Below, in pieces: positions 1 to 64,000 of a stretch of DNA of 64,000 nt. A model generated the notes under the pieces. That model was given only the letters and a program-made list of their open reading frames with translations, did no database searches and was not told the origin of the DNA. Source of the stretch: Tetradesmus obliquus (taxonomy: Eukaryota; Chlorophyta; Chlorophyceae; Sphaeropleales; Scenedesmaceae); NCBI GenBank assembly GCA_030272155.1, contig CP126201.1, forward strand, positions 1,470,501 to 1,534,500, given 5' to 3'. Each line of letters opens with the position of its first letter. Positions within the stretch are counted from its first letter, which is position 1. The translations under genes were made by a program, and so were the position numbers.

Positions 1-65
1 TGTTACCAGGGGGGACGAAATCCTACTGGCTAGTCACACGCAACAGTCAGGCGATCCTGACTGGA
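1..65 (+). repeat. dispersed repeat, copy 1
   Basis: Starts TGTTACCAGGGGGG and continues through a CCTACTGGCT block. A second copy of similar length and order lies at 46138-46200, with roughly three quarters of positions shared by eye. The copy here is cut by the window edge, so the element may be longer. No coding capacity or terminal repeats are visible. Confidence 0.6.
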
Positions 66-82
66 GGGGACACAAAGGTGCT

Positions 83-370
83 CGGTTTGCCGCTGCAAGC
101 GCATTTTGCATGGGCTGAAGGCTGTGTGCGCATTGCACAGCAGCTGCAGTTGGTGGAGCAGCTGTGCATGAAGTTAGCTGGCAGGTGACCGGTTTGCCGC
201 TGCAAGCGCATTGGCATGGGCTGAAGGCTGTGTGCGCATTGCACAGCAGCTGCAGTTGGTGGAGCAGTTGTGCACTCATTTGGCTGGCAGGTGGACGGTT
301 TGCCGCTGCAAGCGTATTTTGCATGGGCGGGCGTCTGCATGCCACCCAGAAGGCTGCAAGTTGTGTGTGC
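83..370 (+). repeat. tandem repeat, unit about 108 bp, 2.6 copies
   Basis: Units start with GGTTTGCCGCTGCAAGCG near 83, 190 and 298. Each includes a block reading GGGCTGAAGGCTGTGTGCGC and a GTTGGTGGAGCAG block. The third copy is partial. No gene is attached that I can recognise. The units resemble the exon echoes elsewhere in size and could derive from a gene to the left. Confidence 0.75.
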
Positions 371-630
371 ATATGTAGGCGCCTGCACTTGACAGTGTAA
401 AGCCTTTTTAAAATGTGCTTTTGTAGGCGTACTCAGCAGGCCTCAGCCGCTGAGCCATACTGGATGACAAATATGTTATATAACGTGTGACATGACACAC
501 GGAAGTATTACACCCAGTGTCTAAAAGAGCCAAAACTCATATGTTGTAACTGACGGCCCTCTGCTTGGGGTTTTGAAAAGGTCTCACAGGTGCTTCTGAA
601 GGCCGCGAACGATTCACATGCGGCACACGA

Positions 631-718
631 ACATGCATGTACTGGGACATGCATAGGGTTTAGGGTTTGGGGTTTGGATAAACCCTAAACCTACCCCTAT
701 GTCCGAGTACGTGCATGT
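631..718. repeat. inverted repeat with telomere-like motifs at its centre
   Basis: The left arm begins ACATGCATGTACTGGGACAT and ends in AGGGTTTAGGGTTT. The right arm ends in a near-complementary GTCCGAGTACGTGCATGT preceded by AAACCCTAAACC. The centre is therefore a fold-back of plant-type TTTAGGG repeats. Confidence 0.7.
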
Positions 719-721
719 GAT

Positions 722-915
722 CATGGCCTACAGCCCCCACCCACACCATCGAACCTTCGCAGTGGCACTGAGTGCAAGCCTAAAGGGCGGTACCCGGCGG
801 TGCCACAGCCAGCCCCAAGCACAAGAACATGCATGTAGCATACCATGCATGCAACCATGGCCTGCAGCCCCCACCCACATCATCAAGCCTGTGCTGTGGC
901 ACTGAGTGCAAGCCT
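722..915 (+). repeat. direct repeat pair of about 70 bp
   Basis: Two copies, near 724-785 and 846-912, share a CAGCCCCCACCCACA block followed by GTGGCACTGAGTGCAAGCCT, spaced about 120 bp. No coding role is evident. Confidence 0.6.
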
Positions 916-1257
916 CAGGCTGTTGCACACTGTGCTGTGCCATAGCACGCCCCAAACACCACTCACAACGTCCAGGACTCAGCAAGGGTTTCTCACCCTT
1001 GCTCAAGCAGCCAAAGCAACCCACAATCACGATCATCACCACCTTCGTGTATACAAACTACAAGCCATAATGCATTGCAATACGGGCCGAAACAACGCCG
1101 CACCCCAATGTTGCTGAAAGCGGAAGCCACCCAGCCAACCGTGCCAATATTCAACATAAATGTAACATATATAATACAATACATATCAAGTGGTGGAGAC
1201 AGCAGCATGATGCCTGTGCGGCCCACCATGCTGTGGATGACAATGCATGGTGGGCCC

Positions 1258-1286
1258 GAGCTGATCTAGGCGGTCTAGATCAGCTC
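1258..1286. repeat. perfect 12-bp hairpin
   Basis: GAGCTGATCTAG at 1258-1269 and its exact complement at 1275-1286 flank a 5-base loop. It lies in a non-coding stretch. Confidence 0.75.
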
Positions 1287-1564
1287 CTAATTAGTTATAA
1301 CAAGCTGCAGATCTGCTCTCCCCCCAATCAAACGAAGCTGACATGACAGCTGACATGCTGTCATGATAGCAAAGGGGCGCGGCCTGTGTGCGTGACTGGG
1401 GCACTACAGATGAAGGGTGCAAACTGAGTTTGAGTCAAGTGTGGTTGCGTGGAAGCCGACTGTACGTGTACTGTACATGCAGTACGCACTAGTAGTACCA
1501 GGCAAGGCAACGGTACCAAACATATATGACGATCGGTTCAGCGGCAGGCACGGGATGATGCCAG

Positions 1565-1935
1565 CATGCATGAAGCAAGCTGCCAGCTTGACTTGACAAA
1601 ATGCAAGCACGGCGCTGGCAGCATGTGACGCTACAAAACATTCGTATGCAGAGGAGCGTGATAGAAGCGAGGGGGCAGGCAACCAATCAAGCCACCGCAT
1701 GGCGCATGCAGCTGCCAGCTTGGCTTGACAAAAAGCAAGCACAGCGCTGGCAGCAGTGACACTGAAATGCATGCATATGCAGAAGAGTGTGATGTATTCA
1801 ATGGGCGCAGCCAAACAAGCTTTTAATCTGTGTGGCACGAAGTTGCCAGCTTGGCCTGACAAAACGCAAGCAGGTGACGCTGGATACGCATGTGTATGCA
1901 CAAGAGTGTGATGCAAAAGAGTGTGATGAGCTCGG
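1565..1935. repeat. tandem repeat, unit about 140 bp, three copies
   Basis: Units carry TGCCAGCTTGACTTGACAAA (variants GGCTTGAC and GGCCTGAC), then GCAAGCA, then a GTATGCA..GAG..GTGTGATG block. They start near 1570, 1712 and 1852. I recognise no gene in any frame. Confidence 0.7.
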
Positions 1936-2305
1936 CAGCATGCGTGCAGGCTAGATGCATTGTAGCCGTACAACAGAAACAACTGGTTTTGAATACCTCA
2001 CGTGCTGGTGGCAAGTGACGCATGCTGGCGTGTAAAGACACAGAGTGACGTAACACGCAATGAAGAGGGAACACTCAAGATTGCTCGTATGTGTGGGGAG
2101 AGGTTGGTGTGGTGCCTTGCTGCTGAAGAAGCAGCAAGCATCCTGAGGCGCGACAAATGCATGAAAAGCGTGCATGTGTATGTGGTGCACACCACAGCCA
2201 ACAACAAGGCCGGCAAACCGACCCCGGTTAAGAAAACATGGTAGCGCCACCGGCACACACGCCGCATCCACTCTCTTGCGAGTACACAAACAAACAGTAA
2301 CCATG

Positions 2306-2353
2306 CAGCTGTTATAACAGCTGAATGCAACCATGCAGCTGTTATAACAGCTG
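2306..2353. repeat. pair of identical 18-bp palindromes
   Basis: CAGCTGTTATAACAGCTG, a perfect palindrome, occurs at 2306-2323 and again at 2336-2353 as part of a 30-bp direct repeat. A dyad protein-binding site is possible, but no adjacent promoter can be shown. Confidence 0.75.
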
Positions 2354-2728
2354 CATTGTTACTACAGTCCTGCAGGCAGCAGCCAGAGCTAGCCCTGTCC
2401 ACGCAGCACCACAAATACTTCCACAAGTAATGCCACAAAGGAACAATGCTGACAGTGTAACGTAACAGTGTAGCGTAACAAAGGAGGAATGGAGCCTCCT
2501 GCTGTGAGCAGGATGAAGAAGGAAGGCAACTGGGACTGCTGCGATGATCCACAGCAGCAGAAGCATTTCTACATGCACACATTAGCCTCGCACCGTCGAC
2601 GCACGCGCAAACACCTCGCACCTCGCACCTGTGGTATGTATGCAACACAAGCACTGCACGCACCCAAACCCCTGCTCGCGGCACGCTGAACCCTCCAAAC
2701 CACAACCCCACTCCAGTGTGACAATCGC

Positions 2729-2815
2729 TCCCATCAGAAGTTTGACCAAGCGCTGACCAACCGTCTGACCAGAAGTTTGACCAGACGTTGACCAGACGTT
2801 GACCGCAAGTTTGAC
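2729..2815. repeat. TTGACC-rich minisatellite
   Basis: About seven irregular copies of an 11-13 bp unit built on GTTTGACCAGA or CGTTGACCAGA. A similar unit encodes a Ser-Gly-Gln-Thr repeat in the Rab3GAP gene near 61707-61775. Confidence 0.7.
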
Positions 2816-2975
2816 CGTACGGTGAAGCTGGGGGCCATGCTCGGCCCTGCAGCTCTGCACCAGCACCTGTTACAAACAGGTGCCACTACTACCACGCAAC
2901 ACACACGACATGATGACACCATGCTGTGCTCACATAAAGGCGGGAGTGCTTTCTACAATTGACGCCTCAGATTGT

Positions 2976-3008
<33 letters not shown>

Positions 3009-4626
3009 GCCTCCAAATTTGAACCGGCAGCTTGCCAGGCTCATGAGGGGCCGCATAACCAAATGCGACCTGGCAGAACGATAGTAGCTGCTGCTGCCGC
3101 TGCTGCAGCACGTGTACAGCAGTGCTGGATGTACATTAAGCTAGATCATACCCAACTGTCTCTAGTGCTTGAGAAATCCACAACAATCGAGGCCTGCCAG
3201 AACCACAGTGTGCGTCAAATCAGGCAGAAATCTGCCGATACATATGTGCAGAGTGAAGCAGCAGCAGCAACGGAGCAAAGGCAGGGCAATCAGGGGCGCT
3301 TGCTGCGCTGCAACTTGCATTTTGCACCACTGAACAAGGCACAACCAGCAAGCACACTGAGCTGACTACACAAGACACAGGAGAAGGCGCTATTTAGAAA
3401 CATTCAACCCTCATTGCTGCAGATCCAAATGGCGTAACAAGAGCAGAAATGTGCAGAGACCAAGACCCACCCTACAACAACAGCGTTGAAATGGCGATGT
3501 ACAATCTGCAGCTGCTCGCACTGAGCTCGCTGCTCTGCAGCTGACACACATCAGTGAAAGCAGCAGCAGGATCAAGTGCCGCCCAGATGCCAGACGATAG
3601 CTCAAGCACTGCACAACAGGCGAGCAGCGCTGCTGGCCCATTGACAGTGCATATTGTACATAGATGCAGCTGCAGCTGGTGTGGATACAGCAAAGGACGC
3701 TTCTGCACCAGAGCCAGCGTCGTCGTGGATGCCTGATTGGCCTGAAAGGTACAGCGCGCAAACAAAACGGTATGGCGCGCAACAAACGCATGACGGGACC
3801 AAAAGGTTGTACGCGACTCAAGCGCGGACAGACTGCTCAAACGGCGATTGGTTCCTGCCTCATCACACAAGGCAGTAATGGTTTGATAGTCGCCGCTGAC
3901 GGCCGAGAAGGAAAAACGAAGAACGAATCCACAGCTGCGCCGCAGCGTGTGTGTTGCTGCTGCACATATACATACACTGCACGCAGCTCAAGCGCACAAA
4001 CAGAGGTGCGAGAATCACATGGTGTGGCTTGGCAGAAGGACTGTGCAATCTCGGCAATTGACCAACCATTTGGCAACCGGCGATCCTCAACGTGCTGCTA
4101 GCTGTTGCGTTGATACAATAGTAGCGCAGAACAGATGTATCAGAGTACACTGCCCTGCGCAAGCTAATCACTGCACACCTGCCTGACGCACTGCTGCTCT
4201 TGCTGGAATCAGAGGTGCACGAATAGAACATAACGCTCCCTTCCTTCCCATGACGTGCATGTAGAACACACACAGACACGCAAGTGCCGCACTCAAGCTC
4301 TTGGCTTCAGAGAAACACACAAACGAGGAAGCCATCCCCAGCCCCAATCCCCAACACCAAAGCAAGCAAGCGAATGAAGGAAAGACAGACACTCAAAATC
4401 GCCTGCGCATATGGCTGGACGCTGCAGCTGCCAGTTTGCCAGCGCACAACCCCTGCAAAGAAAATGAAAGGACTGACAAGCGAAACAGACAGCATTCCCA
4501 ACATGCAGCATCAATCCGCCATGCAAGCAACAGCACATCTCGCCTGGCAACTTGCCAGGCTGACTGCCGACGAATCGTAGCGTGCACGGCACATGTTTGA
4601 ACATGGTTTGAAACGCGCGGATTGCC

Positions 4627-7600
4627 TTAAAATGCAGACCATACGAGCAGCCCACGGTATTTGCCGTTGATCGTGCTACTCGCATCGCCGCTGAATCCAT
4701 ACTGAGGTGACCCTGAGACGGTAGAAGCTGCCCGCAGCTGTGCGGCAGCAAGGATAGTTGCCAAGTTGTCTAGGCCAGTCTTGCCGGTGCAAGCGCCAGA
4801 CAGGATGCAGTTTGCAGCGATTGCCGCAACATGCGGCGTGGCCTGGATACGGCAGAGGGTGGAGTACATGAAAGCAGCAGAACAGTTTAGTTGGTGTCTC
4901 TGCATGCGGTTGGCAGTTGTACAGGCATTGCTGGGTTTAGTGGGAATGTGATGCTGTTCTTGAAGCATGGAATCTGCTGCTCAACTTGTATAGCCCTTGG
5001 AATCAGTCAGCAAAGAAACATATTCAGCAGGATCAGCTGCTGCTGCATATTCTAGCTCCATCCACCAGCAAGACAGCCATCTCAGCCATTCAATGTTGCA
5101 CTGCAAACCACATTCCCAGGATGGTGCAGCTCAAAGCAACACAACTTAACAAGAAAGCATGCACATAACAACATAACATAACATAACGTAACATACCTGG
5201 CTGGTTCCTGAGAGCACTCTGTAGCCGGATGCATCCCTTGTGTAAGATGTTGTCGACTTGATGTTGACACCAGGTGCTGCAACCACCCTTGCCTTGTCAG
5301 CATCTGATGAGTCGGCTTGCAGGAAGTTGCTGAAGCTTGCAGGTTCGTTTCCTGCAGGGTCCATGGCCGTCACTGCCACAACAGTGGGGCAAGCAGCAGG
5401 AAAGTACCTGCACAGCACATCACAACAGCACATATGACCGTTTGAGCTGTCAAAATCTTCTAACCTGGTCAGTCAAAGCAACTGCCACTGGAATGTGGGT
5501 GCGAGCATGGAACAACTAATAAAGCAGCACATGCAAGGCATGCTGTGTGCTGCTGTCGTGCTGCCGCCACGCATGTGTTGTTGCATGCCTTACCCGTGCC
5601 GCTAGGGACAGCAACGCAGCTACGTAGCTACGCAGTGATGCAGCTACGTATACGGACTGTTTGGGCTCACCCCTTGATGTCGTCTCCATAGTTCCCTGCA
5701 GCCACAGCTACAAAGATTCCCGCATCGTTGGCGTCCTTCATCACCCCACACACGGCGTCAAACACAGCTTGGTAGTCCTGCAGGCGCAACACAACACAAA
5801 TCAGTTATGGATGGTTTATATTCTGTAAGATATGTTCAGCAACCGCCAATGCCACGCACAGGCTGGAGCTATTCCACACATATCTGTGGCCAGCAGAGCA
5901 CATTACTGAGGGGCCGCCGCCCTTTCCAACTGGGGCGTTGAAAGGTGACTATAGTACGGGCAAAGCACAACTACTCCCTGAAGCAATACGTTACCAACAT
6001 GTTGCAACCCATCATTCAAACTCACCGGGCTGCCGGGGTTTACGTAGGCTGCCAGGCTGAGGTTTATCACTCTTATGCCCTGAGCCAAGCCCTCTGCCAT
6101 GACCCACTGCACCGCAGCCAGCATGTTTGACATTGCGCCCCTGCCTTTCGCATCCAGGATCTTCAGGGAAAACACTGGCGTGCCGGGGGAGATGCCCACG
6201 ACGGATTCAACGGCTGGGTCTGCGTTGCTGTTGAGCGCGGTGATGATGCCTGCGACGTGTGTGCCTGCAGGGAGGTACGAAACGCAGCAGAAGGTCATAA
6301 GGATTAGAAGCAACGGCTGGGTCTTTGATGCTGTTGAGCGCGGTGATGATGCCTGCAATGTGTGTGCCTGCAGGGAGGTGAGAAGATGCGGAGAGGAGCA
6401 TATGATGGTTTTAGTAAGGCGCAGACGACAATGCGGTTCTGAGCAGTCAAGGGGGAAGTAACCATTGTCACAAACGTTGGAAGCATGTAGTAATGCCACC
6501 GCTGCTGCATGCTGCAATGACGTGCGATTTGTGCGTGCCCGCACGGAGTTTGCAGCGTGAACAGTGGTGGTAAAGGAGGCAGGCAGCAGATGGCAATGTG
6601 GCGCTCAGAAGCATGGGAGAAGAAGGAGGCTGTGATGCAAAGGAGGGAGGGGCTAGCCTATGTGAGGGTTAACGCGTCTGTCATGGCCTCACGGTGCGGC
6701 AGGAGGAAGGCATGCACATGCAACAGCGCACAGCACACGCCCCCAAGGTCCAAAGTGTGACACCAGCTGTCGCTAAATGTTCAAATGTAAAAGTAACAAC
6801 CGTGACAGCTCACCATGGCCGTATGCATCCATGTCAGGCGCATCCTCAGCGCCAGTTGAAGCATTGGCATCCAGCCAGGACCTTCCCCCTGCATATGTCA
6901 TATCCGGATGCGTTGCCTCCACCCCTGAATCGATAACACCAACCACCACCTGCTGCCCTGTGGGAAGTCCTGCAGTGCTCGCAACGCCTTCTGCTGTAAC
7001 TGCCTCAATCCGTGACAGCCCTGCAGGAACTTGCTCGCCTGCTGCCACCGGCACACGCGGCAGCCGAGGCCCGGAATATGCAGTGGGAGCTGCAGGGTTT
7101 GAGCTAGGGCTTGGGCTCGGGCTGGGCTCTAGGGTTTGGGGGTCGGGGTTTGGCGACGGCTGGGGTTTAGGGTCCTGTGGCGGTTTAGGGTCTGCGCAGA
7201 GGATGGCTGAGGGCACCGGCTCGGCCTTGCCAGGTGGCACGCCGCAGGACCCAAAGACGTCATTTGCGAAGCGCTGAAACCTGTCGACGCCGTTTGAACC
7301 TAAACCTGAACCCTGGCTGCTTGCAGGAACAGGGTTTAGCACCACGCAGCCGCCAGGCCCTGTTGCGCTGCGCCACTGCACGAATGCATTGTCTGGACCG
7401 CAGCGGATGCCGCTGTAACGCAGCCGGCTGGCAGTACCAGATCCACAATTGATCTCTGAACTGAGCCGCACATCTGCTGTAACAGCAGCAGCAGAATCTG
7501 CAGGGACCGGCAGGCAGCTAGCTGCTGCACTGGCACTGGTAGCACTGCAGGTGGCAGTCGGCAGGTCAGGGGCCCACATTGCGGCAGTGCCGCAGCCGCC

Positions 7601-9390
7601 AAACCGCTGCTGGGACCATACTGGCTTGCTGCTATCAAAGCGCAAGATACAGTCCTGCCCTCTGAGGCGGAGAACTGCACCTGTTGTGCGGTTCAGCGCT
7701 AAAACCGCTGTGTACTGAATGCCAGACATGTCTCCGCAGCGGCTTGCCATCCATACCAGGCGGGCCCGTGGGGTATAGCAGCCGGGCCATTTGAAATTGG
7801 GGTTTAAGGCACGGCTGGTGATTGAACCTTGGCTGAGGGCGGCGGCGCCGACACAGCTTGTACGCCGCGCTGTGGAGGCGAGTGGCGGCTCGACGGCTCC
7901 TGTTGCAGCGGCTTGGTCGGCGGTTGCTGCTGCTGCTGCTGCGGCAGCGGCGGCGGCGTCGGCGTCTGGTGTGTCGCCTGCCAGGCCCTCAACTGTAAGT
8001 GACATGCCATGTGCATAGCAGAGTGGCAGCAGCAGCAGCAGCAGCAGCAGGAAGCAGCAGCGTCATGATGACTCTTGATAAGAGGACTTGCTGGTGATCA
8101 AAGCAAATTTGCACAAGGGCTGCTGCTGCTGCTGTTGCTGCTGCCAGCACAGCGTTGTTGTGTTACAGCTGTTGTGCTGCCAGGCGGGATGTTGGCAGCT
8201 GCGCTCTGCTTCGTGCCCTGCCACTTGCTGTGCGCAACATGAAGCATTTGCTGGGCGTTTGCCACACAACAATAACCAAGCGCAACACTCTTTCTTGACT
8301 TCACTCCGCTGCTGCAGCTGCTGCTGCTGCTGCTGCTTGCACCCACCTTGGGAGCTCATCACACGGTCAGCAAACACATACGCCACATCATCAGCGCTGA
8401 GCAGCTGCTGCGCAACATGTGCTGCTGCCTTCAACACAAGCACCTGCACGCTGCCGCTGCTGCTGCCGCTGCTGGCTCCTGGTCCTGCTGCTGCTGCTGC
8501 AGCACCCGCCTGGGGTGCTTGGTTGGGTGGGCGCTGCAAGCTGCTGAGGACAGAGAAGTCTGATTCCTCATCACTGCTGCTGCTGCTTGCAGCTGCTGCT
8601 CCTGCTGCTGCTGCCCTGGGAAGGGCAGCCCTTGCTAGCCTGACATGCTGCACCAGCCTGCAGGACATGAACAGCATGCGGAGTGGATGAATGATTCTAA
8701 TTTAACTTTAAAGGATTTAATAGCATTGATATTTGAGAATCTACGAGAAGCAGGGAGTTGGGATACATGGCTTGCAGGGCAGTACTGTGGATATGCTCAC
8801 CTGGCTGTAGCAGCTGCTACATCTTGAGCAGCACCTCTCTTTAGCACTACTACCCACGTATTAGTGATCAGTTCCTCGTGTCCTGCAAGGCGGTAGAACC
8901 AGGAGCAGCGCAGAGGTTGGAATATGCTGCAGCAGTGGTCACGGTCACTGCTGAAGCAGAGGCCTGCAGACACGTGTGCGATGCCTAGCCTGTGGCCAAA
9001 ACGCTCGCGACCAAAGCCGTGCTCGCGCCGAGGTGAATAATCATTACCTGATGAGGGCTCATTTGAGGCGGTCAGCAGTCTCCTGCCCCCTGCAGGCGAC
9101 CCTACAGCCACCAACCGGACGACCAACACACACCGACCAACAAGGACAACAGGATTGTCAGCAGCAGATGGTTGGAGCAACATGAACTGAAAAACACCTC
9201 TTGCTGCAGTTAAGATGCAAACACGGAGCAACAGCTCGCCTTGCGAGGCGATTCAGCCTATGATTCACGTCTCACCTTGACTGGGACCGCTTTGGGCTGC
9301 AAGATTGAAGCGCCTGATGATGCGGTCAGCTTGAATGCTTTGAGAGGTTAAGGTCAAACAAACGATGCAGACCACAAACAATCGCAGCAT
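4627..9390 (-). CDS. secreted subtilisin-like serine protease (S8) with I9 prodomain
   Basis: Nine exons in transcript order: 9390-9276, 9203-9048, 8882-8801, 8657-8347, 7992-6814, 6264-6026, 5777-5671, 5407-5197, 4842-4627. Phases agree and give 871 residues. The start is chosen because the first exon reads as a signal peptide (MLRLFVVCIVCLTLTSQSIQA). An I9-type inhibitor prodomain follows (about 92-215; NTWVVVLKRGA and ADDVAYVFADRVM). Next come a Cys-containing insert of about 250 residues that I do not recognise and a Pro-rich linker (DPKPPQDPKPQPSP). The catalytic domain has Asp575 (VIDSG), His613 (GHGTHVAG), the oxyanion Asn in AAGN and Ser799 (GTSQATPHVA). It should cleave proteins in the secretory path or cell wall. 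Pro-rich linkers are common in algal wall-associated proteases; a wall role is inference. Confidence 0.9.
6305..6367 (-). repeat. echo of subtilase exon 6 start
   Basis: The intron before exon 6 holds a second copy of its first 60 bases with a CTCCCTGCAG acceptor. It reads THIAGIITALNSIKDPAVAS against THVAGIITALNSNADPAVES in the real exon. The copy lacks the rest of the exon and a donor, so using its acceptor would read into intron. Confidence 0.85.
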
Positions 9391-11511
9391 GTCTTCTCTA
9401 AAGTCGCTGCCAGCACTGGCGTGTTCTATCAGTTACGATATCCAACATTATTGATCTGTAACCAGTTGATAGTTTGGAAACTCTGGCCTGCGCTGCGCTC
9501 ATGCAGGTGCGCGTAGGCGGAGGTGTGGGGTTCCGGACATACGCCTGTGCGAACTGTCCGAAGACCTAGTTGCAGGATTCCTCATGGCAGCACGGCAGAT
9601 AGCCAAAAAACAATGTTTCCAGCATTCACTTGGCTTGGATGCCTTTGAGTCCACATGCTGCTTTATAGTGTGAGTGCGTAAGGAACTTCACTTTGCAGGG
9701 ATTATAGCAGTGCTAAGCCCGCTGATGATGCGCACACAGCTCAGCGCTGCTGAGCAGCATCCAGCCGACATAATGATATCAAGATACCATACTATGTTTC
9801 AAGGAGGTGAAAAGCGGCCAGCAGCTGCATCACATGTGCAGTGTTCCTCTCCAACCTCTAGCACTGCTTGATGGTCTTGTTGGCTCCTGCTGCCCAGCAG
9901 CTGGCACTGCAATACATACACGCGTCACAAGTGGACACGAACCTTTAATGTGCACCATAATTGCAGCGTTGATTGTCGCTTCAGTAGTAAATGGGTCTGC
10001 ACTGCATGCAACTCCCAAAAATCTACATCTGTTCAGCTGGACCAGAAGAACCAGGCCACCCTTGTGGCCAGCAGTCTCTGCTCTCTGTTGACCAGTTGCC
10101 TTGCGCATCTTTGGACCTCGTTGGTGACACGCTGCTGCCAACACGTAGTAGTTGCAAAACAATCAAACCGGCTGTGCGGGAAAGCTTTCCCTCTGTCACC
10201 TTAAGCCTTAGGCTGAGCCAGCACTCTCACGTGTGCACAACACCATTTGAGAGCAGACAACAAACCACAGCCGCATGCCAAAGCTGCTTTGCAACACACA
10301 GCAACCACGAGTTCTCTCAACTGTGGTGGTGTGCCCTGCTGTCAGCAGTCTCTCTGATGCATGTGACAACATCTGCATTGCTCGAAGGTGCGCAGCTATG
10401 CATTTACCACGGTCCTCAGGAAAGGCTGTGGGATTCTGGAGCCGTATAAAATCGTAATTTTACAACATCACTCGATAGCTCTGCCCAGCAGTGCTTGCAG
10501 GCAGGTCAACGCAGGTCAACTGCTGGCACAGCACAGCCATGCACGTCACCAGCATACGCACACACTGATTCGAAACACATGTTTTATTGTGAGTCTAGAC
10601 TGAGATCTCAGCTTCACCCCAGCCTGGTTGCCGGACATCTGTACAACACACAACTACAGCAAGTAATTGAAAAGGTTGAACATCATGTTAAACATGACAT
10701 GATGTCACACACGCATGACACAAAACTTCAGCACACAACTTCAGCAAGCACCTTTGTGGCACGTACAGTACACAACCCTCTATCAACAACTTCAGTAGAA
10801 ATGCCTGTTGGGCCCGCGCTCAGTGTACATGCTCACTGCTGCCCGCTGCCGCATCAGCAAGGGTTGCTGCATCATCTTCAACTCTCTGGCACTCGCCCCA
10901 TGCCTACTGAGTCTCAGGCGGCACCATAACCAGCCAAGAAACAGATATGGCTGTATGGCTGTATGCTATGTGGCGCCTACATAGCGAGCCAAGAGACAGC
11001 CCTGCCGCAACTGCCATCACGCCTGGAGCTACAGCATCTGGCAACCTTGCCGCAACCCCATGTGCCCTGTCTGGCTCCTTGGTAGGTGTAATACACAAAG
11101 CGTGTAACACACGAATTGTGGGTGGGCCTGTAGCCCTACATTGGTACGTGGTGATTGGTAACTGGCAAGTACCATCACGCCTGGAGCTGTAGCAGCTGGC
11201 AAGCCTACTCCTTGCGCTCCTCTGGCAGTTCACCCTGCGCGCAACCAGCAGCGGCAGCAGCAGCGGCAGCAGCAGCGGCAGCAGCAGCGGCAGCAGCAGC
11301 AGCGGCAGCAGGAGAGCTGTTACAAGATACGAAGCGATTGTTGCAGCTGTGGCCGCCTGCACTGCCGCGCCAGCTAGCTGAGGCAGCCTGCCTGCCTGCT
11401 GGTGTGTGCCCCGCAGGATGAGGCATTGCAGTTCCCGCCTACGCACACCAACATTGTGCTCATACCTTCAACAGGCACAAAATAGGCACAACACATGCGA
11501 GGAGTCAACTT

Positions 11512-11567
<56 letters not shown>

Positions 11568-11575
11568 GCTCTCGC
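9391..11575. other. region without a confident gene
   Basis: This lies upstream of the subtilase start and probably contains its promoter. A CAG/CGG run at about 11249-11312 gives poly-Ala or poly-Leu frames. Two copies of a GCTCCAGGCGTGATGG block (minus sense) at about 11005-11035 and 11165-11190 look like another local duplication and may belong to the candidate gene to the right. No family is recognised. Confidence 0.5.
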
Positions 11576-12029
11576 CTTGAGGCTCTCGCGGCGGTGCAGC
11601 CCCTCCCCCTCATAAGGGTGCGGCTTCCACTCCTCCACCTCTGGCGCAGCAAAGTGGTGGCCCGCAGGAATCGCCTCGTGCTCCTGGCCCTCCTGCTGCC
11701 AGCAAAGGACAGCACCAGGTGCCAGCTCAGTTGGTGCACAGAAAAAAGATGCGCAGCAGCATGATGTTGCATGGCATCTGCCCCTCAGCTGTGCTCCCAC
11801 CCATTTTACAAAGTTGACCCTTCAGACGTTGCCTGTGGCAGCTGAGCAACAGGCGAATACATTACAAGCTGGGTAATAGGCAGTCCCTGTCAAAGCTGGT
11901 GGCCATAACTGCATGCAGCAGGCTGCAATGTGTGTGCAGCACAATTGCAGTGGCAAGGCAGTACTGGCAGCTGCTGCCATGTGCACCCACCTGCGCCTTC
12001 ACCTCTGGCTCTTTCTCTGGGCGCTCCAT
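11576..12029 (-). CDS. two candidate exons of an unrecognised gene
   Basis: Exon 12029-11991 reads MERPEKEPEVKAQ and ends at a GTGGGT donor. Exon 11695-11576 follows a TTTGCTGGCAG acceptor in the same phase and reads QEGQEHEAIPAGHHFAAPEV and so on to ESLK. The base order is clearly coding-like, with acidic, non-repetitive residues. The second exon would need a rare GC donor (AAG then GCGAGA). Otherwise it runs into an 18-unit CTG tract (11512-11567) giving poly-Leu. The 3' exons could not be resolved. Function unknown. Confidence 0.3.
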
Positions 12030-12549
12030 CACACCGAAATGTTGCTGTCTGTCAATGCAGACACCGCAGCGAGCCGAGTTGAGGCAGACCGAGTTCGTTT
12101 AGTGATCGACGCGACACTCTCGGAGCAGACTGAGCTGCATCAGCCTGAGCTGGCACCACATGGCCTGCAACAGCAGTTGGCGTATGCTGCGTCCAAAGAA
12201 TGTTACTGTTGTATTGCAGCAGAGAAGCGTGCCTTACCTGTCTTCCTGATTGAAAGCACACGTGAACGTTCCGAGGTTGCGAGTATCGGTCGATCTTGGT
12301 GGCAAGGGCGATGGTGTACACGCAATATTAAACAGGACATACAACTAACGTGTTCAAAACATACTTAACCTAATTACACCCACGAAGTGCGTTGTTACAG
12401 AGCCCATGTGTCGCTGCTTGATCTCCTCGCCTGAATACTTATGTGCTCAAACGTGTTTATAAGGTGACTTACTTAAGAAAGTAAGAGCCACGAGCTGCGC
12501 TCAGCGTGATGCCAATGCTGTGATGCTGATGTAAACAGGGGAGCCAGAC

Positions 12550-15500
12550 ATGGCAGACAGGCTTCCTATTGAACATTATATTGAAGAATGCTTTGTCAAG
12601 TGTGCCCAAGTGATTCTTGGAGCTCGCATCTTCCAATCCGATCAATCCAAGCCCGCACCAGACAAGCGTTCAGCCAGATGGGTGCGTAAAATAGATCATC
12701 GACGTTTGCAAGCTATAAAGCGGGCGTAACTGCTTGCAGCATTGCCTCATCAACTCTGCAATTCACCAGTGCTGGTGGGGTTGTTGTGGTGTTGTCCCTG
12801 GCTTGTCGTTGTGGCTAGGTTGGATGGCCGGTTATTTGCCTCCTTACGATGTAGTGTTGTTTCTTGCTCGTTTGCAGTTCCTACTGGAGGTGGAGGAGCT
12901 TGCAGGGCTGACTGCTCAACTGGAGCCCTGGCGCAGAGATGTGTTCACACCCTTGGTCATTGAGGTAGGTGGTCAACAGCAGCAACAGCCTCAACACACT
13001 TTGATTTGACCCAGCAGCACGTGCAGCAGCAGAGGTGCAAGCAGGCTTTCGCCGCAGACAAACAGCGAATGCCGCCATGCGCGGGTGATGCCCGGCATGT
13101 GGCGCACATGCACAGCGCTGCAGTGCTGCCAGCAGAAATTCAGCAGCGCATGCCTGCAGTGCAACAGAGCTGTTGAACCAGGGTGTGAGGGTGCTGCCAT
13201 ACCGCCACAGAAGGCGCCTGCAGTGGTGGCACAGCAGGTGCAGGCAGTGACAGTAGCAGGATGTGTTTGTAGTGTGAGCAGTATCACATAAGCTCAGCAA
13301 AAGGCACCCAGCCATCGCCTAGCCAGCAATACTTTTGTATCCTTGTGTGCGCAGTGTCGCTTGCAGGGGACAGGAGAGTCTCCTGCAAGCGACACTGCCC
13401 ACAAAAGGATACCAATTGCAGTGATTCAACAGTAGCAGTGTTTAAACAGTAGCAATGCATTGCTGGGGCAGGTCTGTATGGATCAGCTGCGCAGCTGGAT
13501 CAGAGCATGACGGCTCAAGGCAGTTACTCCGGCAGCCATGCCAGCCCGCTGAGACACACACAAACACACAAAGCAGTTTCCTGCCAGTGATCCTGCAAGT
13601 GCTGGAATGCCGCACAGAGGGTCAACGAAAGCCAAAGTAGTGCATGATTCCTTGCGCGTCCCTTGCTGCAGCGGCTCCTGCAAGTGTCTTTTGTTATGCA
13701 CCGCACAGAGGGCACCTTGCAGGAGGATTGCAACATCTTTTGTGTGCCTCTGATGGCTTGCGCTGCTTGTGTGATCATTGACTACTACTACTGTTTGTTT
13801 ATGCTGCATGTGCTGCTTGCGCTGCATGTGCTGCAGGTGTACATCCAGCCATGGGACACCAGCGCAGTCATGCCAGCAGCAGCAGCAGCGCCTGGGGCCA
13901 GGCATGGCAGCAGCACCAGCGGTGAGCACTGCACGCAATTTGCAGCAGGGACTGAGGCAGCAGCAGAGTTGCTCTGCTAGTGAGCCAGGCATGCTTACAA
14001 CAGTAGGCGGGTCATGTTCCATTCGAAAAACTCTCAGTATGTTTCCGTGCTGGTCACACACTAGCTACTCCTGCAGGCGGTCCACGGGGCATGCTGCTGG
14101 AGCGCTGGAGCCTGTCTGGTTGCAGTATTGTGCTCTGTTCTTAGGTTGTTGCTTGTTCTTTTGCTGCCGCTAACTGGCAGGCGGCGCACGAGGCATGCTG
14201 CTGGAGCGCTGGAGCCTCAGCTACAGCCCGCAGCAGCCTGGCAGCAGCAGCTACTGCAGCAGGGCAGCCACAGACGTGGCGGCAGTCTACAAGCGCCTGG
14301 TGAGGCGCGGCCTTGACAGGCCTAAGACTGAGTGCCATCTGCTTCTATTCACTTATTAGATGCGGCAGCTGAATGGTCATGGGCAGTGATTGCGAGCAGC
14401 ACACGTGTCAAACAGCGTCAGCCGCTGGTGAGCTGCTTTGGTGAGCAGCATGCAGTGACATATCGTGTTTTTGTGCCAATGTGCTGCTGCTGCTGCTGCT
14501 GCTGCAGATCCTGCTGATCCGCTCGCTCTACAGCTACGTGCGCGTGCTGCCAGCGTACCGCATGTTCCGCGCTAGCAAGCGCCACGGCTGTGACCTCTTC
14601 CATACAGCCTACACGCTCAGCAGCGCCCCCCAGCAGCAGCAGCAGCAGCTATCAGCAGCAGCAGCAGCAGGGCATGGCGGCGGCCGCATGTGCCAGTTTA
14701 CGTTCTCGCCGGTTGACACAGCGAGCGGGCAATTTGGCATTACTGTGGAGTACCAGCCAGCCACCACGGTGCACTTCCTGGAGGTGAACAGATTACAATA
14801 TAAACAAAATATTTATGTTTATTTATGTCTTCTATAAATGTTTTATGCAAATATTCATTTTCATTCAAATTCAAAGAAATATACTCCATTTTGAGTCAAA
14901 TTCAAACACTTTCAATAAGATTTTACTGCAAATATATATTAACAGCACATACAAATGGACAGGGGGCTGTTCTGATATTACAGCGGCAGTGGCAGCAGCA
15001 ATTTGGCATCACTGTGGAGTACCATAAACCACGGTGCACTTCCTGGAGGTGTGCGGACTGTGCTGACATGGTAGTGTGCAGTAAATACGCTCCGCAGTGA
15101 TGGTTGTAGTCAGGACGATTCATTTCAGTGGGATGTTTGCTTGCTTGGCATGTCAGTGGCTCCTCAGGTGTTCTCAATCAAGGCGACTATTCTGTCCCTG
15201 CTGCTGCTGCTGTGCCTGCAGCAATCTACGGTGCTGCCGTGCACGCCTCGCATCATCTCCGACTACGTTGACAGCAACGCCCCGGGGCCCTACGCGCGCT
15301 CAGCACCAAATGCTGGCGGCTTGGCAGCGCAAGCAGCAGCAGCAGCAGCAGCAGCAGCAGGTGGTGGCGCGGCAGGGCGGCAGGGCGTTGATCCTGGTGA
15401 GTGCTGCTTGGGCCAGCGCTGTAGTTAGTCAAGGGTCATGGATTGGTAATGGATATGGCTGTTCAAGTAACTTTCATCTTCTGGTGTAACCGCCTGTTTT

Positions 15501-17356
15501 TCAGTGTCATTGCCGTTGTATGTTGTAGTATGGCCGGGAGCGTGCTCGCTGCAGTTGGTTGCGATCGGCAACCTCTCGTCTCCCTGCTGCTGCTGCTGCT
15601 GTTGCTGCTGCTGCAGGTGCCCCGCCCTTTCTGCGCTCCCCACAGCAGCACACACCCCTGGTGCGCCACAGCTGGAGCAGCAGAGACACCTCAGCAGCAG
15701 CAGCAGCAGCAGCACGCTCAGCAGCGCCCCGCGTTGTGCAGCGAGGGTTCAACCCCATCACCCGCAGCAACTCACTTAGTGCCAGCGGCAGCAGCAGCAA
15801 TAGCGCCGCGCCAGGCAGCCAGCAGCAGCAGCAGCAGCAGGTGCTGCTGCATCGCTCGCTGTCGCAGGGTTCAGGCTCGCAGAGCCCTAGGGGAGCCGCG
15901 CTAAACCCTCACACAGCAGCAGCAGCAGCAGGGCCAGGTGTCACTGGCAGCAGCTCTCCAGTGATCTTCCATGGCCCTAGCAGCTTGGGCCGGCCGCCGC
16001 TGCCACATTCTGGCGGTTTAGGGTACAGCAGCATGGTGCCAGCCAGCGGCACCGGCGGTTTAGGTTACAACGGTGTTAGTAACAACAACAGTAACAACAG
16101 CAGCGGCAATGCAGCACTACCTCCCGCCAGTCCTGTGACGCCTGTGGGTGCCGGCGGCAGCAGCAGCAGCAGGTTGATAGGGTTTGGCGGTAGCTTAGGA
16201 AGCGGCGGTTCTCCGCTGCTGCTGCGGTCGGCATCTGCGGGTGCTGCTGCTGCCGTGTCGTCTGCCGCTGCTGCCGCCGCTGCTGCTGCCGGTGCAGCTG
16301 CTGCTGCTTTTTCTAGCACTTCGCTTGGCAGTGCTGCCGTGGGTCATTTGAGTCGGCTGGGGAGCAGCCTTGGCAGCTCTCCTCGGTCAGCTCCTAGGGT
16401 TTTAGGACTCAGCCAGCAGCAGCAGCAGCAGCGGGTGCAGGTGCCACAGGCACGGCAGCAGGGCTTCTATGTTAGAGATACCCAGCAGCAGCAGCAGGAG
16501 CAGCAGGAGCAGTCGCTGCTGCAAGATCAGGTGCAAGCTCTCAGCAGCAGCAGCGACGGTGTCGGCGGCTCTGGGCTACTTGCAGCAGCTGCTGCTGCCG
16601 CTGAGCAGGACAGGCAACCGGCAGCAGCAGCAGCAGCAGGGTACAGCAACCTTGCTGCGAGCAGCAGCCAGAGCAGCATGCAGTCATCTGCTGCTCTGCA
16701 AGATAGCCAAATCTCGGGTGATAGTTACCGAGCTAGGCTGGCCGTACAACCATTGGCTATGCCTGAAGCAGCAGCAGCAGCAGCAGTAGCAGCTAGCCCC
16801 AGTGGCAGAGCAGTGAGTGCTCCTGTAATGATTCCAGGCAGGGGCAAATGCAGAGCTCGATCTGTTACAGATCTGCCACTAATGGCGGCTGAGATGCAGC
16901 AGCAGCAGCAACAGCAGGCTGCGGCAGCGTCAGGAGCAGGCGCTGCTGCTGCTGCTGCAGCTTTGAACCCTAGGCTTGCGTGGTTGCCACAGGGGCAGCG
17001 GGCGCATGGAACTGCAGCAGATGCTGCTGCTGCTGGTGGCGAGGGCGGTGCAGCAGCTTTTGGTGGCGCTGGTGGTTTAGGTGTTACAGGCGGCAGGGTT
17101 CAAGGTGGTTTCAGTGCAGCAACAGCAGCAGGGTTGTCGGGCAATAGGGGCAGCTTGCTGCGCGTGCAGTGCCTGCAGCAACAGCAGCAGCAAGGCCAGC
17201 AGCGGCAGCAGCAGCAGCAGCAGCAGCTGTCTCAGCAGCAGCAGCAGTTGCTGGCACCATCATCAGCGCCTGCTGCGCCCAGGGGTATGCTTGGTCAACT
17301 GCTTTCTGGTCAAACATCGCCGTCGTTTTCACCCCCAGGGCCTGCAGCAGCGGCGG

Positions 17357-17392
<36 letters not shown>

Positions 17393-18318
17393 GCCGCAGC
17401 AGTCGCCAGCTTTCCTCTGCAGCAGCAGCAGCAGCTACAGGAGATGAGCTGTTTGAAGTAGACAGCGATGAACCCGCAGCAGCAGCAGCAGCAGCAGCAG
17501 GAGCAGCAGCAGGTGGAGATGCTGAACAGTATGCAGCAGCAGCAGCAGCAGGCACCAGCAGCAGGATCCCCGGTGCCTACTCACCGGGCTATGCTGCTGC
17601 AGGTTACCCCTCAAGCCTGGCAGCAGTACAGCCCAGCACCCCAGGTACCAATGCGGCAGCAGCAGCAGCAGCAGCAGGTGCAACGACGGTTGGCAGCAGC
17701 GGCGCCGGCGGGCCGGCTATATTATCAAGCAGCCCGCAGCTTCCATTTGCATTCACTCCCTCAGCCGCGTCACTCGGCATGTCACTCATCTCACTGGCTG
17801 ACCAGCACCGGAACTTCCTGGTGGGAACTTCCGGCACGGCAGGAACTTCAGTGGGAAGTGGACCGGGAAGTTTGCCGGGAAGTGGCAGGGCCAGGGGATC
17901 GAGTTCTACTGGGGCTGGGAGTGCTGCTCCTCGCTCTCCTCTGGCACCAGCAGCAGCAGCTGGTGCATCAAGTACATCAGTTGCTGCCAATGCAGCAGCA
18001 GCAGCAGCAGCGGGGCAAGCTATCCCCGGCAGCAGCAGCGTAGGTGCGGCCAGCAGCCATGGCGGCATCGGCACTCCCTCTCCGCCGCTGCTGCATCAGC
18101 ACGCGCACCATGTGTCATGTGTTCGTGATATATCGGGGCTTGCAACAATCCGCAGGCCTAGCTGGAGTAGCCGCAGCAGCAGCTTTGATGTTGCGGCATC
18201 TGCATCGCTGCCGCATCACCTGAGCATGTCACCCATGATGGGTGGTCTGTTAGATCCGGTGCTACTCGGCTGCAGCAGCAGCAGCGGCAGCCATGGCGCA
18301 GGCATTGCGCAGCACCTG

Positions 18319-18349
<31 letters not shown>

Positions 18350-18450
18350 GCAGAGGGGGCGCTGGTAGGGGGGCAGGGCTGGTAATGGCACCGGCTGTGG
18401 TTCTGCCGGGCGGTTTTGGGCCGAGTCAAAGTCAGCAGGAGGACAGCACG

Positions 18451-18481
<31 letters not shown>

Positions 18482-19107
18482 AGATGCAGGGTGATGTTGG
18501 AAGGTCAGATGAGGGTTCTGGTGCAGGTGACAATGCTGCAGCAGCTGGTGCCAGTGACAGTGCAGGCGCTGGCAATGCTGCAGCGCCTGCTGGTGCTGCT
18601 GCTGCTGCTGTTCAAGGGGACCTGCAGCAGCTGCTGCTGTCCTCAGGTATGCCTGATGAGTCAGAAAGTGACATCCTGCCATTTGCAATTGACAGCGAGG
18701 CATGTGCAATGCATGCTGTTGCGATGGGATATGCTCCTCATCTTGGAGCAGCAGCATCTGCAGCAGGCTACAGCCGTGCTGCACCAGCAGGCAGCTACAG
18801 CCAGCAGCAGCAGCAGCAGCAGCACGGCCAGCGCTCAGCTGCGTATGGCATGGCCGGCAGAGCTGCTGCAACAGCAGCAGAGCGGGATGTTGCTGTTGGT
18901 GCCTTTGTGAAGCTTGTGCAAGAGGCTGCAGCTGGGCCCTTCCACCGCACAAAGCAGCAGCAGCAGCAGTGGGCTGCGCAGGGGCCTGCGGCAGAGCAGC
19001 AGCAGCAGCAGCAGCAGCCGCCGCTGCTGGTGGGTGATGCGCTGCAGGAGGTGCAGCAGCTGGCAGCACAATTGCAGGCCCTGGTATTCTCTGGTAGCAG
19101 CAGCTGA
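12550..19107 (+). CDS. ATG13: autophagy-related protein 13 (ATG13)
   Basis: Seven exons: 12550-12681, 12878-12964, 13837-13921, 14181-14299, 14508-14783, 15222-15396, 15617-19107; 1454 residues. ATG13 is the regulatory subunit of the ATG1 kinase complex that starts autophagy. The first 300 residues form the HORMA domain, seen in HYIEECFVKCAQVILGARIF, LEPWRRDVFTPLVIE, GMLLERWSLSY, AAVYKRLILLIRSL, YVRVLPAYRMF, FGITVEYQPA and PRIISDYV. The single last exon encodes a disordered tail of Ala, Gln, Ser and Gly runs with short conserved islands: LVRHSWSSRD, a second RRPSWSSRSSSFD, DILPFAIDSEA and VGAFVKLVQEAA. The tail is much longer than in most ATG13 proteins. Exon 6 could instead start at 15169, adding a Leu-rich segment in frame. 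Echoes of exons 4, 5 and 7 are present. Confidence 0.92.
13337..13412. ncRNA. 35-bp stem hairpin in ATG13 intron 2
   Basis: Arms 13337-13371 and 13378-13412 are complementary at 32 of 35 positions around a 6-base loop. The core GCAGTGTCGCTTGCAGG is perfect. The size and near-perfect pairing fit a small-RNA precursor or the remains of a small inverted-repeat element. No expression evidence is available. Confidence 0.45.
14078..14112 (+). repeat. echo of ATG13 exon 4 start
   Basis: The sequence CTCCTGCAG followed by GCGGTCCACGGGGCATGCTG copies the acceptor and first 35 bases of exon 4 (14181), about 103 bp upstream in intron 3. Confidence 0.85.
14784..14960. other. AT-rich insertion in ATG13 intron 5
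   Basis: This block of about 175 bp is far more AT-rich than anything around it, with runs such as ATTCATTTTCATTCAAATTC. It sits between exon 5 and its echo. No protein family is recognised in either strand. An organelle-derived fragment is possible but not shown. Confidence 0.5.
14996..15051 (+). repeat. echo of ATG13 exon 5 end
   Basis: Copies the last 55 bases of exon 5 with a GTGTGC donor (AATTTGGCATCACTGTGGAG..CACTTCCTGGAG). A small internal deletion shifts the frame, so inclusion would disrupt the protein. Confidence 0.85.
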
Positions 19108-19189
19108 GGGGACCGTCCAGCGCAATGCTGCTGCTGCTGCGGCGGCGGCGGCTGCTTCTACTGCTGCTGCTGCTGCTGCCGCTGTTGCT

Positions 19190-19355
19190 GGCATTGCTCA
19201 GCATAAGCGCAGCTGCAGGCGCTGGTGTTCTCTGGCAGCAGCAGCGGCTGTTTAGTTCACTGCAGCAGGACATAGTGGTGTGCACATCGCCTGCTGAAGC
19301 AGGAGGTGCAGCAGCTGGCAGGGCAGCTGCAAGCGCTGGTGTTCTCCGGCACTGC
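19190..19355 (+). repeat. two echoes of the ATG13 stop-codon end
   Basis: The last coding stretch (ALQEVQQLAAQLQALVFSG, ending at 19107) is repeated as GCTGCAGGCGCTGGTGTTCT at about 19200-19250. It recurs as CAGGAGGTGCAGCAGCTGGC..GTGTTCTCCGGC at about 19302-19352. Both lie past the stop codon. Confidence 0.8.
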
Positions 19356-19730
19356 CTGAGCCTTTTTCTTTGTGAGCTTCTCATTGGTGCCAGATTGGAT
19401 TTTCCTAATTTGGTGGAGCATGTTGAGCACTAATTGCAGGTTTGACTGTGACTCACTGCTCGCAGCAGGGGCATGCGCGTTTGTATTTTCCTAACAGCGG
19501 GCCTTGTGCAATGTGTGCACTAGCTTGTGTGAACCATATACGTGGCTGCCATGCAGAGAGCCTGTTATATATGTGTGCATCTTGCTCAAGTTATTGATGA
19601 TGCTGATGAGTTTTTTCTGCGTTCTCTTCTGACGGTTTGGATGATGATGAGTTGTTCTTCGATGTTTCCTCCCCCTATGAGCCTCTCGTTGGCTCCTGAC
19701 TGGGGTTCCCACTCCTCGTTGAGTGGAGCA

Positions 19731-19750
19731 TGTAATGTAATGTAATGTAA
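19731..19750 (+). terminator. four TGTAA polyadenylation-type signals in tandem
   Basis: TGTAA occurs four times back to back. Green algae commonly use TGTAA as the polyadenylation signal. Lying 620 bp past the ATG13 stop, it is a plausible 3' end for that transcript, though the distance is inferred, not measured. Confidence 0.45.
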
Positions 19751-20653
19751 TGCATCTGTTGTGTGTGCGCTTGCACACATGTAGCATAGCGACCAGCGCT
19801 GTCTGTACACTAGGAGTGTGTTGGTGTTGCCTGTGGTCCTGGCAACCTCGCGTTGCGTCTTGCCTCAGCCTCTGAGCTGTCAAGCTGTCACATGGCAGTC
19901 TCTACAATGCAGTTGCTTTCAGTGCCTTGAGGGCATTGATCACCACTGCCCAGGAGAGGGTTGTTTTGGGTGTACATCATCTGCATTTACTAATGCACTC
20001 ATGTATGCTTGCGCCACTACTAGTAGTACTGCATCAGAAGTGAGGCATGTGGCTTATGTTCATTGTAGAGTTGAACTGTACCATACACTGAAAGCAGTTG
20101 TAGACATGCCGGCGCTTTGTGCTGCAGATCTACTCCAGGGTAGCAGCAGCTCTTAGTCAGTGCCGAAGCTTGCAGTGCCGGTGCTACATGTATCTGTCAA
20201 CAGCATCCGTGTATCTTAGTAGGTAGGGAGTTGCAGTGGCAAGAGTAGCAGTTCTGGCAAGGTGTAGTACGTTGATTGGCTGGCTGTCTATTACCTCTGG
20301 AGCGATCGTAATATGAGGTCTATTGGTAGACCTTGGTAATCATGGTATCAGTGATAGACGTTGGTTGGAGGCTACAACGTGAGTGGATGCAGGCTCGTGA
20401 TCACAACAGCATGCATACCTCAAGTCAACAAACGGTGTGCACCCTCACAGCAACACGCCGCATCAAACAGCACACCTGCAGCCACAGCTGAACAATCAGC
20501 ACTGCTTGCACCGCTCAAATGTATTGCACACTGACCGTTGTGCACTGCGGCTGCATGCAAGTCCACTGCAGCCACGGCTGCGCAGCCCTTGCCCACACAG
20601 TGCTAGTTTTCTTTCACCAGAGGGGGTGACATGTTATGACATCCTACTCAGTG

Positions 20654-20711
20654 GCTGGCCATACACAGGCCAGTGGCTGGCCATACACAGGCCAGTGGCT
20701 GGCCATACACA
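20654..20711. repeat. 22-bp tandem repeat, about 2.6 copies
   Basis: The unit GGCCAGTGGCTGGCCATACACA is repeated without change. It contains the TGGCCA palindrome. Confidence 0.85.
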
Positions 20712-21344
20712 GCAATCAAGCGCAACGTGAATGCCGGTGACCTGCGGCACTGCCGCCACCAGCAAGACACGCCAAACACAGTCCTACTAGTAGTTACCAT
20801 ACACAGCATCATCACCATCATGTTACCGATCAAGCCATCATGACAGCAGCAGTTGCCATGCACAGCAGACTGGCAGCTCCATGCAGATGCCCAATTCACA
20901 GGCAAATCACGTACAACCGTGTTTGTGATTGCCTGTACCTACTTGATTACCTGTACTTGACTAAAAAGGGTGAAGCACTGTACAACAAACAAACACGATA
21001 TGCACATGTACTATGCAAACATAACTGCCGTATGCGCATTAGCTGATTGCACCTCAACTAGATGCAGCAACCTTGCTAGCTACCTACTTTGCACAGCCAC
21101 AAACCAATGTGTGTATACTGCAGCTGGATTTACACATACACAGCGCCACAAGCTGGATCTACATCTAACAGATCCACGGCAGCACAACAACCCAACACCA
21201 AATGCACAACAGCAACCAGCCAACATCCAGCACAACCAATGCACACAGCGCTTTGCACAGCCGACACACCCCCTCACACACCCTCTCAATTGCTGATCCC
21301 TGCTGTACAGCACTACACAGCACTACAAAGCACTACAGGTCACA

Positions 21345-21790
21345 TATCACTACACAGCACAGCATTCACACCACAGTGCAGGGCTTGCTCCAATCCAACC
21401 TGTAGCCCAGTATGCAGCGCACCAGCCATTCCCTGCTGTACAGCAGTACAGTGCCTGTCACACAGCACAGCACTCGCAGCACGGCCTAGCGTGCCCACAT
21501 CTCGATCAACAGCCCCAATATGCTGCGCATCAGCTGAACTCTGCTGTACAGCAGTACACAGCACTACACAGCACAGCACAGCACGCTCACACCACGGCGC
21601 AGGGCTTGCCCCAATCCAGCCGATAGCCCAGTAGGCAGCGCATCAGCCACTCCCTGCTGTACAGCAGTACTGTGTTTTCATCAGCACTGTAAAGCATAGC
21701 ACGCTCACACCACAGTGCAGGGCTCGCCCCAATCAAGGCGATAGCCCAGTATCAGCGCATCAGCCACTCCCTGCTGTACTGCACTACACA
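21345..21790 (-). repeat. echoes of the FHA-BRCT gene's stop-codon end
   Basis: The last 26 codons (YSREWLMRCILGYRLDW and following, 21820-21900) are copied past the stop near 21365-21440, 21590-21665 and 21705-21780. A weaker copy lies near 21505-21550. All are on the minus strand, head to tail and spaced 110-220 bp. Confidence 0.85.
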
Positions 21791-21819
21791 GCACTTCACA
21801 GCACTACACATATTGGTAA

Positions 21820-22007
21820 TCACACCACAGCGCAGGGCTTGCCCCAATCCAAGCGATAGCCCAGTATGCAGCGCATCAGCCACTCCCTGCTGTACAGGCT
21901 AAACCCCGCAGGCAGGCCAGCCTCCCGTGCCCACTGCAGATCTTTCGCAGCAACGCCACTACCATCTGGACCTGTTGACAGCAGCACCAGCAGGTGCTCG
22001 CAGCAGC

Positions 22008-22051
<44 letters not shown>

Positions 22052-22834
22052 AGGCCTTCGCACAGGCCTAGCTGCTGATGCTGCTGCTGCGCCAGCCGCC
22101 GCCGGCCAGCAGTCACAGGCGACAACGACAAATCTCCCAGCTGCTGCTGAGGATTGTCAGCGCCCTGCTGCTGCTGCTGCTGCTGGCCAGCCATCTGCAG
22201 CAGCTGCTGCACGCTGTCCAGCATGTTGCCGCCGGCAGCAACAATGAGCAACTGCAGGTTCTGCGGAGTGTCCCCGACCATCAGGCCAGGCGCGAGCAGG
22301 CAGTGCACACCTGTGAGTACAACAGCAGCAGCAGCAACAGCAGCAAGGTCAATGAACACTTTGTTTAGAAGTGCGGCGACTGAAGGCTGCACCCATGAGC
22401 AGCAGCTGCTGCTGCTGCTGCTGTTATGTGCACCTCACCTGTCAGCAGCGCTGACCCCTTGTCATGCGCTGCTGCTGCTGCTGCCACATTGTGTTGCACC
22501 AACTCGTGCTGCTGCTGCTGCTGCCGTGATCGCTGCTGCCCCCAATTTCAGTTGCTGCTGCTGCCGCTGCCGCCTCACCTGTCAGCAGCGCCCGCCCCTT
22601 GTCGTGCGCTGCTGCTGCTGCTGCCGCGTGTGCTGCTTCTGCTTGTGCTGCTGCCGCGGCTGCGACATCCCATTGGCACCAATTGTGCTGCTGCTGCTGC
22701 TGCTGCTGCTGCCAGCTACCGCCTCACCTGTCAGCAGCCCCCGCCCCTTGTCGTGCGCTGCTGCTGCTGCTGCCGCGTGTGCTGCTTCTGCTTGTGCTGC
22801 TGCCGCGGCTGCGACATCCCATTGGCACCAATTG

Positions 22835-22867
<33 letters not shown>

Positions 22868-23835
22868 CTGCCGCCTCACCTGTCAGCAGCCCCCCCCCCC
22901 CCCCTTGTCGTGCGCTGCTGCTGCTGCTGCCGCGTGTGCTTCTGCTGCTGCCACGGCTGCGACATCCCATTGGCACCAATTGTGCTGCTGCTGCTGCTGC
23001 TGCCAGCTGCCGCCTCACCTGTCAGCAGCCCCCGCCCCTTGTCGTGCGCTGCTGCTGCTGCCGCGTGTGCTGCTTCTGCTTGTGCTGCTGCCACGGCTGC
23101 GACATCCCATTGGCACCAATTGTGCTGCTGCTGCTGCTGCTGCTGCTGCCAGCTGCCGCCTCACCTGTCAGCAGCCCCCCCCCCCCCCCCCTTGTCGTGC
23201 GCTGCTGCTGCTGCTGCCGCGTGTGCTTCTGCTGCTGCCACGGCTGCGACATCCCATTGGCACCAATTGTGCTGCTGCTGCTGCTGCTGCCAGCTGCCGC
23301 CTCACCTGTCAGCAGCCCCCGCCCCTTGTCGTGCGCTGCTGCTGCTGTTGCCGCGTGTGCTGCTTCTGCTTGTGCTGCTGCCGCGGCTGCGACATCCCAT
23401 TGGCACCAATTGTGCTGCTGCTGCTGCTGCTGCCAGCTGCCGCCTCACCTGTCAGCAGCTCCCGCCCCTTGTCATGCGCTGCTGCTGCCGCCGCATGTGC
23501 TGCTGCCAGGTTGATGCGGCCGCCCAAGCCTTCCCCTTTCAGCTTCAAGCTCAAGTTGGTGCCTGTCAGCAGGTGGTCCTTGGGGGACACCCACGTGCCC
23601 GCAGCCCTGCAGTCGATGAATGTGGAGAAAGGTAAGCAAAACCCGGCAAGCATGCTTGGTGTTAAATGAGGGCGGCGATCGATTGCTCTGGGACACCTAG
23701 GTGCCGGCCGCCTGGCTGGAAACAAACAGGATCCCCAAAATGGCAGTGAAGGTGTGCATGGTATGTGCTGTCCTTCCCACAAGCACAAATAGATCTGAAA
23801 TGAACAATCACACTGCGTCAATGCAGAGGTATCCC

Positions 23836-23868
<33 letters not shown>

Positions 23869-25739
23869 CACCACAACTCACTTGCAGGCATCCAGCCAGG
23901 TGGCGGCACTGACCACAGGCACGCCTCGTGCCACCGCCAGCAGCAGCTTCAGGCTACGTACGAGCGATGCCTCATCAGCCACCATCACCGTCACTGACGT
24001 GTCCTGCAGCAGCAGTGGCAGCAGCAGCCGGCATACTTCACAACTGGACGGCACCAGCATACACACTTATCGCCCCATTTTGGCAGATCATAAAAAGTGA
24101 TCCAACTATACACTCAGCTGAACCCTGCATTTAGCTCCAGCTGCTGTGGCCTGCACCAGACCCCATGCCTCTGCGATCGCACACCTTTTGGTTGCTAGCC
24201 ACCCTGCCGTTGAGTGACTTCACGATGCGCTCTCCTGCTGCCCGCACAGCGGCAGCCACACCTGCAGCAGCAGCAGCAGCAGCAGCAGAGCGATCAACAC
24301 ACGGCACAAAGCACCACCTCCAGCATCTGTCATTGCCAGCAGTGGCTGGAGAAGCAGGCTCTGCACACACGCTGCCCATGGGGTATCCTCATCGTCACAC
24401 ACACACCTTCCCTTAACTTACGCGGGTGGCGAGTTTTAACACATTACGCGTAGCTCATGCATCCATGCATGCACACGCTGCCCAGCAACCTGTAGCATCA
24501 ATAGCACCAGCTGCCACCCCTGATGAATCAAACAACCAGAACCACGCATGATGTGCAACAGCACGCAGTCAAGTGAACACGTATCTGCAGAATATGTGCT
24601 GCAGGTGCTGAACAGCCGTGTTAGTGACCGAGCGGTGTACGCGACACACTTCCAGCACACATGCGCACTTGATGCAAAAGTAACGACGACGGGGCCAGCC
24701 GCCGCGCTCCGCCGCCGACCCGGACTCAGCCCAGCAGCTGTACGCAGCGCAGCGGCAGTGCGCGGCGACACAGCAGCACTGTCAGGTCCTGCGCTGCCGC
24801 CACGTATAGCACCGCTGCTGCGGCGAGACCGTCGAGCGCTGCCGCTGCTGCCTGCTGCTGCTGCTGCTGCTGAGGCGGCGGCAGTGGGGGTGACAGCAGC
24901 AGGAGATGCGGATGCAGTCCGCAGCGGTGTCGCAGACTTGCGCCTGCTGCTGCCCCTGCCTCTACCGCTGCCTGCTGCTGCCTTGCTGGCACCTCCTGAT
25001 GGAGCAGCAGCAGCAGCAGGCGAAGGCAGATCTGCTGCTGCTGCTGCCTCAGTGACATCAACTGTGAGCCCAGCAGCTGCTGCGCTGCGTTTGGCGTGCC
25101 TGCTGCTGCTGCTGCTGCTGCTGCCCTTAGCTGCTTTGCTGGTGCTGCCAGGCGAGCCTGCAGACTGCTGAGCTCCTGCTGTTTGTTCTGCAGCAGTGTC
25201 AGCAGCAGCAGCAGCAGTAGCAGTAGCAGCAGTAGCAGCTGCTGCTGGTACAGCTGCATGCCGTGCTGCTGCCAGGTCCTGCGGCGGCTGCACAGCAGCA
25301 ATCTTCCTGCAGGTCAGCTTCTTGCGGATTGTGTGCTGCTGCTGCTGCTCATCAGGCCGCTGCTGCTGCTGCTGCTGCTGCTCACTCCGCGATCCGTGAC
25401 TGCTTGCAGCTGCGTCTGCTGGTGGTGATTGCAGCTGGCACAACGACAGGCTGCTGCAGCGAGCCTCCAGCTGCTGCTGCTGCTGCTGCTGCATGACTGG
25501 CAGTTGCTCCTGCAGGACAGGCTGCTGCCGCTGCTGCTGCTGCGCTACTGGTGACTGCTTCTCCTGCTGTCTTTCAAGCAGTGTGCCTGCTGCTGCATGC
25601 CCTGCTGCTGCATGCGCTGCTGCTGCATGCCCCGCTGCTGCATGCCCTGCTGCTGCTGCTGCTGCGGTTGCTGGTGGCGGTTCAGCTGCTGCAGGTGCCT
25701 CACTGGGAAGTGGAGACAGCAGCTCCAACCTTGCTCGCT

Positions 25740-25782
<43 letters not shown>

Positions 25783-25933
25783 CTCAGAGACCTCACACTG
25801 CTGCTGCTGCTGCTGCTGCCCTCTGCTGCAGCTGTCGGGCTGTGGCTGAACATCAGGCACCACAGCAGTAGCAGCAGCAACAGACCGGCGTCGCTTCCTG
25901 CCAGCACTGCTTGTGTCTGCTGCAGCGAGTGGC

Positions 25934-25970
<37 letters not shown>

Positions 25971-27411
25971 AGGCGATGCTGCTGTCAACGTGAGCTGCTC
26001 CGGGCTCGAGCTGCTGCTGCGGCGGCGGCGGCCGCGGCATGCCACTATGCTGTGCTTCTGTTGTATGCTCCACACCATGCTGCTGCTGCTGCTGCTGCTG
26101 CTGCATGGCATGCTGAGCAGCATGTAGACGGCCAACTGCAGCAGGTGCAGCAGCAGCTGCTGCTTCAGCAGCATCAAGTGCCTCCTCTGACGGCTGCTGC
26201 TGCTGCTTCTCTGCCTGCATGAGAACATTTGCTGCCTCAACCTGTCCGCTGCCATCGCCATCCAACACTCCACCACCACCACTAGCAGCAGCAGCAGCAG
26301 CAGCAGCACCAGCAGCAGCACCAGCATCGCCCCAGCGTGGCACAGGTGCTACAGCCCGCCCAAATCGCCCCACAGGGCCAAGCCCTAGCGAGCCAGTGAT
26401 GCGCAGCGAGCAGCCGCTGTCAGACCCTGAACCCTGCCCAAACCCTAAACCCTCGCCCGGGCCCCCTAAACCCTCGCCTAAACCGCTGAACAGATCTAGC
26501 TCTGGGTGGCAGCGCTGGCTGAACTCAATGCCTGATGTGTACTCCTCCCCAAGCTGCTTCTTGCCGGCTGTGCTGCGTGACGATCTGCGCAAACCGCTTG
26601 CTGCTGCTGCTGCTGCTGCTGTTGTCTCTGCTGCTGCTGCTGCTGCTGCTTCAGCTGCTGGATCTGGTGTGATGCTCCTGCTCTTGCTGCGGCTGCCGCC
26701 ACTTTTACTGCGGCCACTGCCACTTTTGCTGTGGCTGCCGCCGCTTGACGCTCTGCTGCGCTTTCTGCCCCTTGCTGCTGCTGTATCATCAGCAACTTCA
26801 CCGCCTGCTACTGCTGCTGCTGCTCTGCCCCTACCCCTGCCGGACCTGCTGCCCTTGATTGCCGCTCTACCTCTACCGCTCCTACCCCTGCCGCTACTGC
26901 TGGTTGCGCCTGCATCTGCTGCTGCCTGTTCGTGAACCCCAAAACCCTGCTGTTCTAGAGCCTCTAAACCCTGCATGTCGTCTACCACTGGGCCTAGCCC
27001 ATCTGTCGTTCCTTGCTGTGCCTGCTGCTGCTGCTGCTGCTGCTGTGCATGCTGCCGGCCTAAGAAGCTCAGGCGCACAGGATTCAGGTTTAGGCCATCT
27101 CCAAACCCTGATCCCAGAGCCCTCAGCGCAGCAGCAGCACCTCTGCCTTCCTGGCGGCTGTCGCCAGACCCCGGGGTTTTGCAAAGGTCTGCTAAACCCT
27201 CGGCAGCCAGCTGCGTGCCAAACCCTATGCTCCCAGCGAGGGGTGATGAGTAGGCCCCACCTGAAGCAGCAGCAGCAGCAGCAGGGGCTAGGGCACGGAC
27301 TGGCGACTGCTGCTGCTGCTGCTGCTGCTGCTGCAAATGCAGGTGGCTGTTAGCTGGCTCTTGCTCAGCAGCAGCAGCAGCTTGCGGTAGGCCTTCCAGC
27401 AAGCAATGTTC

Positions 27412-27457
<46 letters not shown>

Positions 27458-27517
27458 GGCTCTTCGTTAAACAGAGGCACGCGAGGCAGTGGCAGGCGGC
27501 TGCGGCTGGCAGTGCTG

Positions 27518-27552
<35 letters not shown>

Positions 27553-27961
27553 AGGACTCCCTGCAGGCCTTGACACTTCCATTGCAGCAGCAGGCGCTGC
27601 CACCACAGATGTGTCCGCTGCTATGACCTCTATTCCTTGCTGCTCAGTACCCTGCTGCTTCTGCTGCTGCGGTGACGGCAGGGCAACCAGCAGCTGCTGC
27701 TGCTGCTCCTGCGAGCCTGCGCTGCTGCTGCTGCCTCCTGTCAGCTGCTGTGCCAGTTGGCCTGCCAAGTCCAACGCGGCACCCAGCTGCTGGCTGCTGA
27801 GAGGTTGCTGACTGCTCAACAGCTGCTGCTGCTGCTGCTGCTGCTGTTGGGCGGTGACGGTCTCAGCAGCAGCAACAGAAGGGGTAGGTGCTGCAGGTCC
27901 TGCTGCGCCCGCACCCCCTGCTGCTGCACTGGGAACTTGCAGCGCCTCGTCTGCATGCTCT

Positions 27962-28009
<48 letters not shown>

Positions 28010-28233
28010 CCTGCCGACACGCCAGTGGATGTGGCAACAGGGGCATCCTCAGGACCGGCTGCTGCTGCACTGCAAGTTTGCAGTGCCTCATCTGCCTGCT
28101 CTGCAGCTGCAGCGCCAGCAGACGCGCCAGCAGGGGCATCGTCACCACCTGCTGCTGCGTCATCTGCATCTGCTGATGCTGCTGCGCCTGCAGCTGAAGT
28201 TTGTGGCAACGTGATTGCTGCTGCTTCTGGTGC

Positions 28234-28271
<38 letters not shown>

Positions 28272-28575
28272 GTGTGTCTGGCCGGCCGCCAATTGCCCTC
28301 ATCAGCACGAGTGACACCACGTCATCATCCTCACATATTACGCCGTCCCCGTCATCCTCTGTCGTGTCCTTGGTGCTGTCGGCTGACTCACAGGCTGAGT
28401 CAGCACTTGGCTCAGCAGGCTGCTGCTGCTGCTGCTGCTGCTGCTCTTCACATCCAGCTGCAGCTGCTACTTCTAGCATGCTATAAGGAGTTACAGGCTC
28501 CAGTTGCTGCCCTACCTTTCCTCCTCCGTTTGAATCAGCCAATGCTTTTTCTGCTGCGGCTGCGGCTGCTGCTGC

Positions 28576-28625
<50 letters not shown>

Positions 28626-30692
28626 CTGGGGGCTGTAGTGCTGCTGCTGCTGCTGCTGCTGCCAGCACATCCTGCCCATGTGGCTCTGCTATCTGTGTGG
28701 CAAGCAGCTCGCAGGTGCCTTCACAGGGCCACCAGCCAGCCCCAAACCCTGCTGCTGCTGCTGCTGTTATGGCGCCGTAGTCTTGGGTTGCTGGGATGGT
28801 GGATGGCAGGGAGTCTGCAGGGGACTCTGCAGCAGGGCAGGACGCAGGCGGCACTGCTGCTGCTGGTGCTGGTGCTGCTGCTGCTGCAGGAGTTGATGAC
28901 AGTACAGGATCCCCAGCTGCCGTGACTGTTGTTACTGCTGCAGATGCTGATGCAGGAGATGAGACTGCAGGGTTTGCAACTGCAGCCACTGCTGCATGAC
29001 CTACAACAGGATCCGCTGCTGGTGCCACAGCTGTAGGTCGCTTGTGCTGCAGCTGCTGCACCGACTGCTGCTGCTGAGAGGGCTCTTGCACGTGCTCAAG
29101 CTGCTGCTGCTGCTGCTTGCTGTCCTCCTGTGAGCACGGCCCAGCAAACAGCAGCATGGGCTGCTGATGCTCCTGCTGCTTTTGCTGCTGTTGCTGCTCT
29201 GAAGGCTGCTGCTGCTGCTGCTGCAGTTCAGCACCAAACAGCAGTACAGAGTGCTTTTCTTGCTCCTGCTGCTGCTGCTGCTGCTCTTGCAGCTGCTGCG
29301 CTTCCTCCAGAGCACCGCGCCCGTCAGAAGCATCAGTGCCATCAGCTATGGCAGCAGCTGCAGCTGCGTCTGCTGCTTTGCTGTCTTGCAGCACCTTGGC
29401 GGCGCCTGCAGGGCCGATCTTCTGCATCTGCAGCATCGCAGCATCACTAGCTGCTGCTGCTGCTGCTGCCGCTGGAGTGCCTGCGTCCTGGTGCTTCTGA
29501 GCAGCTGAGGCATCTGCTGCAGCCTCTGCTGCTGCAGCCACATCTGCTGCAGCCTCTGCTGCTGCAGCCACATCTGCTGCAGCCTCTGCTGCTGCAGCCA
29601 CATCTGCTGCAGCCTCTGCTGCTGCAGCCACATCTGCTGCAGCTGCAGCTGCTAGTACAACATCCCGCGCAGCTGCAGACCCACTGCCAGCACCTGCAAC
29701 TGCACCACCACCAGCAGCCACACCTGCTACTGCTGCTACAGGATCTGCACCTGCAGAGCCTGCACCTGCGCCATCAGCAGCAGAAGTCATACTACCCTGG
29801 GCATCTGCTGCAGCCTCTGATGCTGCAGCCACGTCTGCTGCAGCTTCTAGTACAACATCCCCGGCAGCTGCAGATGCACTGGTCAAACTACCCTGGGCAG
29901 CAGCACCATTTAGTGCTGCATTTGCCTGCAGCACTGAGTGCACGCCCCGCGCAACTGCCTCGTCCTCCCACCAGTTGCCAGCCGGCCCGCTGCCCTGCGT
30001 GTTGTCATTGTCATTATCAGACGCAAGGGAGGCCAGCGAGGAGGGAGTGTACTGGCTGGGTGGCACGTGCTGCTGCTGCTGCTGCTGCTGTGGGAAGACC
30101 CCTGTGGCAGCAGCGGCAGCAGCGGCGGCAGCAGCAGTGCGGAGGGCGGCTGACAGTGCCGCGCCAGTGGCAGCAGCTGCGGCAGCTGGTGAGGGCTGCG
30201 CTGCTGCTGCTGCTGCTGCTGCTGCTGCGGGTTGACTGCCTGCAGCTGCTGACACCTCTGCGGGGAGCGGTCCAGACACTGCTGCTGTTGCTACTGCTGC
30301 TGCAGTTGCTGCTGCAGGTGCTCCTGCGGCTGCTGCTGCAGCCAGCCCCGAGTGTGCAAGGAATGCATACAGCGCACTCACAGGGTTGCCTGCTGCAGCT
30401 GCAGCTGCTGCTGCTATCGCCTGTGGCGGATACTGCTGCTGCTGCTGTTGCTTGCAACGGGGTGCTGCTGGACTGAGCCCATTCACAGCCCCTGTGGCAG
30501 CAGCAGCTGCTGCAGTGCCAGTGCTGCCACCTGCTGCTGCTGCTGCTGCAGTAGCAGCCGCCTGCAGAGCTTCAGCAGCGGATGGGCTGATGAGTGCAGC
30601 CAGGGCCAGCAGCTGCTGCTGCTGCTGCTGCTGCGGCCGGGAGCTGGGGGTGCAGGCAGCTGCATGTTGCCCCGCACCAGCTGCTGTCACTG

Positions 30693-30745
<53 letters not shown>

Positions 30746-32557
30746 GAAATATCATCAGGGTGCCCAAACTCCAGCCGCACAACGCACTGCCCAAGCCTCA
30801 GAGCATCGCCGCTGCGGGCCGAGTGGCTCATGGCGGGGTTTAGCAGCTTGCTGCTAGGGTTTGGGCCCAAGCGGGTCCCGTTGGTGCTGTGCAGGGCGTG
30901 AATGGTGGCTGCTGAGCCGTCGGCTTCGATTTGGATCATCAGGTGGCTGCCGCTGACTGTTGCATCGTCGATGAGCACGCCTGCAGATAAACACAAACAG
31001 ATGGCAGACTGAAATTCGTGGTTACAGGATGTTGGATGGTGATGGTGGCTGCTGAGCCGTCGGCTTCAATTCAATCATCAGGTGGCTGCCGCTGACTGTT
31101 GTCGATGAGCACGCCTGCGGGAGCACAGCAGCAGAACATGCAAGTGGTGGTGTCGTGTGGCGCAACGTGAGTTTGGTGGTTGTGATGATATTAATCACCA
31201 GGTGGCTGCCGCCGACTGTCGCATCGTCGATGAGCACACCTGCAAAGACACACAAGCAGAACATGCAAGTGGTGGTGTCTTGGGCCGCAGCTTGTGACTG
31301 CCTCCTCTGCTTGCCCTCTTAGCTTCTTAGTATGACTACTTGTTGGGCAAGCAAGGTTGTTTTTGAGGTTGCAGCAGCCTGCGGGTTGGAGTAGTGTTCC
31401 TGCAAGCGCATGAGATTGACTGGCTCCACTGCTACATTTCAAACATCAGGTGGCTGCCGCTGACTGTTGCATCGTCGATGAGCACGACTGCGGAGCATAA
31501 AGGCATATGACCCATGTGATGAGAGACTTAGGGTCACTGTCATAGCATGTGGCAGCAGCCTACAGGTGCATGGATGGTGTTCTTGCAAGCCCCAGGCTGC
31601 AGCTGGGGTATGGTTGCAATAAGGCACTATGCTGTATCTGCTGCTGAAGCCTATGATAATCCTGCAAGCCCCAGCTAGTGAGTGATTGGCTTGGCTGCAG
31701 CAAGGCGGCTGTGGGGCTGAGCATGTACTGTGGAGTGCGCAGCTAGCTGCAGCAATACACGAGCCTCTGCTGTATCTGCTGCCAAAGCCTGCGCTCATTC
31801 TTGCAGGACAGCTGCCAAGTAATGCCAAGCAGCAAAGCTGACAAGCTGACAGCTTTGCACAGTTGGGCTGGGCTAGGCGCAGCAGAGACAACAACACAGG
31901 CAGCAGCAGCAGCAGCAGCAGCAGCAGCTGTACAGCTGTCACATACCATGCACCACTGGCTTGTTGTAGGCGGTGCACCAGTCCTGCTGCCGCTGCTGCA
32001 GGCTGCCGGGAGCATCCTTTCGCCCGATGATGTTGCATCCTGCAAGCAAGCAGAGGTGCAGAGCAGCAGTGAAGGCTAACAAATCACTTGTAAAGCGGCA
32101 GCGCACCCCTGATGGATGTTGACTCTGATACGATACGTATAGCTGCGTGTGCTACCAGCTGCTGCAAGAGACAGCAGCAGGGCAACAGCAACTGCTGATG
32201 AATCCAAGCGTAGAGCTGCAAGCTAGCTGCACAGCAGGCTGCAGCAGGACACTGCCACACTGCTGCAGGAGAGCATGGTGCTTTGCACTCACCGCTGTAT
32301 AGGGGCAGCCGCTCATTGCTGGTGACCAGCCAGCCCACATGGACCTGCAATACAGCAGCTGGCCATAAGCTGTGACTTTGACCGTGCAGCTGCAGGCAGT
32401 TCACTGCTGCTACTGCCTGTGCACAGCACAGCACGTTATGAAATGGATGCAGCTGCTGTGCAGGCTCACTCACCTGCTGTGCAGGCTCCGCCACCAATTG
32501 CTCGTAGTCATCGACGGGCAACGTTCCGAACTGAAAATCCAGGGCCTGCGTGGCCAT
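21820..32557 (-). CDS. giant FHA / tandem-BRCT protein, MDC1-like architecture
   Basis: Eight exons in transcript order: 32557-32474, 32344-32293, 32039-31947, 30980-24669, 24261-24185, 24003-23882, 23606-23449, 22310-21820; 2462 residues. The FHA domain (about 29-125) has the phosphothreonine-binding signature: NIIGRKD, TVSGSHLMIQ and HSTNGTRLG. About 2000 residues of Ala/Gln-rich, Arg/Ser-patched disorder follow, all in one 6.3-kb exon. Tandem BRCT domains close the protein: BRCT1 (PVVVTFASS, SLNGRVASNQK, VTVMVADEASLVRSLKLLLA, GVPVVSAATWLDACK) and BRCT2 (VHCLLAPGLMVGD, LLIVAAGGNML, SREWLMRC). An N-terminal FHA plus C-terminal tandem BRCT is the layout of MDC1, the nuclear mediator that binds phosphorylated H2A.X at DNA breaks, and of related plant BRCT proteins. 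Function is inferred from architecture only. Confidence 0.85.
22439..23386 (-). repeat. array of seven echoes of exon 7 end (BRCT linker)
   Basis: Units of about 145 bp each carry a copy of the exon 7 end (HDKGRGLLTG then GTGAGG donor). All but the outermost also carry an acceptor (GGATGTCGCAG). Predicted exon segments: 23386-23306 (81 nt), 23243-23165 (79), 23096-23019 (78), 22956-22880 (77), 22808-22728 (81), 22659-22579 (81), plus a diverged one ending at 22439. The 78- and 81-nt segments start and end in phase 1, so each could be inserted in frame. The 79- and 77-nt segments contain long C-runs that break the frame. Confidence 0.85.
29513..29645 (-). repeat. coding 30-bp minisatellite
   Basis: A 30-bp unit repeated more than four times without visible change encodes the decapeptide [10 protein letters not shown] in the long disordered region of the FHA-BRCT protein. 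It is probably a recently expanded repeat. Confidence 0.85.
31039..31492 (-). repeat. three echoes of FHA exon 4 start
   Basis: Copies of the exon 4 start (GVLIDDATVSGSHLMIQ) lie in intron 3 at about 31115-31039, 31242-31196 and 31492-31443. The first lost several bases (CATCGACAACAGTC), and the others read VGGSHLVIN and VSGSHLMF. All are acceptor-side copies upstream of the real exon. Confidence 0.88.
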
Positions 32558-33112
32558 TCTTGAGCTGCTGTGCTCACACAGGTGCTACTGAGAGCTCCAT
32601 GCTGCTGCCTCCTCCGGCTGTGTTGCAGTGCCTGGCTGACGGCCTGATACAACGTTCAGGACGTTATCTGGTATGCATTGAAGGCACTGTTTCCGCGTTC
32701 AAGATGAGATCAAGTTGGTCACCGCATGTGACTTGGAGGTGAGGGAGTGTTACCTCGACAACCTCGGCATAAAATATGAACTTTCTAAGACACATGTGAA
32801 CGGAAAGCGCTTAAACCGAGTGCCCACCAGCACAGGCCGAAGGTAACCAGGTGTTACATTCAAACTCCGGATGCCATGATATGCCCGAGCAGGCTGCGAT
32901 GCATGATATTGACCCTTTCAGTGGGTCACAATTAGTTATCAAGCAGAGTACCGTTCAAGCAAATTGCAGTGCTGCCCGAGCTGGCCTGCAGTGCTCCAAC
33001 CCACCCTGCGCAGGGCCTGACATGCTTTTCAAACAGGCTGTGCCTTGGCACAGCTGCAACGCCGTCGACAGCTGATGTCCAAACTCCAATGTGACCACAC
33101 GTAAACGCGGGC
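32558..33112. other. intergenic spacer between two minus-strand genes
   Basis: This holds the promoter and 5' leader of the FHA-BRCT gene and the 3' flank of SPF27. A TGTAA on the minus strand near 32850, about 260 bp past the SPF27 stop, is a plausible polyadenylation signal. No gene is seen. Confidence 0.5.
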
Positions 33113-36100
33113 CTACTGCTCCATATCTGCCGCAGCTTCCTCGCCTCCAGGCTGCTGCTCTCCACTCTGCTGCTCCCCACTCTGCTGCCCCTCAACACCA
33201 TTCGCCACAGCCCCCTCCGCTGCTGCTGCCTCCTCCCCACCACCCCCTCCTTGCTGCTGCTGCTCCTGCGCTTCCTGCCCGCCTTGCTGCTCGCCTAGCT
33301 GCTGCTGCTGCTTCTCGATCCTGCCTATCTTTGCTTGCAGGAGAGCCATCTCCTCCTCAATAGCCTGGCAGGCAGCAGATATCTCTAGATTCTTGCGCAG
33401 TGCTGAGTAGTACTGGTCCTCCAGCACACGCAGCTCCGCGCCAGCAGCCTGCTGCTGCAGCTTGCGCTCGCGGTTGAGCTGGTCAATGCTCCTGCAGGCA
33501 ATAACACAAGCAGCACAGAAGAGGAGAGCAGACAGAAGTCAGGCCGTGCTTGCACCAGGCAGCTGGCTAGGCAGCACGTGAGCTGGTCGATGCTCCTGCA
33601 GGCAGCAAGACATGAGGACAGCAGTTGGTGAGGTTCGGCAGCTGGGAAGGCAGGCAACACAAGGACAGGGGCACAAATGGTTCATCAACTGGTCAGGCAG
33701 CGGAGGCCAGCAGTGCCTGCGCCAGCAGCCTGCTGCTGCAGTTTGCGCTCACGATTGAGCTGGTTGATGCTCCTGCACAATATATCTAAACAACAATATA
33801 GTTAGTTACATTTTACTTGGTTTGTGGTGAACCCGCAGCTGCCCAGTCACGTGCGCAGGCCCATGCAGTGTCACCTTTGCCTGCCTCAGCTGTCCCTCAT
33901 CACATGCCTGTCACCCCCTGCTGGTTCCACCAGATGAAAAGGACACGTAAAACTGCAACAGAATGACTCACTTGCGCAGGCCCTGCAGTGTTGCCTCCGA
34001 CTGCTTCAGCAGCCCTGCAACAAACGCAACCTGCGCACACCAGGCATTCGCGCCGCAGCGCATCACGCACTACTTGATGTCACACTCGGCCACATGACAC
34101 AGCCAGCCTCACTCACTTGCGCAGGCCCTGCAGCGTCGCCTCCGACTGCTTCAGCAGCCCCTCATCAAATGCAACCTGCAGGTGCAAAAAAGAACGCTAT
34201 GTCAGAATCAACTCCTGCAATGTCGCTGCACAGCTGTCAACTACTATCAAATGCCTTGCTGGCTGGCCTAACAACCGCCATTGTGCAAAAAAAGAAGCAT
34301 CACGGACCTGCGCGCGCCACGCATTCGCGCCGAAGCGCAGCAGCAGCTCCAGGTTTGCGATGCGCCCCAGCTGGTGCTCCAGCTGCGCATGCGCGTTGTT
34401 GCTTGCTGCCAGCCACGCCGAGTAGTCGTTGGCCTTGTTCTGCGGGTGAGAAACGCAGGTGAGCAAGGAACAACAGCAACAATGATGGTGAGGACAGACA
34501 GCAACATTAAGTGCGGGCTGCGCATGCGCGTTGATGCTTGCCGCCAGCCACGCCGAGTAGTCGTTGGCCTTGTTCTGCGAAAGACAGCAAAGACAGAACA
34601 GCGAGTGAGTCATCGTCAGCCGTGCTCTGCGCTGGTGACTAAGGAACAGCGACAGTATCAAACCCTTGTAAGGGACAGCAACGTGAAAAGCACGGGCGGT
34701 GCATGCGCATTGTGCTTGCCCCCCACGCCGAGTAGTCGCTGGATTTGTTCTGCTGGGGACACAAAACAGAACAGCGGCTAGCCTGGCTCTTGCTACTGAC
34801 GTCAACCTTGCGACGCAGCACAGCTGCTGCACGACTTACTGCCCCTGCTTAGTCAAACCCTGTCTACAGCCTAGCGCGCACTATCACCTAGCAAGCACGT
34901 TCGGTCGCGTCGCTGAGGAGAATGCCACCTGAAACACACACGCAAGCGCACCTGTGGCGGCGGGTCCAGCCTGTAGCGTGTCACATCTAGCGGCGGCATT
35001 GGCTGCGTGGCACGCACCCTGCAGCGGCAGCAGCAGCAGCAGCAGAGCGTCAGCATTCCCGCATACACACGGCGCAGAAACCATACATATCTGCTGTGCT
35101 TCGCCAGTTATCCCTGCCTGCAGGCACTGATCAAAGTAGGCTTGCAAAGCAGCAACACAACGACCGCCGCACAATATCCCCCAATGAACCAGCAACACTG
35201 CTTCACACGGCATGTATGCATTTCATATGTACACGCGCATGTACCTCTCGTACTCCTGCTGCAGCATGGTGTGCCCGCCGAAGCGAGCCGGCGGCACCGG
35301 AGGCAGCTCCTTCACATAATCTGCTGGCCGCTTCGTGCTGCGGCGCATCTCCTCCTCTATCAGCTTGTCCACCTGCAGGTTCCAACAAAATAGTGATACA
35401 GAATTGAATGTGTAATATCATCATAGGAACTGCTTTACAAACTGTTTGAGTTGTGGCTGCTGCTGCATTAACTACCAGTGCAGACAGTGTGCAGGTGCGT
35501 GCTGCGGCGCATCTCCTCCTCTATGAGCTTGTCCACCTGCACAATCAAACACTCCAGCATTCCAGCATGTAACTTGTAACTTGGCTTGTTCTTACAATCC
35601 ACATACTATATAGTATCTAGCAGATGTGTTGCGTGTCTGGCTGCTGCTATAACAACGCACAGAGAGTGTCCTTGCTGGCTGGTCAGAACATGTTGTAGCC
35701 AGCAGTGAGTGGCTCACCTGCTGCTTGACATCTGGCGTGAGCGGGTCGATGTAGGTAACAATACAAAATGCCTGCCTTGCTGGTTGGGGTGCAAAATGTC
35801 GTGACACCAAGCGCAGTGGTGCTCACCTGCTGCTTGACATCTGGCGTGAGCGGGTCGATGTATGCCAGTGCATCAATCAGCTCCTGCAAGCAGCAGTCAA
35901 CACAGCAGCAACGGCAACAGGCAGCAGGGTGATGCAACTGATAAGCGACAGGCGGCAAGGTGTGTTGTTCAGTGTTCTGATGTTTGCTGCAGCGGCTGGT
36001 GCAGGGTAGAGACGATCGCTGCCAGCACTTGCTGGGGCAAACAGAAACAGGTTGGTGTTGGATTCACTGTGTACAGATAGCTGGGTCTGGTAAGTGGCAG

Positions 36101-36459
36101 CTGAAGGGGTGTAAACAGTAAGTGGAGTGGCCAGCAGCAGGCGGGGGGGGGGGGGGGGGGGGGGGGGCTGCTGCTGCTGCCATGGTAGCACTGCCTGCTG
36201 CTGCCAGACACACTGCAGCGCCTGCTGACTGCTAAAGACAGCTTCGAGGCAGGTACTGCTAGCCCTCGATCAAACATCAATACAAGTGAATGATGGCTTC
36301 TACGGCTGATTCAGCGAGCACGTGAAGCGGGCACAGCAACAGAGCCCCAGCTGCTGCTGCTGTGCTTGTGTTGCCGTGTGTATGTACCTGGCCGCGTCTC
36401 CAGTGGCCCTCGGCTTGTGCTTTGCCGTGATACTCGAGGGCGAGAGGCTGACCCGACAT
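33113..36459 (-). CDS. SPF27: pre-mRNA splicing factor SPF27 (BCAS2/MOS4), Prp19 complex subunit
   Basis: Seven exons in transcript order: 36459-36388, 35883-35827, 35372-35245, 35018-34952, 34439-34308, 34175-34117, 33491-33113; 297 residues, all phases consistent. SPF27 is a core coiled-coil subunit of the nuclear Prp19/NineTeen complex, which activates the spliceosome. Family motifs run in order: LAYIDPL, VDKLIEEEMRRS, YERVRATQPM, NKANDYSAWLAASNNAHAQL, EHQLGRIANLELL, NAWRAQ, SIDQLNRERKLQQ and LEDQYYSALRKN. The tail after residue 230 is a Gln/Gly/Glu-rich extension not typical of the family. The first exon (MSGQPLALEYHG) is the least certain; it was chosen for an in-phase GTACAT donor. Most of its exons have echoes. 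Confidence 0.88.
33566..33775 (-). repeat. two echoes of the SPF27 last-exon start
   Basis: Acceptor-side copies of GAGCATTGACCAGCTCAACC lie at about 33600-33570 (short) and 33775-33722 (long, including RERKLQQQAAGA). Both are upstream of the real exon start at 33491. Confidence 0.85.
33850..34032 (-). repeat. two echoes of SPF27 exon 6 end
   Basis: Donor-side copies of the LLKQSEATLQGLRK segment lie downstream of the real exon. One is at about 34030-33965 and is well conserved with an AAGTGAGT donor. One is at about 33910-33850 and is degenerate. Confidence 0.8.
34515..34752 (-). repeat. two echoes of SPF27 exon 5 start
   Basis: Copies of NKANDYSAWLAAS lie upstream of the real exon. One at about 34576-34515 reads on to INAHAQ. 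One at about 34751-34692 reads NKSSDYSAWGA after a deletion. Confidence 0.88.
35505..35541 (-). repeat. echo of SPF27 exon 3 start
   Basis: A copy of VDKLIEEEMRRS with its GCAG acceptor lies about 165 bp upstream of the real exon start at 35372. Confidence 0.85.
35719..35757 (-). repeat. echo of SPF27 exon 2 end
   Basis: A copy of YIDPLTPDVKQQ with its GTGAGC donor lies about 108 bp downstream of the real exon end at 35827. Confidence 0.88.
36143..36167 (+). repeat. 25-base G homopolymer
   Basis: An unbroken G run lies in SPF27 intron 1, so the transcript carries poly-C. The exact length may be uncertain in the assembly. Confidence 0.9.
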
Positions 36460-36897
36460 ATCTGCTTCACTCTGCTGCTTGGGGACAAGACAAGAAAGAA
36501 CGGGCCTCGCCTACGAGTGTGATTGATGTGCTTGGGACTGGACACGCAAATAGGCACAACAGAAGAAATGACTATTAAAGTTCAAGTGAGGTGTGAGCCA
36601 CAGGCTAAGATCAAGTGTAAGCAGCAGAACTGTCAGGCAGTCATTTGCCAGACCTGAACCAAGGCAGGTGACACCCCTTATGAGGCTGCTGCCTTCCAAG
36701 ACTGCCAGTGTCTTTCTATCACTAAAGGAATAATTTGTGTCACTCACCTTCAGCACTGAAAGCACGGCACCAGTAACAACAGCACCAGCAGCAGAAGCAG
36801 CAGCAGCAGCAGAAGCAGCATGCCAGGCAGGTGCGTGCAGTGAAGCAGCAGCGAGCGACTGCTGCTAGCTCTCAGCTTGCCACCCACCAGCCTCCAC
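36460..36897. promoter_or_regulatory. shared divergent promoter region, SPF27 / tRNA-IPT
   Basis: The two start codons are 438 bp apart on opposite strands, so both promoters must lie here or overlap. No clear TATA box or repeated operator is visible. CAG repeats near 36786-36821 are probably part of the IPT leader. Confidence 0.5.
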
Positions 36898-36955
36898 ATG
36901 CTACGGATGCTCTCTCACCACACAGCACACACAGCAGCTCATCGCCTGTCCAGCT

Positions 36956-36986
<31 letters not shown>

Positions 36987-38675
36987 CAGCCGGTTTCCCA
37001 GGCCTATGCATGGTCAGCAGCACAAGCCTCACCGGCAGCAGCAGCAGCAGCATGCGTTCAGCAGCAGCAGCAGCAGCAGCGCAGCGTGGCAGGCGGCCCC
37101 TCCAGGGCGGCCTAAGGTTATAATTATAACAGGCCCCACAGCAGTGGGCAAGACAAAGCTAGGGCTGGAGCTGGCCAAGCGGCTGAATGGGGAGATCATC
37201 AGCGCTGATTCGGTGCAAGTATATAAGGGGCTGGACGTTGGCTCAGATAAGGTGAGGAATTGACGTTGACTACAGCTGCGGAGGTCCTTTCTAGGCACGT
37301 CGCATGAGCGGCAAGGCAGCTGGCAAATGTGATCAGTTTCGGAATTGGTGCAAGTGTACAAGGAGTGTATGAATGTGACATGTTATGTGAACCAAACTAA
37401 ATCTAGAAGGTTACCAACAACCTGAACTAAGCTACACTTTCACAAAGAGCAAATCCCAAAAGAGCATATCCCATCAACCTTTTTGCCATTTGAGGGTTAC
37501 GCCTAGCCGTTTGGATCAAAGCTCCAAAAACAATACCAATTCCAGCACCTACACCTGCCAAAGCAATCAAAGCACTTCCAGCACCGATCAATTTCCTAGC
37601 CTGTACCATAGTATTAGTCACATGTGTGACATCTTGCATGACTTTCAGATTGGTTGTCTGAACGATGTCACATGACGGTTGCTCTGTGATGTGTCACTGC
37701 GTGTGCAGCTGCCGCTGGATCAGCGTGAGGGCATCCCCCACCACCTGATAGACATGTCACATTCATGTTACTTTTCTTGTGTTGTATGTCACTGCTTGTG
37801 CAGCTGCCGCTGGATCAGCGTGAGGGCATCCCCCACCACCTAATTGACATTTTACATATAGCATGTAATTTGTCACATGACTGTCACTTTTGTTGTGTCA
37901 CATTTCACTGCCTGTGCAGCTGCCGCTGGCCCAGCGGGAGGGCATCCCGCACCACCTGATAGACATCCTGCAGCCTGATGCTGAGTTCTCAGCAGGCGAC
38001 TTCCACCACCTCGGCAGGAAAGCAGCAGCAGACATCATCCAGGTAAGATAAAGGTAACAGCAACAGTTACTAGTAGTAGGAGCTGGCAGGCTTCCAGACA
38101 ATGATTTTAGCACCAGGCGTCTAGCACACTACAGGTGCAATGCACACTTTTGACTAAGGCTCACGAAGGAGCGGCGAAAACCAGTGACGGCTGATGCGGC
38201 ACTGCAGCTGCTGCAGCTGCCCCTAAACTCACCTGATGGGCAAGCACAGCGCGGTGTTGGTGGTTGTATTTGTAAAGCGGCCGCATGTGCAGCGCGCTGG
38301 CTTGCAAGGCAGCAGGCGATCCATCTGACCTTCTGCTGCATGCTGCCTGGTACCTGCTGTTTGTCATTGCTGCACTTGTAACATGTCACATCTGCAGCGA
38401 GGCAAGACGCCCATTGTGGTTGGCGGCACAGGGTTCTACCTGCGCTGGTTCATTTACGGCAAGGCAGCAACGCCGCCGAGCAACCCAGAAGCAGCAGCCA
38501 AGGCGAGGGACTTGATTCAGCAGGCATGGGATGGTGCTGCTGCAGCAGCTGAGCAGCAGACGGTAGTAGCAGTAGCAGCGAAGGACTTGCAGGCAGGGCA
38601 GCAGCAGCAGGAACCTGATCAGCAGCTTTCAGCTCAGCAGCACAGCAGTGTACAACAACAGCAGCATCATGGCTC

Positions 38676-38724
<49 letters not shown>

Positions 38725-38846
38725 GAAGGCAGCCAGCTGAGTGCTGCTCAATCCGCTGTAGGGCTGCAGCAGCAAGCTCTGCAGGGTGAAGCAGCAGCTG
38801 CTGTAGCCTCAGCCTTGCAGGAAAGCAGCTCACTAGCAAGTACTGC

Positions 38847-38878
<32 letters not shown>

Positions 38879-40800
38879 GCGCCACTGGCCTGGGCCCTGC
38901 TCAGCCGACACCCTCAGCCGCAGCAGCAGCAGCGCTCAGCGACGAGCAGCGCTGGGACCTAGCAGTAGATGTTGTGCAGCAGCTGGGAGACTCAGCAACA
39001 GCAGGCCGCATCCGTGGCGAGCGCAACAACTGGTACAGGCTGCAGCGCGTGCTGCAGATATTGGTGCAGAATGGAGGCAAGCCGCTGAGTGAGATGGACG
39101 TTGACATCACCAAACCTCTTGACTATGACTTCAGGTACGCCAACATGTGCAAGTTGTGTCTGCTGAATTCAAATGGTGAACATGCAATGGTACTGCAGAT
39201 ATTGGTTCAGAATGGAGGCAAGCCTCTGAGCGAGATGGACGTTGACACCACAAAACCCTTGGACTATGATTTCAGGTGGGCTAGAAACATCAGGTGGCAC
39301 CACAAAGCTGTTGAAATTTCAACCTGGGCGAACAAAATTAGAGGCATTTGACGTTCATAATTTGTTGAGATAAATTTGGTATGTGTCCTGGTACTCACGT
39401 TGTGGTACTACTAAGAAAGTGCTGCAGATATCGCCCTGCAGGACGCCTTAGCTGCTGTGTACACAGAGCCTGGATTGCAGTGTGTGAATGGCTGTGCTGG
39501 TGGTGCGTGTGCTGATGTGATAGTGCTGCTGCTGCCACCTTTTGCAGGTGCTTCTTCCTGACACGGCCTCGAGTGGAGCTGTATGACAGGATTGCCTACC
39601 GGGTAGAGGAGATGGTGAGCACACAGCAGCTGTTCTGAAACTATTGTGTCGGCACTGCAAAGAGCCAGAGTTGTGGAGCTGTATGACAGGATTGCCTACC
39701 GGGTAGAGGAGATGGTGAGCACACAGCAGCTGTACAAAGGACAGATTGTATTGGCACACTGAGATGAGCTAGTTCTGTGGAGCTGTACGACAGGATCGCC
39801 TACCGGGTTGAGATGGTGAGCAGCAGATGTACGACAGAAAGTGGGCGCGCTCCGTAAACTGCTGACATAGCAGCGAGTTACATAGCCTTCTGTTTGTTTA
39901 AATAAATGCCTGCCATGCTTTGTCAGCACCCCACCATGCGGCAAAGGCGACATTATGTGTACGCAGTATCAACATGCAGCATACGGCAGGGCAGTGCACG
40001 AAACACACAGCACAGCTGCCTTTGCACACTGCACCCTACGACTGCTGCTGGTGCCACTGCTGCTGCTGCCAGGTTGCTGGTGGGCTGCTAGACGAGGCCC
40101 TGCTGCTGCTGCAGCTGGGGCTGGCCCCCAACAGCCACGTGGCAACTAAGGCCATAGGGTACAGGCAGGCCTGCGAGTTCATGCAGGTGGGCGAAATTGC
40201 GTGCATATTGCAGTGATGTGCCTAGCGCTGATATGGAACTGGTCAACATGCACGTGCGGATAAAATACTACTTGTTCCTGGCTGAGCTTGCGCAGTCACA
40301 AATGCAGTGCCTGGTCCGTGCTGAAGACTGTCTGCAGCAGCACATGCACTGCTTGATATGTGCAATGCCGCATGTTTGCTGCCGAATTTCAGAATGCACT
40401 GGCTGCCGGCGCCGCCACCCCGCAGCAGCTGCGCCAGCTCATCTTGGACATCGCCACTGCCTCCCGCAACTTGGTCAAGAGCCAGACCACGTGGTTCAGG
40501 GACGACGACCTGTTCAGGTAGATGCTTTGTGTGTTGCTGGATAGGATTGCTGGTCGTTCTCAATGCAAGGCAGCTGGCTCAGCAGAAGCCTCGCCGCAAC
40601 TGTTCTTTTCAAGCCAGGAGCTGTTATACGTGTCTTTTTATGGCTCCTCCGCATGCTCATCTATCATTGCGCTTAGTCGCTCCCACCAATTTGCACCACC
40701 GCAGCAGCTAGCTGGAGCGTAGGCGACAGCACAATAGGAAGCGCTGCCCTTTCGGCTTGCTGCTCAAACCATACGCAAACCAATAAGATGCTGCTGCTGC

Positions 40801-40833
<33 letters not shown>

Positions 40834-41193
40834 CGCTGCAGGTGGTTGGAGGTTGGCGGCCGCAGCACTGAAAATGTCCTTTTGGAGCTGCTTGCAGAGC
40901 TAGCTGAGCCGCTTATGCTGCACAACACACGCTGTTGACATAGTATATATTGCCGCTGCCGCTGCAGGTGGTTAGAGGTTGGCGGCCGCAGCACGGATGA
41001 CGTTCTGTCAGAGCTGCTTGCAGAGCTCGCCAAACCACAGCACGAGGGTGGCTGTGGGGACAGCGGGCGCTTAGACAAAGCCACGCAGAAGGCCCTGCAG
41101 CAGTATGTGCCTAGCTTGAAGCTGTTCAGCAATGAGGGCAGGTGTGAGGAGGCACTGGCTTGGGTGCGGCAGGCAGCGCAGCAGCAGCAGTAG
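36898..41193 (+). CDS. IPT: tRNA dimethylallyltransferase (isopentenyltransferase, MiaA family)
   Basis: Seven exons: 36898-37251, 37920-38042, 38398-39134, 39548-39614, 40073-40186, 40393-40517, 40968-41193; 581 residues. It transfers a dimethylallyl group to adenosine 37 of tRNAs; in plants such enzymes also yield cis-zeatin precursors. The start is the first ATG after an in-frame TGA at 36841. A 70-residue Ser/Ala/Gln-rich leader precedes the P-loop GPTAVGKT (79-86) and may be an organelle transit peptide. Then come [82 protein letters not shown] and [10 protein letters not shown] Gln/Ala-rich insert of about 150 residues interrupts the middle. No C-terminal zinc finger is visible, as in the bacterial/plastid-type plant enzymes. 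Intron 1 carries the atp9 insertion. Confidence 0.92.
37388..37609 (-). pseudogene. atp9: nuclear insertion of mitochondrial atp9 (ATP synthase subunit c)
   Basis: Inside IPT intron 1 on the opposite strand, ATG at 37609 opens a frame reading [40 protein letters not shown] and [14 protein letters not shown]. These are unmistakably the two hydrophobic helices and polar loop of ATP synthase subunit c, with the ion-binding Glu in CES. In the standard code TAG stops the frame after ESVA. If TAG is Leu it continues L-FRLLVTF-L-I-L-FG, with all three TAG codons at positions that are Leu in the family. It then meets TCA at 37390-37388. TAG as Leu and TCA as stop is the Scenedesmus obliquus mitochondrial code. 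With no presequence and standard-code stops, it cannot work as a nuclear gene. Confidence 0.95.
37711..37855 (+). repeat. two echoes of IPT exon 2 start
   Basis: Copies of GCAG plus CTGCCGCTGGATCAGCGTGA and on to CACCACCTGATAGACAT occur near 37707-37755 and 37799-37852. They lie in intron 1, upstream of the real exon (37920), and keep the [11 protein letters not shown] reading. Confidence 0.9.
39196..39274 (+). repeat. echo of IPT exon 3 end
   Basis: Copies the last 78 bases of exon 3 ([20 protein letters not shown] and LDYDFR) with a GTGGGC donor, 140 bp downstream of the real donor. Internal acceptors (CTGCAG) could allow use as an extra exon. Confidence 0.9.
39675..39815 (+). repeat. two echoes of IPT exon 4
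   Basis: The segment [14 protein letters not shown] plus its GTGAGC donor is repeated near 39674-39714, and near 39777-39812 with one codon lost (YRVEM). Both lie downstream of the real exon. Confidence 0.9.
40842..40938 (+). repeat. echo of IPT last exon; possible alternative terminal exon
   Basis: A CTG-rich tract and GCAG acceptor precede a copy of the last exon start. It reads [20 protein letters not shown], then [12 protein letters not shown] and a TGA stop. It is in the same phase as the real exon at 40968, so splicing to it would give a shorter, different C-terminus. Confidence 0.8.
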
Positions 41194-41803
41194 CAGCAAG
41201 TGCTTGCAGGAGCGGCTTGTGGAGAGAGTCCAACGCAGTAGGGCGGATGGAGGCTCTGCACCCGGCAAGATGTTGCATTAGGCTCTGCATTGGCAGCACC
41301 TGCCAATGCAGTGAAGGTTGTTGCACATGCGTCATGCAGCCATGACACGGCGCACACGTTGTGAGGATTTTGTCACATAAATGCGGTTCAAGGCGGCATG
41401 CGGAAAAGGACTTTCTTTCCACGGTGGTCTGGTGCGCCCAGCACTGGTTTAGGAGGGTGCAAGGCAATGGTTCAGTGCTGTTGGGTCGTACATCACAGTC
41501 GTGAAAGTGACATGTGTCTCGCTTCAGTTAAAGCACTTCTCTCAGGCGTATGAAGTCTGAGTTCCAAGTTAATTTGCTGTTTACAGCGCTGCGTGTGCAG
41601 CTCATCGTGCCGTAAAGCGAACGCCAAAGATCCAGTGGTTACGTCTTCAAGCTAAAACAGCCGCAGCCTGTAATCGCGTCGTTGGTATGTTCAAAAACGC
41701 CTTTTACAAAAAGCTTCAAGGCCTGGACTCGCCTGCTGTGACCAAGGACCCACAGCAGCAGCAGCAAGGACGTGCAACGTGCACGGTGCAGGACCCAGCA
41801 AGA
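41194..41803. other. intergenic region between IPT and the first membrane-protein gene
   Basis: No gene is seen. A TGTAA near 41668, about 475 bp past the IPT stop, could be its polyadenylation signal. The last 150 bp should contain the leader of the membrane-protein gene. Confidence 0.5.
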
Positions 41804-42052
41804 ATGAACCTGCTGCTTACGCTCCAGCCGTACAGTCTGGAGCAAGCGTTCTGGAGATGCAAGCACACCCGCAGGTGGGCCGAATAATGTTGTTGTTCAT
41901 CAGCGCTGTCACAGCGTCTGCCAGATGGTGCAGCAGCAGCACCCAGTCGGGCCCTTGTCCGACTGAACAGTCTGCCTTCAACAAGCACACAAGTGATTTA
42001 GCCGTGTGTGTGTGTGCTGTCATGATATGAAAACATTGTTGGCATTCAGTGC

Positions 42053-42109
<57 letters not shown>

Positions 42110-44715
42110 TCGCTTGTCCGTGTGTTTCGCAAGTATTCAAGCAGTCCCAAATGCAGCAGTAGCACAGCGTCGAGCTTCTGGGTACTTGGAGTGCACTAGT
42201 GCAGAGTAGTGGGGATGCGTTAAACTTCAGGTTACAGTACGGTCAACATAAACCACCCAGTACTTGCTGCCAATGGCTGCGCTGCCCACGTTTTTCCTGC
42301 GAACTGCTGCTGCACATCTATCTGCAGGGTGCTGATGGTAGCTGATCCCAGCCTGGCGGGCTGACATCTCGCGGCAGTAGTCAAACAAAGTCAAAGTAGT
42401 GACAATGCCCACTGCTGATGCCGTTTCCTGCAAACTGCTGCACATGTGCAGGGTGCTGCTGGTAGCTGACGTCAGCCGGGCTGGCCACCATGTTGCGGCG
42501 ACAGTCAGACAAAGTCAAATTAGTAACAAGGCACCTACATCTCACTGCTGATGTCGTTTCCTGCAAACTGCCGGGATGCCGTTACCTGCAAACTGCAGGG
42601 TGCTGATGGTAGCTGACGTCAGCGCCTGCACCATTGCGCTGCTGCAAGCCACCATGAGCGCCGTCGAGTCAAAATCAAAATAGTGACAGTGCCCACTGCT
42701 GATGCCGACTTCCCGCAAACTGCCGCAAACGTGCAGGGTGCTGATGGTAGCTGATGTCAGCGCCTGCACCGTTGCGCTGCTGCAAGCCACCATGAGCACC
42801 GTCAGAGTGGCAAACGCAGCATTGACATGATATCCTGCCAACCGCTGCATGTTTGCAGGGTGCTGATGGCAGCTGATGTCAGCGCCTGCACCATTGCGCT
42901 GCTGCAAGCCACCATGAGCACCGTCAGAGTGGCAGACGCAGCATTGACATGATGTCCTGCCAACCGCTGCATGTTTGCAGGGTGCTGATGGCAGCTGATG
43001 TCAGCGCCTGCACCATTGCGCTGCTGCAAGCCACCATGAGCACCGTCAGAGTGGCAGACGCAGCATTGACATGATTTCCTGCCAACCGCTGCATGTTTGC
43101 AGGGTGCTGATGGTAGCTGATGTCAGCGCCTGCACCATTGCACTGCTGCAAGCCACAATGAGCGCCGTCAGAGTGGCAGATGCAGCACCTGGAAAGTCCA
43201 TTTTCGACATCTACCTGGGCCCGCAGCACTGGCTATTTAATTTGGGTGTGCTTATCATCGTCTACCAGACCTCTGCGCTGCTGCCGCTGCTGGCAATGGC
43301 GCTAAAAAGGTCAACAGCAGCAGCAGCATCCGGGCCAGGAGTGACAGCAGCAGCAGCAGCAGCAGCGGCGCCAACAGCAGATCACGGCGGTAGCAGAAGC
43401 AGCAGCAGCAGCGAGGAGTCCTATTATTCACACCATCGGCTCGCCCTGTGCCTGCTGAACCGCCTGCTGCGGCTCGTCTACAGCACACTGCAGCTGCTGC
43501 TGCCGAGCGCGACTGGCTACTATGCGCAGGCAATCGCATTGCGCACGCAAGGCTTGCAGCAGCGGCCCATGAAGGCGCTGCTGGTGACTGTGCTGCACCC
43601 GACAGTCTTCTGGATGGCTCAGGTGCGCTGCTGGCGGGCTGAGCAATGTTTCCTGCAAGCTAGGGCATGTTTACTGCAAGTGCATTCAGTCAAATCAATG
43701 AACATGCTTTCATGCTGGCTGGCTACACAGGCTGTCCTGCTAGCAGAGTTGCCTCACATCGCCAAGAGGCCCTTTCTACAAGCATGGATTGTCCTGCAAG
43801 CATCAAGTGTCCTGCAAGCATAGATTGTCCTGCAAAGAAGGTTGCTTGTCTGGCATTGTTGACAGATGCCCTCTGTAGGTACGCTTTCACAGCACAGGCT
43901 GCCCTCAGTGGTGCAAAAGCAGGCTAACGCCTGCACCCAGTTCTCTTGCACATGCACTGTCGGAAATGCACATCAGTCAAACGCAGCTGATCAACTGGTG
44001 CTGTTGTCCGTTTCCTGCTTGCTTCTGCCTGCAGGCCAACTTTGTGCTGCCGTGGCGGTGGGCGCTGCTGATGCAGCTGGTCAACTCCGCAGCAGTGCTT
44101 GGAGCGTGGTCAAGGCAGCTGCCCTGCTGGCTCCAATCATTTCAAATGCAGCCAGAAACCCTAACCCAACCTGAACTCTTCTACCAAGCTCAGGCAACAG
44201 AGGCATGCGAAGTGCTGCAGTACGCAAGCTCCTACATGCGGATGGGATTCGGGGATGCAATGTTTCTGGTGTCAGATCATAGTGTGTGTGAGGGCTTCCA
44301 AGCAGTGCAGGCGCTGCAGGCGTTTGCCACAATAGTGTGCCTGGCGGTGCTGCCGCTGGCTGTTCTGTATGTGTTTGAGTGGCGGTACAAGCTGCAGTTC
44401 CTGCGATCACTGGCACAGGCAGATGCAACAGCAGCAGCAGCAGCTGATTCTACTGCAGCGGCTGACGGAGGCACCAGTGGCAGTGCTGAAAGCGGAAGCA
44501 GCAGCAGCAGCAGCAGCGTATGGCCGGCAGCTGCTGCAGGAGAGAGCAGCAGCAGCAGCGCTGGCTACCCTGCAGGTCTGATGGATGAGCCGCGTGCTGC
44601 TGTGGTGTTGCGGTGGCTGGTGTGTGTTGCCGTGATGCTGGTTGGTGCGTGGCTACTTGCTGAGGTGTTAGTATTAGAAGTATTCAGCAAAACAGCATGT
44701 CCTGCACAGCTCTAA
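41804..44715 (+). CDS. multi-pass membrane protein of unknown family, paralogue A
   Basis: Three exons: 41804-41874, 43103-43622, 44035-44715; 423 residues. I do not recognise the family. Exon 1 reads MNLLLTLQPYSLEQAFWRCK and joins in phase to VLMVADVSACTIALLQATMS. About five hydrophobic stretches look membrane-spanning: HWLFNLGVLIIVYQTSALLP, LLNRLLRLVYSTLQLLL, WALLMQLVNSAAVLGAW, FATIVCLAVLPLAVLYVF and WLVCVAVMLVGAWLLAEVLV. Two loops are filled with Ala/Ser runs. The motif YKLQFLRSLAQAD follows the fourth helix. The model is supported by the near-identical exon layout of paralogue B 5.5 kb away. Intron 1 holds six echoes of the exon 2 start. Confidence 0.75.
42328..43102 (+). repeat. six echoes of membrane-protein A exon 2 start
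   Basis: Copies of TGCAGGGTGCTGATGGTAGC and the following bases occur near 42328, 42449, 42597, 42737, 42858 and 42979, with the real exon at 43103. Units are about 120-145 bp and most end in a TTTCCTGC..GCAG acceptor of the next. The later ones keep VADVSACTIALLQATMSAVR in frame. The first two are degenerate. Paralogue B has no such array. Confidence 0.9.
43640..43850 (+). repeat. TCCTGCAAGCAT minisatellite in intron 2
   Basis: An irregular repeat of TCCTGCAAGCAT with GATTGTCC spacers has about six copies. A similar motif (TTTCCTGCAAGCCAGGGCAT) is duplicated at the same place in paralogue B (48365-48395). Confidence 0.7.
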
Positions 44716-44726
44716 GCTTTGAAGGG

Positions 44727-44764
44727 CTCCTGGCTGGAATCTCTCGTGAGATTCCAGCCAGGAG
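44727..44764. repeat. perfect 17-bp hairpin after the stop of paralogue A
   Basis: CTCCTGGCTGGAATCTC (44727-44743) pairs exactly with 44748-44764 across a 4-base loop, 11 bases past the stop. It would form a stable stem in the 3' untranslated region. Paralogue B has only a short AGGAGCC/GGCTCCT stem at the matching place. Confidence 0.8.
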
Positions 44765-44819
44765 TTGTTGAATGTGCAGTTTGCAGGTTGGTAAGGGATG
44801 CTGAGTTGGAGTTTTCTGT

Positions 44820-44902
44820 GTTGTGGCGATGCTGGTTGGTGCGTGGTTGCTTGCTGGGGTGCCGGTGACAGATGCATTTAGCAGGACAGCATGTCCTGCA
44901 TA
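44820..44902 (+). repeat. echo of the paralogue A stop-codon end
   Basis: TTGTGGCGATGCTGGTTGGT..ACAGCATGTCCTGCATAG repeats the last 27 codons of the gene with changes (MLVGAWLLAGVPVTDAFSRT). It ends in a stop matching paralogue B (CPA then TAG). Confidence 0.85.
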
Positions 44903-45394
44903 GCTGGCAGCCTTTCACTGCCTGCTTGTTCAGTTACCCTCTCCTTTTTTTGTTTGTATATCATCTTGTAGATATGATGACGTGCAGTTCGCGGAGTGCT
45001 TTTTGAACACAAAGTGACTATTGGAGGGCGTTGTGTGCATTTGGTGCACGATGGTGTGTTTTGTGTGTTACTTTCTGCAATGCAGCTCAAGAGTTCGAAT
45101 CTGACATTGCCAAAATTTGAAATCAGCCATGACTCTTACGCCGGAGCAGCAGCCCGCGCCTTGTGTGTATCTTGCCACAATGACAGGATACATTTTTTTG
45201 TTTTGGGGGGGGGGGGTCTCTCGGAACAGCTTTTTTTGTTTACACTAGTCCTACCGTTGTTTAGCATCAACACTGCGTGTGCTGTGACTGACGGCTTTGC
45301 CTGCAAGGCCATATGTCAAGTTACACACACACAGACTTTCCGAGGTGAGTCTCCTTGAGTGACAGCCTGTTTTGCTGAGTCATCTGCGACGTTC

Positions 45395-46075
45395 CAGATA
45401 TTCGGGTGTTAGTCGCAATGTAGTTGCCTGTGCACACCGTGTAACCCCTCTTCTTCAGCTTTTTTTGTTTTTTGGGCGCAGCTTTGCTTCAAGGTGCGCA
45501 GCCTTGCATCTACCGTGTAGGATTTGTGTATATACAACGTGTGTCTCCCGCCACAAAGTGGCCGCCCTGTGTGATGCAGCGCAGCACTGCTGTGGAGTCT
45601 CATATGCTGTGCACTTTGCGTTACCCATGTGCACCTTGCGTTGCGTTACATTACGTACTCCATTCCGCAGCAGAGTAGGAACCCGCTTTGCACAGATCAA
45701 AGCCTTGTGATGCAGTTCCTGCAGAGCTGTGATGCAAACTGGGACCTGTGACTCAAGCTGGGGTCCTGCCGAGCTGTGACTCGAACTGGGGTTTGTGATT
45801 CAAACTGGGGCTTGTGATTCAAAATGCGGTTTGTGATTCAAGCTGGGGCTTGTGATTCGAACTGGGGTTTTCGGAACCACGCAGGGCCTGCAGAGCCGTG
45901 GTTCAAAGTGGGGTTTGTGCGTTCTGTACACCTGTGCTTCCTTTGCTAGCTGCGGTACATTTGAGTCAGCTGTGGCAGGTGTTTTTGATTAAACACTCTA
46001 GCGTGTTGAGATTTTTGGGTGTCCGTTGCAACGTGGTTGCCTCTGCACACAGTGTCACCCCTCTTCTTCTTCTGG
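45395..46075 (+). repeat. direct repeat pair about 610 bp apart
   Basis: A block reading GGGTGTTAGTCGCAATGTAG..CACCGTGTAACCCCTCTTC near 45404-45460 recurs near 46016-46072 as GGGTGTCCGTTGCAACGTGG..CACCCCTCTTC. It may be a diverged segmental duplication or the ends of an element. Confidence 0.55.
45728..45918 (+). repeat. minisatellite of about 20-bp units
   Basis: Six to eight units of GTGATTCAAACTGGGGTTT and variants (CTTGTGATTC, CGAACTGGGG) with a central CCTGCAGAGC spacer. It is non-coding. Confidence 0.8.
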
Positions 46076-46137
46076 CGTGGTGCACTCTTACTGACGTTCC
46101 ATCAGCTGCCCAGGGGGTGTCGTGGCAGCTTTTTTGT

Positions 46138-46200
46138 TGTTACCAGGGGGAGCAAAGTCCTACTGGCTGATCATACAAAGCAATCAGGCAAACCTGAATG
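46138..46200 (+). repeat. dispersed repeat, copy 2
   Basis: Second copy of the TGTTACCAGGGGG..CCTACTGGCT block seen at 1-65. Flanks are unrelated. Confidence 0.6.
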
Positions 46201-47329
46201 CCGGTCACGTATGCCCTGGGTGTGCTGTGGCAGCTTCTACTGTGTGGTGAGTTGCGGTCACACAGCAAGTGTCCAAAGCAAGACGTGCTTGCATGCGCAT
46301 GCAAGCATTGCGTTGCTGATGATTTATGCATATCAGCAACCTCCTTGGTCCAGCTTGTGCAGCACCGTTGAGGCCTTCAACCCGGGGTGGTGATTTATGC
46401 ACTTGGTCAGCAATGACTGTTGACGATGACGCGGCAGCGAAACATTCTGCTGTTAGTGACACAGGCCATGCACATGCCGTCAGCAGTGCTGTTACACCGT
46501 GTTGCGCAAAGGGGTGCTGTAGCCCTGTGGGTTGGGCCTGAGGGGTTGATGGTGTTCTGCATGTTTAAGATTTAGTTAGTGTCCTTGCACTGGCTATGCT
46601 GATGCGTGTTGTTCTGCCAGGACTCCTTTGTGCATGCCGTGCTGGGTTTCAAACCCATTTCAAACCCATCAGCGGCTGAAATGTTGCTGTTGCCTTTTTG
46701 GGCAGATCTGCTTGGAAGCTTCTAAAAATGTCCTGCAGTGGTTGTCGAAGGCCCTCTTGCTGCCCCGGCTGGTACTGATATCCAGCAATGCTGATTCGAA
46801 TCCAGACGTGCCATATGTTGCTGACATAAGGTATGGTGAAGCATGATGGTTTTGATGCACCCTAGCGAGTGTGGTAAACAGCAGTGATTGTGACAACGCA
46901 ATCATCACAGCTAGCTATGTCAGTCCACATTATGATGCATTTTGCTTGTGGAGTATGACCTGCATGCACGTTGAAACGTTTGCACCACGGGTGCGTTCTG
47001 GTGGGGTGCCTGATGCTGTCACAGGTGTGACAGCGGGTGTGAACACGTGGGCCAGCAGCAGTGACACGTCGCTTTCAACACGCACGCCTTATACAAACGT
47101 TTCATCAAACATTGCACTACGCTGAAGTCAACAGCTATGCTTTTCCAACTCACCGTCGCGTAACCCGAATGGTGCTGTGCAGTGATATGGCGTTGAGCAC
47201 AGCAGCTGTACCGACGCCGACATGAGAAAGCCAACAATGAGTGATTACTATCTGGGCTCGGCGGTTCTGAGAGGGGGGTTCAGCAGCAGCAGCAGAACGG
47301 TGCACCCTGCACCTTCCGCAACCCGGCAC

Positions 47330-47438
47330 ATGAACCTGCTGCTCACGCTCCAGCCATACAGTCTGGAGCAGGCGTTCTGGAGATGCAAGTGCACCCGCAG
47401 GTGGGCCAGCAGCGCTGTCACAGCGTCTGCCAGATGGT

Positions 47439-47508
<70 letters not shown>

Positions 47509-49187
47509 GCGCACCCGCAGGTTGGCCTTTTCAAAAGTGTGCAGCCTGTCCTGCAGAGGCACAGAGCCAGGCCAGCTGCCCTGCATAAAATAGAATATTT
47601 CAGTTCCACAGTGGCACCACTAACAGCCCTCTCCCAGGCAAGAGCATCACAAATTGATGAGTTCAAGTTGCAACACAGCCAGACAGCAGCCATAGCAGCT
47701 GCTGCAGCCGAGGTGCTTCTAACAATGCCTCGCCGTGGGGCCCCCATCATAACGCTGCACTCCAGACTAACCAATCTGCTGCTGCCCAGTCGTTTAGGTT
47801 TACGGAAACTCGTGCAAGGCGTCAAAACACTGAACAACAGCTCCACTGCTGACGCTGTTTCCTGCAAACCTGCTGCGCAGGGCGCTGATGCTGGCTGACG
47901 TTTGCGCCTACACCACCGCGCTGCTGCACATGAACATGAGCGTCCTTCGCATGGCGGCAACACAGCCCAGCAAACCCATCTTCAGCATCCACCTGGGATC
48001 CGAGCACTGGCTGTTCAACCTAGGGTTCATCTCCACCATCTACCAGACCTCAGCGCTGCTGCTGCTGCTGGCAATCGCGCTCAGCACATGGACAGCAGCA
48101 GCAGCAGCAGGGCGCAGACGCGAGCCGTTCTACACGCGCCACCGGCACACGCTGTGCCTGATGAGTCGGCTGCTGCGGCTGTTCTACTGCATGGCTCATT
48201 TGCTGCAGCCTGGCGCAATGAGCTTCTTTGCGCACGCAATAGCGGCACGCACACGCGACGTGCAGCAGCGGCCCATGAAAGCACTGCTGGTCAACGTGCT
48301 GCACCCAACAGCTTTCTGGATGGCCCAGGTGCGCTGCTGGCGGGCTGTGCAAGCCAGCGTGTGTTTCCTGCAAGCCAGGGCATGTTTCCTGCAAGTGTGT
48401 ATTGTCAACAGGGAGATCAAGCTTTCATTTCGGCGGGTGCATCAAGTTGTCTCTCTTCAGGCACCCTCACTGCGTACTGGGTGACACTTGATATGCCGCA
48501 TTGCAAAGCTACGCCGCCGCAGTTGAGCCCACGCGCTTCTGCCTTGTACTTCTTTGCATGCAGGCCAACTTCGTACTGCCTTGGCGATGGATGCTGCTGA
48601 TTCAGCTGGTCAACTCCGCAGCAGTACTAGCCTTGTGGTCAAGGCCGCTGCCCTGCTTACTGCAAGCCGTGCAGCTGAAGCCATTCAACGCATCTGAGCT
48701 ATTCTACCAAGCTCAGGCAACAGATGCCTGCAAAGCATTGCAGTACGCAAGCTTTTACATACGGATGTGGATCGGGGACGTTACGTACATGGTGAATGAT
48801 AAACGCATGTGCGAGGGCTTGGGCGCGGTGCAGGCGCTGCAGGCGTTTGCCACTGTAGTGTGCCTGGCGGTGCTGCCGCTGGCTGCCGCATATGCTTTTG
48901 AGCGGAGGTATAAGCTGCAGTTCCTGCGGTCAATGGCACAGGCTGATGCAGCAGCAGCAGCAGCAGCAACCACCGGAGGCTCTACTGCAGCGGCAGGCAG
49001 CGACGCTGCAACCAGAAGCAGCAACAGCAGCGGCAGTGACAGCTACATCACAGGTCTGATGGATGAGCCGGTTGCTGCTGTGGTGTTGCGGTGGCTGGCG
49101 TGTGTTGTGGCGATGCTGCTGTGCGCGTGGCTGCTTGCAGAGGTGTTGGTGACAGAGGCGTTTGGCAGCACAGCATGTCCTGCATAG
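47330..49187 (+). CDS. multi-pass membrane protein of unknown family, paralogue B
   Basis: Three exons: 47330-47400, 47881-48328, 48564-49187; 380 residues, phases as in paralogue A. Exon 1 is almost the same as in A (MNLLLTLQPYSLEQAFWRCK). Hydrophobic stretches are conserved: HWLFNLGFISTIYQTSALLL, SRLLRLFYCMAHLLQPG, WMLLIQLVNSAAVLALW, FATVVCLAVLPLAAAYAF and WLACVVAMLLCAWLLAEVLV. The shorter length comes mainly from the Ala/Ser loops. Intron 1 contains a CAG run (about 47440-47506) and an open stretch at 47520-47840 that is not needed by the model. Function unknown. The pair arose by tandem duplication. Confidence 0.75.
47440..47506 (+). repeat. CAG tract of about 22 units
   Basis: A nearly pure (CAG)n run in intron 1 of paralogue B, flanked by two copies of a GCACCCGCAGGT exon-end motif (47391 and 47511). 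The paralogue A intron has a similar run at 42055-42108. Confidence 0.9.
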
Positions 49188-51089
49188 CTAGGAGCCTTTC
49201 ATTGGCTCCTGGTTAAGTTTCCCTCTCCTTGTTTTTTTTTGTAGACCATCATGAAGATGCTTGCAGAGGTGCTGGTGGCAGAGGCGTTTGGCAGCACAGA
49301 AGCATGTTGTGCTGACGCATGAATAGGGTATGCTGGGTGCTGATGAGCATCAAATAATATTCTAAAATCATTGAAATCTAGCATGTTGGAGGTGTGATTT
49401 ATAGCAATGACTCTGCAGTACTGTATATTAAGGCTGATGATTCAAGGGCGGGTGGTTACTGTCTCTGACCAGTTTTGGTGCTAGAGCTGCGCTGCTTGTT
49501 TGGTGACCAGCTGTGGTCAGTGTTGCCGGCAGCTGCTGCATGCTGAGCTTGACACTGCACAACAGGCGTGTGAGCTGGCTGGGGTAGCAGACATGTGCGC
49601 GGTCGTTGTGTGTCTTTATGTATGCCTTGCTTGCTTTGTTGGTGTATAAAAAGGCATTCGCTCTAGCATCTAAGTGCTCCAAAGCTGCCAGTTGACAGTT
49701 GATGACAACAGCGTTTACAAGGATTGCAGTGCTTTCACTTCACTGATGGTTGGACGCAGTTGACAGCATGCTTTGCACCGCGCAGCAGTGCAGCTTGCAA
49801 GTTTTGCCCTGAGGGTGTGCTGCAAGGAACCACCTCCACATCAGCTGTCAGCACCCCTCAAATTATGCTTGCAGGAAACCTGCGTTGGGCTAACCCTGTG
49901 AGTTGGGAAACTGGAACGATGGAGAAGTGCACTGCATATGGCATAGCGGGCTGTGGGCTTGCAGAGTGTGTACATGAGGGTTGTTATGGCACTGCGGTGA
50001 ATGCGTTGGGGGGGTGGGGGGTCTGCAGAAACTGGTGCTCAAATGCTCCCAGCTGCTTCATCACAAGAGAGCGGTACTGTTCATACACTATGGCGTGTGC
50101 ATGTGGTGTGCACTTGGTGTGCATCTGGCCTACAATGTATCTTCAAGTGTGCTTGCTCACCTCTTCTTGACCGCTGATGTCACGTGTTGACGTGTACAAA
50201 CGGTCGACAACAGCAGTGATCCACGCTTCATCCCATGCCTCACACCTGCTGCTTTTTGGTTGTGAGCAGTGTGCTGTGGAAACTGCAGTTGTGAACTGCA
50301 GTTGTGAGCAGTGTGCTGTGGAAACTGCTTTTTCTCATGCCGTGTTATTTTTGAGGGAGGCTGTGCTGGTGTGCTGTGGTGCTCCAAATGGGCTGTCGCT
50401 TGACCTTGTACAGGCAGGTCTGCACCTGCACGTGCACGTGTCGTGCCTGCTGCAGTAGTGTGGTATGCCCTTTCTGGTGGCACTGCTGCTGCAACTGCTA
50501 TCCGTGATTCTACAAATGATTTTTCTGCCGCAGACTTTCAAGGAAGTAGCACCCACCATCATGAATGATTCAAGCGTTTGCTGCTGACATCGTTAGCAGT
50601 GCTGTTGGTGGCTTGGATCATGGCAAAATGCTGGGTACATGGTACTGTAAAATATCAATCAGTTGTTCTGTTCTTGTATAGTTCTAAGGTCAGAGTAATT
50701 TACGCTGGCAATCAGCGCCGCATGTCGTGCTGCAGGTTGGTGCGCCGGAAAATTGACAGCCGCGACTGCGACCTTGGAAAGAAGCTGCAGGATGCAAATG
50801 AAGACTATTGATGTCAATCTTTCCCCCTTTCATATATGCATCGCAACCACACTCACAAGGGCACAATGCTGCGATGCCGGGCAGTGCGCGACGGGCGTGC
50901 AGGCCCTGCAAGACGGTTGGTGTGTTACACAGCATCTGGCAGCTGCAAGACCCCTCAGCGCAAAGAGCTTCATGTCACAGAGCTCAGCATCACGATGAAA
51001 CTCTCGCCGCTTTCAGCGGCCGAGATTGCAGCCCTGGTGTCTGCTGCTGCTGCTCACGCTGCCCAGCAGTCAAAGCCCCATCACCCCCG
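49188..51089. other. convergent intergenic region between paralogue B and RTF2
   Basis: A short echo of the paralogue B tail (GAGGTGCTGGTGGCAGAGGC..) lies near 49260-49305. A 23-bp direct repeat (GAGCAGTGTGCTGTGGAAAC..) lies at about 50265-50330. A possible terminal exon is listed separately. An open frame at 49724-50170 has no family features. Nothing else is supported. Confidence 0.5.
50736..50811 (+). CDS. possible isolated terminal exon
   Basis: After a TGCTGCAG acceptor the sequence reads LVRRKIDSRDCDLGKKLQD, then ANEDY and TGA. The composition is unlike the repeat-derived frames around it and looks coding. No upstream exon, start or family could be assigned. It may be a gene fragment. 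Confidence 0.2.
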
Positions 51090-51136
51090 TCAAGATGGCT
51101 GCTGCAGGTAAGCAGCAGCCCCATCCGGCACAGACA

Positions 51137-51173
<37 letters not shown>

Positions 51174-52586
51174 TACAGCAACCGCAACAGCACACACCGC
51201 GCCACTGCCGCCACCTTCTAGCGCCTCACGCGCACGCTTCCGGTTCTTTCCAGCCTCCTCTGCTGCTCTCACCTCCTTCGCTGCAGCTTTTGCAGCAGCT
51301 TTGGCCTTTAGCTGCTGCCGCACAGCCTCCATATGCTCTGCGTTGCCATTTATCTGCACAACATCTTTTTTGCTGAATGGCTGGCAGCATACTGGGCAGG
51401 TGCTGTCAGCAGCAGATATGGCTGCCAGTGCTTTGTCACTAATAACATGCCCACACTGCTTCAGTGCAGAAAACGGCTGCTTGCTACCACACGGAAGCAG
51501 CGTCACTGGACATACCCACAGCGCTGCGTCTGCTGTGCCTTGCAGCACACGTGCATTGCTGCTGCTGCTGCCGCCATCCTGCAAAGCCTGGCCGCCGCCA
51601 GTGGCCTCCGCACCCTGCTGCTGCTGCTGCTGCTGCTGAAGTTCATGGACGGGCTTGGGTGTGAGGTTCACTGTGAAGACGTCCTTCAAGGACTTCAAGT
51701 GGTCAAAGGTGCCGGCTGCTGCGCGCTGCTGGTTGCTGTAGCGCAGCTGAGCTGACTCGTCACCATCCACAGAGGCACCCCTGCGACACAATGGCGCACA
51801 CACATGCAGATGCGATGATAGGTGTTTAGGTGTGCAAGGCAGCAGCCGTCCAGCGTACCGCTGCCGTAAATGACGTACATCGATATCAACTGACATATAA
51901 GCTTCAACATTGTAATGCTGCTCGCCTTGCTGCTAGCAGCTGTTCAGCAGCGCCGGCCTGTTCAACAGCTGGCCCAGCACCAAACCTTCTAAAAAGTCGG
52001 CAACTAAAATGGATATAAACAATAAGTACTCCACCCAAGTCCTGCTCACCTTGCTGCCAGCAGGTGCTCCAGCACTGCCTGCCTGTTCATGAGCTGCCCC
52101 AGCAGGTCGGCCACAATGGGCGCTGCCAGCGGCAGCCCTGACAGTGCACAGCAGGACCACAGGATCAGCCTGCGGAAAAGATGAAAACAGAAACAACAAA
52201 GAGGCAGCAGCAGCAGCAGTCGTCAAGCCATGCAGATGTGTTGCGCCACCAGGCAGCCCCAAAATCGCACAGCAGGACCAGCTGATTACAGGCAACCGCA
52301 GCAGTGAAACCATGTGTGTTGAGCAGAGCACGATTCGCACTGCCAGCGGCAGAGCTGACAGGGCACAGCAGGACCACAGGATCAGCCTGCAGGGAACAGA
52401 AACAATAAAGAAGCAGCAACATCAGCATCAGTCGTGAAAGAAAGATGCGTGTGTACACTTGGTGTATAAGAAGGAACGTGTCCTGAGGACTACGTGGATG
52501 CGTAATCGCCAGCATTGCGAAACCAGCGGCAGCCCTGACAGTGCACAGCAGGACCACAGGATCATCCCTGCACAGCCATCGCAAGA

Positions 52587-52625
<39 letters not shown>

Positions 52626-53910
52626 TGTCAAATCATACAGATGTTTTGCGCCACCAGCGGCAGCTGCTGTCAAACCAAGCGTACGTGTTGCTCAGTGCAC
52701 ACAGAACGACAGGTGGGGTCCGCCATGGTGTCCGACCCCAATTGCCATCACAATACTCCATAAACTCAAACCAGCAGTTTGCTGGCAAGTCTGAAGCCTC
52801 ATCAGGCTGATTGCACCAAAAACAAACTATGTATGCAGATGCACTGCTGCAGGTGCTGATGATGCATGTGTGCTTCTTCACACGCACCTGCGCATCTGCG
52901 GGTCCAGCGTGCGCTCCTGGTAGGTGTTAGTGACACAGCCGCCACGCGTGCTGCGGGAGCCACCAGGACTGACCACACAATGACCTAGACCAAACCTGCA
53001 TGAACTTGCAGCGGCCCCACTCAGCTGCCCCACACAAAAACCCATTTAAACATCCTGGTGCGTCCCCTGCCATTTGCCCTAGCGCTGAAAATGATGTGTT
53101 TTTCATAAACCGTCTCACACGCACCTGCGCATCTGCGGGTCCAGCGTGCGCTCCTGGTAGGTGTTAGTGACACAGCCGCCACGCGTGCTGCGGGAGCCAC
53201 CAGGACTGACCACACAATGACCTAGACCAAACCTGCATGAACTTGCAGCGGCCCCACTCAGCTGCCCCACACAAAAAGTCATATAAACATCCTGGTGCGT
53301 CCCCTGCCGTTTGCCCTAGCGTTGATGATGATGTGTGTGATAGACTGTTCCCCACCTGCGCATGGCCGGGTCCAGCGTGCGCTCCTGGTAGGTGTTAGTA
53401 ACACAGCCGCCACGTGTGCTGCGGGAGCCGTCAGCCTGAGACAGCCGCCACGACTGGCCACGCAGCACATCGCTGCGCGTCATCTTGGTGCCTGCGGTGA
53501 GTCAACATGGGAAGCAGCAGCAGCACAGAAGTTACAACCGAAATCAGCAGCATCGACAGCACACCGTTGAGGGTCATCTTGGTGCCTGTGATCCAGCAGC
53601 AGCCGCAGCAGCAGCAGCAGCAGCAGCATAAGAGTTGCAGTCAAAATCAGGAGCACCAGCAGCAGCACTAGCAGCACCACCACCACCCCCACCACCAGCA
53701 GCAGCAGCGGACATGTTTAGCACGGGCTCGCATGGTGCAAAGTATGTGACTGCCCTAAAATGCTGCTGGTGCTGTCTCCCAACTCCTGTGCTTGCTGCAG
53801 CTGTTCCGCAATTGCTGTCCTGCAAGCGGATGTGTGCAGGAACGCCCATGCTGCTGCTTGCTGCTGCATGCCAGAGAAGCAACTGCCAACCTACCACCAT
53901 CAAGCCCCAT
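51090..53910 (-). CDS. RTF2: replication termination factor 2 (RTF2)
   Basis: Four exons in transcript order: 53910-53895, 53491-53356, 52169-52050, 51780-51090; 320 residues. RTF2 acts at stalled replication forks and has also been linked to pre-mRNA splicing. The first exon is a 16-base micro-exon (MGLDG plus one base), matching the short Met-Gly start of the family and phase-consistent with GTKMTRSD. Then come the U-box-like half WSCCALSGLPLAAPIVADLL, GQLMNRQAVLEHLL, FDHLKSLKDVFTVNL, and the C2-type RING-like half CPVTLLPCG, LKQCGHVISDKAL, TCPVCCQPF and VVQINGN. A Lys/Ala/Arg helix and Gln-rich tail close it. Every internal junction has echoes. Confidence 0.88.
51928..51975 (-). repeat. 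echo of RTF2 exon 3 end
   Basis: Copies the LGQLLNR..ALL.LL segment with a degenerate donor, about 110 bp downstream of the real exon end at 52050. Confidence 0.7.
52255..52567 (-). repeat. three echoes of RTF2 exon 3 start
   Basis: Copies of the acceptor-side CTGATCCTGTGGTCCTGCTG lie near 52290-52262 (short), 52388-52340 and 52567-52510. They are in intron 2, upstream of the real exon. The last keeps the CALSGLPL coding sense. Confidence 0.85.
52885..53354 (-). repeat. 237-bp tandem duplication carrying two echoes of RTF2 exon 2 end
   Basis: Two nearly identical units (about 52880-53117 and 53118-53354) each hold RGGCVTNTYQERTLDPQMR and a donor copied from exon 2, plus the same intron sequence. 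The near identity implies very recent amplification. Confidence 0.9.
53566..53594 (-). repeat. echo of RTF2 exon 2 start
   Basis: GATCACAG then GCACCAAGATGACCC copies the acceptor and first 15-20 bases of exon 2, about 100 bp upstream. Confidence 0.75.
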
Positions 53911-54344
53911 TGTTGCTCTTCTGTAGGCCAATTGTTTGGTGCGCTTGCCTGGAAGCGCCAGGATACTGTTTCAGGACAGCAGCAGCTGACCCAAGACTAA
54001 GATTCCAGTAGATGCCTGAAGTGTTGGGTACAATCAGTATCCAGTCAGCAAACACATGTATTCAGGCAACCTTGACGTCGCCTATAACGCGGTTCAACCG
54101 TTACGTGCTGTCATGTCGGTGCTGTCATATCGGTTCTTCTGCTGTCCAGGGCTTGAAGTGCTGCGAGCAGCAGAAAGTGCTGCAAGCAGCGATCCGGAAC
54201 AAAACACGTAGCTGTATTTCATAATCTACCTGCATCTCAATATGTGTGAGCACGTGGTGATGCTGAGGTCGATGCAGCAGTTGAACTTCTGGGCACCCTG
54301 ACACCTCAGCTTCCGAACCACAGCATCATCTGCAACGTCAGCGC
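53911..54344. promoter_or_regulatory. shared divergent promoter region, RTF2 / RMD1-like
   Basis: The start codons are 434 bp apart on opposite strands. A TGCTGTCATGTCGG/TGCTGTCATATCGG direct repeat at about 54107-54132 is the only repeated motif seen. No clear TATA box. Confidence 0.45.
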
Positions 54345-56309
54345 ATGCTTACATTTCGACAATTACAACGTGCAGCAGCTGCTGCAGCGCAGGCAGAGCT
54401 GGCTCTGCTGCGCACCGCTCCTGCACTGCTAGAGGCGTTGTGCCAACACTGGCACTGCCTTGCTGCTGCCGGTGGCAGCTGCAGCACATTCAGCAGCTGC
54501 TCTGCAGCAACTCCTCATCATGTGATGCCTGCTATCTACAGCAGCAGCAGCAGTAGCAGCAGCAGCAGCAGATGGATGGCTAGCAGCAGCACATGCAGCC
54601 CAAACCCTAGCCTGCAGCTGCAGGCCGCTAGCAGCTACTTGCAGTGCCGCGGGTTGAGCAGCAGCAGCAGCAGCAACAACGCTTCCTCCACAGATCCGGG
54701 TATCATCGACAGCACCTACTTTCCAGGTCCCAATGAGCACGAGCAGCAGCAGCAGGAGTGGCAGCAGCAGCGGCAGGATGCGCACAGGCGGGGCTTTGGG
54801 GCCAAGGTGGCACTGCCTTCCACAGATGTGCTGCATGAGGTGCTGGTAGGGCACGCTGCAACCATCAAGCTACGAGCATACCATATAGGTGCGTGTGCGA
54901 TGTTGATGGGACGGATTCACAAGAGCAGTGGTGTAATGCTTCTGCTCAGGTTGCGTTGATCGATGCCTTCACAATCCACCCAGACCCAGTGCAAGATACA
55001 ACGTAGCTCACTGTCCATCGCCCGATGCTTTGACATATGTCAGGCCCATCTGCTGCTGTTTCAAACTTCAAACTGCTGCTGCCACCGCTTCCTGCAGGTG
55101 CCCGCATCCACATCGGACAAGTGTTGCGCCGCGCACAGCTGCAGGGCTGCAGAACGCTCTCAGGAAAGGACTACTGCATCATATGGCCGCCAGAAAAGCC
55201 CGCCGCCGCTGCTGCTGCTGCTGCTGCCAGCCGCCGGCGGCAGCGCTCTGAAGACAGCACGAGTGAGCTGGAGCGAATGTGGAGCCAATTCAACAACAGC
55301 AGCAGCAGCAGTGAGGTTCATGCCCACGATGCTCGGCAGCTGCAGCACAAGTATCAGTTCTTCAATCAGATGGCATCCGCGCTGAAGGACAAGGTCCGAT
55401 TTGACAGGCAGCACATCCTGCAGTGGATGCAGCAGCGGCAGGATGCTGCAGTGCGCCGGCGAGGCTCACCAAGGGGTGGTGCGCCTGAGGTAGTTACACT
55501 GGATGCATGGAAGAGGCGCAGCAGCGAAGCAGCACAGCAGGTGAGATCATGTTTGCTGGCATAACATTGGTGGATATGTTTTGGAACAAACACTTGTGAC
55601 GGCTGGCCTTGTTGCATTATGACGCAAAATAAGCAGTGGCATGCGGCATTTGGTGTCAGGTGTCAGGTGTATTCCAGGTCGAGCCATTGCTGGCGGTATA
55701 CCGTGGGGTGGTACCACTAGATGCGTGGAAGAGGTGCAGCAGCGAAGCACTGCAGCAGGTGCGCTGGCTTCATAAGTTGCAGCCTTACATAAGGATGTTG
55801 CATCATGTGGCATGTACCGCTGGATGCTTGAAAGAGGCGCAGCACCGAAGCAATGCAGCAGGTGCGCTGGCTGACAAATGTGTGGCTGGCTGTTGTATCG
55901 CTGTACTTCTGTACTGCTGCAGGTCAAGCCCCTGCTGGTGCTGTTTTGTGTGGGCATGCAGCAGCAGCAGCCGCAGCAGGATCCCGACATCACTGCTGTA
56001 TTGCTGTTCTGCTGTACTGTGTATGTGCAGGTGCAGCCGCTGGTGGTGTACTACTGTGTGGGCTCTGTTGTACTGCTGGGCACGCAGCAGCAGCAGGAGC
56101 CTGACATAATCACTGCACTTCTGTACTGCTGTACTGCTGCAGGTGCAGCCGCTGCTGGTGGTGTACCGTGTGGGCTCTGTTGTACTGCTTGGCACGCAGC
56201 AGCAGCATGAGCCTGCCATGATTGAGGCCTTTGTGCCACTTGCAGTGCGCTACAAGGCTGGAGGGGACAGTGCATGGACACGCGCATGTGAGCGGCAGCA
56301 CTAACTGCA

Positions 56310-56340
<31 letters not shown>

Positions 56341-59300
56341 GGTGATGTGGAATAGCCGGTGCATGCATTGTCATAGCCGTCAGTGGGCTACACGGCTGGA
56401 GGAACAGCGCATGGACACGCGCATGTGAGCGGCAGCAGCAGCAGCCGCAGGACAGCGAATAGTTGCAGATGTATGCATTGCTACAGCCGTCAGCGCTACA
56501 AGGCTGGAACTTTGCACTGCTATTGTGTTCGCTTGAATGATACACCTGTTGCTGCTGCCGCTGCTGCTCCTGTGCTAAACCTGTTTCGTGTTCATGTGTG
56601 TTCTGTCTATCTTCTTCGCAGACCGTGCGCAGCAGCCGCGCAGCCCTGCTGAGGAGCACACCGTGAAGGTGAACCCAGGCCAGCAGCAGCCGGCAGTCAA
56701 GGGCACCGACCAGGTGAGGGGATTGGCAGCTGGTTGAGACTGCAGCGACAGGTGTATAACAGCAAAGGGGCACAGCGCCAGCAGCAGAGAGAGGTGCACT
56801 AGCGACAATAAGCAGCAGCGAGAGGTGCACTCAGTCAGTAGGCTAGCGACAACAAGCAGACCAAGTCTGCAACTGCGTGGCAGTTGCGCTGCTGGATGTG
56901 GTGCGCTTGAACTGCCGCATTCTGATGACAGTAGGCTGATGAAACACGTGCCGTGCAGGCGATGCTGGCCGTGCTGGAAGTAGGTGGTGTGCGCATCAAC
57001 ATCTACAGAGGCATGCATGTTTGAACCCTTCAATCTAGCTTCATGTAAGAGCTGTCACGTGTGTGTGGTGCGTGCCATTGTTGTTGTTTTTGTGTTGCAG
57101 GTGATGCTGGCGGTGCTGGATGTGGGCGGGGTGCGCGTCATCACATCCGTGCTGGCGCAGTCTGCGGCCCTCAAGTTCTACGAAACGTGAGTACAGCAAG
57201 CAGCAGCAGCTGTGCTTTGTATATGCCGCCGTATGTGCAGCAGTGTGTGGTGCAGAACATTGCGCGAGGCGGCAGCTGCCTGGCATGTGGTAGCTGCTGC
57301 GCCATGCTGTTTGTTAGACCAGCAGGAGTGTGAGGTATGTAATGACCAATCCATGGTGTGGTCCTTCAGCAGCCCACAGTGCAGCCTTGAATTGCACCTT
57401 GCCCTGCTGTGCATTCTTGCCGTTTGCACATGCCGTTGCAGGTCTGTGGAGCATGCGCTAGCGCGCCTGGCAGCCTACTGCGCCATGGTGCGATCCTTCA
57501 GCAAGGTGCAGTTATAACAAGCAACCCCAATGCAAATCTGCAACATTGCCAGTGTATCTTGCCGCAGGTCTGTGGAGCAGGCGCTAGATTGCCTGGCAGC
57601 CTATTGGGCCATGATGCGCTCCTTCAGCAAGGTGCATCCCCAGTCGAACCCTCCATCACCACTTTCTCCGTTGTCGCAGGTCTGTGGAACAGGCGCTTGA
57701 TCGCCTGGCAGCCTATCGGGCCATGGTGCGCTCCTTCAGCAAGGTGTGCCCCCAAACACAATCCTGCATCATCGCTATGTCTTCCCTTCCGCAGGTCTGT
57801 GGAGCAGGCGCTTGATCGCCTTGCAGCCTACCGGGCCATGATGCGCTCCTTCAGCAAGGTACATCCCCAGTCTAACCCTCCATCACCACTTTCTCCATTG
57901 CCGAGGTCTGTGGAGCAGGCACTGGATCGCCTGGCAGCCTATAGGGCCATGGTGCGCTCCTTCAGCAAGGTGCATTCCCAATTCAGCCCTCCATCACCAC
58001 TTTCTCCATTGCTGCAGGTCTGTGGAGCAGGCACTGGATCGCCTGGCAGCCTACCACGCCATGGGGCACACACATCCTGAAACACTCAGTACACATAATA
58101 CAGACTGCATTTCGCCACTTGCTGAAATCATGCAGGTCTGTGGAGCAGGCGCTAGACAGGTTTGCAGCCTACCGGGCCATGGTGCGCTCCTGCCGCAGAC
58201 CACACTGAGCGCTGCATCACCATCTTGCACATCTCTGGCTCCATGCCCCTGCAGGTCTGTGGAGCAGGCGCTAGACAGGTTGGCAGCGTACCGCGCCATG
58301 GTGCGCTCCTTCAGCAAGGTGGATTACCAGTCTAACCGTCCATCATCACTCCATCGCCGCAGGTCTGTGGAGCAAGCACTAGACAGGCTGGCAGCGCACT
58401 GGGCCATGGTGCGCTCCTTCAGCAAGGTGCATCCCCAATTCAGCCCTCCATCATCACTTTCATTAATGTCGCAGGTCTGTGGAGCAGGCGCTAGACAGGC
58501 TGGCAGCGTACAGGGCCATGGTGCGCTCCTTCAGCAAGGTGCAGCACTCCAGCTGGGCAGCACGCGCAGTGGCAGCACTCATCCCTTTTTCCTGGCTGGG
58601 GGAGCAGGAGCGGACGTTCTTCAAGGTGTGACAGCTGTGATTTTGAACATGAATTTGAACCTAAATCAACTACAATATGACATGAATTGTGGGTTAGGGT
58701 GTTGTCTGGCATGCAGCTTTTGGCTGACGCACTGATCCCCTTCTCCTGGCTGAAGGAGCAGGAGCAAAGGTTCTTTGGGGTACAACGGCTGTGACTTTGT
58801 ACCATCAATTGTAACATGTGGCATGTTAGTGAAAATGTTGGGCCGTTGCTGCGTCAGCTCTGGTCATCAGTGAGGCGCAGGTCAACATCAAATAGCTGAG
58901 CCCGCCTGGGACCGTGCGGCCCCGCCGAACCTGTGCCGCTGATACTGCTTCTGCTGCTGCACCTGCTGCTGATGCCTTTCACTTTGATACAGGTCGTCGC
59001 TGCATCAGCTTTGGTCATCAGTGAAGCTCGTGCCCTGCTTGAGATGGCTGAGCCCGCCTGGGACTACGCGGCGTACCACAGCATATGGGCCATTGCGGCC
59101 GAGGACTGCGAACTCGAGGCGCGCCTGAAGGCGCTGGAGGTCAAGGTGGGCTGTCAGGGCTCCAGCTGGCTTTTGTGGCTGGGTTTTAGGTTTGTGGCTG
59201 GGTTGAGACATGTAGCTGACTATGAGGCCTACCGCAGCATCTGGCTCGGCATGACGTTGAGGATCAAAATCAAATTGATTAGCAGCAACACCAAATGTAC

Positions 59301-59403
59301 ATGTGTCGTGATGACTGCGCCCTGCTTCATGTGCAGCTGCGCCAAGTCGAAGGCGAAGCATAACGTGAAGGGCATCTGGCGCGTGCAATGCTGCCAGCCA
59401 ACC

Positions 59404-59435
<32 letters not shown>

Positions 59436-60331
59436 ACACCAGGCCTCTGCTCCCCTGCTGCAGCACGCCAAATCGAGAATAAAGGCCAAGCACCACGACA
59501 AGGACAACTTATCATTGCACATATATTGCGCCAACTCACATGACATTTGCACTGCCTCGACCTGTCACAGTGTCTGTGGGTCTGCAGCTGCGCCAAGACG
59601 AGAAGGAGGCCAAGCACGACGTCAAAGACCGTGCCAAGACGTCATGGACGTCGACACGCTGCACTGCAGGGCTCTGCACTGATTGTGCCATACATTTCCC
59701 CGCTGGCCTTGTGTGTCTGCTGCAGCTGCGGCAGGTGGAAAAAGAGGCCAAGCACGACGTCAAGGACAGAGCAGGCCGGCGCTACTACCGGCTGGAGCAG
59801 TACGTCATTGTGCTGCTGGTGGTGTCATGCATGCTGGCAGCACTGGAGGTGGCCAAGAAGGCGCTGAGCCAGCAGCAGCGACAGCAGCAGCAGGCTCTGG
59901 ATGCTGGCAGCAGCAGCAGCAGCGGCGGCGGCGGCGAGGCATTCGCTGACAGCAGCGGCGCTTTGTTGACTGGCTCTATTGATGATGGGACAGATCTGCT
60001 GGGTAGCAGCAGCTATGAGGCAGTTGCTGTTGCAGAAGCACAAGCAGATGTAGCGGCAGGTGCAGCAGATTCTGCAGCGGATTTGGTAAATGAAGTAGCC
60101 GCAGCTGTTGGTGAGGCTGATCAGGGTTGGAGTGAAGCGCAGCAGGACTTGCTGGGTGATGATGAGCAGCAGCAGCAGCAGCAGCAGCAAGATGAGTCGG
60201 AGGCAGCTGAGGGTGTGGATGGCAGCAGCAGCAGTGATGATGAGGAGGCAGCAGCTTGTGCTGATGCCGGCAGCAGCAGCAGCAGCAGCCCCAGGGCAGG
60301 CAGATCGTGGTGGCGGGTGTGGCAGCGATGA
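54345..60331 (+). CDS. RMD1/RMND1 family protein (DUF155), probably organellar
   Basis: Eight exons: 54345-54888, 55098-55540, 56143-56287, 56622-56713, 57101-57186, 58475-58625, 58993-59145, 59726-60331; 739 residues. DUF155 proteins include yeast RMD1, mitochondrial RMND1 and plant RETARDED ROOT GROWTH; several support organelle translation. Family features in order: an Ala/Ser/Gln N-terminus that could target an organelle, HEVLVGHAATIKLRAYHIGA (domain start), LLVVYRVGSVVLLG, EEHTVKVNP, VITSVLAQSAALKFYETSVE, AALIPFSWLGEQ, PAWDYAAYHSIW, EDCELEARLKALEVK, and the C-terminal membrane anchor RLEQYVIVLLVVSCMLAALE. An acidic Gln/Ser tail of about 130 residues follows the anchor. The choice of the last of ten exon 6 copies is a judgement. 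Almost every exon has echoes. Confidence 0.82.
55708..55861 (+). repeat. two echoes of RMD1-like exon 2 end
   Basis: Copies of the LDAWKRRSSEAAQQ end with its GTGCGC/GTGAGA-type donor lie at about 55712-55757 and 55812-55860, downstream of the real exon end at 55540. Confidence 0.85.
55922..56140 (+). repeat. two echoes of RMD1-like exon 3 start
   Basis: Acceptor-side copies begin at 55922 (VKPLLVLFCVG, degenerate) and 56032 (VQPLVVYYCVGSVVLLGTQQ). Both are upstream of the real exon at 56143, with a unit of about 110 bp. A fainter one lies near 55678. Confidence 0.85.
56377..56428 (+). repeat. echo of RMD1-like exon 3 end
   Basis: GGGCTACACGGCTGGAGGAA..GACACGCGCAT plus GTGAGC donor copies the end of exon 3 (56235-56287), about 140 bp downstream. 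A shorter trace lies near 56488. Confidence 0.8.
56957..56999 (+). repeat. echo of RMD1-like exon 5 start
   Basis: GTGCAGGCGATGCTGGCCGT..GGTGTGCGCATCA copies the acceptor and about 40 bases of exon 5 (57101), 143 bp upstream. Confidence 0.85.
57442..58427 (+). repeat. nine extra copies of RMD1-like exon 6
   Basis: Exon-like segments of 64 nt begin at 57442, 57568, 57680, 57795, 57906, 58018, 58136, 58255 and 58363, before the tenth at 58475. Consensus: SVEQALDRLAAYRAMVRSFS plus K. Seven of the nine keep both an acceptor AG and an AAG/GTGCAT-like donor; those at 58018 and 58136 have lost the donor end. Each starts in phase 2 and ends in phase 0, so only one can be used per transcript without a frameshift. 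Spacing is 106-126 bp. Confidence 0.92.
58717..58779 (+). repeat. echo of the second half of RMD1-like exon 6, possible alternative exon
   Basis: After a GGCATGCAG acceptor, 63 nt read LLADALIPFSWLKEQEQRFF plus G and end at a GTACAA donor. It is in phase 0 at both ends, so it could follow any 64-nt upstream copy in place of the longer last copy. Confidence 0.75.
58836..58915 (+). repeat. echo of RMD1-like exon 7 start
   Basis: A copy of VAASALVISEA plus a diverged remainder (with an in-frame stop) lies about 150 bp upstream of the real exon (58993). A second trace (DYEAYRSIWLGM) lies at about 59216-59250, downstream. Confidence 0.8.
59334..59640 (+). repeat. three echoes of RMD1-like last exon start
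   Basis: Copies of the LRQVEKEAKHDVKDRA start lie near 59334 (degenerate), 59461 (degenerate) and 59588 (LRQDEKEAKHDVKDRAK, well conserved), with unit about 127-135 bp. All are upstream of the real exon at 59726. Confidence 0.88.
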
Positions 60332-60759
60332 GCTGGCTGAGCCATGTTCTCTGCCAGATATGCGGCCGCGTCCTGCCTTTGAATGATTTGGTTGCAGCTT
60401 CAACGCCATCGTGTACATTTGCAATCGTCTGGCGCAGAATGTGTGGTATTATGTTTCGCGGGGCATGATCACGTCTTTTCTGGCTGTTCGCCACCACACC
60501 ATTATGGTGTGTCAAGGGCTCAGCAGCGCCGCTGCAAGGCGGCTGTTACAGTTTGGCCGTCAACAGCGGAATTAAAAATGACTGACTTCGTAAAGTTGCC
60601 AATGGCGCCAGCACAATCAGCAAATGACGAGAGAGCACATTGACTGCAAGCAAGAGCCTCAAGCTGTAGCAACATTCCCGTTTGTATGATACATATCGCA
60701 CAAACGGAACACAGCTGGTCAACGCATGCCACGGCAGCTGCTGCAGCAGCCGGCAGCAG
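60332..60759. other. convergent intergenic region between RMD1-like and Rab3GAP genes
   Basis: The two stops face each other 428 bp apart. A TGTAA on the minus strand near 60545 could end the Rab3GAP transcript. No gene is seen. Confidence 0.5.
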
Positions 60760-62293
60760 CTACTGCCCCTGCTCGCTCACCAATACTAGAGCCGTACGCA
60801 TCTCCCCATCTGCCTCCTGCAAGTACATGCGGCTGGGCGGCTGCACCCCTGCTGCTGCTGCACTGCCGCCGGCGGCGGCTGCTGCTACTGCTGCTGCCAC
60901 AGCAGGCCTCAGCTTCAAACCTCCGCTGCTGCTGCTGCTGCTGCCCATAGCAGCAGAACCACCGCCAGCAGCAGCAGCAGCAGGATGCTGGCCGCATGTC
61001 AGCACCCACTCCCGCTGCGCAGTGTCACCTAAGTACTGCTGCAGCCGCCGCACCTCTGCAGCATTGCTGCTGCTGCCGCTGCTGCTGCCACAGCCTTCAG
61101 CACTGCTGCTGCCGTCGACACCCTGCTGCTGTATTCCGGTAGCACTTGGCTCAGCAGTAGCAGCAGCAGCAGCAATGGCACCCACTGCTCCAGCATACTC
61201 ACTGACCTGATGCAGGTACCCATAGTACTGCTGCTGCTGCGGCTGGCTGTAGCTACCCGAAAAGCTGTCGCCGTTGCCGCCGCTGCTGCTGCCGCCCAGC
61301 TGGTGACCCTTGCAAGCAGCCACCCACCTCAGCAGCCCAGCCCGCTCTTGCTGACTCAGCACAGCAGCAGGCAGCAGGCTACCAGCACACATCACAGCAA
61401 CCTCAACATCAACTGCTGCTGCTACTGCATCTCCACCAGAGCTACTACTGCCAATTTCAACGCCACTGCAGCCCTGTGCCGCAGCATTTGAGCCTAACGC
61501 GCCGCTGCTGCTGCTGCTGCTGCTGCTGCTGCCGACCCCCTGGATCAAGTTGCTCAGCAGCCTTCCAGCAAGTTGCTCCTGACCCGGCAAGTGATGCAGC
61601 AGGCTTTCAGCCAACACCACAACTTGCTCAACATACGAAAACTCAGCCAGCAGAAGCTCCAGCTCCACATCCGACAGCCCTGACTCAGCACCCTGCCAGT
61701 CGCCGGCTAGGGTTTGACCAGAGGTTTGGCCAGAGGTTTGACCGAAGGTTTGACCAGAGGTTGGACCATCGGCTGCTGCTGCCAGGGCTTCCGCCAAGCC
61801 GCCGCCTTTGCGCAGCACGCTGGCTGCCATGGAGCGGAACCTGCAGCACCAGCAGCAGCAGCAGCAGCAGCACGCCATATCTGAAGTCAGAACCACCAAA
61901 TGCTATCCTTGAAGAGGAGAACCGCCAGCGCTTCGCTCTAACTGCTGCACAACTGCGGCATGACGGTCCTCGCTGCTACCTCACTCACCCCTCACCCACC
62001 TGTCCACGACAGCAGCAGCAGCAGGAAGCGCCGCGCCCCTGCTGCTGCCCAGCAGTGCAGCCGCCTCAGCCACAGCAGCAGCCAGCAGCTGCCCAAACAG
62101 GCCCCCAGGGCTTAGGGTTTCCAGGTAGTGTAAAACCTGCTCCCCTTCCTTGTGGGGGTTTAGCAGCGGCCGCTGAGCAGCAGCAGGCTGAGCTGGCGCT
62201 ACAGCCCACAGCTGCTGCCAGCTGCTGCTGCTGCTGCTGCTGCCGGTGTTTGGCTGCGCTGAATCATCATCCTGCTGTGGCTCCTGCGGCTCA

Positions 62294-62335
<42 letters not shown>

Positions 62336-62456
62336 TCCCTAGGGGTGTACCACCTCAGGAAGTCATCCAAGCAGCAGCCAGGGTTGGCAGCTTTGAAGGA
62401 TGACATGTCAGACAGCAGCGGCGCAGCCATCAGCCGCTGCCGCAGCAGCAGCAAGT

Positions 62457-62504
<48 letters not shown>

Positions 62505-63224
62505 ACTCTGACTTGGAGGGCGCAGCGGCATCCGCTGCAGCAGTAGCAAGCTGCAGCAGCGCTGCTTGCCGCTCTATGATTTGGTCCTCTGTGAAGACTG
62601 GCTCATCTTGCAGCACAGGCACCCGCAAGGGCCTATCAGGGAAGTGCAGCAAAAAGGCACCCGGCAGCACACCGGCAACACCCACAGGTAGGGCCATCTG
62701 CTCTGCTGCTGCTGCTGTTGCTGTGTCAAGATCATTGCATTCTCCTGCTGCTGCTGTTGTTGCTGCTGTTGCAAGCAGGTCCTGCGGTGCACCCTGCTGC
62801 TGCTGCTGCTGCAGCAGCTGGGTAGCTGGCAATGCAGAGGTGCCAGAAAACGAGCTGCTGGGTGAGCAGAATTCCGATTGCGCATCCTCAAAGCAATCCT
62901 TGGACACATCATCCTGCTGCTGCTGCTGCTCTGCTGGGAGTGCGGCTGCATCCGCTGCTGCTGCTGTGCTGGAGCTCTCTGCATCTGTTGCTGTGTATGC
63001 ATCATCAGCATCATCAGCATTGTCATCGTCGCCACCACTAACGGAAAAGAAGCTGCCACTCCCAGCAGTAGCAGGCCGCGCAATGATATCCCCTGACACC
63101 CCAGCAGCATCGCTATCCGCAGCAGCCTCAGCAGCAGCAGCATCAACATCACTTGAGGCAAGACCATCTGCCAGCGATGACAGCTGACCGCGCCTGCTGC
63201 TGCCTGCCTTCCCCAACACCCCCA

Positions 63225-63261
<37 letters not shown>

Positions 63262-63636
63262 GAGGCTAGTGCGCCTACCAGGCCGTCTGTCTCTCCTCCA
63301 GGTGCACACATTCAGCATCTGCAGCTTCTGCTGCAGCAGGCAGCTGTCAAGATCTGGGGCAGGAGGGCCGCCGAAGCTGCCGGCAGCAGCAGCAGCAGCA
63401 GCGCCCCTCGGCTCAGCAGCAGCAGCAGCAGCAGGAGCGCTGCTGCTGCTGCCAGAGAAGCTAACTGCAGTTCCTGCTGCTGGAGGTGGTTGTGCGTCAA
63501 GAGGGGTGCTGTTGCCGTAGCTGCTGTGCCGGCTGTGGCTGCCAGTGGCAAGCCTGCTGCCGCTGCTGCTGCTGCTGCTGCTGCCGGGAGGCATGTAGGG
63601 CAGCAGCGTGCGCTGCTCCCAGAACTGCAGCCGCAC
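60760..63636 (-). CDS. RAB3GAP1: Rab3 GTPase-activating protein catalytic subunit, C-terminal part
   Basis: Two exons in transcript order: 63636-62000 and 61840-60760, joined in phase 2; 905 residues visible. The N-terminal part lies beyond the right edge. The family protein, with its non-catalytic partner, regulates Rab18/Rab3 GTPases in ER and autophagy traffic. Matching features: CLLQQKLQMLNVCTWRRD, the catalytic-region block MSSFKAANPGCCLDDFLRWY with TPRDW, HKEGEQVLHYLETLSPG, FSYVEQVVVLAESLLHHLPG, and a C-terminus with REWVLTCGQHP and PPSRMYLQEADGEMRTALVL. Long Ala, Gln and Ser runs and a Ser-Gly-Gln-Thr repeat (61707-61775) enlarge it. No exon echoes are seen in the single visible intron. 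Confidence 0.87.
61707..61775 (-). repeat. coding TTTGACC minisatellite
   Basis: About five copies of a 12-bp unit (GGTTTGACCAGA on the plus strand) encode SGQTFGQTSGQTSGQT in Rab3GAP. The unit resembles the non-coding repeat at 2729-2815. Confidence 0.8.
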
Positions 63637-64000
63637 CTGCAAGGGCAAGGGAGGATGTGTGAGGACTCAGGCACAATGCAGACTTGAAGATGAATGCTTG
63701 AAGCAGCAACAGGTACAATTAGGTCAGAACATGCCGCAGGCCTGCCAAGAGACGCTGCCAGAACAGGCAGCTGCCATGCCAGCCGGCTGCAGCGGTGGAA
63801 GCAGCAAGGATGATGGCTGCCACTGCAGCGTGTGAGACAGCCACATGTAGGTGACCAGTGACACCCGGCATAGATATTTGCGCAGCAAAGCAACACTGAA
63901 CTTTTGCCTGCAACCGCTCGTAAGTCAATATTCATTCAGTGCAATGGACTGCAATCAAGAGGTGCATGCAACACCGCCCAGCTGCACAGCCTTGCTGGCC
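63637..64000. other. intron of the Rab3GAP gene, cut by the window edge
   Basis: This lies upstream of the exon starting at 63636 on the minus strand. No further exon in the right phase is recognised, so the preceding exon probably lies beyond 64000. Confidence 0.5.

Follow-up and report, generated by a model that had tools for sequence, protein, structure and literature searches.

Introduction

Introns are reportedly gained when a segment bearing AGGT is duplicated in tandem; intron gain in Drosophila is the subject of a separate paper, and a rice paper on patch-mediated breaks is cited in PMC8355091. The partial exon copies described here, hereafter echoes, resemble the AGGT-type route in that a duplicated exonic segment lies inside an intron; however, an echo copies a junction with its splice signal and would lengthen an older intron. 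Tandem exon duplication, as presented in the available sections of two papers (PMC12343006, PMC9013439), likewise places exon-derived sequence adjoining exons, and Exonize, according to the same sections, found that partial, inter-boundary and intronic events affect a larger number of genes than full-exon events do (PMC12343006). In contrast to the duplications in those sections, echoes are mostly exon edges of 12-81 nt with one junction and a unit near 120 bp, occur at about 9% of predicted junctions, form arrays of up to ten copies and appear to decay at less than the neutral rate. Fill-in at DNA breaks offers a route to short head-to-tail duplications: the available part of PMC8355091 describes how breaks induced in cultured cells acquire short insertions (<100 bp), fill-in giving rise to small tandem duplications. 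Tandemly duplicated exons are also present in mutually exclusive exon clusters with gene conversion, which have such exons in common with a ten-copy exon found here; their copies, in the available part of PMC3236188, give different isoforms, whereas four of our ten copies encode the same peptide. The type of event is known; what is unusual is how densely it occurs and how slowly its products seem to decay.

In this study, echoes were analysed in a window, namely the whole 64,000-nt stretch of Tetradesmus obliquus DNA, and in 27 other 10-kb loci from many contigs.

Materials and methods

The window was compared with itself by BLAST and by a more stringent scan, in which offsets were limited to 40-400 and simple repeats were masked. 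Of the 120 scan pairs, 40 were inspected by eye in transcript orientation; this set excluded pairs not in the gene list as well as three arrays (21.3-31.7, 42.3-43.2 and 57.4-58.5 kb). Gene models in the 27 loci were predicted ab initio, from genomic sequence alone. L033 (a 1402-bp satellite), L001 and L002 were dropped before counting, and the kinase loci L023-L026 stand outside the 27. Sixty-two pairs with one coding copy were collected, of which 16 were left unclassed, leaving 46 clean donor- or acceptor-type echoes.

Echoes in the window

The self-alignment proposed in an earlier sequence-only reading yielded 87 direct pairs, 73 of them spaced by less than 1.5 kb, and the stricter scan yielded 120 overlapping direct-repeat pairs. 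The set inspected by eye consisted mostly of copies spanning one junction or a 3' end. Such copies occur in the subtilase, ATG13, BCAS2, IPPT and Rtf2 genes, in two paralogous genes (42-49 kb) and in the genes at 54-60 kb (Table 1); six window genes were named by Pfam matches, and the Rab3GAP gene contains no echo pairs. In most genes of the window, whichever the strand, the echo lies to the intron side or the 3' side, as that reading had claimed for copies spanning junctions or stops. Pairs cover 11.4% of bases in the window and 3.5% in the 27 other loci; the window is richer in such pairs than average.

Table 1. Features in the window (window coordinates; in sequences, a slash marks the junction; spacing or unit in nt)
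Feature	Position	Strand	Spacing or unit	Remarks
Subtilase gene, acceptor and exon start, two copies	6208-6276, 6311-6379	-	103	CTGCAG/GCACACAC; junction by eye; Peptidase_S8 match
ATG13 gene, exon end duplicated downstream	14729-14786 / 14998-15051	+		Self-BLAST; ATG13 match
ATG13 gene, three copies close to 3' end	19044-19094, 19206-19245, 19299-19349 (19044..19351)	+		
Last ~78 nt of ORF with stop, copies	21541..21897	-	115/233	
Array, predicted exon end and donor inside	22405..23504	-	~140	CTGACAG/GTGAGGC
BCAS2 gene, acceptor and exon start, three copies	33438..33782 (33438, 33579, 33719)	-		BCAS2 match
BCAS2 gene, exon copy and donor	33966-34034 / 34111-34179	-	145	
BCAS2 gene, acceptor and exon start, three copies	34382..34759 (34382, 34517, 34701)	-		Two encode NKANDYSAWLAAS
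BCAS2 gene, acceptor-type copies	35334..35541	-	164	
BCAS2 gene, donor-type copies	35702..35862	-	109-111	CAGCAG/GTGAGC
IPPT gene, acceptor and exon start, three copies	37692..37966 (37692, 37787, 37905)	+		Intron similarity too; IPPT match
IPPT gene, exon end (88 nt) and donor, two copies	39049..39277	+	141	
IPPT gene, three copies	39573..39822 (39573, 39673, 39777)	+		
First paralogue, tandem array	42293..43187	+	122-131	TGCAG/GGTGCTGATGG
First paralogue (42-49 kb), ORF 3' end copied	44623..44905	+	194	
Second paralogue (42-49 kb), ORF 3' end copied	49132..49299	+	126	
Rtf2 gene, acceptor and exon start, three copies	52112..52567 (52112, 52329, 52523)	-		Rtf2 match
Rtf2 gene, young full-unit tandem copy and third copy	52878..53429	-	237 (tandem copy)	
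Gene at 54-56 kb, donor-type copies	55711..55872	+	103	GCAGCAG/GTGCGCTGG
Gene at 54-56 kb, copy with acceptor	56028..56222	+	112	
Ten copies of 64-nt exon	57442..58538	+		AG/GTCTGTGGAGCAG...AGCAAG/GT
Gene at 57-60 kb, acceptor-type copies	59582..59767	+	138	CTGCAG/CTGCG

The whole exon, with both splice sites, is copied in arrays such as the ten-copy one at 57442-58538. Apart from the four copies with exactly the same peptide, its members are off by a few residues; copy 58018 has diverged in its 3' part and copy 58136 at its 3' end. First codon positions differ pairwise by 12.4%, second positions by 3.2% and third positions by 22.9% (counted without copy 58018), and the introns by 24.5% (counted without three of nine introns). 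As 64 is not a multiple of 3, at most one copy per mRNA is usable without a frame shift.

Frequency and polarity across the genome

Local direct-repeat pairs numbered 119 in the 27 loci and 3 after 200-bp blocks were shuffled among loci, the excess over shuffled positions that the sequence-only reading had looked to for support. Spacings had one peak at 100-160 and another at 200-260. An echo was found on the intron side of 46 of the 523 predicted junctions (about 9%) and on the exon side of 11 (46:11, p = 3e-6). Donors contributed 29/282 on the intron side and 7 on the exon side, and acceptors 17/241 and 4. Control probes in intron middles and intergenic DNA had an echo in 6/480 cases (Fisher p = 1.6e-8 against junctions): 5/264 for intron middles, plus 5 on the other side, and 1/216 for intergenic probes, with 0 on the other side. 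Exon-middle probes gave 2/139, plus 2 on the other side; equal frequency inside exons and in intergenic DNA, named beforehand as refuting the idea, was not observed. The foreign-locus control gave 0 echoes, and in the 27 loci predicted stops (0/14) and predicted starts (0/12) had none; one stop-end echo there lay outside the gene models (L011, 9710).

No echo was scored in 16 of the 27 loci, at least four of which (L007, L012, L016, L020) do hold echoes missed by the gene models, while L034 carried them at 14/34 junctions. Echoes are clustered by gene. The earlier expectation of copies beside nearly every exon genome-wide was too broad, such density being found in some genes only; the proposal of one process acting across gene families and strands held up.

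An assembly artefact would have to produce copies that differ by about 9% within unrelated flanks, with strand polarity and on many contigs, and is extremely improbable.

Structure of the echoes

Each of the 46 clean echoes contained one junction and 12-81 nt of exon; none was a whole exon with both splice sites. In 31 of these pairs, homology extended into the intron by 3-12 nt before it stopped. Identity was 90% over the last 15 exon bases, 83% at +1..+6, 47% at +7..+12 and about 30% beyond. Homology is limited to exon plus splice site, ending where constraint on the real copy ends, and the polarity is equally plain. GT was intact in 24/30 donor echoes, one of which extends past the end of its locus, and 10/12 acceptor echoes had an intact AG; neither was kept better than the remainder of the echo. 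At the 5' boundary of donor echoes, AG was not enriched (18/30, as in 18/30 real exons), which speaks against a complete mini-exon with its own acceptor. Introns bearing echoes were longer (median 420, n=30) than others (259, n=337). The gene finder spliced some echoes into a glutamate synthase model.

Probable origin by tandem duplication

Residual flank similarity exceeded all foreign controls on the intron side in 15/45 pairs and on the exon side in 3/45 (Wilcoxon p = 1.7e-5; four pairs come from the window, and some share one real exon and are not all independent). This asymmetry points to tandem duplications that ran across the junction, with no need for junction priming, and disfavours splice-precise copying of exon edges alone. 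The origin is supported for those 15 pairs and would extend to the remaining 30, whose intron flanks do not exceed all controls. The unit of duplication was 122 +/- 15 bp. Spacers resembled the intron following the echo in 17/45 pairs. Tandem copying predicts this similarity, which makes a spacer inserted with a long target-site duplication, as in the insertion of an introner or transposable element, less likely. Young full-unit copies were seen in L034 (2479/2596/2713) and in the window (52878-53429), where the third Rtf2 copy (53353-53429) has only exon and splice sites in common with the 237-bp tandem pair.

Full-unit tandem arrays numbered 22 in the 27 loci, and 7 (8 with L020) spanned a junction, where random placement expects 34%. 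Among the nine with a period of at least 90, 6 (7 with L020) did so, and some birth bias at junctions is possible. Seven full-unit arrays within predicted coding exons had periods of 30, 30, 33, 36, 36, 54 and 57, each divisible by 3, as expected from a reading-frame filter. Pairs read by eye as lying away from junctions had smaller units (~43-93), a difference that a single birth process leaves unexplained.

A process linked to splicing or transcription that puts an exon edge and its splice site into the adjoining intron would account for the strong enrichment at junctions (46/523 against 6/480), for homology ending 3-12 nt into the intron and for the long-unit arrays; however, the intron-side flank homology and young full-unit copies show that whole units were copied in some cases at least, and the enrichment is reproduced in simulation without birth bias. 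Such a process is distinctly unlikely. The sequence-only reading is supported in its tandem duplication with surviving intron-side copies, by both flanks and polarity; its priming at junctions is not supported, though conceivable. In simulation, random births yield the same enrichment when the exon-derived copy is lost more slowly.

Apparent slow decay of echoes

Decay was simulated with the same kind of detection, for donor-type echoes only, with intron parts of at least 59 nt and without mutation bias at GC-rich third positions or hypermutable intron repeats. Under neutrality, intron flanks remained detectable in 0.62-0.72 and the codon-position ratio was 1.45-1.74, compared with 0.33 and 2.86 (95% CI 2.17-3.79) observed, the codon set being 42 pairs (30 donor, 12 acceptor; one from kinase locus L023). 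An echo changing at 0.25 of the neutral rate gave 0.33-0.35 and 3.2-3.4. Junction/intron enrichment was 4.6-7.0 observed, 5.4-6.0 for the slow echo and 1.3-1.5 under neutrality. Fitted to flank decay, codon positions and junction enrichment, the model suggests a rate of change in echoes that is near one quarter of neutral. Plain neutral tandem duplication and decay, with detection bias explaining the remainder, is the simplest account and shares the supported tandem origin, but the forward simulation misses all three quantities; neutral decay alone is disfavoured and, as an explanation, very unlikely.

Single-change codons comprised 84 synonymous and 52 non-synonymous cases, and all 19 two-change codons were non-synonymous; the synonymous share was 84/155 overall, against 28% expected for neutral single changes. 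This excess, the slow decay and the codon-position pattern of the ten-copy exon would also suit alternative or decoy exons, or splicing regulators, under direct selection. Such function is unlikely: most echoes are partial exons unable to replace the real one, their GT/AG and 5'-boundary AG show no special retention or enrichment, and the 64-nt exon permits only one in-frame copy per mRNA.

In an L034 array (1445-1854), a 49-nt stretch is the same in the first echo and the real exon, although close alignment is lost in the introns that follow them. The first and second echoes have nearly identical intron units, but their exon parts differ by 5 nt. This is the only direct hint of exon-to-echo conversion; if the duplication breakpoints lay elsewhere, the sister pair could instead be the second and third echoes. 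Conversion without selection would probably give a codon ratio near 1.5-1.7.

Discussion

We propose that short tandem duplications, typically of about 120 bp, arise genome-wide with no required tie to splice sites. Where a unit crosses an exon edge, the mRNA would stay intact only if the additional copy came to lie towards the intron or UTR, and selection for intact mRNA would produce the polarity. The intron part of the copied unit would then decay past recognition, and the copy of the conserved exon edge and splice site would decay roughly fourfold slower than neutral sequence. The echo would keep recombining with the exon, by conversion and by gain and loss of units, and we infer that slow decay follows because recombination exposes harmful echo changes to selection on the exon; the enzymology of the duplication is likewise conjectural. 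This explanation as a whole, combining random duplication, selected polarity and recombination with the exon, is somewhat probable in our judgement. The clustering of echoes in some genes is unexplained by it.

It is a tentative and rather doubtful suggestion that echoes form a maintained sequence class, selected through recombination with the exon, possibly thousands strong, neither genes nor neutral debris, and driving intron growth and new alternative exons. For annotators, echoes are a warning, as they can enter gene models. The available part of a Chlamydomonas comparison states the advantage of the long introns in Chlamydomonas as unknown (PMC8226300), and echoes offer a way, open to measurement, in which the introns of green algae could become long. 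They would also keep raw material for alternative exons constantly at hand, and untranslated copies may here be evolving under indirect selection.

Sampling and gene prediction

The assembly comprises 104.7 Mb in 17 contigs, and the window lies on contig C11 (1470501–1534500); PMC12571836 and PMC5966456 give a GC content of 57% and a size near 100 Mb for Tetradesmus obliquus. The GC of sampled stretches was 0.54–0.65, and coding repeats were CAG-rich. The window genes were intron-rich, with Pfam matches to Peptidase_S8, ATG13, BCAS2, IPPT, Rtf2 and Rab3GAP. Outside the window, 28 stretches of 10 kb were sampled at round coordinates from 14 contigs, and 27 loci were retained after removal of a satellite (L033). 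Junctions were predicted using a simple exon-chaining gene finder trained in this analysis. The predicted glutamate synthase (locus L034) had the alga Sanguina aurantia among its matches listed (67% over 65%).

Location and features of repeats
Feature	Location	Observation
Echo series	L034, 1445–1854	First echo identical to real exon over 49 nt
Young arrays, full unit visible	L034, 2479/2596/2713; window, 52878–53429	
Intron with two echoes	L015, 4830–5409	Donor echo (+151) and acceptor echo (−134)
Overlapping kinase-domain matches	C15:1399073 and C15:1399280	
Ten-copy exon	Window, 57442–58538	Identical peptide in 4/10 copies
Tandem paralogous genes	Window, 41753–45000 and 47281–49300	~73–83% identity in aligned parts
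3′-end copy, first paralogue	Window, 44817–44973	Also resembles 3′ end of second (49101–49258)
Satellite-like locus L033	G000:C14:2300001–2310000	Repeated pairs recur every 1402 bp

Abundance and structure of echoes

Self-comparison of the window revealed many local direct repeats, and most of the 40 pairs printed in transcript orientation consisted, as judged by eye, of a partial exon with one splice junction or 3′ end, as the sequence-only reading had described. Local pairs were also enriched in the 27 loci (119 vs 3 in shuffled blocks). Intron-side echoes accompanied 29/282 predicted donors and 17/241 predicted acceptors, compared with 7 and 4 on the other side, and these frequencies exceeded those of exon middle (2/139), intron middle (5/264) and intergenic (1/216) probes. 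Predicted stops (0/14) and starts (0/12) in these loci had no echo, and the foreign-locus control yielded zero. At least six adjacent kinase-domain matches overlapped by at least 8 profile positions (counted by eye, without a denominator), which is evidence independent of the gene finder.

Echoes had been claimed beside nearly every exon; this density was found in some genes, the window being one of the echo-dense regions, but predicted-junction echoes were absent from 16 of the 27 loci, some of which lack them because their gene models have gaps. Echoes clustered by gene (14/34 junctions in L034, 7/20 in L029, 0/40 in L019).

Forty-six pairs were clean (32 donor, 14 acceptor), and 16 further pairs were unclassed. 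The exon part spanned 12–81 nt, and similarity stopped 3–12 nt into the intron in 31/46 (full range −8 to 30). Pooled identity in 30 donor pairs was 90% over the last 15 exon bases, 83% at +1 to +6, 47% at +7 to +12 and ~30% beyond. Single-unit pairs (n = 29) had a spacing of 122 ± 15 bp, with an exon part of 37 ± 13 and an intron part of 85 ± 15 (minimum 59). Median intron length was 420 bp with an echo (n = 30) vs 259 bp without (n = 337); echoes occurred in 27/158 introns of at least 300 bp and 3/209 shorter ones.

Origin of echoes

When a whole unit is duplicated, the intron past the echo should resemble that past the real junction, and no match is expected on the exon-interior side. Flank similarity exceeded all controls in 15/45 pairs on the intron side and 3/45 on the exon-interior side, matching this expectation. 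Full-unit arrays showed no overall excess at junctions (7/22, or 8/22 with L020, vs 34% expected), and 6/9 (7/9 with L020) of those with periods of at least 90 were at junctions. Weighing the flanks and the overall count against these long-period arrays, we regard junction-specific copying of exon edges as improbable. About a dozen pairs read as off-junction, and their small units (~43–93) count against a simple tandem-duplication view.

In predicted coding exons (L006, L011, L012, L014, L027, L028), all 7 full-unit array periods were multiples of three.

Survival of echoes

Neutral donor-type tandem copies were simulated forward and passed through a detection step of the same kind as for real echoes. 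Recognisable intron flanks remained in 0.62–0.72 of detected neutral echoes vs 0.33 observed, and the third-to-other codon-position mismatch ratio was 1.45–1.74 vs 2.86 observed (95% CI 2.17–3.79; 33, 39 and 103 mismatches at first, second and third positions). Echo change at 0.25 of the neutral rate gave 0.33–0.35 and 3.2–3.4, and at 0.5 gave 0.48–0.50 and 2.06–2.27, a rough slow-down factor because the simulation omits mutation bias and hypermutable repeats. Random births with the 0.25 rate produced 5.4–6.0-fold junction enrichment (neutral, 1.3–1.5); the observed values were 4.6 vs intron middle and 7.0 vs intron middle plus intergenic (27 loci).

Recombination between exon and echo, with selection on the exon, would slow echo change. 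At L034 (first table row), the introns after exon and first echo no longer align closely, and the downstream intron units of the first and second echoes are nearly identical while their exon parts differ by 5 nt. We prefer to read this single case as a first echo overwritten by the exon, although other duplication breakpoints could produce it.

The ten-copy exon differed by 12.4%, 3.2% and 22.9% at first, second and third positions and by 24.5% in introns; 3/21 second vs 12/22 third positions were variable (p = 0.01). The exon is 64 nt long, a length not divisible by three, so an mRNA that keeps its reading frame could include no more than one of the copies. Synonymous differences sort the copies into GATCGCCT and GACAGG types, which look as if they were two lineages, each under peptide constraint.

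Discussion

Tandem exon duplication, including intronic and partial matches (PMC12343006, PMC9013439), and tandem duplication from break repair (PMC8355091) are known. Echoes appear to be a variant of such duplication; among the open-licence PMC papers listed by our searches, no title or abstract opening described echoes of this type, in these algae or elsewhere. Tandem duplication, intron-side survival and slow decay through recombination under exon selection together form, by a modest preference, the explanation we favour. Direct function is possible at low probability, above all for the ten-copy exon. At a somewhat higher probability, though still well short of even, exon-edge echoes may constitute a maintained sequence class, in which recombination with the exon would expose non-coding copies to selection.
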